A stretch of 64,000 nucleotides of DNA from Nautilus pompilius (lineage: Eukaryota; Mollusca; Cephalopoda; Nautilida; Nautilidae), in NCBI GenBank assembly GCA_018389105.1, contig JACATO010000132.1:3112501-3176500 (forward strand). The letters are read 5' to 3'. Both the position numbers and the translations under genes were made by a program. Within the stretch, counting starts at the first letter, position 1. Each line of letters begins with the position of its first letter. The notes under the pieces are model-generated. The model searched no databases, was not told the origin of the DNA, and saw nothing but the letters and a program-made list of their open reading frames with translations. Shown here piece by piece: positions 1 through 64,000 of the stretch.

Positions 1-69
1 CTGTGAAAGAATGTTGCAAGATTAAGGAATCAATGTATAAAATACAGATAACAAATGTGAATTTTTCAG

Positions 70-184
70 GAATGTCTTGTCAATGGAGCCATTGATTATC
101 TTCAGTATCTGCAAGAGTTTCTGAATCAGAATCCTGGGAAAATAACTGAATCTGACAATAAGATCTTCACTAGTGCTGAAAAAG
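70..184 (+). CDS. HMG gene exon (first in window): bHLH helix 2-like
   Basis: The acceptor is tttttcag before 70 and the donor is GTATGA after 184; the exon ends in phase 1. It encodes ECLVNGAIDYLQYLQEFL, with the A-I-x-Y-L-x-x-L-Q spacing of bHLH helix 2, then a polar linker. The upstream exon with the basic region should lie before the window. Confidence 0.75.
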
Positions 185-3100
185 GTATGAATAAGCTTTT
201 GTAGAACATCTAGAAAACTGATGGAAAATTGCTAACTTTTAGGAAGTATTTTGATCATTTCAGGGTCACTTGAAAAAAAAAATTAAGACATTCTGTAGGA
301 ATTGCAGCAGAAGGTAAATTTAAATATTATTATTTTAATTCACGTTTTCCTTTCTACTAATAGTTTTGATAGAATTTTTAAAACTAATTTTTCATTTAAG
401 GAATTTTGATGTTACAAAAATGAAAGACCTTTGAACTTGTCTACATTATTCTATCATGAGCAGCTACAATTTAATTTTTGTATACAACAGAGTTTTCATT
501 TTTGAAAATACCTTTTTTAAAGGTAAATTTGTTATGTATACCATACTCATGACAATCACTAAAGTTTGAAGTTGTGTATTCCATACTCATAATGTATAAT
601 TTAATTACAAACAAAACATCTATTTATTCAACTTTTCAGGATTTTTTGTGGATTACTCCTTGTATATACTGCTAGCCATCCAGAATCTTCCAGTACTTTA
701 TTTAAGCAGTTTACCCATAGCTTCTTTCAGCATTTAATTTTCTTTCCTATGCACTATTTTAACAGAACATGCTAGCCTAAAATTTTTATCTTTTATCCTT
801 TATTTCTTTCAGTTAATCGTGGTCCAAAGAGACCAAAAAATGGCTTCATACGATTTTCTATGCAGTACAGAAAGCAGCTGGCAGCTAGCTATCCAAAACT
901 GGACAATCGAGAAATTTCCAGAATGTTGGGAGCTAAGTGGAGAAAGTTATCTCTGAATGAACGCAAGCCATTTGAGTATGATGGTGGTGTTTTTTTTATT
1001 TATGTTTTAAAATGTTTTGGTTATTTGTAAAAAGAATCCAAGAAACCACCATTTTATAGTGACACTGTACTTCAAAGAAAGTAAAGCTATAAAAAGCAGC
1101 AATGCTGTGAGCAAATCTGACTTCTGACTAATATGGGAGATTGGGGCAACACCAATAATTTTAAATTATAGATGAGCTGTAATCAAGATATGCTTTGACC
1201 TCAAATCCAAAGGTCAAAGTATATGGCATTTGATTGTAGCTGATCTATAGGATTGTTTAGGAATCACTGGTACTCTAACAACTAGCCCCAGTTTCTCCTA
1301 AATTTTAAGTTTTGTTCTTGTAAACTTTGCATATGTATTTACTGTTTTTTTCTCTGAAAAGAATTGCTATAGTAAAAAAGAAAAAAAAAAGGGGGGATCT
1401 AGATTAGATACAATAAATGCAATATACTAGGGTATGCCTTTTAGGAAAGAAATCAATACAACATAAAAATAATTGAACAGCTAATATTGCATAATAGTCC
1501 ACATTCACTTGTTCTTCGGCTCATAAAAAAGATTTACAAGAATTTGTTGGCAATGCATAATGTCAACTTTAAAAAGAAGTTATTAAGAAAGAATTGTGTT
1601 TCATTCGATGTTAAAGGATGTACAAATGATTCTTTTATTCTCAGAGCAAAATCTCTGATACTTGTGGAAGGTGGCATAGATCATAATACTGTGTTGTACA
1701 TCAGTCTTAATGGAGATAACATTGAGGGAGCATAATGCTCTTCTAACTTAGGCTGGAAAATACCTACTAGACCTCTTCATTTTTTGATGTGGGAGAAAAC
1801 TGGTGAAACCTACATAACTGGCTGAAGATGAGAGAGAAAAGAAACCATGACAGATGTGTCAAACTGAGCTGACCTCCAACTGGGAATCATACTTGGTCTC
1901 TCAAGCTTGGCAGTCCAGTAGCCTAACCACCTCTTAGAATAATGCAATTATGAAAATCATTCAGAACAGTTCTTGAGAAATAGTCAATTCTGGGTTACTG
2001 TTCTTGAAATCACCCTTTGGACATTGCTGCCACTATCTGCCTTGCATAGAAAGATTTTATACTTTCTCTTACTGGACAATGGAAAACAAATTTTAAACAT
2101 ACAGGCAGGCTTTTAGAAGATAAACTGTGTTGAAAACTAGCTCATAGTCTGATAAATAAAAAGAAAAACATGTTACTTTTTCTTTGAACTCTTTTTTGGG
2201 GGGTCCAGAAAGACTGTTTTACTTTGCATTTATTTCTGTTGTTTCAAAGCATAAGTATAGAATACTTATTATTGCTTTTAAGAAAGTAAAAAGAATTTAT
2301 TTGTCACTAGAATCAAATTTATGGACAAAACTGAAAAGCAGTCATGGACTTACTTTTTATACAGATATAAAAAGCAGCAGCAAAAGAGTTTTAAAAAAAT
2401 AAGTTTAATTGGAAAAATGACATTTATTTTCTCAGGTAATTAGTTGGCATTTAAGTGTCTATCTCTTACAGACAGGAGTTTCATAATGATATGAAAGATA
2501 TCAGAGAGAAATTTCCGGAATGGAAGTACGTTCCTGGAAAGAAAAATGTTGAAGAACTCGTTGAACCAATGCCAAGCAGATTGAGGCCTCGTGAAAAATT
2601 AAAACGAAAGGTCAGGGTTCATCGACATACTAACAAGCATATCTTAGAATTTGTTCAGTTGTTGCATGCCTTTTTTGCAAGATTAGGTTTTTGTTTTCAC
2701 TATTGTTTGGTAAAATGGTATTGAGTTGATTCATTAGTATAACCTGCCAGAGACAGTCACAAATCACTTTATCAGAAATTCTAATCAACTTAAACAGTCA
2801 TTGTAAATATAAATAGAAAATAGTCTTTCATAGTTCCTACAAGAAAATCAAGTGGGTTTATTTGTAATAATCCTCAATTAACAGAGACAGACTGGGGCTA
2901 GTTGTTATAGCACTGTAATTTCTGATTAAACATAGATGAGCAATAATCAAAGGCCAAAGCATGACATTGATTATAGCTCATCTGTATGTGTAAAGAGGAA
3001 TTACTGGTAGTCTAACAACTTATCACTTTGACAACTAGTCACAATCTTCTATTTTGTTGTTTTATACTCTTTCATTAACTTGTTGAAAAAGTTTTACATA

Positions 3101-5630
3101 TAAACATGTTATCAACATTCTTTTGCAAAAGTTAAGTTTAACTTCGTATTTTTGTAGTGTCTTTAGCATCCATTTGTCACAGAGGTGGACCTATTTTTCT
3201 TTTCGCATAGCAGATGGTATGGGTCATTATAGCAAATATCAAGAAGCTTGTCGAGGCCCCAATATTTCAGAAGCACTCATCTACAGTTTCTAAACTGATA
3301 ACAGCTATGTATTATGGATAAAGAAAGCTATGAGATAAAAATTGGGTCTGTTAAACAGTGAAAAAAAAAGTTAAAGATGAAAATCATCTAAAAATCTTAA
3401 GGGGCTTTAATTCTACTTAATTTTTAAAAAATGAAAAGGCAGAAACTAACAGTTGAAAATTATTTACATACACTGGTGGCTAAAACTATTGCTCCATCAA
3501 AGCCACTTGAGCTTTTGCTAATTTAAAAACCATGACCTATTAATCGCTTAATTGCTGGTGAGATTTTCATCAGTAGCTTGCTTCAAATTACTTCTTGTTT
3601 ATAAACTTTGCTAATGCAGATACACAAACTAACCACAAAAACATTTAACTTATTCACTTGCTTAGAAATAGTCTTTTCTCTGTTTTTGCATACTTAGTCG
3701 GGATGAGTTTTACAAGAATTACATCAAAGTTTTTTTGCTGCAATAATAATATGGACCCACTTGAATTAAACAAATGAAACTTTAATTCTATTAAAACCCT
3801 CAAATTCAGGCGGCTGCTGCTATTTTTCCTTCTGGTCGAAGCTTATGTTCTCAGTCATATTTTAAAATCTTATCGTAATTATAAACTTTCCATTTTTCTT
3901 AATTTTCTCTCAAAATCTCTATTTGTTAGAGAAAAACTTAATCCTCCTTTTAATGGAGTTGAAGAGAAAAAAAAAGCTATCGCTTTCAATCCTGGTAGTG
4001 TTAACAGGCAGTTTAGCATTTTGAAGCTTATAAATAGCTCCATTAAAGAACAATCACCTGAGAAACCGGGGCTAGTTGTTACCTTACCAGTAATTCCTAA
4101 TCAGACATAGATGAGGCTATAACCAAAGGTCAAAGCATATGACGTTGATTATAGCCTCACCTATACATATAATTAGGAATTACTGGTAAGGTAACAACTA
4201 GCCCCCAGTCTCATCTACAGAACCTTGTAATCAGAGCTAGAAAAAAAATGAGAAGTTTAATAACTTTGCAACATAAAGCTGATATATATTTTCTTTATCT
4301 CAATTAATATACAAGATAATTTGAAAGCAAACCAAACATAGACACAAATGCTAAGTGTTAAGTGCACAAAAAAAGAAAGAAAGATAAAATTTTGGTGGTT
4401 AGCATATTAAATATTTACCTACTATATTTATGTTGTTTCCTGACGTAATTGTGTTAATATTTTTTTTTTTAAATGTAGATATACCACCAAGACTGGCTAA
4501 CTGAAATAAAAAAGAAACCTTTATCATCAGCTCATCGGTCAAAAGACTCGGTTGCTTATGACATTGGAAACAAAGACAGTAAGACTTTAAGAAAAAATAA
4601 AAATCTTACCTTTAAAGATGTGTAAGTAATTTTTTTCATAGTATGTTAAACTTCCATTTGCCAGAACTAGTTTTAGGGGAGACTGAGGCTAGTTGTTACA
4701 AAACCAGCAATTACTAATAAATGAACTACCAATGTCATATACTTTGACCTTAAATTATTTTCTCATCTACATGTCTAATTAGGTATTACTGGTATTATAA
4801 CAACTTACCTGTAGTGACAGGTACCCTCAGTCTCCCTTACACTCTTTGTTGTCCATTGAAAAAAAAAAAAAAACGTTCAGTAATCAAAACAGTTTTTAAA
4901 GAGGATTAAGTTTTTAGACTAATATTCTTGGGTTTGAATGGACTGAAAATTATATTAGACTTTATTTCGTAAATAAAAATGTCTGACATTGTAGCTCAAT
5001 GCTTTAGTGAAGCTTAGAATTTGTGGATGCAGCATATTAATTTTTTGTATAGAATACGGTGTGGATCATCGTCGTCAACATGTACACACACACACACACA
5101 CAAAAAATATAATAAAATTCAAACATACTAAAGTAGGGAGTTGTGTATTTCAGGTTTAGCATCTCTCCAAGGAAAAATTTATATACATTTTTTTAATTGT
5201 TGAAACCTGCTTAAATGATTTAAAAAATTATATTTAAAAAAAAGGAAAAGACCCATTAAGAAAAAAAAAAGTTTTTAACTTTATTTTGTTTATGAAAAAC
5301 TGGGATGTTTTGTTCTTTTTTTTTTTAAGGATGACCAGTGGTGTACCAGCTGTGCAGGATATAAAACTATCTCCAAGGAGTTTCAGGGAAGAAACTCAGT
5401 TTGAACTCAACAGCAGTGATCTGGACATTTCCATCTCGCCAACCATGCCAAACCTGGAAGAAGGACCTTTCCCATTTTTCTGGATGGACTACCCAAGCAC
5501 ACCCCTAGAGAATGATGGGCAGCAGTCACCCAGCTCTGAAATCCCTCAGCTTTTCCACTCTTATGATTGGCTGTCAGCAAAGACTCCATTACCTGTTTTG
5601 TCGTTTGAAGAAACTAAATATTGGCTGTGA
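70..5630 (+). CDS. bHLH-HMG box transcription factor, MEIOSIN/BHMG1-like (5'-partial)
   Basis: Five exons (70-184, 813-975, 2472-2610, 4479-4621, 5330-5630) join in one frame to 286 residues plus a stop; the 5' part lies outside the window. Residues 1-22 contain AIDYLQYLQEFL, which fits helix 2 of a bHLH domain. About 20 residues later an HMG box (about residues 42-115) begins GPKRPKNGFIRFS, continues through LGAKWRKLS and ends EFPEWKY-like (KFPEWKY), as in sequence-specific SOX/TCF-type boxes. A basic patch (RPREKLKRK) follows, then a Ser/Pro/acidic tail ending FEETKYWL. A bHLH plus an HMG box is the known architecture of the nuclear meiosis initiator MEIOSIN. The assignment is inference, because the basic region and helix 1 are not visible. 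A divergent SOX-like gene is the alternative. The introns and 3' UTR are dense in hairpin MITEs. Confidence 0.8.
813..975 (+). CDS. HMG gene exon: N-terminal two thirds of HMG box
   Basis: The acceptor is tttctttcag and the donor GTATGA; it runs from phase 1 to phase 2. It encodes RPKNGFIRFS through LGAKWRKLSLNERKPF, that is helices 1 and 2 of an HMG box. SOX boxes have Met and Ala where this protein has Lys and Gly (RPMNAF versus RPKNGF). Confidence 0.9.
1134..1300. mobile_element. palindromic hairpin MITE, copy 1
   Basis: The arms read gggagattgggg... and ...caactagccccagtttctcc. The centre carries CTTTGACCT and AGGTCAAAG in inverted order. The left arm is diverged. The copy is intronic in the HMG gene. 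Confidence 0.7.
1750..1937 (-). mobile_element. tRNA-derived SINE, family A (degraded)
   Basis: On the minus strand it has the family A head (dispersed CTACTGGACTGCCAAG-like block near 1910-1925), the GCTTGG linker and the TAGTAGG block. It matches the better preserved copy at 33681-33958 at intervals, with heavy divergence. Confidence 0.55.
2472..2610 (+). CDS. HMG gene exon: HMG box helix 3 and basic tail
   Basis: The acceptor is cttacag and the donor GTCAGG. The preceding GA plus the first base here restores Glu. It encodes helix 3 (QEFHNDMKDIREKFPEWKY) and a basic segment, RPREKLKRK, that could act as a nuclear localisation signal. Confidence 0.88.
2884..3050. mobile_element. palindromic hairpin MITE, copy 2
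   Basis: It starts gactggggctagttgtta and ends near acaactagtcacaatct, with inner arms ATAGATGAGC and GCTCATCT. A short insertion disrupts the right arm. It lies in the intron after the third HMG-gene exon. Confidence 0.72.
4060..4211. mobile_element. palindromic hairpin MITE, copy 3 (best preserved)
   Basis: The outer arms (4066-4100 and about 4170-4205) are almost perfectly complementary over more than 30 bases, from GGGGCTAGTTGTTACC to GGTAACAACTAGCCCC. An inner stem, ATAGATGAGGCTATAA with TTATAGCCTCACCTAT, pairs with one mismatch. The loop holds CAAAGGTCAAAG. The whole unit would fold as one hairpin of about 145 bases. No transposase is present, so it is a non-autonomous element. Confidence 0.82.
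4479..4621 (+). CDS. HMG gene exon: lysine-rich linker
   Basis: The acceptor is aaatgtag and the donor GTAAGT; phase 0 to phase 2. It encodes IYHQDWLTEIKKKPLSSAHR and a Lys/Asn/Asp-rich stretch with no recognised domain. It sits between hairpin element copies 3 and 4. Confidence 0.75.
4675..4838. mobile_element. palindromic hairpin MITE, copy 4
   Basis: It starts ggggagactgaggctagttg and ends ctcagtctccctt, so its terminal bases GGGGAGACTGAG / CTCAGTCTCCC form an inverted repeat. It lies about 50 bases downstream of the 4479-4621 exon. Confidence 0.75.
5084..5101. repeat. (AC)n microsatellite
   Basis: About nine AC dinucleotides in the last intron of the HMG gene. Confidence 0.9.
5330..5630 (+). 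CDS. HMG gene terminal exon with stop
   Basis: The acceptor is ttttttaag and the stop is TGA at 5628-5630. It encodes about 100 residues rich in Ser, Pro, Glu and aromatics, with PFPFFWMDYPSTP and the C-terminal FEETKYWL. The acidic and aromatic composition would suit an activation domain, which is inference. The hairpin element begins about 20 bases after the stop. Confidence 0.88.
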
Positions 5631-5651
5631 AGAACAGCAGCCAGACACGTT

Positions 5652-5787
5652 AGGGGAGAGTGGAGGGTGTTGTTACACGATTAGTAATTTCTTCTAATAG
5701 ACAAACTATGATCAATATCACATGCTTTGACTTTTGACTATAGTGTTGTCTATACATCTAAGTAACAACTAATCCTGGTCTCCTCTA
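5652..5787. mobile_element. palindromic hairpin MITE, copy 5, in 3' UTR
   Basis: It starts ggggagagtgg with gttgttac and ends gtaacaactaatcctggtctcc. It sits between the stop codon and the AATAAA of the HMG gene, so the mature mRNA should carry it. Confidence 0.65.
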
Positions 5788-5953
5788 TAGTTTTGCCTTT
5801 AGTCTTAAAAACTGACATTTTTTTGTTCTCAAAAGCTGTCAGCTCTGTATTTAATTAACTGTGATGACAAAATAATGAATCAATGTCGTGTATCACATGT
5901 GAAGATGGTATTTACTATGGTATCTGGTACATTTATAAACTGTGTAAGCCATG

Positions 5954-5959
5954 AATAAA
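5954..5959 (+). promoter_or_regulatory. polyadenylation signal of the HMG gene
   Basis: AATAAA lies about 325 bases after the TGA and is the first canonical signal downstream of the last exon. It implies a short 3' UTR that contains the whole fifth hairpin element. Confidence 0.6.
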
Positions 5960-8090
5960 ATATTCTATCAATAATGTTAACAAAGTGAACAATTTTTTAA
6001 ATAATTTTTTAAAAAATTATTTATTTTTCCAATTGCCAAATGCATATTTTTTTTTTTACAAAAAAAAATAAAAATTTCAACTTTTTAACCAGTATGGTTT
6101 CTAACAAATTTCTTTTAATAAATGGAATGACTTAGCTGATTTCAAGTCAAAAATACTTGATGTTTTGTTACAGAACTCACTGCAATATCTGCAACAGAGT
6201 TAGTAGTACTTTTTGTCACAAGTATGTTATCTTACTGTATAGCTGTCTACAGTATCAAACCAGAGATACTGAAAAATACTTGTTTATTAATTACATCATA
6301 TATAATATAATATAATAAATGCAAAGAGGTAAAGAGCCATTATGATTCTAGACATTAAAATAAATAAGTAAAAACCAATTACATATACTGGATTTTAAAA
6401 ATTCAACAATATTTCATTTTTAGAAGAAAAAAAAGGGGGTACCTACCACTCAAGATAAACCATAACTTCTAAAACATTTTTATCAGATTTTAACCGAACT
6501 CTCTCTCATATTAGCACTTGTTTGTTCTGTTTGTACTTATAAATTTAAAAACAAATTAATCCATTTTTATTTTGTGTGCTATATTTTGGTATGCAATGTA
6601 AATAGATCTGATTTTTTTGTGTGTAATGATTATTTGAGAAATCACATTTGTGCACTACTTAATAATTTTGCTGCTTTTTTTGCGCATTTAATATTCAAAA
6701 GTTTTTGGTATTACTGTTTTAAATTAACAATTCTTTATTCACTTGATACAATTAATGGCAGAACAGCAACAATGATAATTAGTTCTCTGAAAAACAGCAT
6801 ACTGCAGACAGACTGTAGTTACAGTTTTATTATTTTCTGTGGCTGTTAATGACAGTTATCTCCCCATAGCTTGGGAAAACCCATTAACTAGTGTTTCAAA
6901 CAGGTAGCAAGCATAACAAGTCTTGCAAATGCTTCAGGCCATTTATTTTGTTCTATATGAAACCTAATTCTGCTTCAAAAAACAGACTTTTCTGTTTATG
7001 TTTAAGTACAGAAGATTGTAAAGTATGATGAAAAAAATGTACACGCCAAATGAACACTCATAAAAGATCTGTGCAAAGATTGGTAATGAGATGCACCAAG
7101 CCTACAGCTATCACCTAGTTAATGCATTATAAAATTTGTGAAAAAGAATATGGCAGTAATAAGTTTTCATATATATATATATTACAGTGCTTTTCTTATG
7201 TACTCATGGCCTTAGATTTTTGTTAATGGATAGAGTGGAAGGATTCTGGGAGCCCACTACACAATAATGATAACTTTAAACAAAAAGACAATTAATTAAA
7301 ACCACCCTAAATTAATTTTCATATTAAGGTTATGCTTCAATAACAGTGCTATATTTGGACATACAAAGACTGTATTCTTAACTCCAAGAAATCTCAGGTC
7401 CTTGATGTCAAGATTCTGGCCAGTCTTGTATGGACTCTCAGCTGAGGATTATGAATAGAATCTCTCTATTTACTATCATTAGCCAAATGTGCAGCATTTC
7501 ATCACTTTGTGTTCTCTGTTTTATTATTTTAATTCTTTCTTCACACCTGGGTTAGTTTCCCTACCTTATTTTGACCTGTTAGCTGTGAAGTATTTAAAAG
7601 AAAATTCAAAAGGGATGGTCTCAGGACAAACCACCATACCTCTGTTGTATTTTAAAAATTTTTCAACTGTAAGGCCAATATCTAATGTACAAAACCTGGA
7701 TTCGAAATCATTGAAAAAAAAAAAAAAGTTTCAAATTACATTTTTTTGTAAATAAAAAGAAAAAGAAATGATTAGTTAGAATCATGGTTTAAAAATGAAC
7801 ATCAACGTCTTGCAAGGTCTCTGAGTTTGTTGCAAGGACTGACTCTGACTATCTCACTTGTACTGGTGTAAAATATTTCTAAAATGAGGTAGTCTAGGGT
7901 AAGATAAAATCTGCATTCCTTTGTTCAACTTGAAAAGCAGGCACCAAATTTTGGAATCAAAGAGATGTGTTGAGCTTGCTGAGGTTTTAAAAAAAGAATC
8001 TTTGCTTTGAAAATTCTGGTGTTGAATTGTAGTCATTCTCAAACTGAAAATAAACGTGTTAAATGAATGTTATGCTTCACTGTGGTGAAA
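5960..8090. other. intergenic spacer, nothing recognised
   Basis: AT-rich DNA between the HMG gene and the repeat cluster before the zinc-finger promoter. The short open frames lack splice signals and protein resemblance. I see only a (TA)n run near 7171-7182. Confidence 0.6.
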
Positions 8091-8094
8091 TGCA

Positions 8095-8218
8095 GGTCCA
8101 GTTTAGTAGTTACAAGGAGGCAAGAAGCCATCATGACTTATGAAGGGGCATTCAGGGGTCCAGTTTAGTAGTTACAAGGAGGCAGGAAGCCATCATGGCT
8201 TATGCAAGGGCATTCATT
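8095..8218. repeat. 62-bp direct tandem duplication
   Basis: The unit beginning GGTCCAGTTTAGTAGTTACA occurs at 8095 and again at 8157 with about three differences. It forms the edge of a LINE fragment on the minus strand. Confidence 0.85.
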
Positions 8219-8470
8219 TAAGACAAATTAACGTCTAGCAGAATGATTGTTAAATTGATTAATACTATCAGACATTCTGGTAATTTATACCACTTATTAA
8301 TAATTCTGTTACTGAAAAAAAAAGTTCTGATATCTGACCATGGCAGAATCTTAGCTAATCTGTAATCATGTATGAAAAATGATAATAATCTGTCCCCCGT
8401 TTGTATGCTGAAGAACCTGTTATTTTCAAGGCCTCTTATTAGGCGTCTTCAATGTCAAAAATTCAAACTT
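8155..8470 (-). mobile_element. CR1/Jockey-type LINE, 3' end of reverse-transcriptase ORF (relic)
   Basis: Translated on the minus strand, this reads FFFSNRIINKWYKLPE, preceded by a block around YRLAKILPWSDIR and an RRL motif. This is the conserved C-terminal pattern of non-LTR reverse-transcriptase ORFs (FFSxRVIxxWNxLP). Frameshifts and stops show decay. The copy at 55610-55960 is homologous. Confidence 0.6.
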
Positions 8471-8516
8471 GGTAGGTCTAATATCTGCTTGTTCAGTAGT
8501 TCTTGGCAAACCATCT

Positions 8517-8905
8517 GTCCTGACTTCGTAGGTCCACGGTAGTTGGAAGGGAGTTACCTGGGTAAGTTAGGAGCTTCTTGAGCGGTTATCAAAGTGCGAT
8601 TCAATTCACAGAACCTCCCCTAAGTGTACCGGACAGCCCTAGAATCATCCCCCCCCTCTCTCTCTCTCTCTTAGACGAGAGGTAGGTAACTGGATTGGTA
8701 TGCGGACAAAACCAACCAGAATTCAAACTGGCTCTCGGCGTGGGGGTCCCCCACCAGACCACGCCTCTCGGTATTTAAGGGCCAGCCCGGCAGACTCAAA
8801 CCTGCTGAGTAGACGCCGCACTTTATTGCTATAAGCACATTATTATTATTATTATTATTAATAAATGCTAAGGTCATCATGATTGTAGAAGTATGTTCCA
8901 AATTC
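8517..8905 (+). mobile_element. possible solo LTR
   Basis: A GC-rich island in AT-rich DNA contains a (CT)n tract, a TATA-like GGTATTTAAGGG at about 8770, a GC-rich leader, TTTATTGC, and AATAAA after an (ATT)n run. Together this resembles the U3-R order of an LTR. I could not find a clear TG...CA boundary or target duplication. An old promoter or SINE is an alternative. Confidence 0.3.
8840..8862. repeat. (ATT)n microsatellite
   Basis: About seven ATT units upstream of the zinc-finger gene promoter. Confidence 0.9.
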
Positions 8906-9011
8906 CTTAAAGGATTAGTCAATTTTCATTATTTATTTACATTATTATATATCATTTAAATTGTAAACATTTTGCCATTTGTTTATACTGGATGTTCGGG
9001 TTGTTTTTGTG

Positions 9012-9031
9012 TATATATATATATATATATA
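9012..9031. repeat. (TA)n microsatellite
   Basis: About ten TA dinucleotides about 200 bases before the start codon of the zinc-finger gene. Confidence 0.9.
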
Positions 9032-9189
9032 CATTTTAAAAAAACTAATTAAGAATTTTAAGAGTTGGTTTCCAATTTGCTGTTGGAGGGAGTTTTTTTT
9101 GTTTGTTTGTTTTTTAAAAAAAGTAGCGACCTACATGAAACATCATCCGGGCTTTTCCGCGTGCAAGCCTCGTTGTGGCCTTGGAAGTC

Positions 9190-9208
9190 CCAATCACCGC
9201 CATTTTGG
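9190..9208 (+). promoter_or_regulatory. CCAAT box and YY1-type site in leader
   Basis: CCAAT is at 9190-9194. CCGCCATTTTGG at 9197-9208 is, on the minus strand, CCAAAATGGCGG, a full YY1 core (AAnATGGCG). The pair lies 20-38 bases before the chosen ATG. YY1 sites just downstream of transcription starts are common in TATA-less animal promoters. Binding is inferred. Confidence 0.5.
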
Positions 9209-9227
9209 TAAATTTTCCAGAAAAAAT

Positions 9228-9279
9228 ATGTCCATTGAGGCCCAAACAGCTACTCATATCCAAGTTGAAAATGTTTCTG
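9228..9279 (+). CDS. ZNF236: ZNF236-like exon 1 (start)
   Basis: It begins [17 protein letters not shown] with A at -3. The donor GTAAGT follows 9279 in phase 1. The next 3.9 kb is intron 1. Confidence 0.75.
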
Positions 9280-12200
9280 GTAAGTAAAGAAACGAAACTT
9301 GCCAACTCGCTGACGTCTCCGACCGATTAGGGAAAATAGTGCCGAAACGGTCCGTGCTAATTTGGGTGTAGTTCCGCAAGTCTTAGGGACGGTGGGCGCA
9401 ATAATACGCTCGGCTTCATTCACCGGGAGGAGCGACGCTGAACAAGCCCGGCACAAAATGTTGGTATTCTTACTCGGCCGTGATCTTTGAACCGCCAGAG
9501 TCTGTGGAGTGATACATGCCGGACGTTTTGGGAACGAAAACGCCGGCGGTTGTTCGTGATGCGACCCCGCCAACCGTTGGCGGTGCTGCCGAGTACGGCC
9601 TGGTCTCGCTGAGGAGATGATGCCATGGACTCCATTTTCTCATCAGGGGGGCCCCTCATCGGCGGCTGCTGTTCGCCCAACCGCGCTGTCCGTCTCCGTT
9701 TTTGCCGGCACTTACTCCTCTCCGTCCGCAGGGCCGCCGATAGAAACTCTCGTTTTTCTTTTGGGTAGGGGGTGGATAAAAGAATTAATCTGATACGAAC
9801 CGATGTCGGTCGGGTTTTCTTTTGTTGTTGTTGTTGTTGTTATTTCCTCTTTTGTTGGGAACGAAAACCGGGTGCGACGTTGGCTGTAACCCGGGGGGGA
9901 GCCTGCGCGACTGCTGTTGGTCCTCGACACTCACCTAGCCAAGAGTCCCCTCTCGGGAATTGTTGTTGTTGTTGTATCTCCTTCCCCTCCTCTCAGTAAA
10001 TAAAGGGACCGCCGCTTTGACGGCGGAGAACCAGGCCAGGCGTTGGGAAGGAGGGATAAATTGATTCGTGGTTTTTCTCTACCATGAAAAAACTGGTGGG
10101 GGGGTGGATGATGATGATGACAAAAGGTTGGCGATGGCGACTCGCTTTGGTGCACATCAGTTTATATTTCTCAGTCGTAAAAGAAGACAACCGTAAGCTG
10201 GTAGACTGCTTGGATTTCGGGTGTCTTCAGCAACTTTCTGCGCGCGGAACTGGGTCGTTGAGCTTCTTGCTGTAACCAACTGCTGACGATTTTCTCGGTC
10301 AGATATGACAATTTGGAACTGATACGAGTGTCTTGGTGCCTCCCAACTACCAGACAATACCAAAGCAGATGCGCGCGTGATTATTCTACGTCTTGGTCAA
10401 GTCTGCTTATGCATAATAATTCGAGTTCATGGCAGTGGGGCAGGATTAACCCTCTCATTTTTGGGATATTCTAGTTTTAAATATCATAATAGAATGTAAT
10501 AAATTTACAATTGCATACTGTTTTTGGGAAATCGGACAGTTTCAATATTTCAATCTAGATTAATTGTCTTATGTCTAACTGGTTTTAATTACATTATTGA
10601 TATCCATAAAAATGGTGTCCCAAAAAAATGTATGGATGTATTTCTGTAGCCTAGTAAATGAAGACAGTATTGCTAGATAGAACTTTTGCTTTATACATCA
10701 GACACTTCAAACATACACTACAGTAGGTGTTCAAAATATCCTCCAACATACCTGTGGTTTTGGGGTGTAAATCTTGGCCTTAAAAAATCTTAAGATCTGG
10801 AAAGCATGGTTGTTATTGCTCTGCATTGTCCCATTCACCTACCAGTAAAGTGTTCATCAAAAATGCCTTTACATTTTGATGAAAATGCAAGGGAGTGCCA
10901 TCTTACTGGTAAAACACTTCATTTCGCTCGGGTGCAATGCTACTTATAAAGAGGTTATGGTAACAGTCACCTGTTACTGTGTCGAATAAGAATGATCCAG
11001 TGAGACCATGGGAAGAGACACTTGTCCACAGTGTGATCCCTGCCAGATCTCTCTCTCTCTCTCTTGTACAATGCCTTTGGTCTTGATTTTCTCCCTTTAT
11101 CATGTAATTGTAAGGTGGATTGGAGTTGGTGATTCATCCTCAAGGTTCTATGCACACCATCTTGGTAACAAATTTTTGGTATCACTATTATATATCTGCT
11201 GATCAAAGGGCAACCTCTCACTTGTCATTTTTGCTACACTGAAAATGGATGACACCAGGTATGCTGTTGTATTACACGGTACCATCATCTGTTAGCTTTC
11301 AAAACTAAAACTTGTCTTAACATTGAGATACAATGCCTTTGTATGGCTACATATGAAAATATGTATACATCATTTGGGGACATTGTATGTGTGTGTGTAT
11401 AATCTGTGATTAGAGATTGGTACAGGACCTAGACTTCAGTTTGCTATAATGGATTGGTACATGTATTACATCAGTACTATTTGGGAACAAACATGCATTC
11501 ACAGTAATGAGAGTTGATACAACCCTAATCTTAACCATTGATATTATGTATTTTAATATTTTATGCTCAGTCTTTAATTAGATTTCATAAAGCATTGCAA
11601 AGGTTGAGACATGTATACTCATGATAATCATCTGTCCTTATAACTTGCTGCCTTGAATACATAGGATATTTTTTTTAGATGTTTCTTAAGTTGTCATTCT
11701 GCTTGAAGATCTCTAATCCTTTTTTATAAAATTTGTAAATATTTCCTCTCATACTTTCCAATTTGTTCTTGAAATGCTTCACAAAATGTGAACTTCATAA
11801 CAAAAACAGTTGTCATTTCACCCTGTATATTAATTTGTACTACCATAATAGGATACTGGACATGTGGCAAACAGAACTCTGGGTTTTTTTTTTTTTATTT
11901 CTAGCCACAACCATTTTTTTTATCCAAGTCTTTGGATGCCACGTATTTAAAAATTCTTTCTTTCATATGTGAAACTTTTAAAATTTTCTAATGATCAATC
12001 GCTCAAGTACATTGCTTTTATACTAACAAATAATCAACCAAAATGTAAACAACAAACACATTACTTGAAAATAAGTAAATAGGTTTTCTGACTGAAACAA
12101 GTGTAATTTAAATTTTAAAATTTTGGAACAGGATAATTTTTATACATATTAATTTTTAAAATAGCAACAGTAAATTTGTTTCTTGATGAATTTAAGTTAT

Positions 12201-15200
12201 AATTTTATTTAGCTTATGAATTAGTAGAATTAAAGTTGTGAGAAAATTATTGTGTGTGTGTGCTTAATGTAACAGTGACTCATTTGCATATTGGTGAAAC
12301 TGGTGTGGTGATTGAAGTTGCAAAAGGTCTGAAGCAAATTAATAGGTGAATGGTTGGGGGGGAGAAATCCTATATATGCTAATACATGGAAATCAAAACT
12401 TGGTCTATATTTAGCACAATCTTGGACTTTCAGCTAAAAAAAAGGACAAATATTGAAGGCTTATGATAACCTAACATACAAGGTACATGATAAAAATTAT
12501 GACATTGGTATTGGTATAGAGAAAAAAAAAGATTAACATGAGGAGATATTAAAATATTTAACAAATTGTTCACTTTGTGAAGAATACTTTTATATAATTA
12601 TAGTTTCTGCTTTTCAAATAATTTTCATATTTTTTTGCTTTTTATTATTTTTGCATAGACAAATACTAACTAGATTAACTGTACACCTTTCTTCAGAAAT
12701 TACCATCTAACTAAATATTAGAATTTGAGTTTGATTCCTTTAACATAAGCTTTCATAACTGAATTTGTTTGACATTTCGTTTACTGTTAATGAAAGCATC
12801 AAGACTGTACTATGAAGTTGATTTGGTTTTAATGGAACCAACAGTTAATTTTTGCTTTTATAAGAAAATTTGTACCTGTATGTATGTATGTATTCAGTCA
12901 TGTGCACATGAAATATATTTGATATAAATACTACATCTTAAGTATTTTCTCTTTTGCCTTAGCACTTTTATAGAAATTTTAATATTGTTCAGGTTTAAAT
13001 TTTAAATACAACTTATGATTCTATAATACATTTATCCTAAGGTAACAGTATAGCATTTGTAAAAGTTTTCTCTCTCTTAAGGAAAATATTTAGGCTTATG
13101 TTATCAGGTTTAAAAGTGCTAATGAGTAATTTTATGGTTTTTATATACCAACATTATTATTACTTTTTCTTTTGCAGACTATACTCATTATATTACACAG
13201 GTTACAGATGCTGTTGTCACCTTTGTAGATCAGCCAGATGACATTCAAGTGGATCCTGATCAAACTGTTTCTTCGGTCACTCATGATGTTGCACATGCAG
13301 TATCACAATCTTTGGCACATAGTGATGTTGTTCATGCAGTTACGCAGTCTTTTGCACATAGTGATGTTGCTCATGCAGTCACACAGTCCTTGGCGCACAC
13401 TGATGTTGCTCACGCAGTCACACAATCTTTGGTGCACAGTCATGTTGATCATGCAGTGACACAATCTTTGGAAGACAGTGTTGTTGCTCAAGCAGTTACA
13501 CACTCTCTGGCACACAGTCATGTTGATCATGCAGTGACACAATCTTTGGCAGACAGTGAAATTGCTCATGCAGTGAGACAATCTTTGGAAGACAATAATG
13601 TTGCTTGTGCAGTCACACAATCCTTAGCACATAATGTAGCACGTGCTGTAGTATTTGAACAGTTGACAGAAGAAGCTAGTGACAATATTGGAGCAGTGAT
13701 ATCACCTCCAGCACAAACAACAATAATTTCACAAGCTGAAATTCACCCTCCTGTTGGAAAGGTACTACTAATGCTACTACTATATCTTTTGTAATGGGAT
13801 ATAATTATCTGCTTTTTTTTTGTATTTTTTTAACCACACTATTTTAAATAATTTAGCTATCTCACTACATTGAATCAAAACTAAAGGATAATTATATTTT
13901 ACAGAATTTTTAAATACATCAGTAAACAATTTGGGATTTGAATTATGAAATATTAATGAAAAAGAATTATTCAAACAAAAAATCATGATAAAATTAGGTG
14001 AATCATGTTATCAGAACATGTAAACCATTAATTGTGATTCAAGCTTTCATCAAAACAGCCATCTTTTATGTGAATAACCTGTGCTTATTTTGGGCATCCT
14101 GTTCAGTAGCTTTTCAAAATATTGCCTTGTGAGTAATCCCTATTCATCTTGCAAGTCATTCCATAACTGACTGACATTGGTTGGACCTTTCTTGACTCTT
14201 CGATCTAGTTCATCCCACACAAGTTCTATGGAGTTCAGATCTAGAGTTTGAAGGAACCAAACCACAGTTTTTGAGAAGTTTCCGGCAGCGTGTTTTGGAC
14301 CATCTTGTTGAAGCACACACCCATCACCTATCAAACAATGCCCTGATGGAATTGCAAAGCATTTTGTGATATCTCTACCTGCTCTCATCTGACCACAATA
14401 CTATGCATCATTGCTCCCAGGTGAAGTTCTGATAATGTTTAGCTAGTCAAGTCACTTTTTATTGTTACCACATCTAAACAAAGTGTTTCTAGCTGCTACT
14501 TTCAATCAGTCCAACCTCTCATAACCATCTTTTGGTGGTAGGTTGAAATGCTGATTGTTGCAGAGGAACTGATCATCATCTAATAATTGGCTATCTGTTA
14601 AGAATGTTAAGAAAGGGCTTGCTCCACACTTCTAAATCAGCAGCCCATCTTCCTGTTCTGTAATTTTTCTTTTTCTTCAGCCCTTTAAGTTTATGGTTGA
14701 GCCAGTTGTCTTCATTGCTTAAATAATTGTTTGCACAGCACTCTTGTAATATATACTTCCATAATTTTCTTTTGTGAATAACCAGCTTTACAAAGGGTAC
14801 CTACCGTATTACTTCATCTATAACTGCACACTAAAAAGATATAACTGCATGATGAGGTACTACAGTACCAAGCTATTATAGACATGGTTTCTCTTTCTCT
14901 CTGAGAGATTACTCCAGTTATGGAAAAATCGTTCCTTGTATGCAGTATCGACTGCAATGGTGTGACTGTTCCTTGAAAGTAATTTGCATTCTCGTTTGCG
15001 TGAGATGATCGATTTTGATGATGGGAAAGAGGTGGAGTTGGTGGAAGCCAGCGAATGATGATAGTGATAGTGAATATGAAACAGATATTGAGACTTTGGA
15101 AGATGTCATTGATGAGAAAGAACACTAGCATTTTGAATAAAATGACGAGATGGAACACAATTATCCTTTGTTTGAATTGCTTATATTAAATCGTTACCAG

Positions 15201-18200
15201 TACTGAAAGGCAGTTTTAAACGATTTGACTTTACCTCAGCTATAACAGCACGAGGTTATAGGTGTGGTGCAGGCAGTTACAGCGTTTTTATAATTTGTAC
15301 ACTAAAATAGGTATAACAACACGGTTATAGGTCAGGTAATTATGGTAATAATAATAATGACTGGAAAACTTGTCTTATGCTTCATTTCATTTGTAGGTGC
15401 ATTTCCATCTGTAAAAAAAGTAATAGCAGTCATTAATAATGAGATCCATTAATATTTATGCAAAAGAAAAGTATGGGCTAACAGTTATTGACAGTAGTAA
15501 TAACAAAAGTTATAGGATTATATGATAATATCATGCTTTCAGAATGAACTAAATTTAATATAGGAATAACTTGCTTGGTCTATAATAATGCAAAAGCTTG
15601 AAGAGATAGCATTGTCATGTTTAATGGTTTATGTATTTTGCTGCATAGTTCATCAGACTTATTGGCATTGTTTGCTGGGATGTGTTTTCATTAATGAAAT
15701 TGTGTTGAAAAATCCAGTGTTTTTTATGGGACTGCATTTTATATATATATATATTAACTGAAACTTAAAATCTTTAACAAAAGTAAGGAAACTGAACTAG
15801 CAATAACAGAAACATAAAAAAAAGAACATTTCAAACTAACTCAATTTATGTACAACCAGAGGTATTGTTGTTTCATGTTTTTTATATACATATACATTTT
15901 ATTTTCTTTAGGGACCATTTCGATGTGAAACGTGTGACAAGTTGTTTCACAAATGGAATCAACTACAGAGGCACATGAAAAGTCATGAAGAGGACAAACC
16001 TCATCGTTGTAATCACTGTAATACTTCCTTTAATGTGAAAAACAATTTAAAGCTTCACCTGGCAACCCATCTGGTGGAAGACCAGGAACCTACATGTCCA
16101 GAATGTGGGAAGAAATTCTCTCGCATAGCCAGTCTAAAGGCACACATCATGCTTCATGAGAAGGAGGAAAGTCTGATGTGTGCTGAGTGTGGAGATGAAT
16201 TTAGTTTACAGGTAAGTGAAATATGGTAACCTGTTAAGTTCTCATTAGTTCCTAAATTCCAAGCTGACATGTTCTGCAAATTTCAAATAGAATTCAAACA
16301 TTTGAATTTTGCTTAATGATTATTTGAATTTTCCTCCTTTCATTTTGAATCATTGTAAATAACCACACTATATTTTTATTGTTGAATTTTCTGGCAATTA
16401 ATATAGAAAATTATGTAGTACTAATTATACTGGTTTGAGGTTTGATAATACAAATAAGGCATGGTGGCAGCAAAAAAATGCTTTCATAAGAGAATGAATT
16501 TTAACGTAATTGCTTTGTTACTAGTGAATAAATTTTATTAGCAACATCTGCCTTCATTTTCTCAATTAAAAGTACCTGGTTGGGTTAGAAGTATACATCA
16601 GTAAATAACTTGTCCATGATTCTTAAACGAAACATGATTGCTCAGCACAAGTTAAAATATACCATTATACACTGTGGTTAAAGCTGATGTGGTGTTTTTG
16701 TTCAGTATTGCTTCTAAATTGTATTACTTATTCATGTCTTTTAAAAAATTGATGTATTGTGCATGTATATATATATATATTATTTTACTACTAGAGATGC
16801 TGAGCATCTTTTGGAAAGTAATTCTGGTTAAACTAATGATAAAGAAATTACACTGAAATTTTATAAATAAATTAAATTTAATGTTGACAGTTATCTTTGT
16901 TATATTTCCAGGTAGAATATTATAATACTGTCAAAGTCAGGGTATTTTGGGGTGTCAATATAATAAATAAAGAATTTCATCATTTGAAATTAAGTTATAT
17001 ACAGCTGTATCCAGAAATGTTGCATCACCAAAGAATTTTCTAATTTTACTTGATAAAGATTGAATTAAACCTGCTGAATTTGCATATTGTGTTACATTAT
17101 CATATTGGAGTGCATACTGCTTAGACGTTTTTCATATGCTTAATGGGGAATTGAGGAAACTTGAAACATGTCACAATTTGAAATCTTGTATAAATCATAA
17201 CAGGTGTGACTCATTTAGAAGTACATCTTCTAAAGGAGAAATTTTAAAGTGGTTGTGTGTACAGTGTCAAGTTATATAAGCATGAAAGAGATTTTGTTAT
17301 TGAGCAGACATTCCAATGAAATGTTTGTGACCTGTACACTATTCTGTATTTCTATCATTTATATTGAATTATATAGACAGTCTTTCTCTAACATGTAATT
17401 TTTTTGCTATTTTTTTGAGTTTCTCTTAAGAAAATGCTTATATTTCATAGGATCCAGAAATGTCAACTTTGAAGAAAATTGTTTTTAAAACAGTACATCA
17501 TTATTGTTTCTGCATCAGTTTATTAGTAATAAATTTTAAATTTTGGAATGGCTGATATATATAATTATTATTAGGCTTTGTCAAAACTAATTATGGTGTA
17601 TTTAAAACTTTTGAGAAATGCACAGAAAAGTAAAAAGATATTATAATTTGATTTCTTTGGACAAAACGAATAGGATGGGAAATAACTTGCTGTTGTTATT
17701 TACATGCTTTATCTTAATATTTTTCATATAAATTTAATTTGTATAACTCTGCTAGTAGCGAATATTTTAATGAATTTTCCTCTGTGTATAAGTCTGGGAA
17801 AAAAAGTTTGTTACTTTTATCAGTTGGCTGATTTTTCAATTAGAAAATCTTTAGTTTATTATATTGATTAAAAAATTTTGTTGGTTTAATTTTTTTTTCC
17901 ATAAAAAATGTACTGTGTTAAAACAAACTTTTAAAAATTGTGTACAGAGTCAGTTGGACAAACACATGCAAGAACACCGTGAAGAGCAGGAGGGCAGTCG
18001 CACGTATGCTTGCCGACAGTGCACTCATGAATTCCCCAAGCTGGCCTTACTGCGGAATCACATGAAACAACATTACAGAATAAAGTGAGTTGTGTTCATG
18101 CGTACAAACTGACCCAAAGTAAATATCTCTGAGGTGTAGCTGATTTTCTTCAGAGTTCTCAACAAGCAACCACATTTTTTTTGTTTTTGTATACCTATGT

Positions 18201-21200
18201 TTCGAACCTAGTTTAAAACAAGACCGGTACTTGAAATTTTAACTTTTTTATTTTTAAATATATCTGCATCAAGCATGGTTTGTGTCATCTAAGCATCCAA
18301 CAAATTAATAAATAAAGTGATTTTCTTATTGTAAGGCTTTTTTGGGTGGTGCTTCTTACAACTCCTTGGGTGAAATGAGAGAGAGTATGTACAAAAAAAC
18401 TTAAACTTACCTATACTTTGTTCAGTGATTTAATCACTATAATTCTATGAGAAAATTTTATAATATTTCTAGTAGGTAGATGTATTTCAGATATATTACC
18501 TTGTGATGCCATGTTTCAAGAAGTAAGGCTGCCAATTCATCCCCTCCAGAATCAATGACTTGACATGTTGCAACCTCACCTTATAGGAATGTCCTGACTT
18601 GTTGTGTTCAAGATTTGAGCAAAAAAATACTTAGTATTCCCAGAGATAGAGGCTTTCAGATATTGTTGAGAAAACACACACAGAAAGCTCCATGCTGTTA
18701 CAACTGGTCTTCAGACTTTCTAGCCATTCAGTGTCTCTCAAACAAATCAGGGTGCAAGCTCTCCAAACTTTCTTGGCTTAGTCATTAGCTTTAGATGATT
18801 GAGTTCATCTAATTAGTTCAATGTCCTTCACCTCTGCAAATTCCTTTCCTCCTCTACTGACCCAGGTCACAGTACGGCCATGCCAAACTCAGTAACCAGT
18901 TTACTGCCATCATAAAGATGGTTTCACATCCTCCAATGGTGTATGGTATGTGTAGATTTGTGTACAAAAAACAAACAATCTACTTGAATTTTGTAAAACA
19001 AAAACATTTTCTTAGATGACTTGAGAGTCAAAAGCAGTGACATAATCACAGAAAAGCATTTTTATTGCATGATTGATGTATGGGAAATATTATTTGGGGA
19101 TTGTTTTCAGTTTGACTGTGCCAAAATCAGAAATTATTCTGCCAAAAATTTTGCTTTTGCTCTATGTGAGATATTGTGGAATGCTAGTCTCTCCTTAATT
19201 TCCCAGAACAACAGAACAAGTCTTGTTATTGTAGTGTGTGGAACTAAATTATAAACCCAGCATCCAAAAATAAAACTTGATCAGGATTGCCTTTTTATAA
19301 AATCTCAATTTATTAAATACTTTGGTTCTATTTCAGTCACATTTTTGTTGGGGATGCCTTAAAGAAAGAAAATGGCCATTGTTTTATGTTGTAGTGGGTA
19401 GATGTCATGTCCTAAACACAAATTTATATTCCCATTTCAGTATAATGATTGAGAAAGTAAAATTAATTTCATTTAATATAAACAGTGTTTAGATAATGTT
19501 TTACTGAATGCTGGTAACTTTCACAGAAAACATGCACTCTGTTTTGGAGAGTAACATTTAGTACCAGTGCTTCGTGACTGAACTTTGATCATTGAAAGTA
19601 AAGAGGTATGGAATATTTTTAAATTACACTAAGTGTTTTATATATAAATGCATATGATGATTAATTTTTTTTTTCTGTAGAAAGTCAAAGCATTCTGAAA
19701 TGTTAATACTGCATGTACAGTAAACAGTTTGTTATAAAGTGGAAAAAGGATACTACCTGACAGTTTTGTCTGTTTATATCTATACTTTTACACCCAGTGC
19801 TACAAAATATACATCGTCTAAATATTACCTAGGACAATGTTATTCTAAGTGTTATTATTATATGACCTTAACAAACAGTACAACATAAATTTATTTACTG
19901 TGTATTTTTTTGGCTATAATTTACAGGAGCACAATACTGCAGAAGATTCTGAACTGGATGATGTTTATTATTTGCATAAATTTGATTAAAAAGAAAAGAA
20001 AGTGAATTTAAAATAACTATAACATTGACTTTTTTTTGTATTGTAAAGAAATTTCTGAATGCATTTTTTGTGAATATTATGAACAACAACAAAAATGTAG
20101 TTTCAATTTTCTGATGTTTTTCTTGCTTGCTTTTCTTGTAGAAAAATTATTGTATTTTATATCATTCCTTAATTTAACTCAATTTTTTTTTGTAGGGTGT
20201 GAAATGTTGCAAAACTTTATGTAATTAAAATAAATAAACCATCATCAGTGCTAAACAAAGTGTAGTTCCCATTTCATTTTATGTAAGCTACCTCAGTAAA
20301 CATTTCACATTATATCTTTCTCTTTTTTGCTAGATCATCATTGTCACATCGTTCATACAAGAGAAATATTGACCGTTCCAGTTTTCATCACAAATGCCAG
20401 CATTGTGGGAAATCATTCCAGAAACCTAGTCAGCTAGAAAGGCATGTTAGAATCCACACAGGTATAAGTTGTGATTGTATATAGAGCAGTACATATAATA
20501 AAACTTTGTGGTGCTGTCTCAGATAAATTTTGAATATGTATGCAGATTTAGAAATTAGGAATATCTGAAGTCTTTGCATTCTACATTCTTCAAATTTAAA
20601 AAAAAACCTACTATACACACATGTTACTCTTTTAAAGCATCACAAAAATATGGTTTAAAAATTTTCTTGTCCCTTTTGCTCATGGCAAGTTGACTTCATG
20701 CTAGGCTGATAAATTATGTCAAAGAAAAAATGTTTCTTGAATTTTTAATGGAGTGGATGGTGGCCCAATGGTTATTCAACTGGACTGCCAAGACAGAACC
20801 TGGACTCAAATTTCAGTTGGGGTCAGTTTAGTTTGGCATACCTCCCCGGTTTTGTTTCTTCTTGCTCTTCATCAGCTAGTGGGTTTCCTCCCATGTTTTA
20901 AAATGAACAATTCTAGTAGTGATTTCGGCACCGAAGTTGGAAGTGCCATCTCTCTCAACGGGGTTGTTTCCATGACAGAGATGTTATCTCTGTGCTGAGG
21001 CTGATGATGACACAACAACAACAAATTTTAATGTTGCATGAACATACTGTAAGTTATATCTTTATTCTCTTTATCTTATTGAATAATGGATGTTGAGGAT
21101 TGATGATGAAGTTATAAAATAATAAATTGCATTTTTACAAACTCTTCCAATTACTAAATCACTCCCCATAAAATTAAAAAAAAAAAAAAAAAACTTTTAA

Positions 21201-24200
21201 AGTTTCATTCAAACTGGAGTTTTAAGTTACAGGGACAAGCAAGAGACAAAAATTATTTTTTGATCTGACCTGAAATTTGTTATGCTTTTACATATGGATG
21301 TGTTTCTTTTTTAGGTGAAAGACCCTTTGCATGCCCTATCTGTGATAAATCCTTCAACCAAAAGGGAGCACTTCAGATTCACATGACCAAACACACAGGC
21401 GAACGACCTCATATGTGTGAATTCTGCTCAGCCACCTTCTCACAAAAAGGAAATCTAAGAGCACACATCCAGGTAGACTGCCAATTCTAAAATTGTACAA
21501 GCCTATATTGCATGTTCTGTTTAAGCAAAAAAAATTTGGTTAAATCTTAGCATTATTCTCTTAGAACAGATTGAAATTCCAGTATTTAGCTAAATATTTT
21601 TAACCTTAGGGACATTTTCATGATCATTAACTAATCTTGCTTCTCACACCAGATTAAATTAATGCTGTCATGCATTTTAATTAAACATTTGCTTATTCTT
21701 TGGATATTATAGACAAATTAATCCACTGGTTAATTACATCAGCAACTATCACCTTGTTATAATAAGAAATAGGGAATAACTTATTCATACAAATCCTTTT
21801 TCTGTTTTTTTTAGCGGGTTCATTCTTTAACCAAGGACTCTGACAGCCCTGCCTTTCAATGCGAAGAATGTAGCTGTGTCTTTCGCAAGCTAGGCAGTTT
21901 GAATGCGCACATAAGTCGTGCGCATTCCGAGCCAACGGTAATTATTACCAACTTAACTCTGCAGTCATTAAGAGTCTGTGGTGTTTACAGGTTTTAGCAG
22001 TGAGAGTTCACACCAAACATCACTGGTACTGGAATAAAATCAGCTCCTATCAGGCTTGTGTGGTAGCAGTTAAATTTCATTCCTGAAAAGTGCAACCAAC
22101 TGCTGCTTTCCCCCCCTTTTTTTAGGACTCTGGGAAATTGATTAGAAAATTGAAAAACCGATCAGAGTATTATTCTCATGATTTTAATAGGTTTCCTACT
22201 TAAACAGTTTAACCTCATTCTAGTAACACCCAAAAAAGTCGTACAAATCAAAATCTTCCTTTAAACCCAACATACAGAATTATTATTCTTGATGACCCAG
22301 CAAGGATTTATTGAGGTTATAATGTTTAAAATACTCCAATATTTTACACTACCTCAGAAAAAATAAAAATTATCTAGTTACATAACTGAAACTTGACTGA
22401 CACTAAAAACACTTGAAATGTGTTTTTGTATGGACAGCATACTAATTAGGAAACTGGTTAAAACTAATATCATCTTTGCGGTCATTTCAAGAATTTTCTC
22501 TCTTTTTTTATGTTTGCAATGTACAAATAGAATTAAACATCTTTTAATGTTCATAAAGTAGTCATCATGAATTGATCATTTTCTATCATAGAATTACAGT
22601 AAAAGCTTGTTGCAACATTTTATTAACCAGAAAGCTCTATTAACCAGCATTTCAAAAATTATCATACAGATCACTGATAACCAATAATCATCATCTAGAT
22701 TGACACTATCTGGACAGACCAAAAGCTCTGTAGGCTGAATATTTACTGGGCGTAATTGATGATACTGTCGGTTGTCGTCAGAGTGGTGTTACAGGTTCTC
22801 CTCCTCCATGACCACCATTGGATCTGATTGCAGTAAAAGTTGTTCTGTATTTATTGTGGATTATCAGTGTACCCATTCCACATGGTATAAAATAAACCAT
22901 CAACAAGTAAAGGTGACAAGAGGATGTTGGTGGCATGGTACTAACAATAAATCAGAAGATAGACATATGCAAGAGACTTTTGAAAGGTGAAAATAGGAAT
23001 GCTTTAATGAGGGAAATCAGAAGCTGAGGAATTGTTGTTGAGCTACACCTGCTACCCGTAACACTTTCTCAAGTTGTGATGGCATGCATTGTCAAGACTA
23101 ATTTAGTGCCTCAAGATGTGATATTTTATTATGTGATTTGATCTTCAAAATACTATTATGAACTTTTGAAAATTTGGTGCTAATGTACACTAATCTTTTT
23201 CCATAAGGGAAGCTTAGTCTTAGAACTAATGAACATTGTATATATATGGCAGATCACTTCGTCAGATGTGTAGTCAAGTTGTTAATATACAATTGCTAAA
23301 TGAACCATATGTGTGTGACAAAAGCTGTTTAGTTAAAATTATTTTTTAAAAAATTGATAAAGAAAATTTATCCAGTTTCCAAATTCCATTTGAAATGATT
23401 TAAAGTAATTTCTATTTTTTCCAATTAGAAATGTTTCTCATAAAATTTTTAAAATTTCTACAATATATTAAAAAAAACATTCAAAATGCAATAAGTTCTT
23501 AAAATTAGTGTAATTTTACAAATGCAGAATTGTGAGAATTTTTTAAAAAATTATTTTACGAGTAATAAGTAATACAGGTAAGATGACAGAGATTTTAAAA
23601 AATGCAGGGTTGCCTGTAAGATAATGCTATTTTATCAGCACCAAACTTAATAATTGTTTTTAAGGAATTACCAACACAAGTAGAAGTTCGGCGGGTTACA
23701 GATAATGATAAGAGTCTGAGTGACACAATTCACCAGCTTCTAGAACTCTCTGAACCAGTTCAGCCAGGTACAAAAAATGGCCAGCTGTTGCAGGGAGACC
23801 AGGGTTCTCAAAATTCAAACAGCCAGGTAAGCTCACTTGGATATGGATTCTTGGTATAGTGATGAAAAATATATTATTTATTATTATTTAATGGCCAAGT
23901 TTTGACCATTTGTCATCACTCAGAGAATTAATTTTAATAAGATCATGAAAATGTCTGTACAGAATAACTAAAAAGATAAAAAATAATTTTACATATTTCA
24001 TGATTATCTACATCTACATATTTTCAAAATGGCAGGCCTCTATAAAAGAGTTGGCTGCATTTTTTATTTGTTTGGGTCATTTGATTTGATTAATTTTAGA
24101 TGCAGATGACCAGGCAGCTTCATAATCTTTCTCTCTCTCAAATATCACAGAAAATGTGTTGCTAGAAATTAACAAGTTGTCTTGTTATACCAAACAGCTA

Positions 24201-27200
24201 ACCACTGCCTCTCCCTTACTCATATACTAGGCAGATGCAGTTTCTGCAGCAGCATCAGACATTTTGCAGCAAGCTTTACAAAACAGTGGTCTTCCCAGTG
24301 TAACCATGGCAGGAGGAGAGCAGGGTTCAACATCAGTCACTACAACAACCCCAAGCCAGGCCATAACCATGACTGTCCATGATTCAGCAACAGGGGCAAC
24401 AAAAAAACACATCATTAGAAAGGTTTGTACATGCAAAAATCAAGTTGGTTGTTAGAACAGCACTTTCCTCTCTGGGTGATTTTCTTTTTATGCATAAATG
24501 TTTGTGATGGTCTTGCAATTCAGTCTGAATTTCTTTGTATGCCAAGTCTTTAAAATAAAAAAGATTTAGAAATGTTGATGGCAGCACTGTTGATAATGTG
24601 TGCATATCCAACATTCTCCCTAGATTAATTTTTTGTGTCTGACAAATGCAGCTCAGTACAGATACACAGATACCTGTTTGATTGGCCATGTCAACTTCAT
24701 GAGCTTTAAAAATATACTTTTATTTCTCTCAGTGATCATTAATTTGAAAATATTCATTTCACACATCTAAACTTGAATGATTTATTTCACTGATGTTCCA
24801 TTTTATTCTTGTATGGTCTTTATTGTTATTTTTTAAATGAAAGAGTTAACAAATTATGTAGCCAAACTATTTGTTCAGAGCTTTAAACACATTTTACCTT
24901 ATTTATCTGCCGCAGACCTTGGGCCTGCTGTCTCATATTGTTTTTTTTTAAACATTCTATAACAAAACCATAGGGTCTGAACTCACTTTACCCCTGTCAG
25001 CTGTCAGACTTCCAGTTTTGATAAGAAAGTGTTCTTTGTTGCTTTCACAGAAAGCAACATTTCAAGACTGCATTTATAATTTGTAGTGTTTGTATTTTTT
25101 AGGTAAATGGTGTACGATGGCATCAGTGTACATACTGTACAAAGGAATTTAAAAAGCCCAGTGATCTTGTTAGACACATTCGCATTCATACCCACGAGAA
25201 ACCATATAAGTGTAACCAGTGTTACCGTGCCTTCGCTGTGAAAAGTACTCTTACTGCTCACTTGAAAACACACACTGGAGTTAAAGACTATAAATGCCAT
25301 GTCTGCAGCAAAATGTTCTCCACACACGGAAGCTTAAAGGTCCATTTAAGGCTGCACACAGGTAAGAACTGTAACTAGGCTATCTGTTTCAAAAAGGTAC
25401 CTTCAATAAGTTGGCTCAGAGATTTATTGGACAGTCATCAGCTGAATGCAGCAATGAGAAAATGGTTATCTGTCATAACTATGAGTGAGGAGTGGCGGTG
25501 GTAATCAGCTAGGGAATATACACATTACAAGTGCAGTTTTCTTGCATTTTTCCTGCTTTTTACAGGTCGTTAAGTTTCTTATCTAAATAGTCATGAGGTT
25601 TGAAATGAAAGAAGAGCCATAAAAATGTTCTGGGTGCACCACTATAATCATCTTACTGAGTTTACTTTAGCAGCATCTCACTGCTATATCACCAGTCAAA
25701 ACTTTTGAGCAAGTAAGCTGTCATATTTCTTAAAACAGAGGTTAAAACATTTAGTTTACAGCCATTCTTATCTAAATAAAGTATGAATTTCTGTTTTATG
25801 GAAGTGGCTTTATTTAATTTCACTTGTACAAAGGGAAAATTACCAGAATTCAATCTCATACTGTGGTGAAACTGCTACTGTTTACTGTTTTTGTGTTGTG
25901 TAACAGTCTGCCGAGGCTGTCACCTTCTGGCTGAGCTGTACCATCTGTGCATGCATTTCTCTTTATGTTGATGTGCACCATGAATCCACATCTCATGAAG
26001 GTTTCAGAACTACTCAATTCAGAAAATTCTTGTTGCTTTTATTTTGTATGAGTTGTTATGATTTTGTGAGTTAAAAGCATTTTAAATAAATGGTCTAGGT
26101 GCCCATGTTCCTATGCTGGCCATGGTTGAGGACCTGAGTTGGAATCCTGGTCGGAACTAGCTGTTTGGTGTAGTTTTTTTGCTTTTCTTCACCAGCCAGT
26201 TATGTTGTTAGGGTTTTCCAGGTACATGTGGTGGAGGTAACTCTGGACCGCCTTATGCATTGACCAGCACTCAAAACCCCAACCACATCCACTTCACTTT
26301 TTACCCTTCTAGCTACATGTTGCAAGATATTCTTTGACTTCAAAAGTCATGACTGGTTGCCAAAGAGAAGAAAATAAACAGTTTCTTCAATTTTTTTTTT
26401 TTTTTTCTAAACAGGATTTGCTTGGGAATCAAGACTGGTAAACAGTATTTATTTTTTTCTTTTTTTATATTTTTATTTAGGTGCTAAACCATTTGAGTGT
26501 ACTCACTGTGATAAGAAATTTCGAACTTCTGCACATCAAAAGAGCCACAGTCTATCTCATTTCAAGGATTCTAGTCTGCCTCGAAAGCCCAGGAGAAATT
26601 TTCGGAGATCCTCTAAACCCGACATTCCACTTCCAGATATTCCACTTCAGGAACCAATACTCATAACCGATACAGGTATAGTACTCCATCGTTAGCCTGC
26701 TACTGACCATAACTTAGCTTACTCAGTATTTTCACGTCTCCCTCAGTCTGACAGGTAGTTGAAAGACTATGATATTGTATAATTAAAAAAATCAGAATAT
26801 TTACATGGACCAATCACAAAGTGTACATTTTCTTGTTTTGAAGAATTCTTTTATTTCTTTGAAAACTTTAGTTAAAAGAGGGTGAGTTTTACATGATTTA
26901 GACTAGTGTAGTTGCCTATTCTGGAACTTTCAACCTTTTGCCATTTTCAAATCAAATGTCTTTTATAATCTAGTCCAGGTCTGCCAGCAGGGAAATTTAA
27001 TGATTAGTTCTTAATGTATTTAAAAGACTGCTTTAATGTGATAAAAGAAGGGCTAGTAAAATATATTTAGTTCGCACAAAGCTCCTAAGGTATAAAATTA
27101 TTCTTAAGGTGGTTATATTAATTTTACAAATAGAAAAAAAAAATAATAATTTTTGACTGAAAGCAGTTTGGTCAAAGTTTTTTATTGCCATTTGGTATGC

Positions 27201-30200
27201 TAGTTTTTTTGTTTTTGTTAAATTGACAACGTAGAATTGCTGCAGAAATAAAACAGTTGGTTGGCTTTGTTGCTAATAGAGTCCTGTATTTTGTTTACCT
27301 GTCTGTTTCTCAGGTCTTATTCAGCAGCCTCCACGAAACAGTGAGTATAATCCCTACCTCAATGATGCTAACAGCACTGACCGTCCATATAAGTGTACAT
27401 ACTGCCAACGTGGATTTAAAAAGTCCAGTCATCTCAAGCAACACATCCGATCACATACAGGTGAGCAGTTAATGTTTTTTTTTCTTTGATGTACAAAGGT
27501 AAAGAATAACTTTTAGTAATATTTTTTGAATGATGATGATCTCCAGTAAAGAGTAATGATGCATCATTATTTATCTATATCTGGGTATGTAACAATGCAA
27601 AGTTCTGGCCCCATTTTTGGATCATCCTCTAGCATTGTGATGTAATGTTGCAGATTTTGTTCCAGGATGATGTATCGGTGACAAGCTCACAGGATTTGTT
27701 ATTAAAAATATAAAAGCAGCAATTATTGATTAGAGTTGTTATTTACTGAATAACAGTTTTTAATTTAAAAGAATACAAGGAAACAATAAATATATTTATG
27801 GCATTTGAGTATAAAATTTAACAAAAAGTCTAATCCCATTCAGTTGCCCTCTTTAGAAGAGTTTTGATGAAGTGATTGGTAAGGAATCGCTTTCTGGCAA
27901 TGATATGATGGGATTGGGTAGTCACTTGTCTTCCTCACCTCCTGTAAGCTCATGTTTTGTACCCAGGTGTTAATTTTGAAAGGCAGGCTATTGACCTGGC
28001 AGTGTTAGTCGCCTATGAAAAGCAAGCATCTTAACTACTCAGCCAGCCACTCCACTTCTTGGCAAAGCGACAAGATTTGAAACTGAAGTAAAAAGCTCAT
28101 TGTTAAACAAAGGCAACATTCAAATTAAAAGAACTGCATTTCTAGCTAGTAAATAACCTTATGGTTTTGTGAAATTATTAAGGTAAATAGATTTCCCACT
28201 GGTTTTTTAAAATGTCTTTGTGTGAAGTTTCACAGTAAACCTATGGTTTACATTATTTCTATATATGTTGTATGTTGTACAGGCAAGACAGCAACAAACA
28301 AAAATCACATCAGCACTGACTAAAACCTCCTCAAACTCTTGATCATTACTAACTCACTCCCATTACAGAACAAAATAAAACAGACCTGGTTTTTAAAATG
28401 GTTTGCTTAGGAGTACTGGTCAAATTTGTAGTGAAGGAAGAATTCCAGTATCAGTAGATATTTAGTTGTACTTTGTCTTTATAGAAAACAAAAACAACTG
28501 CACCAATGTTCTCAACCACTTTTGGATGGTTGTTTTAAAACTGAAAATACAAAATTATTGCAGAATTGTTTCCACACATTTCTTTAAGGATTTGTTTTAC
28601 TTACAAGAATTAGGAGTTTCTTTTTCTATTTAAAGATTAAGATTGAATTCTTGAGATAAATAGCATTTATTGTTGTAACTCAGTAGTGTAGAGAGCATAA
28701 GTTTTAACTTGGCATCAGGATCTTGGCCAGTTTTTGTGGATTTAAAATTATGTTCATATACTAAACCTCCCCCAACATCTCTAATTTAAATAAACAACAA
28801 ATCTATTCCACTTTCAGTTTTACTTATTTATTTTATTTTTTGTACATAATAATACGATTTTGGTTACTCCCTAATGATAACTGCATATAAATCAGTTCAG
28901 AGTTTGGTGTTTTTTAGCTTGAATTTCATCCTGGTTGACTGAACTTTGCTTCATTTGGATATTTCCAGCTTTGTTCATGGTTTTGATTTGAAAATGAAAA
29001 ACACCATTAGCCCTAACCTTTGTTTTATTCTCAGATTTGATGAATTTGTATTACTTATACCTAGCTTGGCATAAGAGTAGCCATTAAATTTCTTTTAAAC
29101 AAAGTTTTATTAATGGACTATGTAAAATCAAAAGTTACATTTTTTATTTCACTGTAGTTTTATTGTTACTTTGTAAATTTAAAATCTGTTTCTACTGGTT
29201 TTAGATTTAGCCATACACTAAACCAGAGAGTGAAAGCTATCTTTGTCTTACAGGAGAAAAGCCTTATAAATGTCTGCAGTGTATGCGTTCATTTGTCTCT
29301 AGTGGCGTGCTGAAATCTCACATCCGGACTCATACGGGTTTAAAGGCATACAAGTGCCCAATATGCCACAGAACTTTCACCACTAGTGGCAGCCTCAAAC
29401 GTCACATGTCTACACACACAGAGGTGCGCCCCTTCATGTGTCCCTACTGTCAGAAAACATTTAAAACTTCAGTCAACTGTAAGAAGCACATGAAAACTCA
29501 CAGGTTAGTAAGTGCACCTGCTTGTGAAGCAGAATGCAAGAAACTTAACTTTTATAAGATTTTAGCTGTATCAGCTGTCATTGTTTTGTGTGAAATTACA
29601 TAAAAAAACCTTTAGCATAATCTAATTTGGTCTGTAATGTAGACTTGAAGTTGTTTTAATACTACTATAACTGCTGACTGTTCTATGCCCTTTCATTTTG
29701 TTGCTACTAGTTTTTGTGGTTACTTTTACTTGCCATAATGTTTGTTGTTTAATTCTGGACATCAACCACTTGTAGAATCTGTAAAAAAAAAAATGTTATA
29801 AAATGTAGATTTGACTTTTAAAAATATATTGTTTTATTTAAAGATGCAAAATTTTGTTTGAACTTAGAAATTTTGGATTATCTTAAATTTTTTAATTATT
29901 ATTATTATTATTATTTTTAATTAATAAGTAGTCTTCTGGTAGGAAATATTCTGCATCTGTTGTGTGTTTGTGTGTTAATTTAAGCAATGTTCTCATCCAG
30001 GCACGAACTTGCTATGCAAGCAGTACAGCAGCAGCAGCAGGAGCAAGCCAATGATGGGGCACCACTGACCGACCACTGTTCAGACACTGACATCACCCAG
30101 GCAGATGGAGTGGGTCTTACTCAGGGACAGGCTGCAGATTTGGCCAGCATATCACAGCAAGATCATCTGAGCCATGTAGCTTCACAAGATTTAAGTCAGT

Positions 30201-33200
30201 CTGCAGGAGTGCTCAGTCAAGCCACCATACAGGACGCACTCAACACAACTGCACTAGACCAGCAGCTACAGCAAACGCTTAGCCAGCAGGTGGGTAGTCT
30301 CTTCACCTACAATAAACTAAAAAAGTCATGGCTTGTGCTGGAAACTCTGGTCTAAACGTGAAAAAAATTATGACTTAGCATTGATATAGTCTGTAGCTTA
30401 GTTTAAAAGACATATCAAAGGCAGCTATTTGTTTTGTAAAACTTTTACCATCAAATGTTAACTTTACTTAGAATGCTTACATCTTAATTTTGTGGTATCT
30501 TAATACTTTAATTCAATTTTTAATTAACAGTGATGATCAGTAAAGATATTTAAAAAGGAAAATGAACAGAAGATGCTTATTGTCTTTATTGAAGAAACAT
30601 TCAGTGGTACACATCCATTGGAATAAAATGTATAAAATGCTTTAATATATTACTAGGGGCATTCAGATGAAACCTGACTGAAATATTATTGTCGCAATGG
30701 TATCTGGCCTGGTTTCATTTGAACGTTCTTAGTATTTACTTTATTATTATATTTTTATATACTTTACAGATTGTAGATATCATTTGTTATTTTTTATTAA
30801 CTGTAAAATCTTTTGTGTTTAAGATCTTCATAAAATTTTAACTTTGGAATACATAAACTAGTAATCAATCACCTTTGAATTAATGTGCTGTATATAAAAA
30901 AATTTGAAGTGAAAAAAGAAACTTTTTCCTATTGTTGTATTGATGGGAACAATTGAAATCATGTAGTGTTAACACAAATGATTACAGGGATATTGTGCAT
31001 ACTGTTTTCTTTGTTTATATTTATCATGTCAATATTATTAGGTATTTGGGCAACAGACGACACTAGGACAAAGTTTATTGGGTGGTCAACAGAACTTTGC
31101 TCAGATTGGTGCATTCAGCAACAGCCAGTTTTCTATGTCGGTGAGTTACCACCATTCTGTTGTTACTTTACTAATTTTTCTGCTGTGCTATTGATTTGAA
31201 TACGTTGCAGCCTTCGTAATTGCTAAAACTTGTTATACTTAGTAAGCATTGATTTTCTGTGGGAGAAAACATTAAATAAAATCAACATTTAAACAGTTTC
31301 TCTCTTATTTATTATTTAAACAGTTGTTTGCTCTCTTATCTGAAAGAAAATTTGAAAATAAAATAATCCAGATTTTCTTTTCAGTCAACTATTTCTTTGT
31401 AAAAGAACACATGCTTAATAATCATTAACTTGGTCTTGTTTTATATGTACAAAAAATCTTAACAACAAAATGTGAAAAAAACCCCAAACCCATAAGTTAC
31501 ATTATTTTTTTTCAATTACTGTGGGCTCAAAGTAAAAGAAGATAATTCTAAAAACTTCTGTCTTGATAGACTTTAGTATACCAGAGCATTTGTATTTGAA
31601 GTCACTTAACTATATTATCTAAAAGAACAACAAGAAAAATGTTCACATTTAACCTACAAAGTATACTATAAATGCTGTCATGTCTACAGTGAAGGTAATT
31701 AACGCCATGTCATATCTTGAATTATCTCATCAGCAGTTATTAAACCTCCCTGCTTCCTTCTTTGACATCAATGTGAGTGCTTTAGCTGTGTGGTTTGCTT
31801 CAAGTGAAGTCAGAAAACAGACAGATGGAGAGAGAGAGAATTATATATAATAAATATTTTTTAACAGACTCAACAGTTGACAAATGCTATTGATGTTGGA
31901 TCCTTAAATTCTTCCTTCACTACAAACTTGACCAGTACTCCTATGCAAACCATTTTACAAACCAGGTCTGTATGTTTTATTTTATTCTGTTATGGGAATC
32001 AATCAGTACTAACTAGGGTTTGACTTTTGAAGGGTATCAGCAGCTAGACAATGTCACTGCCTTCTCTGTGTGGGATTTTTTCTTGTCTCTGTGATTTGAA
32101 GAGAGGGGCAAAGTTTTTTATTGTTCAGCCTGCTATTGTAAAAGGCTTTGGGTAGGAGGATATGCCTTGGTGGCTTATTGAAAGCCATGCAGGGATGCAG
32201 TTTTCTTAGGTACTGCTAAAAAAAGAAACAGATCATTAGGACAAAACTTGTTTTATCTCACTGAGAATCTAAAAATATTTTTTTCAGGTCTGTAGAATGT
32301 GATTTGGGTATGAACCTTACTGCACTTGAAACAACACTGTGTGATATGAAGAAAATAGAAAAGTCTTTGATTTTATTTTGACCAAACAAATTGAGGCTGT
32401 TCAGTCCTTGAGATCATTAACATTATCAAAACAACTCTAATCACAACCAAAACAATTAATATTGCTTTTAAAATTAAAATGGCAACTAAAAAGAAATATG
32501 AATATTGGATGTACTTGTAATGTCATTTTCAATTGCATTTGAGCTTTTTAAATAATATAATTTATTTTATTTATTTATTCTCTGTAAAATTATTGCAGTC
32601 TTTTTAAAAAAAAAACAGTGATTAAAAAAATTATTGAAACAGAATTAATAAATTAAATAGAATACTAATTTGTGTTCATTTGTTGAAATGCAAAATCTGC
32701 ATGAATCATATCAATAACTTAAAATCAAGTGGATTAGAAGTGAGACTGTAATGAATTTTGTGTTTTACATAAAATCTACTGAATTTTTTCCAGAATTTAG
32801 TCGTCCTCTGATAAAGTAGGTCTAGTAGTTACTTTATATCAGTTCTGAGTAACACTTATAATCTTACTAGCAACAGAAGTTTGCTTTGTCAAAAGAAACA
32901 AATAAACATTTAATTTTTGCATTCTGAGTTGAAAAAGAAAAATTGTTTAATCTCTTGTTACTTACAATATTTTTTTCATTTAAAGGAGTGGTGGTTTATT
33001 AATAGAAAGTTAGGAAATATAAACTAGGAATATTATTCAAAAGAGTTCTGTAAATTGAACTTGTTTTACTAATTCTCTTGCATTTTTTTCTTATTTGATG
33101 TTAGCAATCTTTTTACTAATAAAATGAACATTTTTAATCAATTGACTTGTTTGTTTTGTATTTTTGTTGCAGAGAACCACAGTTAACACCTGCTCAGCAA

Positions 33201-36200
33201 CAGCGACAAGCTACTATTCAGAGAGAGGTAGAAGAAGGAAAAAGGTCCTACAAATGTATTTATTGTGGAAAGGGTTTTAAGAAATCTAGTCATCTGAAGC
33301 AGCACATTCGGTCTCATACAGGTGTGTTGCTGAATTCTGATGTACACTTGTATCTCACGATTTTGAGAAGAGTCATTGTGAAAGGGAATTTCACTGATGT
33401 TTTATTTTTGTGTTTAGTGATAAGTTCAGTCTGGTCTAAAGCCTGCTAGGATTTAGTGGACAGTGGTTGGTTTAATTCTGTTTTGATTTATTGCTAACTT
33501 TTGCTTGTTTAGCATTGGGTGAGTTAAACCTTTTCTAGGTTCATGCAACCTGCCTGCACTGATATAAGTAATTTTCATTGTAAATAATATATTCATTCAC
33601 AAACATGCTCTTTCTTTAAGTATGCGCTAATTGATGTGCAGTCTTTATTTTAGAACAGTTAATAACAAAGAGAAAATCATGGGCATCCAGGGGCACAGTG
33701 GTTAAGCTACTGGACTGCCAAGGTTGAGGGCCTGAGTTTGATCCCAGGTCAGGGTCAACTTGGTTTGGCATATCAACCTGGCATGATTTCTTCTCACTCT
33801 TCTTCAGTAGCCAGTCGTGTTGGCTTCCTTCGGGTACTCCGGTTTTTTTCTGCATTTAAAAATGAAGAGTTATAGTAGGGATTTCCCTACCAGAGTAGGC
33901 AGTGCCTGACCCTCATGGCACAGGATAACACTCCCTCACCGGGGTAGTCTCCCTTGTAAACTGGTGAACGGGGGAAAAAAAATCAAAAAAGGGAACTACA
34001 TAAAAACAAAATTATTTTTAAGCTTTTTAAAATTGTTTTACACAGGTGAAAAACCATACAAATGCTTACAGTGCGGTCGGATGTTTGTGTCTACAGGTGT
34101 TCTTAAAGCTCATTTAAAGACTCATAGCGGGGTGAAGGACTACAAATGTCATGTGTGCCATGCCACATTTACCACCAATGGCTCCTTGACTCGTCACATG
34201 ATGATACACAGCAGCATCCGACCCTTTAAATGTCCCTACTGCATAGAATCATTCCGTACAGTATTGCATTGGAAGCGACACATGAGGATGCACAAAGAGG
34301 AAGAGAGTGGTAAAAATTGAATTTTTTAAAATCTTTTTTTTTTCTTTTCAATTTAAATAAACTCAGTTAAATTGCTGAAGGAGAGAGCAGCTTATGAAGA
34401 AAATATATTATGGTCCAGGGACCCATAATGTGGAGAGGCTGCATGCTGAATATTTTTCATGTTGTAACTTCAGCAATACACAAATTTATAGGAGAACCCC
34501 TGGACAGACTCTTTGATGGCCTTTTGGACTTCCTACAGTAGAAAGATTTTAAAAATTATTGAGGTATTTACTATAGAAATTGAATGGTTTATAAGGAATA
34601 CGTGAAACTCTTCTTAGAACTTGTTTCTTTGAGTGAAATTACTTTTAACAGTATTAATATTCTCAGTATTTATTAATGCTGAAAATAACTTGATAGCTAA
34701 CAGCTGAGAGATACACCAGACTTTTCTGGCTCTCTCTCTCAAACTAAAGGTGATAATAGGGATGGTTTAATTTATTTGTAGGCATGCAAATATTAATGAG
34801 AAATTTCAATTGAGAAAATTATTTTATTTATTTATTTTTAAAATCTGTCAGAAAATGAGGATGAAATGGTGCAGACTCCGAAGCGGACCAGAACTGCAGT
34901 TATCCAGATCACAGAGGAACAAGCTGCTGAGTTATCTAAAACAGACCCTGATGAAGAGATGACTATTTCTGAGAAGATCCTCATAGAATCAGCATCAGAA
35001 AAAGATCGGATTAGTGAAATAAAGGTTAGTAGACAAAGATTAAATTAAGTTAACTTGATGATGACTGTACTGTATACTTATTTGTCTTTGTGATTTTGAG
35101 GTTGGCAGATGGGTGAAAACTTAAGTTATTCTTCTGCTAGGGAATGTTGAGCAAAATGAAAGTTAGGGAAATACATCTAAAGAATACACCATTCTCAGTA
35201 AGTTACAGATAAAAGTCCTTTTTTTTTCTTTTTTTGCTTCATATTTTCTAATTTTTTTAAGTAATTCAAAATATGATAATATCTATTTAATGACATTAAC
35301 AGTCATTTCATACAAGCTTTTTATAACTATCTTGGAATTTTGGAGTACAATCTAACAAAATTCCTGCAGTAATCTCTGTTGTACAAGAATAACACATCTG
35401 CTATGTGACTAAGAATGGAAATAAAAAGCAGCTAGTATTTCACTGTAGCAGAATGGTGTATTCGTTTTTTTATGCTTGACCTTGTTACAGATTCTTTCTT
35501 GATTCTTCTTCAGCAATCACTTGTTTCTTTTTCAGGACAAATGCACTGAATTGGAGAAGCTTCCCAAGCATCAACACCACTGTCCACAGTGTCCAAAAAC
35601 TTTTAAAAAACCCAGTGATCTTGTTCGCCATATCCGTATACATACTGGAGAAAAGCCTTTTGCCTGTGATCTTTGCCAAAGATCTTTCACTGTCAAGTCT
35701 ACGCTAGACAGCCACATGAAAACACATGGTTCAGGTAGTAGCATTTCATTGAACTGACTTATTTTGAAGGCGGTGTTTTTCTGTAAAACTGTAAAAGAAA
35801 GCTTTTGAAATATTCTGTTGGTAGTTATTTTTTTTTTTTTTGTTTTTTTTTTAGATTGGCAACTTCTTTGAAAAAAAATAATCACTTTGTAAATAATATA
35901 TTTTAAAATATTTTGTTTTGCCTTTAGAATTTGTTTGGCACACATGCATTTTATTCAGTTACGATGTTGCTATAATATATCACCAACAAGATAACTGAGA
36001 CAGAGATGCCAACCATTCTGATTTTTAACCCCAGATTATGCCATTACAATCATACCCTTTAAATTCATATCTTTCCTCATATTGCAGGTTTGATATAAAA
36101 TGATGTGGTAAATTTGTTATGGGGATGAAATGAAACAGTAACAATGCTGAAATTGTAGCCTTTTAGACTTCTGTGCTTCTGCAACCATAGTCAAGTGCTT

Positions 36201-39200
36201 TTGTAACACTGATTTCTGATTGGCCAATGTTTTAAATATCAGTCAATCAGATTGATTGGTAGCCCATTCAAAAATGTTGTGATCACTATATTTGTGTACT
36301 TTCATGAGGAAAATGTCAAAAACAAACCCATCTTGCCAACAATGCATATCCAAAAACAGCACAGGTTTTGCAGAAATGTAAATCTTTAATATACAGCAGT
36401 GTGCAAAAGTCTTGCATAAAAATTACTAGACTTAGAAAATGGGTTCTCATTTTGTAGAAATTAGTAACTATTGTATGTGTTCTATTTTAATTGAAAGGTA
36501 TCAGTGTCTTTAAACAATTTATAGCACTAAGATCCATTTTGTAATTGCACAGTCAAAATTTAAATATTAATAAAATAATTTGCATGAAATTGGCATGTGC
36601 AAAAGTGTTGCATAAACTACAAAAAATTAGAATATATATTTTGTGCTATAATATTTTGGGATATTAGAATATAAATATGAAAAACTGTCATTTTCCACTA
36701 TTCTGATTAATTTTTGTTCAATATAGTGATGCTGAGAGCCCAATATTTGATCCCCGAACAGTGGGCCACAATCGTTTGCATGAAAGAAGATGGTGAAATT
36801 GAGTGGCTCATTGTGGATCGTATCGATTGCAATCAGTCAATGATATCTTGCACCCTGAAACATTGGAAAGCTGATGAGAGCCTAATTTCGAAACGCAGAG
36901 CTGGCCGACAATGGAAAACGATGGCTCGACAGGATCATCTGATCGCCTGCATGTTGAACTCTGGCTGATTCCACACTTCCACCGACATCCAGACTGTCTT
37001 GTCAAGGTACCATGGGATCCAGTTGGCCTGTGCACCATCAGATGGTGCTTGATCCACATGGGACTGTTCGGGCTATCGGCACAGAAGAAGCAGTTCATCA
37101 GTCTGGACATTTGTTGAAAGTGACTGCAGTGGGCTCGTGACCATCTCCACTGAACCGTGGCCAAGTGGTCCCAAATGTTGTTTTCCGATGAAAGCAAATT
37201 TGTGAGGGTCCACTTGGCAGGTCAGGTGTACATCCGGCGATCGGTGTCCAAGAAATACCATCCTAGTTGCACTCGACTGACTCTGCAGGCAGGGGGAGAT
37301 TTGGCAATGGTTTGGGGCTGTTTTCAATTGTCTGGTGTCGGTCTGTTGCATCACGTGGAGGATTGAATGAATGCTCATTACTATGCTAAAATTGTCTCGG
37401 ACTTTGTCGAACCGTATATGTGTGACCACATGCCCCTGACGGCCATCTATCAGCAGGACAACGCCCCCATCCACACAGCTAGGAGTGTCAAGGCCTTGAT
37501 GGTGGAGTTGCAAATCCCCCTCTTCGACTGGCCGGCTCAAAGCCCGGATCTCAATCCCATCGAAAACATTTGGCACTTGATTAAACACAGCGTTAGTGCC
37601 TAAAAACCGAAAAATAAAATCGATTTGAAACGGAAAATCAAGGAAGCTTGGTCAGAGTTCAGTAGTGACAATTGTCAGCGTTTGGTAGCCAACATGCCTC
37701 GTCGTTGTGAACAAGTTATCAAGAATTTCGGATATTCTACTCATTATTGATAGATCTGATCACTTTCTGCATAATTGGAATTGAATCTGAATTGATTAGA
37801 TGTCTGTCTAGATTTTATGCAACACTTTTGCAAACATTGATTTGATGCAAATGATTTTCTAAAAATTATAACTTTTCATTCAATGAAACAGTATGCTTGA
37901 TATTATTGGATTAGATGCACAACAGTAATATAGAAATATTTTAATGAACAAAACTTGATAACAACTGCTTTCGACAAAATGCGAGCTAATTTACAGGAAA
38001 AATAATTTTTATGCAAGACTTTTGCACACCACTGTACTGCTGACTGTATGTGCACTAAATTGTCTAAAATTAGTGAAAACCATCAATTATGTAAGCCTTG
38101 GTTTGCAGTTTTCAATTGATGGGACTGTCAACTGCAGAAACACGTTGCTACAACAAAAAATACACAAAGATTGTGCACAGCTCACATCTTCAAAAAAAAA
38201 TTTTTTTTTTTCAAGACAAGAAGGAGACTGGTTTGGATTTGGTAGCAGAGGCAGAGGTCATGTTTGCCTATTTTGTCATTGATCATAATTTACCAGATTC
38301 ATCCAATGATCTGTATTCACAAACTACATCAAAGTATATCAGCAGTAGAACTAAAAAACATGGCAGGCTTAAACAGTCTAGCAGAAAAAATAGTCCATTT
38401 TATATGATATAGGAGGTTCTCGGTTGTACTTGACTCAATACATTGACTGTGATGCTATCAGTGCTAGACAGTAAGGTAACTTCAATTAGGGAGAGGAAGA
38501 GAAATGTTATTGGACATTTGTAAGTCTTTTGGATGTGACAGTTCAGCTGTTATGGTGGGCAAGATTAAGCTTTTTAAGAAAGAATCATGGTGTACATGTA
38601 CAAGGATGTTTGTCATTTAATGCAATTAGTTTCACACAATGGAGCAAAGAGATTCCATTGCAATATGAATTTTATATAGATTGTTAGTTTTATCTTGACA
38701 AGAGTTCAAAACGACAGTATGAGCTAAAATCATTTCAGCAGAACTGTGGACTCAAAGTGAAAAGGTAATAAAATGTGGCTATTACTTGGCTTTCAATAGA
38801 GAAATATAACAAGAGATTGTTAAAAATACAGATGCCAGTGAATGAATAGTTTAATACAAACAGACTCAAAGTGTCAGTCCCAGAGAAAAGCATTTCTCTC
38901 TCTCTCGTTCTATCAAATCTACAACAAGAAAGGAAATTCTTTTTTCCTTCAAATTCTGCTTCTTCCAAGAAAGTGTCAGAGTAAATTACATTATAGCCCT
39001 CCCCTTCCCAGAAACAAAACATGAAAAAAGTTAGTGGTACCAGGACACAAGGTTAGACTTCAGAAATCTATTAACAAAATTTTGTTTGTTGTTTTTAGTT
39101 AACACTTTGCAGTTTTCACTAAGGCAAACCTAGCTTTACAATGAGGGGCCCCTGTAATATATGAAATATGGAGAATATTATTGGAGGGAGTATTGACTGA

Positions 39201-42200
39201 TCTGAGATTTTTAACCTACAGATGCTTCCAGTATATTTACAATTGATTTTGAAAAAAAGAAACTAGAGAGACAGGAGTGAAATTATGATTGGAGCCAAAA
39301 CAAAACTGCAAAAAGAAGAAAGGTGATGCTGGAAATCTTAGCTCTGAAGGTAGTCAGAGTCCTACAAAGAATTTTTACAGCAGGCATGTTGGTACATAAT
39401 AAAATAACTTTCTCTTGGAGCTTGGCAAACTGAGGGAGATATTCAAATTTTCGTGTGGAATATTTATCATGATTTCCTGTCTGCAGTTGAAATCTGTGCA
39501 GTTTGAAAGTTTGACAGATGATATACTACAGGAGGAGAGAATAGATCATATTTGGCACTTGATCTCTAGACTACAAACACCAGGAGGGCATTTTGAAACA
39601 AATTTCCCAGTCTTCACAGGAATGTGTGTAATACTCACATCAGCGTCTTACAGCAATGCAGATAGAGGATCTTCAGTTTACTTTAGAAAAACAAAACAGA
39701 ATTTGGTCAAATCTGTCAGATGATGATTCGTCATCTATGTTTGTAATCATTTTTAGTGAATGCTGAACAAATAATCTTTTGAACAAGATGCAGATAAAAA
39801 GATATTGCAGAAAGCCAAGTTTTTTTCTTTCTTTGATATATAAAAATGTAGCTACTTTTGTGTATTTATCTGAAAAATTCTCTAATGGAATATGAGTACA
39901 ACTGTCAACACTATTTACATCATGTAGAAGGAGAAATAGTAGTCTTTTGATGTCCTTTCTCCTGTTGGTAAACTAACCAATACAATAGACCTGGTATAAA
40001 CTATACTATCATTCTTTTAACAGAATAGTCATTATACCATGTCTGAAGTCTTTCATGATTAATAAATATCCATACACTTTATCATTATTTATTTATTTGT
40101 GTGCTTTGATTCTTTATAACTTCTTTTGCTCATGTCTTTACAATTAATAGAATTGTATTGTTTTTTATAACTTGAAAACTCTTTACTTTTAGGAGAAAAA
40201 AGGTTTAAATGCCATGTTTGTACTGCACCATTTTCAACTAAAGGAAGTCTCAAAGTTCACATGCGGCTCCACACTGGTGCTAAACCTTTCAAATGTCCAC
40301 ATTGTGACCATCAGTTTAGGACATCAGGACACAGAAAGAGTCACATCCTGTCTCATTTCAAAACAGATGCACCAAAGAAGCGAAAAACACCAAGCAAATC
40401 TGTGGAAAGCCCACAGCCAGTTGTCTTGCTCAATACAACAGAACCCCAGGCTTTGACAACTAATCAAACAAATGTTGCTAATCAAGTGATCAGTATCGAT
40501 CAAAACTTAGTTCAGAACCAGACTAGCTTGATTCCTGTCTCACTGACTGTAAGTGACAACTATGGACAGCTGACAGAAAGTGCCCTGGCTGCTCATGTAC
40601 TACAAGGACTGGAGGGCATCCAGCTGCATCTGACTGGAAACCTGGGGCAAGGCATCCAGATCACAGGGCTTGACCCCAGTGTGTTATCTCAGACCGTCCA
40701 GATTGATGCCAGCCTCTTGCATCAGCTTCAGCAACAAGGGAATGTCAATATCACTATCAACCCAAACATCATCACTCAAACAACTGACCCAGGACTGATG
40801 TCCAGCATTCAAATTCAGCCAGTTGCAGTGCAGGATATTGTCAACCCTAACGTCATTGTACAGCCCATGTCCACCATTGCAGTTGCTCAACCTACTGACC
40901 AGCAGCAGACACTGCAAACTGCTGTTACGATGCAAAGCGGACAGAATGGAGAGCACAACTTTATTGTGACAGCAAGTAATGGAGACTCTAAGGTAGAATA
41001 GATTTCTTATTGTTTCATGTGTTTTATAACGGAGAATATTAATGTAACAGATCCTGTTTTAAAATTATTACTTTACTTTGAAAGAAAAAAATTCCCTTGC
41101 TCGCTCGCTCTCTTTTTTTTTTTTTTTTTTTTTTGTTGCTGGAAATGGTTTAATTCAGCTGGTAAAAAGAGCTCTTTGGTCTGATAGAATTATAACAAAT
41201 GTGGTAGCTGCATTCCAAAACAGTGAGATGGCTTTTTATTGGCACAAATCTGCTTACACTGACTACTGCTTTGATTTTGTTTTGCAGTTTTTAACAACTT
41301 GGAAAATTATACCTCTTAGGTTATTTCAATTTATAGATTTTGATTGCAAAAGGAAATCTTTAGGGAGAGTATCAGGCAAGAACAGCCAGGATCTGAAGTC
41401 AAGCTTGTGTTTAATTATTGAATTTCATATTAACTATCTGTTGTACTGAAGTCCTGACAACTCTTTTACCTTTTTCCACTATGGCTAATATCTTGTTTGC
41501 TTCAGTTAAAATTTGTTTAAAGATTTATCAATGTTAGAAGTAGCATCACTATCAGCAGACATTGATTGGGATCCATTGTGCTGTGTATGTTCAGGTTGCA
41601 GGTGATCCAGTTGGTGAGGTTCAAGACAGTGAGACCACCGGGATAACAGTGGAGAATAGCACACCCCTAGAACAGAACCCGAGTGACAGTTTACCAGAGG
41701 CCAGTGATGATGACCAAGATAGTGATTTAGACCAGGAAAGTGAAAACCTGGTTGCAGTTGCTGAAGGGAACTCAAAGTTTGCTGCTGACCCAGAAAGAAC
41801 TCATGTATGCCAGGTACTCTTTCTTTCTTTTTTTTTGTGACTGCGCTATCTGGAAGATGCTCTCCAATATTTTAATTTGACATATTAAAGATACAAATCC
41901 AAGATGCTGTTTTAGTAATTACTCGGTATGTAATATTATATAGCATTATCAGTTTGTATGTGTTGTTCGTTAAAAGGGTCATTCTGTGAAGGCTGTGTCT
42001 GGAAGCTCTTATCTTTGATTAAAACATGAAAGAACAGAAAAGGGAAATGTCTGGTATCTGCCTGCTGAAAGGTCTCTATTATCTGTAGCAGAACTAAGAA
42101 ACAGAGATAGGGTCTCATATTCGCTAAAATACTTTTATAGTAATTTGTGAACTTATGGAATAGCAGACACAGAAATCCCTATGGGACTTTTCTAATACAA

Positions 42201-45200
42201 GGGATGAAATTGGAAGAAACCCACATGACCAGCTGGTGAAGAAGAGCAGCGTGGGGGTACATGCCAGATTGAGGCTGCTCCAGCTATGAATCAAATCCTG
42301 GGTCTCTGGCTCAGTGGTCCCATTGCTGGGCCACCAGATGCCCCATATTGTATGTTAATCAATGATAATTTTGACAGGTATAAAAACAAGTGCTACTTAA
42401 TTTTTGTTTTTCTCTCTCTTTCTCACTGAATAATTGAGGGAGATGTCCTTTATATTTTTATCCATTTGGGTACTGCCTTTCTAGAGGCCAGTAGATTCTG
42501 AATAAAATTTGTAAGTCAGATTAAAAGGTTTCAAACTTTTCAAATTTACTAAACTAACAAACGTTACTGAAAATTCTGCCTGAAAGCAGACAACATAGAT
42601 TCTGTTTATTATCTTTTTGTAAAACTAAAAAGTATTTGGAGAAATGAATTGCATCTGAAAATGTATGAAGCTTATTTAGGTTCTTACAGAAATTAAATTT
42701 GGTAAGAAAAATCTGGAAAAATAGTAAAGTTATAGCTGCTGTAAGGTAAAGAAAGACTGGTTTGGTGGTGTTTGAGTTAAAAAAAAAAATCTTTACAAAT
42801 CGAATGCAGAAATTAAGGTTTTCTCATTGTTCTATGGCCAGCATAGTTATGTGACCATCTCAGCCAATATTTTCTCTCTCTGCAACCTTTAATGAACAAA
42901 GAGATTCATCAGGTTTATGCCTCTAGATGCATGAAAATTGTTATAAGCTTGGATTTTTTTGTTTGTTTGTTCTTTTGATATGTAATATTTATTATTTTAG
43001 GTTTATTGCTCATGGTTCATTATTTCCCTTTAATTTTCAATTTTTGGAAGTGAAATTTGTGAAACAAAAAGAAATATAAATTTTCAATTTATTCAAAAAG
43101 GGTAGGTATTGCTACTTAGGGAAAGAAACTTTACAAAAACATTTTATTTAAAACTAGTTAAAAACTTAGTTGTTTTTTAAAATGACTAGTTTACTGTTGT
43201 AATCTGAAGGAATTATATTTGGTTTGCAAATAATAGCTATTTGTCACTTGAAGTTTTTAGCATAAATTGCATATGCAGTCTAAAATATCTTTTCTATTTG
43301 GATGGTTTGCTGTGAAGATAAGCTAAGCAAGTTTTTAAAGTTCTATATGGGAAATTTTAAGATAAGTTGATTAACCTAACCATGTTTATAAACCTGGTTG
43401 CCTGTTGTCTTATCTTATGGGACAATGTTTCTTTGGTCTTCATGTTAGGGAGTTTATTAAAAGTTTGGCTAAATCTCAGAGCCATACAGAATTATTCTAT
43501 AAAGACCAAAGAAAAAGGAGAACAAACTAAATGCTTTTCAACAATAACCAGTTCAATAAAGTATGTTCTACAAGAACATATAATTTTTTAAAAAGACTAA
43601 TAATGCTAATCCCACATAATATTTATATGTATATCTGATGCTGAGCTTTCTGTAATGTGAATTGCATGGATATTTTTTATTACTAAAACGGTACAAAGAT
43701 TTGGTGACATATATTTTACATACTTAGAAAATGTTGGCCATTTGTGGAATGTGTGTAACTTTGAAGTAATTAAAACTACACAAGCCTTTTTTCCTGGATG
43801 TGGACAAAACTGTGGGTAATGACAGGAAAATACCTGCCAAGAAAATTTGGTTTGTCTTTATCTTGAATATGATGTGTAGGTGTAGTGGACTCAGTATTTG
43901 TGAAAGGATATTGATTTATTTAGGAAAGTTCAGCATTACTAGAACAAATATACTGAATAAAACAATTAAGAATTATGATTCTTGGACAGAGACAACTCTT
44001 TTCAGCTATCTTTAGTTGCTAATACTAAGGGGTCATAATTACAAATCAGCTGAGATTCCTGAATAACTAGATATCAGAAAGTATTTTTTTAATAACAAGT
44101 CAGACTTCTATGACCAATTTTTATGCTTATATTTAGGGGTCAACTTTTACATGAATAACATTTTTTGAACAGTTGAAAGTGGTGCTTGATTTGGGTCCAC
44201 AAAACATGAAACAAAGACCAAAACAAAAAACCAGAGTGATATCAAATCTAAGCAAAAAAAAAGATTTGTTATATAAGCATAATGAACAAAAATGTTTTTA
44301 ACACTAAACACTCAAAATCCACAAAAATCACTTTGGTCATCATCTGAAGCATGAATAACTTGGCCCAGTTGACTGGCTGAACTTAGTCATATGAATCATT
44401 GTCATCATCAGCTGTGGTTTTATCAATGGTCACATCAGTGTTGTCATTCCAATTCTACAAATAATTGTCTTCTGTACCGTTGAGTGATTTAAGATTCCAG
44501 ATTTCAGAATGATTTAACAACAATATAAGTTTTAGTTCATTCTGAGCATCCACAACCTGCTGACACAATGTCACTAACATCAAGTCCCTTCCTCCACATG
44601 TTGCCTTCCTTGGTGTATGTTTTCTTTCTCTGTAGCCTCAAATTGTTCCACTTCTTTCTGATGCCATCCTTGAAAGGTTTGTTGATGCAGACATCTAATG
44701 GTTGAATCACACCAGTATGACTGCCAGGAACCACTGTGATGTTGGCATTATGCAACTGAACTTTACTGATGACTTCATCTACTAGATAAGATTTAAACAT
44801 GTCCTAGATGAGTAGACTTTTCTTTTGGCTATAAATTCCATATCTCTTTCAGCCATTTATTGCATCTACCTTCATCCATCTATCCTTTTTCATGAACTTG
44901 GACAATTACACCTTTGGAAACTTATTCTCGAGGGCATTTTTTGTTTAAATATCGCCATTGGTTTCAGCTTGGTTCTGTCAGACATACAGGATAGTATCAC
45001 TGTGAATCCTGTCATTTTATGGCCAGTTGTCTTAAGTACCAACCCTGTTCATTGTTCTATTTGCCAGAATGCTGAAGTTCATGGGTGTTTTGTCCATGTT
45101 ATTAATGCAAGCCAGTCTGTAAGTATTCTATTGTCATTATCAAATAAAAAAACAATAGAATTCTATGATCTTGTCATCAAGTTTAGTCAGTAGATGCTGT

Positions 45201-48072
45201 GAAATCTTGGTCTTCTGATAAAGTATGAACCTATGCTTTTTTCATGAACCTGGTGCATCATTTAGTCCTGGCCTTGAAATCTGTGATGCCATCTTTCTTT
45301 GGTTTTTCCAGGCTTGGAGTCAGACAGCTTTGTGGAAAATGACAACTTTCTGCAGCTAGTTGCTTGGTTTTCATGTTAGCACATTTTTTCTTTGGCATCT
45401 TCTCTAGCTTGGAAATTTTTCTCAAATTTCTTCCATCTTCTCTAATACATTGAACTCTCTCAATGTCAATTATTATTTTTTGATGCAGACACTACAACTT
45501 TTAGTTTTGATTATGCAGTATATTTATTATTCTTCCTTGAAGGCATTTTGACAGATTATATGGTCCTTCTGAATTTCAGGGTTATTTATACTAGTACATG
45601 AACCAAACTGTTGTGGTAAGTTTAGCTATTAACACTGGTTTGTCAGTCAGTAAACTATAGGTGGTGCTGCCATTGGCCAAGAATTTGACAAATTTCATTA
45701 CTTCTTGACAACTTAGCATCATAAAATATCCTTAGGATTGTACTTAGGTTCTGAAAGTATTAGGGTGAAAAACTAAGGTTGTCTTTTTTTACATGAGGTA
45801 TATGAAAAATTACAAATTTTAAAATAAAAATTATGGGTGAATTTTATATGGTTATAAATGGTAAGCAAAAATCGCCTTTTTGAAGCATTACTGAAATAAG
45901 CCTAGAGGGTTGGGTAATTTATTGAACACTTTATCTAAGACATTTGGATATCTGATGTGGAAAAGCCACTATAAATTAGAATTTTTACAATGGGCTTTGA
46001 GAAACATTGAAAACAGTTTTAGTGAAAATTTCTATTGGTGTTTTATCCTCACAAAGAAGAAAAAAAATTCTATAAAGTATAAAAGCTTATTTAACACTGA
46101 TATTTTAAATAGATTTTATACTTCTTCCCAGCCTGTTTCTCCAGTGACTAAGAATCATGTTATAAATTTCTTTATATATATTTTTTTTGGATACTGTAAT
46201 ACAATGAAACTTATCAGTAGTTTGCAGTCTGTTATCTGTTTATTTGTTTTTGGAAATTATGAAAGCATTTTTTTTTATTTCTAATATTTTTGACAATTGC
46301 TGCTTTTAAATTATTCAATTGAACAATCTTCTCAGCTGGAATTATACAGAAACATCTGTAATGCACATCTTGGCAGGGTTGAGAGCTAATGAGTGTATTG
46401 TTACATTATGGTGAATGAATCAGTGTTTCTTTTGCAGGCATGTTCTGAAACCAACTCTTAAATTTGTACTTATTACATAAAATGGATAGGAATTAGATAG
46501 GAGTTATTGTAGTTCAACAGTCAAATAATGAATGTGCAAAAATTTGTATACAAAAGTGTTTGTCCAAAAAAAAATATATATAATATAAAACAGCAACATA
46601 TGCTCCATTGTGGCTTTACCTTGGATTTTCGAACTATGAAATTGTATTTCCTTTAATTTTAATCTTTCTCTTTATGTGAAATTTTGTTGTGAGAACATTA
46701 TTCAAGTTGTCATAATTTGTCATAATTTGTCTCCATTAGGTCAACATCGGCTGTCATAAAACGATTTGGTAGCTGCCATAAATTGTAATATATGTTCATT
46801 GTAAAAGAGGAAGACATCTTTGGAAGGAAAATTGATAATTGTGGAGCCTGGACAGACAAACTTGCTACGTAGTTAATGTATGTGCTGAGTTTCTCTTTTA
46901 TCTTTATAGGCAGATTGTTTTAGCATAAAAAAAAAATCTTACCACTGACTTTAACAATGCTTTTGGCAGCATTTGCAACCAGAAAGATGGACAATTTGAA
47001 GTTTTGACTACAATCCTGTAACAATTAGTGTTTGGTAGCTCTAACAAATAAACTATTTTCTGATTTTAGGAGGATGTTACAGGAATGATTACTGTAACCA
47101 TCTTTCTGTTTGTAAAAGCCCATCCTGCATTATTTCTGTTTGGCGCATGTGTTCCCCGAAACACAACAGCCATTGACAGCAGGCATAGTTCTTTCTTTTT
47201 TTTTTTTTGTCTTCTAAGTATGGAAAATGTGCTCAGATTTTGTTAAGCTTTATATTAAATATTTAAAATTTGCAGAGATAATGCTGAAATAATTAGAAAG
47301 ATGACTGTTGACAGGAAATAGCTACCTAGCTTAGTAGTGCTGTTATTCACAAAAATTTTGTAAAGATCTATGCTACACATAATTAAGAGGGACTAGGTAT
47401 TTACTTTCTTAAAGTCTTGCATTAATTACTCAGAATGTGATCAGGACCATCAAACACAAAAAAGATATCCAGATCTATGAGGAGGTTGGAAGAGTTGTCA
47501 TAAAATTTGTGGGTTAGAGGTTTATTTATACAGGTTATAAGAATATCAGAGTTAAAAACCCAAAGGTGTATTACTTTTTCTGTGTTGTTATCATTACTGC
47601 TATTGTTCTTATTTAGAAAAGCATGGAGAGAAATCATAAAAATATTTTGATTATGAGCTAGCTCAGTTGTATTTAAATTTTAAAATCCAACAGCATTGAA
47701 AGTGTTGCCAAAAGAATCAGTTTTGTTCTTTTACAGATACTCCACTGTCACATTAATACTCTTCTTACTTTCAGTATAACTGACTGAAAAAACTGTTTGC
47801 TGTGTATTTTTGATCAACCTCAGATTTTAACCAACTTTCTTTCAGCACTGTGAAGTAAACAATTTTATTTTTTCATTTACCTTGAAAGATACTTCACCAT
47901 TGTTACCATACTTCTACTAAACTTTGTTTTTTCCTGGATGTATATACTGACATTGGGAGACAAGTATCATCTCTACATGTCTACTGCGCTGATTTTGTTT
48001 TCTCCCTTTAAGTATTTAGCTAACAAAATCTCTCTGTTTGTGGTACACTTTCGAAACAACTCTGCTTTATGG

Positions 48073-48108
<36 letters not shown>

Positions 48109-50397
48109 TGGGGTCATCAAATACTATTTTGTTTAAAATTAACATCCACAAACCTTTTCAAGAATATGTGGGAAAACAGCAAATAGAAATGTAATATAGA
48201 GAGTCCTGGGTCACACTTAAGTGGAGCTTCTCTGCCATACGTGATCTACATTGTGTGACTAGCTCAGTTATTTTCCACCCTACTGACACCAAAAAGATCC
48301 TTTGTAGCATTCAAGATATTTGGAGGTTGAGTTTTTTCCACTGTAAAAATGCAATTAAAAAAATTATTTTAAAAAAGTTACTCAATTTGTTTTAACAGCT
48401 CATGCCATAGATTGCATGTGTGCGCGTGTTGTGGGTGAATTCTCTGAACAGCAAGTTATCTAACAGTGCCAAAATTTTGGAACTGGATGAAGATTAAAAA
48501 GTCACATTTTAGTGTAGATATAAATGGATGAATAATGACGTTGAAAATAAATTTAGAATTCACTTTTAAATGTTAGCCATGCAAGAGGGTTGTTTTGCTG
48601 GTACTTTGTTTAAAAGAAAACAAAAAACAAAAACCACCACAGGTTTTGTTGTGAGGGCATTAGCATGGTTGGTAAGTTTTCCCCTGGCAATGTGCTCTCA
48701 GAACTGTTACTTTTATCTGCTGTAGTGTTCAGATCCGTTGGATGGCTATTTTTATCCTCTATACATGTTTTTAAAAGAAACTTACAGTACCACATTGCTA
48801 TGTAATAATTGTTTAAAATTATGTCAAAAATCCTTTTGCATTTTTTCTAAATCTCATAAAATCAGATCATACATGTATAGACAGGTACTAGTTCTGCATT
48901 ATGTACAATTCAAGCTTTTCACATTTTAACTTAGCAAGGGTCAAATACATTTGTTCTCGAGTCTCGGATATCTTAAATGTAACCCGTTTGGCAATATTCA
49001 GATGACTAAGCCTAACTTTTAGCTGGAAAAAATATTCAGTTTCAGAGTTATTGCCATATTGCTTTCTAGAGGAAATGTTGGTAACTGTATAATTTGCCTT
49101 TTTCAGACTATTTACTGATTCAGATCTGATGATGGGTTGAATATATCAGTAAACCTCAGCATCTCTCATATATTTTCACCTGGCAGGATGGTGTTAACTT
49201 AAATCTTTATTCTTCAGTACCTTACTTCACACATCACTAGCACTATCAGCTGAACTAATAAATGATGTGTTTAAACCATTCGATTCAACAAAATTCAAAA
49301 CAGTAAAAAAAAAAAAAAATAAGTATTAGGAATAAAACAATTTTTGTTACAGTATTGCCAGAAGTCCTTCAAACGTTCCAGCCACCTGAAGGAACACCTG
49401 CTCATCCATGCACTAACATCAGTTCCGAAGATTAAAGCTACCCCTCACAAGTGTGACACTTGTGGTAAGGCATTTCAGAAACCTAGCCAGTTAGAGCGGC
49501 ATATTAGAATTCACACAGGTAAGTTAATGATGGTATGCAGAAATATTCAGTGATTTCTACTTTTGCAGGTTTGTGCTAGACTAATAAGAGGCTGCATGCA
49601 TCAATTTGTGAAACATGCTCATATTTTCTCTCAATCCCTGAATAGTTTTTCATAAGATTCTATTAAAGTACTGTGAATTGATAAGAATGAACATGTTAAA
49701 GCATAAAATGTGATAGCTGCTACTGATCCATTTAAGCTATTTATGAGCCTCTTGATAGAAAAGTTAAAGATCTTAAACAGAGACCCTAATCAGAATTTTT
49801 TTCTGTTTTGGCTGCTGCTCTGAAATGTTAACACTGCCACTTTCTCTGATTTTTGGAACACTTTACGCAAAATAATTTTTGTTAATTATCACATGTTTAT
49901 GGAATTAGTGAAGCTGTAGTTAAGGCAGTGACTCTGCACTGTAAAATCATTGCATGGTTATTCAGTTAGCACGCACCAGATTTATGAAGAATAAGAAGTG
50001 GACTTCACATGGAATCCTACAAGAGGCATGCTGACCTTTGTTTGTCAAAAGTTCTGTGGTTTAACTAAGGACAATTTTCTGTTTTCTAGGAGAACGCCCA
50101 TATATTTGTGCGGTTTGTGAAAAGGCATTTAATCAGAAAAATGCGCTGCAGGTGCACCTGAAGAAGCACAGTGGTGAGAAACCGCACAAATGTCCTTATT
50201 GCGAGCTTGCCTTTATCCAGAAAGGGAATCTGAAAACTCATATCAAACGAGCACATCATGTAGAAATGGTCCAGTCAATGAACCTGCCAAGAGCTGTGGT
50301 GCCACCTGCTGGAGCAACTGTTAGTGTCACAACGGAAGGCACTGCTGAGAGTGTCCCTGAAGAAGGACTTGACTTGGAAGATCTTTTTACCAACTGA
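9228..50397 (+). CDS. ZNF236: ZNF236-like protein, 29 C2H2 zinc fingers, 24 coding exons
   Basis: The 24 exons listed separately add to 5,451 bases with matching phases at every junction, giving 1,816 residues. Vertebrate ZNF236 is about 1,845 residues with about 30 C2H2 fingers (from memory). The protein has a short N-terminus, a tandem repeat (about residues 54-170), fingers 1-9 (about 215-490), a linker (about 495-612), fingers 10-13, fingers 14-17, a Gln-rich linker (about 896-1075), fingers 18-21, fingers 22-25, a long polar linker (about 1390-1640) and fingers 26-29, ending in an acidic tail (LDLEDLFTN). Every finger keeps Cx2C and Hx3-4H except for exon splits. It is likely a nuclear DNA-binding regulator; no KRAB, BTB or SCAN domain is seen. 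ATG 9228 was chosen because it follows the leader elements; ATG 9135 is also in frame and would add 31 residues. Confidence 0.9.
9280..13177 (+). other. intron 1
   Basis: It contains the rest of the CpG island (to about 10380) and a mariner-type relic at about 10610-11265 on the minus strand. From 11270 to 13177 it is AT-rich with nothing recognised. Confidence 0.7.
10610..11265 (-). pseudogene. mariner-type transposase relic
   Basis: Read on the minus strand with several frameshifts, it gives [11 protein letters not shown] near 10980 and [21 protein letters not shown] near 10880-10920. These match the TVTGD and QQDGAPPH blocks around the second catalytic Asp of Tc1/mariner-superfamily transposases. 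A GGTGTCCCAAAAAAATGTAT end lies at about 10616. It cannot encode an active protein. Confidence 0.55.
13178..13761 (+). CDS. ZNF236: ZNF236-like exon 2: acidic N-terminus and 13-residue repeats
   Basis: The acceptor is ttttgcag and the donor GTACTA; phase 1 to phase 0. After [19 protein letters not shown] comes the tandem repeat (13285-13635), then a Ser/Ala/Ile-rich segment ending HPPVGK. It has no fingers. Confidence 0.85.
13285..13635 (+). repeat. coding minisatellite: nine 39-bp (13-residue) repeats
   Basis: The unit reads approximately [13 protein letters not shown]. Nine head-to-tail copies are visible, with HAVTQSL the most constant part and positions 1-3 and 11-13 variable (LEDS, LADS, LVHS). 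The array is in frame within exon 2. Similar bases on the opposite strand give a spurious reading frame. Confidence 0.92.
14100..14640 (-). pseudogene. Tc1-like transposase relic
   Basis: The minus strand encodes [16 protein letters not shown] and then [17 protein letters not shown], matching the Tc1 blocks QQDNDPKHT and [16 protein letters not shown] that hold the second Asp and the Glu of the DDE triad. The open part (14140-14388) is only the C-terminal third, and the rest is degraded. It lies in intron 2. Confidence 0.72.
14802..15352. mobile_element. possible non-autonomous pogo/Tigger-type element
   Basis: Imperfect terminal inverted repeats: ACCGTATTACTTCATCTATA at about 14803 and, reversed, ACCATAATTACCTGACCTAT ending near 15352. 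Both arms repeat TATAAC motifs inside. Between them a plus-strand fragment reads [15 protein letters not shown], like the acidic tail of a Tigger-type transposase. This suggests an internal deletion derivative. Confidence 0.4.
15912..16211 (+). CDS. ZNF236: ZNF236-like exon 3: fingers 1-3 and start of 4
   Basis: The acceptor is ttctttag and the donor GTAAGT; phase 0 to 0. It holds fingers [16 protein letters not shown] and CPECGKKF, each with a full C2H2 set. The fourth ([11 protein letters not shown]) is cut after its knuckle. Confidence 0.95.
16212..17947 (+). other. intron 3
   Basis: AT-rich. At about 17000-17330 a sequence starting TACAGCTGTATCCAGAAATG looks like one end of a Tc1-type element without its partner. 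Nothing else was recognised. Confidence 0.4.
17948..18084 (+). CDS. ZNF236: ZNF236-like exon 4: end of finger 4 and finger 5
   Basis: The acceptor is gtacag and the donor GTGAGT; phase 0 to 2. [10 protein letters not shown] completes finger 4. Finger 5 is CRQCTHEF...HMKQH. Confidence 0.92.
18085..20333 (+). other. intron 4
   Basis: AT-rich, 2.2 kb. A less AT-rich block at about 18510-18950 could be an unidentified repeat, but no protein or tRNA-like signature is visible. Confidence 0.5.
20334..20461 (+). CDS. ZNF236: ZNF236-like exon 5: finger 6
   Basis: The acceptor is ttgctag and the donor GTATAA; phase 2 to 1. The basic linker [12 protein letters not shown] is followed by finger 6, [17 protein letters not shown]. 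The exon ends inside the Gly codon of the HTGE linker. Confidence 0.95.
20750..21026 (+). mobile_element. tRNA-derived SINE, family A
   Basis: The head has an A-box-like TGGCCCAATGG and a CTGGACTGCCAAG block. The middle has TTTGGCATACC, CTCTTCATCAGCTAGT and TTCCTCCCATG, and the tail TTCTAGTAGTGATTTC. It ends in a (CAA)n run at about 21011-21024. It lies in intron 5. Confidence 0.7.
21315..21472 (+). CDS. ZNF236: ZNF236-like exon 6: finger 7 and most of finger 8
   Basis: The acceptor is tttttag and the donor GTAGAC; phase 1 to 0. Finger 7 is [17 protein letters not shown]. Finger 8 is [17 protein letters not shown], whose last His is in exon 7. Confidence 0.95.
21815..21937 (+). CDS. ZNF236: ZNF236-like exon 7: end of finger 8 and finger 9
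   Basis: The acceptor is ttttttag and the donor GTAATT; phase 0 to 0. RVH closes finger 8. Finger 9 is [17 protein letters not shown] with an HISRAH end (four-residue His spacing). Confidence 0.93.
21938..23664 (+). other. intron 7
   Basis: AT-rich. CAGTAAAAGCTTGTTGCAAC at about 22604 with nearby TTAACCAG repeats resembles a pogo/Tigger end, but no matching second end is evident. Confidence 0.35.
23665..23826 (+). CDS. ZNF236: ZNF236-like exon 8: linker
   Basis: The acceptor is tttttaag and the donor GTAAGC; phase 0 to 0. It encodes a finger-free polar segment with [17 protein letters not shown], a possible short amphipathic helix, then a Gln/Ser/Asn-rich end. Confidence 0.85.
24231..24422 (+). 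CDS. ZNF236: ZNF236-like exon 9: linker
   Basis: The acceptor is atactag and the donor GTTTGT; phase 0 to 0. [20 protein letters not shown] is followed by a Thr-rich stretch and KKHIIRK. It continues the linker between fingers 9 and 10. Confidence 0.85.
25103..25361 (+). CDS. ZNF236: ZNF236-like exon 10: fingers 10-12
   Basis: The acceptor is tttttag and the donor GTAAGA; phase 0 to 1. Fingers [31 protein letters not shown] and [17 protein letters not shown] start module B. It ends in the HTG linker codon. Confidence 0.96.
25362..26480 (+). other. intron 10 with a degraded SINE
   Basis: At about 26095-26290 (plus strand) there is a family A SINE head: TTGAGGACCTGAGTTGGAAT and CTTTTCTTCACCAGCCAGTT. 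The rest is AT-rich with nothing recognised. Confidence 0.5.
26481..26675 (+). CDS. ZNF236: ZNF236-like exon 11: finger 13 and linker
   Basis: The acceptor is tatttag and the donor GTATAG; phase 1 to 1. Finger 13 is [18 protein letters not shown] basic run ([12 protein letters not shown]) follows, possibly a nuclear localisation signal, then the short repeat [10 protein letters not shown]. Confidence 0.93.
27314..27460 (+). CDS. ZNF236: ZNF236-like exon 12: finger 14
   Basis: The acceptor is tttctcag and the donor GTGAGC; phase 1 to 1. A polar linker leads to finger 14, [17 protein letters not shown], which starts module C. It ends in the HTG linker codon. Confidence 0.96.
27461..29253 (+). 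other. intron 12
   Basis: At about 27950-28065 (minus strand) GTGGCTGGCTGAGTAGTTAA resembles a tRNA A box and may be another SINE head. The remainder is AT-rich with nothing recognised. Confidence 0.4.
29254..29503 (+). CDS. ZNF236: ZNF236-like exon 13: fingers 15-17
   Basis: The acceptor is cttacag and the donor GTTAGT; phase 1 to 2. Fingers [34 protein letters not shown] and [17 protein letters not shown] complete module C. Confidence 0.96.
30001..30289 (+). CDS. ZNF236: ZNF236-like exon 14: glutamine-rich linker
   Basis: The acceptor is catccag and the donor GTGGGT; phase 2 to 0. It encodes AVQQQQQEQ and a long Gln/Asp/Ser-rich, low-complexity segment of the kind found in activation domains. 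No fingers. Confidence 0.9.
31042..31140 (+). CDS. ZNF236: ZNF236-like exon 15: Gln/Ser-rich linker
   Basis: The acceptor is attattag and the donor GTGAGT; a 99-base exon in phase 0 to 0. It encodes [19 protein letters not shown] and a polar end. Removing it keeps the frame, so it could be a cassette exon. Confidence 0.82.
31868..31965 (+). CDS. ZNF236: ZNF236-like exon 16: linker
   Basis: The acceptor is tttaacag and the donor GTCTGT; phase 0 to 2. It encodes [17 protein letters not shown] and a Thr-rich end. The phase match to exon 17 restores Arg. Confidence 0.82.
33173..33321 (+). CDS. ZNF236: ZNF236-like exon 17: finger 18
   Basis: The acceptor is tgttgcag and the donor GTGTGT; phase 2 to 1. 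A Gln-rich lead is followed by finger 18, [17 protein letters not shown], nearly identical to finger 14. It starts module C' and ends at the same HTG codon position as exon 12. Confidence 0.95.
33681..33958 (+). mobile_element. tRNA-derived SINE, family A (best copy)
   Basis: The A box is GGCACAGTGGTTAAG and the B box GAGTTTGATCCCAGG. A TTGGTTTGGCATATC block follows, then a core with TTCCTTCGGGTACTCCGG and a tail with TAGGCAGTGCCTGACCCTCA. It lies in intron 17. Confidence 0.8.
34046..34309 (+). CDS. ZNF236: ZNF236-like exon 18: fingers 19-21
   Basis: The acceptor is ttacacag and the donor GTAAAA; phase 1 to 1. Fingers [34 protein letters not shown] and [17 protein letters not shown] parallel exon 13 finger for finger. 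Confidence 0.96.
34852..35024 (+). CDS. ZNF236: ZNF236-like exon 19: acidic linker
   Basis: The acceptor is ctgtcag and the donor GTTAGT; phase 1 to 0. [20 protein letters not shown] is followed by an acidic run, [15 protein letters not shown]. No fingers. Confidence 0.88.
35536..35734 (+). CDS. ZNF236: ZNF236-like exon 20: fingers 22-23
   Basis: The acceptor is ctttttcag and the donor GTAGTA; phase 0 to 1. [17 protein letters not shown] and [17 protein letters not shown] are close to fingers 10 and 11 and start module B'. Confidence 0.96.
36394..38034 (+). mobile_element. Tc1-like DNA transposon with IR/DR ends
   Basis: The ends are 32-base inverted repeats with two mismatches (CAGCAGTGTGCAAAAGTCTT at the left; CAGTGGTGTGCAAAAGTCTT reversed from the right). 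Each is flanked by TA (36392-36393 and 38035-38036), the Tc1/mariner target. A related motif recurs inside each end (GTGCAAAAGTGTTGCAT at 36597; reversed at about 37813-37832), about 195 bases from the outer copy. That is the IR/DR layout known from Sleeping Beauty-type elements. Confidence 0.9.
36710..37750 (+). pseudogene. Tc1 transposase, inactivated
   Basis: Blocks in order are an N-terminal HTH-like part with [18 protein letters not shown], then FSDESKF (first Asp, about 37178), [11 protein letters not shown] (second Asp, about 37455) and [14 protein letters not shown] (Glu, about 37540-37575). A frameshift after about 36960, a TGA at 37364 and a TAA near 37602 interrupt it. Confidence 0.85.
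38190..39725 (+). pseudogene. hAT-family transposase relic
   Basis: Plus-strand fragments read [18 protein letters not shown] (about 38250), [18 protein letters not shown] (about 38530-38585) and, at 39540-39720, [12 protein letters not shown] with [18 protein letters not shown]. These resemble three conserved blocks of domesticated/ZMYM-like hAT transposases: the AEVKFAxFIxEHNLP entry, the DGASVMxGKxNGV block and the C-terminal SNADxERxFSxxRKxK dimerisation motif. Many stops intervene. Confidence 0.7.
40193..40992 (+). CDS. ZNF236: ZNF236-like exon 21: fingers 24-25 and long linker
   Basis: The acceptor is cttttag and the donor GTAGAA; phase 1 to 0. It is the largest exon (800 bases). Fingers [17 protein letters not shown] and [17 protein letters not shown] close module B'. 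A basic KKRKTPSK follows, then about 190 residues rich in Gln, Thr, Val and Ile with repeated I/V-Q motifs ([21 protein letters not shown]). Confidence 0.95.
41595..41813 (+). CDS. ZNF236: ZNF236-like exon 22: acidic linker and first Cys of finger 26
   Basis: The acceptor is tgttcag and the donor GTACTC; phase 0 to 0. It encodes an acidic stretch ([17 protein letters not shown]). The last codons, HVCQ, supply the first Cys of finger 26. Confidence 0.9.
42211..42345 (-). mobile_element. tRNA-derived SINE, family A head
   Basis: The minus strand reads GGGGCATCTGGTGGCCCAGC at the head, then GGATTTGATTCATAGC (B-box-like) and CTTCTTCACCAGCTGGT. It aligns with the copy at 33681. Confidence 0.65.
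44340..45400 (-). pseudogene. pogo/Tigger-type transposase relic
   Basis: Minus-strand fragments in order are [15 protein letters not shown] (first catalytic Asp block), [19 protein letters not shown], then [23 protein letters not shown] (split here) with KKW, the hallmark PGxTxxxQPLDVxxNKPFK of pogo/TIGD transposases. The acidic tail is near 44390-44480. Stops and frameshifts show it is dead. Confidence 0.82.
48073..48107. repeat. (GT)n microsatellite
   Basis: About 17 uninterrupted GT units in intron 22. Confidence 0.95.
49353..49518 (+). CDS. ZNF236: ZNF236-like exon 23: rest of finger 26 and finger 27
   Basis: The acceptor is tgttacag and the donor GTAAGT; phase 0 to 1. [15 protein letters not shown] completes finger 26. 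Finger 27, [17 protein letters not shown], is nearly the same as finger 6 and ends at the HTG linker codon. Confidence 0.95.
50090..50397 (+). CDS. ZNF236: ZNF236-like exon 24: fingers 28-29 and stop
   Basis: The acceptor is tttctag; phase 1. Fingers [17 protein letters not shown] and [17 protein letters not shown] match fingers 7 and 8. A tail of about 45 residues ends LDLEDLFTN before TGA at 50395-50397. Confidence 0.96.
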
Positions 50398-51031
50398 CAA
50401 TCAGGGTAACTTAATTTAGACAAGCAAACAACGTAAATTTCAGGGAAAAAAAATATTAGCCAAGATCTTTCAGAACAAATGGTGACTGATAGAGAGGGTA
50501 GTGTCTTTGTAATGGTTCAGAATTTTTGTATGCAGATGGAAGGATTATTTAAAATTCACTTAACAGTCTTTTGCTAATCTATTGGTGTGTAAACAACAGT
50601 TTAATGATTGTCAATGTTTGATCCCTCCGGAAGAGAAAATACAAGGAAATGTTAACATGTCAGTAGAATGTTTCCTTTCAGATAAATTTTCGTCTCCTAT
50701 CTGGTGGAGGCAGTTTTCTTTAAACTACAGTTCTGTGGGTTTTATTTTACAGTAACTGGCATGTCTTCTGAACCTGCTGTTGTACGATAGCACCACCTAG
50801 TTGTTTTCAATGCATCCAGCTTTGAAATGATGCCAAATTTAAGTATTGACCTTTGTGATATCGATTGTACTATGCCAAATATACTATTCTGCTGAATGTC
50901 ATCACTTTATAGTGCAATATCTTGTGGGGTGATGAAAACTGGTTATGTCAAATCATGAACCAATCTTCCCACTTGTGGTGTGCTGGAAAAACTTGTACAG
51001 ACATTGTTGAGCAAGGCTCTTTCAGTTTTGT

Positions 51032-51037
51032 AATAAA
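51032..51037 (+). promoter_or_regulatory. polyadenylation signal of the ZNF236-like gene
   Basis: AATAAA in gtaataaatttttt lies about 635 bases after the stop and is followed by T-rich sequence. Further AATAAA-like motifs at about 51130-51160 could be used instead. Confidence 0.6.
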
Positions 51038-51169
51038 TTTTTTATTATTATGCTGTAAGTGTTGAAATGGTTAAAAATGTACTTTGAAATGAGTTCATTT
51101 GTTAAATAGTTTTGTTTTCTGACCAAGAAATAATAATAATAAATAATAATAAAATAAATAATTGGGTGC

Positions 51170-54100
51170 TTATTTTAATCAAAAAAAAAATTAATAACAT
51201 TTTCTTTTGTAGTAATTATCTAGAAGATTAAGACAATTAATTATGTAGTAGAACTTTTTCATCAACATAATACAGAAAGTTAAATCTGATCTGTAAGGTA
51301 CAATTTTGGTGCAATATCATTTTTTAGTTCAAGAATTTATGTTACACAATTAAATAAGACTGCCTAATTTTGGTAAAACGGATTGAATTAAAAATATATG
51401 GTGAAGTAAATCCTATAACAAAATCTGTTTGTGATGCAACATTTTTTAATAGTGTTGGTCTTATAATTTTATTTGTAAACCAATTCTAACTTTGGCAAGG
51501 CAAACTTGTCACTAATGACTAATCACAACCACTATACCAATTTGGAAATCAGTGCAACTTAAAAATTAAAACAGGAGGTGGGGGACTTATTCAGTTTTAG
51601 TTCTCTTTTCTAAAATATTTGCTGCTTGTGTGCTAAAGGGATCATGTTTAAACCTAATTTTATGTAGGTCTTTGTAACTATTAAACAGAAATCACTACTA
51701 TTATATTATCATTGGGGGGGATTTCTGATTACTTTTGAAAATTTAAGGTAATTTATAGTTTGTGAAAATGTTGCCAATAGATGTAGTGACTGCTGCAGAA
51801 AGTTAAATTTTGTATATGATATTTTCTTCTGTTACTAGAATTATTTTCCTGCTGAAGATCAGTGGTTTTGTTTAGTTACAAGTTAGGAAGGAGAATGACC
51901 TATGCAAGCCCATCCTGGGTAAGGAAACACATGTCAACATAATTTTAACCTTGCATTTTATATCATTAGTTTGCAATTCTGTTACTATAAACACTTTCTG
52001 ATATCAAGTTTTTCTAAATGGTAATAATTGAAATGTTTGTATGTGCCTGCTTAAAACTTCATAATACTGTCAGAAACTTATGTTAATCGTCTTCTCGAAT
52101 GTCTTTGAGTTAAAGTTTTTAATTGCTCAGTGTTCTTAAGAATCCGTATCTCTCAAAGAATCCATATGTTTTTAACTAAGAATTAATCACTTTACTTCAT
52201 GTTTACAGTGCCAACGGCACCAAAATTCCTTTCACTTTATTCTGGCTAATATTTCCTTGTTTCCTTATAATCTGGCAAAATATATTGTCTTTCATATTTT
52301 AGTAATAATTAATTATCCATCTTTTCCTGAACAGAAAAAAAAAAGATTATATATATAACTACATGATGTTTGTCTGTGCAGCATTGATCTTCCAGGATAA
52401 TGCCCTATTTGTCTGGAGAAATCTTAAATGACAAGTCAGAGGTGTGTGCTTGTCTGAAAAAAAATTATAAAACAAGGGAGATAATTTTTTTAAGTTTATT
52501 TGAAGTGTCAGTCCAGATTGGTGTTACTGCTATGTTTTTAGTTGTGTTTTGCTACTTGGGGGGGCGGTGAGTTTGATAACTGGTCAGCAGTGTGAAATAC
52601 TTCTGCAACTTTTTCAAAGTTTTTCAAATTTGCTTGGTTGGTGCTCCAACTTGCTCAGCAGACCAACAGGTTTTTTTCTCAAATGAGTGCTATTTCTCAA
52701 AGTCGAGGTTAGCAATAAATTAAAAGACTTTACCAAAATTTTCCTGAAGACGGGCCCTGGAAAATCTGAAACATCAATAAAGGTCTGCTGTCTATGCAAG
52801 TCATGATAAAGTCCCAAAAGGCATAAATGACATTGGATACTTTAAGCTAGTTAATGGATGCACAGTAAAAGTGGTATTCTGAAGCAGATGAAAGCAAAGG
52901 TTGCACTTGCGGTTGTAGCTATGTAAGTGCTTCTGTGTCTCCTTGAGAATATACCAGCTGGTTTTTTTAATCCAGGGAGCACCATATGCATTGCACATGT
53001 TTAAAAAAAACTAAGAAAAAATTCACTAAAACCTAGTTATTACTTGAGAGACTAGATGGGAAAACAGAGAATGCTTTAGGGTCATTTGATAAACATGCAC
53101 CCAATGAAGAGAAATGTTGGTACCTTTGTTTAACCGGTAGTAGGCTGGGGTCCTTATTTAAAGAATGTTTCACGTAATAATTTCCTTAAGTGATTTTCAC
53201 ATGAACATTATTTTACAAGACAGCTGGCAAAGAACAGCATGAATTTGTTTATTTATTTACTTTTTTAACTTCAAAAACGGAGGATTTAGAAGATCCATAT
53301 TGTCTAAAATTTTGTATCCATAAATTAGTTAACAGAAAGCAGTTTATTCTAACATCTACTCTCAATACTTGAACTAGATTGTAAAAATATATTTTTTTTA
53401 TTTGAAAAGCAGTGGTCAGTCACTAAATATCTTAAAAAAAAAAAAAAAAAAGCAAGCATTGTTTGGTAATCCTGTGTCTGATTCAAAATATTTACAAACA
53501 ATGGAAACAGCTCTAATAAAATGCTGTAAACATAAAACGAATGTTGGTGAAGAGTAGACTTTCTCTCAGTAAAACTACAACGTAGCCATGCTCTGTTAGC
53601 TGTGTGCAAATAATCTCTGTAGTTGAGGGGTCCTGATTGCCTAAACCCACTTGATTCAGAGTATTGCTTATATATGGAATATTCAACACAAATTCTCTCC
53701 TCAGCTGGCTTGCAGATTTTTGTGTTTCACCACCACACGTGGAACTGTCAGTGTTTCATCTGGTGAATGAACATGTGCCAGATTCCCAGAACATATTGAA
53801 CAAATGTTTTTACAATGTAGGACAGCCTGGACTAAATATACTATTGAATCACCTTTGCTGGATTTGATATCTTTGATGCATCTTTCCAGATGAGTTTTCA
53901 CCAGTTGAATATGCTGATCATAAGATCAATTTTTACTTTGCATTTCTAATTAGCTCAAAATATCAGTTTTGCTCGTGAGGCCTCACTAGACTTGTTATGG
54001 TTAGTAATTCTTCTGAAAATTACTTCCAACACGAATCTTCCATCCATAAAAAAGAGAACACTTGTTTCAAAGGTAAAATATTGATCTATTTCATCATCAT

Positions 54101-54860
54101 CATCATTTATACTGGCATATCCCTCAGCTAATCCAGAAATGATTGAAATCTCCAACCAATCCACTTTGTAGCAAACTTTCTGTTTACAAAATTTGTGCCC
54201 TTAATCTAACATTAGCATTTTATGAATTCAATGATAGATTTTTCTGTCTATAATGGTCTCTTTTTCTAAGTTGAATCACCTCTAAGAAATCTTGACTGGT
54301 ATTTCACTGTAATTTAGAAATGCTGGTCATTGAATGGAAAACTTCTAATTTTAATTTCATCCAGGGCTCTTGGTTTGCTGTCCTGCATTTACATAGGTTT
54401 TTTTTTTTAATTTTTCTGAGAATTGTGCTTTAAGTATATTGCACACTTACCTATAATATTGACATTCCAAGCTAGAATGTGCAAGAATGGGCATATTCTA
54501 ATTGTCCATTTGTTTTCACCTTGATGTTCTTTATATACTTTCCTGAGTGTTTAAATTCTCCAATATGATGGAATGAAAATATTTTTTTTTTTTTTGAAAG
54601 GCAAGTCATTTTCAACTTTGAACTTCTCTTAAAAGTTCTAATACTGTTGGGTATTTGGAGATAGTTTCCATTGTTAAACTGATCAACCATTCATAATTGT
54701 CTTTCACAGTTCTCTCTTCCCAATATTTAATTTGTAAATGATGATAACGATTCTACTTATTTACTCCATGATTTCTTTGTCTTCATCTCTGCTTAGTTGG
54801 GAACTTCAGAGTGCATCAGCCATCACTGATTTTTTTTTTTCCAGGAGCTCATTTTTATTC
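51170..54860. other. intergenic, nothing recognised
   Basis: AT-rich DNA downstream of the zinc-finger gene. Open frames are short, and none shows a known motif or splice structure. Confidence 0.5.
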
Positions 54861-54869
54861 ACAAGGTTT

Positions 54870-55600
54870 TAGAATCAATCTTTTGGAGGAGAACACATCA
54901 GTAGTTTTGTGGAAAACAATTTCAAGGACTTTTGATAATATTCAATACTGAACTTGTGTCCAAACAAACAAATTAAAAAACATTGTAGCAAAAACAAATC
55001 ACTGATAAAGAGTTCCTTGTATGTCTGAGCATAGCTGATTTCATTGTTAGACAGAGTTCTTGATGCTAAACCAACTGGTCTGCCATGTTCACCTAAATCA
55101 TGTTTTGACACATCCCATGAGATTGTGGATTCTTTCTCTGGGTCAAAAAAATCTTCAACAGGGGAGCTTTAGTAAGCAATTGTTTTATACACTCAAACTT
55201 TATTGTGATTCTGTCTAGTCAGGCCCAGCACCCCTCTTTGTGAAACTGTAAATATTTGTGTATGACAGCATCTCTAGAAATCTCTGAACTTTTCATTTCA
55301 GCATTTCTGATGTTATTCTGTCGATTATGATTTATCATCAGGATACTTTTTTGTTTGATTTCAAATTCTTTGTCTCTCAAGTTTTAATGTAGTCTCCAGA
55401 GTCGTCTCCTCAGCATGTGCATGCTCTGAACATGATGAGAATATTCTCAATGTAAAATTCTACTCCATCAGTGTCCTTGAACCAAATCAAGGATTTTCTG
55501 ATACATCTGAGTGGATGCACTGAATTTGATGAAGTAATAGTTCTCAAGAAATATACTAAATGCCTGTTATTTTTTCATTTGGTTTTCTAGAATGTAGCTT
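54870..55600 (-). pseudogene. Ty3/gypsy pol relic (RT end to RNase H)
   Basis: The minus strand gives a YIENILI fragment at about 55450 (decayed YxDD region), FECIKQLLTKAPLL at about 55160-55200 and, in 54875-55111, GRPVGLASRTLSNNEISYAQ with KEL and LFGHKFSI. This is the reverse transcriptase to RNase H order of gypsy pol (RPVAYASRTLxxxExNYxQxEKE). Stops and substitutions make it inactive. Integrase and LTRs were not found. Confidence 0.72.
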
Positions 55601-55609
55601 CTACATCCA

Positions 55610-55960
55610 CCTTCATAAAATGCAGATGTGATTAGTTGCAAGAAGCAATTATGGCTTATGCAAGGGCTCCCAGTGAAGATAAATGGCCATCAATATGATT
55701 CTTAATCATTAACCACCTTCATTGGTAATTTATTCCACTCATTAAAAATCCTGCTACTAAAAAAAAAAACAAACAAAAAACATTTTCTATTATAAAATCA
55801 AGTTGGGGTTTGAGCTGATTTGTAATTATGACTCCCCTAGCAACTGGATAGCTGATAATATTTTACCCTGTCCACACACTGAACAGCCCTATATATTTTA
55901 AAACCCTCTATTGAGTCTTAAATGTCTAAGTTTCATAGTTGATAAATTTAGTATTTTTTA
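55610..55960 (-). mobile_element. CR1/Jockey-type LINE, 3' end relic
   Basis: The minus strand reads FFSSRIFNEWNKLPMKVV, the same C-terminal reverse-transcriptase motif as the copy at 8155-8470. Both share TTATGCAAGGGC at the other edge. It is decayed and directly adjoins the gypsy relic. Confidence 0.65.
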
Positions 55961-58900
55961 ATTGTTCAATATATTCCAGTTAACAAGGCAATTTATTCTA
56001 AAACTAGCAGATAAAATTATATAATTTTGAACATTTGTGAACAAATTATTTTATTTTTTAGAACAAAGGAATGTGACAAAATTTTCGATTAAGAATATAT
56101 TTTTAATAAAATTGATAGTCTAATTGTTAAAATACTAACCAATTAAATGACAACTTTAGTTAAAAGTACATTTATTATTTTACATTTTATTGCACATGAA
56201 TGCATTTAAACTAATTAATTGCAAATATACTTTTATGCTGTAGAGAAAATTAATTGCTGTCATGAAAATTAAAATTGTGTGTGGGAAATTATAACAGTAC
56301 TTCAGATATGTCTGTTAATGAAGCAGCTGCATATCATCATTAGACCAATAAGTGTGCACAGGGTTTATTACAGATGACTGTATTCTGTTCTTGGACTGAT
56401 CAACAAAGTGTCAAAGCCCAGCCTTCACTGACAACCTTGACATGAGAGAAATCTCTGCTGCCAGTTTCTTGTAGAAATTAGTCTTTTAACAAGAAAATGT
56501 GGAGTTCTGTTAGCCTAAAGCAGCTGATGAAATACAGTAGCTTGGGCCACTCTACCACATTTCTTAGAATCCATTTTCTCACACTGAAAAAAGCATGTGT
56601 TTATGAAATCAGCCCGAGACCTACTTTATGCCATGCGAGAATGTAAACATTCCATTTGCAACATGATATTTTTACTTGTAAAATAATTTTACTTTAGACT
56701 CATAAAGAGGACATGTGGCAGAGAAGTGATTACCTGCATTCTATGTACTGATTCTTTTGCTTTGTATTTCGTTCTTGACTTACAGTGCCATGAGTTGTGA
56801 ACTGTAGCAGGTAAGTGATGCTGAAACTTTTTTGGCATACATCATCATTATTAATATCCATCAAAGCAGTTCATACTTGATATTAATTAATGTCACCACT
56901 ACCACTTTGGATCTGATGCAAATATCATAATTTCCAAATATATTTGGTGTAATTTAATGAAAGAAGAAGTTGAATTTTTTTTATAAATATATATAAAAAC
57001 TAACATAAAGTTGGCAGAGTTGTCTCTCTTTAGCTGAAGCACAGTGATAAGATTTATTGACCTGCAACAGCTGGACTCTTCTAGTCCCCACCTGGTGTTA
57101 TCATTATCAGGGCACACCTGCTCAGTTAATTAGAGAAAACTTTCCATGATTTACAGCATTATATATAAAAGAAACAAGAAGGCTTGGTAGAGTACCTCAT
57201 TTTCTTTATTTATATCTAATAAATTTCTTATTCACTGGAGGGTTGACATGGTGCGATATAACATTCCATATTTCGATGGATGCAAGACAGGAAGCAAAGG
57301 GCAGAAAGATTTACAGTGTTACTAAATTACTTCAATTATAGATTGGTCACTAGGCTGCTGATAAATGTCCATGTCTATGTTCATTATAATTCAGAATCTA
57401 AGCATTTGGAATTTAAAAAGAAAGTTATTAAATACAGATTGTCATATTTTTTTTGTAAAATCATTTTTGAATATTTATGCAATATGCATCATAATTGATT
57501 ACCTACAATTTATGTCAACTTTAAAATTGTACACCACTTGTGTCCCCTAAACAATTCAATGAATATCTCTTACACAATATGCAATTATGCAGATGTCAAC
57601 CGTTTCTTTTGCCATTTCTGTTTTTCCACATCAGGAGGAAATGTTAAATATCCTAACTGGGGATAGAATGGTGAAATGGTAGGATTGCCAAAGAATTTAA
57701 ATGTTAAAATCTGTAACAGGATCTCACTTATAAATCAAAATTGAGCGTTTTTTTTTTTTTTAAAAGAGGGATATGATTTAGGTTTAATGTCATTCTATTG
57801 TGATTTCCTTTAAACATTGTTTAAACAAGGTAAGCCTTGATAAAATAAATGCCTACATTTTAACTTTTCTCACTAAAAGTAGATAATTCTGCTTACAATA
57901 CAATACAGGGATTAGTTTGGCAAAAACAATTTGTTTTCTTTGTATCAATCATCCTGCATAATGGGTGTCACCAAAGTCAACTGCAGTAATAGAATGAAAT
58001 GGTTTGGAGTATATTTATAGACATAAAATTCATGATATAATTTTCTTATTTTTCTCTCTCTAATCAATCAAATGAGCAAAATGAGAGTAAAAATGATGAT
58101 TTTGTTTGATTTTAAATGAAACTGATTAAGATCCTTAAGACATGGCACAGTTTTTAGAATAGACACTCAAATACGGAACTCCACAATAACTTTGAATATG
58201 TAGTGTCAGATATAATAAATCTTATTCTTAAACTGCTGATTTTTTTTCCTTTTCAGTTGAGCATTTAATGAAGATCTGATATTGTTGCAAAGAAATAACA
58301 TGAAAGGCATGTCTGCGGCAGTGATGACTTAACATTTGTTGTGCCTGATAATTCCACTCATAATATGACCTAGTCTCATTTTTTCCATTTTTTTCATGTT
58401 AACACAACTCAACACTGCTTTAGCATCTTCATGCAGACATCCTTCACTTCACTATGGATGTTATGTGTGTATTCTTAATTTTGACATACAAATATCTTCA
58501 GAAATATCAATAAATTTAAATACTTGTTAATAAAATTCCTTTTTTAGCAGGATTTAGGTAGATGTTACAATTCTCTCTTGAATTTATGGTAGAGAAGAAT
58601 TTAATGGAGAAAAAATACTGAATATAAACAGTTTCTATATATACGTATATAATTACAGGTAATGATTAAATTAAATATTATAGTTTAAAATGAGGTTTTA
58701 AATAGAAACCAATATATAGTTTTTTTAAAAAGTAACAATTTAAAATCCACAATTTTTTTCATTTAAAAAATTTAATTATATAATGCTACATTGCACAGAC
58801 TTTACTACAAATGCATTCAACTATTTTGTAACAAGGGAGATAATTTGCTACTAAAACTAAATTTTAGCTACCACTACAGGAGGTAAATTTTCTTTTCAGT

Positions 58901-58970
58901 GTGAAATTAGAAGAGTATAGGTCAACTCTAAGATAACCTAATCCATGATTGGAAGAGGAGAAAATGCCTT
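55960..58970. other. intergenic, nothing recognised
   Basis: Very AT-rich. I found no gene, transposase, or tRNA-like head. Confidence 0.5.
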
Positions 58971-58974
58971 GGAA

Positions 58975-59148
58975 GGGTGAAAATCCTACTAGAGCTCTTC
59001 ATTTTAATACAAAGGAGGAAATATGGGCAGCTGGCTAAGGAAGAGCAAGAATAAACTTTGCTAGGGAGCTACAAATCAAACGATTTCTAACTGAGATTTG
59101 AACTCTAGCCCTTGACCTCAGCAGTTCAGTAGTCTACCATATTACTCA
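58975..59148 (-). mobile_element. tRNA-derived SINE, family A
   Basis: The minus strand shows a head ending around 59148 with a CTACTGAACTGCTGAGG block, then AAGAGCTCTAGTAGGATTTT near 58980. It is diverged. Confidence 0.55.
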
Positions 59149-59756
59149 AGCTAATCAAGGTTAAACACATTATTCAAACTTAAGTGATCTCAACATTACA
59201 GAATATTTATTTATGTGTACTTTCATTACCAAAATGTTCTAGTATCTTTTTTAATATGGAGGTAGATTAGCCAGATTGGTGTGGATGTTATAATTATCAA
59301 ATGCTCACAAAATAATCAATTGTACTGTTATTTTGGAGACCATCATCTTGGTGAGATGTTGCTTTGATTCCAGTAAACATCCAGACAAATGTTTTACAAA
59401 ATTAATATTTGTATACCTGAATGGATGAGACAATAGATTATTGATATATTTACATATGAATATGCCATAATTGTAGAAATTAATTTATTTTAGGAAAACC
59501 AAAGGCTGGCTACCTTAAGAAACATTAAATTGCAACTCTACAAACTTATAACAATTTTTTAACATTGACAGTCACATACTTCTGGTATGGATTATATAAC
59601 ATTTGTTTACAAATAATTTGTTCACACCTCACCAATTGTTTCTTCCTCTGTCTTTGTTAAAATCAGGATCATCCACAAGTGCAGATGTTAAACTATTGGC
59701 CTCAATCTGTTACCTGGCCATGCAGCAATGATAATTTGGGAGCCTAAAACTCTTCC

Positions 59757-60034
59757 ATGATATTGGACAAATTAATCTTCTGGACTGCCAAAGATAAGGG
59801 TTCAAGCTTAATTTGGCAAAACTTTCTGGTGTGCTGCTCACTTTTTCTCACAAGCTAGTCATGCAGGTTTCCTTCCACATCTTAAATACAAACAGTTCTA
59901 GTGGGGCTTGCCAAAGTCAGAAGTGCTGGGCCTACTGTGGTACAAGATAGGCAGTGGTTTCTAGAGGATAACCACAGCACTATGATCCCTCACCATGGCT
60001 TTGTTGTTGAGATTGATATACAATGACACAAAAA
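59757..60034 (+). mobile_element. tRNA-derived SINE, family A
   Basis: CTTCTGGACTGCCAAAG is followed by a B-box-like GGGTTCAAGC, TTCCTTCCACATCTTAAATA and TTCTAGTGGGGCTTGCC. An ATGACACAAAAAA tail closes it. Confidence 0.65.
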
Positions 60035-60165
60035 AGAATATTTCATTTTTATTTAGAATATTTCTTAGGAGTGACCAATAACAGAAAGCAGTTAGATCAT
60101 GAAATTTTATCTGTTCTGTGTATCTGCAGAATGGGTTTATGTAGTTTACCAGTTCTTGATTATCT

Positions 60166-60375
60166 AAATGGCATCATAGTGGTCAAATGGTAGACTGCTG
60201 GGTCAAGGGCCCAGTGTTGGAATCCTAGTCAGGACCAGCTCAGCTTGGCACACCCCTCTAGCATGGCTTTTTCTTCTTTATCATTAGGCTCAGCTATGTG
60301 TTTTTCCCACATTTGAAAACTGAAAAGTTCTGGTAGGGCTTTCTGAGTAATTGTGATAGAGGTTCGCCATGGTAA
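60166..60375 (+). mobile_element. tRNA-derived SINE, family A (3' truncated)
   Basis: The head is GGCATCATAGTGGTCAAATG with CAGTGTTGGAATCCTAGTC. Then come CAGCTTGGCACACC, CATTTGAAAACTGAAAAGTT and CTGGTAGGGCTTTC. It is the same order as the copy at 33681, only 130 bases after the previous SINE. Confidence 0.65.
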
Positions 60376-62270
60376 CTTTTGACTGGCTTGCACTTTGACC
60401 ACCACCACCACCACCACTCAAGAGTTTTGGGGGAGCAACAAACTCAGATAACTTGCTTGGTCACCAAGACTGATGCCTGACACCTAGCTCACTGCTGAGA
60501 TATCAACAGACCTCAAAGAAGGTCAGGGTAGGGGTTACCAATATCTGAATACTGATGTTTCATTAAAGTAGAATTATTAAGTCTGTCATGCTGCTTGCTT
60601 CTATTATCAGTTTCTTTCAGTAATCTTTAATTAGAGTCTTTTTTCACACCAAGAGAAACACAGGGTTTAAAACTCCTTTGCCTTGTTAACTTGTCTGTTT
60701 AAGTGTATGGTGAGGCAAGAACTTTCTACTGCTTTAAAATAAAATTTTGTAGTCTCTGTCCAGCTGTTACAACTTTATATCTAGTGGGAGAATGTAAGCA
60801 TTGATTACTTTTAAATCTAGCTGAAGAAAAATTAAATCAGTTTTTCTTTTTTCGCAAGATTTAAGGAGCTTTTTTTAACATATATAGGCTGAACGAAAGT
60901 GATTAGAACCCTCTGGCTCGCTCAGATTTGCACCTGGAATAGTTAAAAATTTTATTTTGAGCCATCATTTTAATGATCTCTGCACCTACAGAAATCTTCA
61001 CCATCTATACTTCTAAATTACAAGAGGTGGCAGGGTGTGTTATTGTACCTTTGGTCAATTGACTAATTATTCTACTATCATAGCATTCTTCACCTAAAGG
61101 CAAAGAACCTTGGGAACACACTTATCTTTATTTGAAAATTTTTCAAAAATCTGCAGAAAGTTTCTATTGATTCAATTAAACATATTAGGTCTCCTGACTG
61201 ATTTCTGGTGATGTGTAAGGAAACGACCAATGTTTTGATTGATTTTTATTTAGTTACTATGTTTACATGATGGAAGTGCGTCATTGTCCAAAAACTAATA
61301 TGCATTGTAAGATAATGAATTGGTTGTAAATCACAATTTTAAAAGAGAAGAAATAATTTCATTCAGTTTGTTTAAGAAAAAAATTAAAATGTTCTGCTAT
61401 TGTAACTTGGCTTTTCTTTAGCTAAGCTCAAGTGACCATGCCTGTCCAGAGAGAAAGATAACAAGAAGATGTAACTGATTGAGTGACAGGTGCTGGTAGC
61501 AGGGTATCTTTCAATAATTCCCCAGTGATAGCCCCGATTTCAGACTGACAGCCAAATACCAGTGATTGACAACAAACAACTTTCAGACATCACTTTAATT
61601 AACCATGCATGACAAGCATCTATCCCGTGGTGGCTATGAACTGGTGATAATGAATATTTCCTTCTGGGGTTGTAATCCATGCTTTGGCAATAACGTTGTG
61701 ACTGATGGTTCAGATGAGTATCTTTGATTTTCACAGAGTTTATTAAATAAGATAAGGAATTTTATTAGAGGTTGTTTGGTAGGCATTAACTGTTATTCAT
61801 TGGATCATCATAAATTTCATAGATTTTAATCAGGGTTTTTGTAGGTTCTTACCATCATGTACTCATTATTTGTGGATGAATATAGTTCCAGTAATATTCC
61901 ATGCTAACTGAAATTGGTCTGCTGGAAAGTGTTTGGTTGCTTTTGATTTTCCACCAAAACTTTAAAATGGTTAAACAGAAATTCTAGCTACAAAACAAAG
62001 ATAAATACTTCAAAATTTCTATGTGCAAGTTATACCCCCGCAGTATTAAAAAAAGATTAAGTTTAGTTAACCCTGATAAAAAACAAAAATCCAAAATCTT
62101 TAAATTTTGGGAAGACAAAAAGGTGTATTTTCCTACCACTAGATAAAATACATTTTCTCTGTCTGTATTTAACTATACATTAGCAGTGACTGTAATAGTC
62201 TATTGTCCTGGGTTTCATCCCAGAGTTTTCCTATACCAAACTCCACATTAAGACAGCCCTAGTTAGAAAG
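60376..62270. other. intergenic, nothing recognised
   Basis: A short (CAC)n run is at about 60400-60417. Otherwise it is AT-rich sequence without a recognised feature. Confidence 0.5.
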
Positions 62271-62274
62271 TATT

Positions 62275-62500
62275 GTGCCAGTTATCTGCTAAAGAGTATT
62301 GCCTATCCTGTGCCATGAGGGCCTCTGACATTTCTGACTTTTGTAGGGAAATCCCTACTAGAACTCCTCATTTTCAGTTGTAGGAAGAGAGAACTAGCTG
62401 ATGAAGAGTTAAGCCAATCTGACCCCAACCAGAAAATGAACTTGGGGGCCCTTAGCCTTGGCAGTCCAATAGTCTTATGTACTGGGCCACCAGCTTCTCC
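62275..62500 (-). mobile_element. tRNA-derived SINE, family A
   Basis: The minus strand reads GCTGGTGGCCCAGTACATAA at the head, CTATTGGACTGCCAAGG, then AGAACTAGCTG-complement and GAGTTCTAGTAGGGATTTCC. It is a well preserved copy. Confidence 0.7.
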
Positions 62501-62559
62501 CACAGCTAAACAGAGAAATTCCAATGGGGACTTATCTATTAACCCCTAGCTTTATATTT

Positions 62560-62655
62560 TTTGGATAGTACAAGTAGCCTGAGCTGGTCTTGAACCCATA
62601 ACCTGTTGGCTGCTAAGATTTTGACCAGCAGCTCACTGGACCACTGAGGCATTAG
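62560..62655 (-). mobile_element. tRNA-like SINE head (different family)
   Basis: The minus strand has GCCTCAGTGGTCCAGTGAGC (A-box-like) and GGTTATGGGTTCAAGACC (B-box-like) at about 62585-62603, 30-40 bases apart as in tRNA promoters. No family A core follows. Confidence 0.5.
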
Positions 62656-62789
62656 TTAATGATAGAGATCAAATGTGACATATGCACACATCTGGAGACC
62701 CATTCAACCCTAAGCAGGTTTACACCTTATGAGACTGATTTGTCTAACAATTTCTACAGCTTCTTCAGTTCCTATTATGTGGCAGTTAT

Positions 62790-63330
62790 CAACATAGGCT
62801 ATCAGGAAATGTTTGTGTCTCATGATGCTGAACTGATTGACAGGATCGTAAACCAATATGACCAGAATGCACAAAATCACCTGACTTTACTCATTAATGT
62901 CAGAGACATGGCTTCAGGGATCATTTTCTTTAATGATAAATTTCATTTTTGTACTTTTCTGATCAGTTTGCAATTGCGACAGTGAATATGATATTCTGGC
63001 CCACAGTTAACAATGCTCATATTGACCTCTTGCTTTACTGGTTATGTTGGGTCAGTGTTTTTTAAGATATGTTCATCACATCATGTCATACAGTGGTATA
63101 TTCCAGCAAGACAAGCATAAACCCAACACTGCATATTTAGGGAATTTCTGAACAGTAGTAAGTTGAATGTTCTAGAAAAGTTGGTATGAACCTATGCATC
63201 AGTGTTAGCCATAAATATAAATACTGAACCAACTGCTTGATGTATTACAGATAAATGTGCAAGTTCAAAGTTTATTTCCAGACTTAGAGCCTTCATAAGA
63301 TGCTAAGCTATTATTAACAGTATTGTGGAA
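62790..63330 (+). pseudogene. possible mariner-type transposase relic
   Basis: An open part (62659-62985) ends IIFFNDKFHF, like the FSDExxFHL block. About 120 bases later a frame-shifted QQDKHKPNTAYLGNF recalls QQDNAxPHTA. A PDLEPS-like block follows. Spacing fits, but identity is weak. Confidence 0.3.
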
Positions 63331-63737
63331 GCATTACTGAAAGTCCAGTATTCTGAATAATGTCTGATGCAAATACCCCTAACACTAACAAGCATTGAAC
63401 CATTTCCTATCTGCCTAAATAATGTGAATTTAAGATTATTATATTATGATTTCCAAAATATGAAATTACAAAGCATTTTCTATTTTTTAAAGAGTGAAGT
63501 ACTCTACAAAAGTTATGCTATTAACTTGTGATACTTATGAATCTAATTCTATCTAATAAATAATAGCAAAGTGTTGAGTTGGCATTGTGCACCTAATATT
63601 TATTGGAGTCTCTGTTTTGATTACTTGAGATCTGTTATGCATCATGTCTATATTTACAGATAATGTCCAGAGTAAGCTCAGTCTCCCTTGTGTTTGAAAC
63701 CATCAAAGGAGGGGATATAAGATGCTTTAGCAAATTT

Positions 63738-63770
63738 CTCTCTCTCTCTCTCTTTTTCTCTCTCTCTCTC
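63738..63770. repeat. (CT)n microsatellite
   Basis: Two CT runs separated by TTTTT. The surrounding 63330-64000 shows nothing else recognised. Confidence 0.9.
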
Positions 63771-64000
63771 AAACAAATCCTAAATATGAGAGTTGAGATC
63801 TGGGCTCTGCAGTCACTACCCATACTATTCACTAGGATTCTAAAGACTTGCTTAGTGTTTTAAACTGGAATTTTGTTTGACCTCATTCAAACTGGCATCT
63901 GTATCATCAGTGGTATACTTGTTTGTTCATTATGCCATATATTTTTTCTTAATTGGTGCACAGAATCATACCATCACACCACCACCTCCATGTTTTATTC

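Follow-up and report, generated by a model that had tools for sequence, protein, structure and literature searches.

Background

Passages of "Expansion of Protein Domain Repeats" (PMC1553488) describe domain repeats that expand from the centre, and state that in C2H2 zinc fingers duplication of a single domain at a time is rare. For proteins with many such fingers, an excerpt of PMC11620358 has zebrafish znf236 encoding "nearly 30 copies" of the C2H2 finger, and a table in the excerpted part of PMC5916565 sets C. elegans sem-4 against Sall2 and Zfp236/Znf236. The array described here has 29 fingers, close to the figure in the zebrafish excerpt, though the number of fingers is not enough to define a family. 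The PMC1553488 passages speak of single C2H2 domains, whereas the duplicated unit here is a whole module; and where those passages have repeats expanding from the centre, the array here appears to have gone through more than one round of expansion, its inner copy diverging on the way, to give three nested levels, which goes beyond the passages.

Internal duplication of ZNF236 and a mirror-like order of zinc fingers in general were not found in the open-access literature, and may still be published; nor were the finger peptide strings found in its text. Among the matches listed, the finger order of ZNF236 is not a subject of titles or of the beginnings of abstracts, and in the excerpted part of a Daphnia C2H2 survey ZNF236 does not occur (none of the 7 occurrences of "236" is the gene).

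The zinc-finger gene

The window (the whole stretch of DNA analysed, 64 kb) holds an intron-rich gene that encodes a long C2H2 zinc-finger protein. The product is putatively ZNF236-like; the likeness compared is one of finger number. A scan with the pattern C-x2-4-C-x12-H-x3-5-H, combined with reading frames, gives 29 C2H2 fingers, all on the + strand, and a stop codon at 50395-50397. The pattern itself finds 26 unsplit + strand fingers; the remaining three (fingers 4, 8 and 26) are split by inferred phase-0 introns, exon borders having been placed from splice sites and reading frame. No + strand finger was found 3' of finger 29 by pattern scan within the 64-kb window, and a minus-strand match at 37092 was left out of the set because it lacks the usual core residues. 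All four of the finger exons submitted to Pfam score above the curated cut-off for PF00096 (C2H2 zinc finger). Within modules the linkers are TGEKP or variants; between modules are spacers, some of which fall in Q-rich or acidic candidate exons. The features are as follows.

15924..17977, + strand: fingers 1-4, which form a degenerate N-terminal module (O); a putative phase-0 intron (16211/17948) interrupts finger 4
18011..18073, + strand: finger 5, without clear partner (pattern, finger comparison)
20395..21823, + strand: module A, fingers 6, 7 and 8, partners 27-29; a phase-1 intron lies in the linker that follows finger 6, and a phase-0 intron (21472/21815) interrupts finger 8
21860..21925, + strand: finger 9, nearest to finger 8, without mirror partner (finger comparison, bootstrap)
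25127..26560, + strand: module B, fingers 10-13, partners 22-25; phase-1 intron after finger 12
27394..29501, + strand: module C, fingers 14-17, partners 18-20, with 17-21 one-way; phase-1 intron after finger 14
33255..34293, + strand: module C', fingers 18-21; a phase-1 intron follows finger 18, placed as in C
35581..40356, + strand: module B', fingers 22-25; a phase-1 intron follows finger 23
41595..49409, + strand: finger 26; the first half ends a candidate acidic exon, 41595-41813 (...ERTHVCQ), the second half is 49353-49409, and the two are provisionally joined on the basis of splice sites and finger pattern
49452..50256, + strand: module A', fingers 27-29; a phase-1 intron follows finger 27, placed as in A
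50257..50397, + strand: C-terminal tail (DLFTN) and stop codon, from the reading frame

Upstream of finger 1, an open frame at 13126-13791 contains a 39-bp tandem repeat (8.9 copies, 13284-13631, +) that encodes nine 13-residue units and draws 5 Pfam matches, all below cut-offs. This frame is possibly an N-terminal exon of the finger gene. Within the array, the string KDYKCHVC lies across the linker of the second and third fingers both in B (25283-25306, +) and in C' (34135-34158, +), where C has KAYKCPIC and B' has EKRFKCHVC; it is a local link of B to the C family.

Relatives of the modules were sought more widely. One scan for relatives of module C in viral_contigs and one for relatives of module B in genome_contigs each gave 11 pattern matches, 0 confirmed, and no chain named ZNF236 stands among 60 of 127 and 60 of 123 PDB matches of two modules. 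A general C2H2 scan of the genome from which the window comes (727.6 Mb, 2558 contigs) had 150 of its 2180 candidates scored, and these crowd on few contigs (C573, C22, C2309, C960 and others), as in clustered zinc-finger gene families.

Mirror pairing of fingers and modules

The module order A-B-C-C'-B'-A' is real. Finger similarity was scored over 17 columns, the two Cys and two His being excluded, and by this score the two fingers are each other's best match in 10 of the 11 expected mirror pairs. An earlier note on this DNA had read fingers 6, 7 and 8 as recurring in 27, 28 and 29, and fingers 10-13 as recurring in 22-25, and both series return whole (6-27, 7-28 and 8-29; 10-22, 11-23, 12-24 and 13-25). 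Its third series, 14-17 recurring as 18-21, returns for 14-18, 15-19 and 16-20, but the pair 17-21 is one-way, since 21 picks 17 and 17 picks 16. In 1000 trials with column-shuffled fingers the number of mirror pairs averaged 0.18 and reached at most 3, and the summed pair score, observed at 597, had a null maximum of 258. The further claim, that the block order is mirrored while each block keeps its direction, is right. (A DNA-level inverted duplication is ruled out, with 29 of 29 fingers on the + strand.)

Position by position, the first, second and third fingers of the modules each give A-A', B-B', C-C' as the best of 15 pairings, and the fourth fingers (B, C, C' and B' only, with A and A' left out) give the mirror pairing as the best of 3. 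Six modules can be sorted into three pairs in 15 ways, of which full nesting is 1, and so the excess over chance lies in the pairs more than in the order.

A tree of single fingers, which had been expected to group the blocks in mirror fashion, does so in part. In a FastTree bootstrap of 300 replicates the 11 pairs appear 88 to 277 times (8-29 at 88, and 8-9 at 92), while (9,26) appears in 0 and three pairs, (6,27), (11,23) and (16,20), are absent from the single FastTree tree. Such modest support may be expected from only 21 columns. At the ends of the mirror the four-finger modules of the earlier reading do not stand: the matched A block is three fingers, and fingers 9 and 26 are not partners. 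Finger 9 is closest to its neighbour 8, and both 26 and 29 were rejected as its partner (0 and 6 of 300 bootstraps). Finger 26 is closest to 14 and 18, the first fingers of C and C'; the grouping (6,26) appears in 4 of 300.

Proposed growth from the centre

We hold, with a little better than even confidence, that the middle array grew inside-out by repeated duplication of its central module. A module of about four fingers would have undergone tandem duplication; one copy, enclosed by the flanking ones, would have diverged and then been duplicated itself, and the cycle would have been repeated, giving the series A; AA'; A-X-A'; A-B-B'-A'; A-B-Y-B'-A'; A-B-C-C'-B'-A'. Outer copies would have kept near the older type while new types formed centrally, and the mirror order would then come of repeated central duplication, no special design being needed. 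The sequence of these events and the root are both proposed, and each module would be a DNA-binding unit of its own, three or four fingers long and flexibly tethered. If correct, the finger array is a clear worked example of a long array growing from the centre.

All 105 unrooted topologies of the six modules were scored by likelihood in seven runs (LG; LG with finger 9; JTT; codon positions 1+2; all codon positions; core-only LG; core-only WAG). The best topology in every one of the seven is the ladder (A,A')/B'/B/(C,C'). Loss-free tandem duplication is compatible with 46 of the 105 topologies, this ladder among them; rooted on A or A', it takes five single-module tandem duplications, all central, and zero losses. 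The earlier note held that simple tandem duplication does not give a mirror order, which is right only if A-A', B-B' and C-C' are all sisters, and does not apply to the best ladder.

The runner-up, in which B and B' are sisters, is incompatible with loss-free tandem duplication. It is 1.2 to 4.1 log units worse in the seven runs, and the AU test does not reject it (p 0.28 to 0.53). The alternative ladder, with B' adjoining C, is tandem-compatible and 2.2 to 5.1 log units worse (AU p 0.03 to 0.09). Trees breaking A-A' or C-C', among those listed, are all at least 7 log units worse, AU p being above 0.05 in three entries (0.06, 0.08 and 0.14) and below it in the others.

On the sister tree the outcome of simulation and the AU test disagree: simulation disfavours it, although AU does not reject it. 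With the real gap mask and 300 simulated sets per tree, a ladder margin at least as large as that observed arises 1 time on the sister tree (0 times for the exact observed ladder) and 212 times on the ladder tree. When linkers are removed, leaving finger cores, the counts are 9 of 300 (5 for the observed ladder) and 204 of 300; without the gap mask, in 100 sets, they are 1 and 69. Such simulation tests are known to be liberal.

Module B is intermediate between A and C. Of the 77 columns without gaps, 26 do not vary, 37 have some pair discordant, and 4 have all three types different; where the pairs are concordant and two types match, A equals B in 4 columns, B equals C in 6, and A equals C in 0. 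Of the columns where B differs from B', 4 match B to C and B' to A, and 1 does the opposite. The fitted ladder has long stems to A-A' (0.89) and C-C' (0.74) and short branches to B and B' (0.14 and 0.09). Two of the three sites with the greatest preference for the ladder fall in linkers; the strongest lies in the B' linker between fingers 23 and 24, whose splice point is putative. Adding fingers 1-4 as a seventh module (945 trees, without AU) yields a best tree that is not tandem-compatible, with a tandem-compatible ladder 0.42 and a B-B'-sister tree 0.79 below it, and rooting with fingers 1-4 is not decisive.

Mirror order is uncommon, yet it is one of the orders that single-module duplication yields. 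In an exact enumeration of random single-module tandem duplication, half of the events changing the type of one copy, full nesting makes up 1.9% of the outcomes with three types in two copies each, and A-A-B-B-C-C makes up 58%; a bias to the centre must therefore be assumed. Growth from the centre also leaves finger 26, C-like and placed between B' and A', without account.

A possible block duplication with loss

The main rival, which we consider possible but unlikely, starts from types A, B and C already present in that order. Tandem duplications of the successive blocks ABC, BC and C, with loss of a terminal BC, would give A-B-C-C'-B'-C''-A'; finger 26 would be the remnant of C'', and the mirror would be the residue of a longer direct repeat. 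A shortest-path search takes ABC to ABCCBCA by three duplications and one deletion, and ABCCBA also takes four events. This history would give finger 26 a place beside 14 and 18, its best matches, which it joins in the best tree of first fingers; however, the grouping with C-type fingers is better by 2.8 log units (KH p 0.17) and has a bootstrap of 51 of 300. It would also keep B and B' as sisters, the arrangement left standing by AU, whereas the preference for the ladder in all seven six-module runs and in simulation argues against it, as does its need for a deletion and for the erosion of one module from four fingers to one.

Linker introns bear on the same choice. In A, A', C and C', but not in B or B', the linker that follows the first finger carries a phase-1 intron; B has its phase-1 intron after the third finger and B' after the second. 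Lack of the first-linker intron in both B and B' costs one extra step on the ladder, a single loss on a B-B' stem being simplest, and under block duplication one such loss would serve both modules. At several of these junctions the linker reads CAC-ACA-G/GT or near it, which is a good splice context, so that repeated intron entry at one place could occur. B and B' also run into similar basic tails after their last fingers (26561-26680 and 40357-40420, both +), a point in favour of block duplication, and the paired B/B' unit may extend past the fingers into these tails.

DNA contacts and possible selection for the layout

Growth from the centre, the history we prefer, predicts that partner modules bind similar DNA. 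Contact residues were taken as those at helix positions -1, 2, 3 and 6 in the customary numbering. Partners have the same residue at 35 of 44 such places, whereas for the remaining non-framework places the figure is 60 of 120 (Fisher p 0.0007, taking the places to be independent). Different types, too, resemble each other more at contact positions (58 of 160 identical) than at others (105 of 432), and the partner excess is therefore partly a general feature of these columns. First-finger contacts are equal in both copies and differ between types (K,S,Q,R in A; K,S,D,R in B; K,S,H,Q in C); other fingers agree less, the fourth of C and C' for example in 1 of 4 residues. From these residues, partners may read similar DNA and the types different DNA. 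The modules would act as tethered, separate DNA-binding units. The suggestion in the earlier note that the two halves contact sites of the same type has some support in the likeness of partner contacts, tempered by the likeness between types. A nested composite DNA site is possible; the results neither support nor imply one.

Selection for the mirror layout itself, with partners kept alike as the halves bind matching DNA sites (for instance two copies of a composite site joined by folding back), seems to us improbable. The excess of identical contacts between partners would be expected of it, but the shared likeness across types dilutes that excess; the kept direction of the modules would make the half-sites direct rather than palindromic; the spacers between modules seem long and flexible; and no ZNF236 binding data are among the literature matches listed. 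It is very doubtful that animals in general share the A-B-C-C-B-A order and that selection maintains it because the two halves clamp, in nested fashion, a composite DNA element present in two copies. Should distant animals share the order, this would date the array and open the protein to module-by-module study.

Age of the duplications

Partner modules are well conserved in protein sequence despite near-saturated synonymous sites, the fourfold-degenerate positions that agree being 1 of 7 for the A pair, 6 of 18 for the B pair and 6 of 19 for the C pair, near the random level. Such saturation suggests that the duplications are old, and that the fingers have probably been under purifying selection. 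Ongoing gene conversion keeping the partners alike would suit their protein similarity, but recent conversion would not leave fourfold sites so diverged, and we reject it as scarcely credible.

One further feature lies inside the array. Between fingers 23 and 24, a minus-strand open frame of 192 residues (37073-37651) has the minus-strand C2H2 match at 37092 at its edge; it has no Pfam match at E 0.01, and our guess is that it is part of a mobile element or antisense to one.
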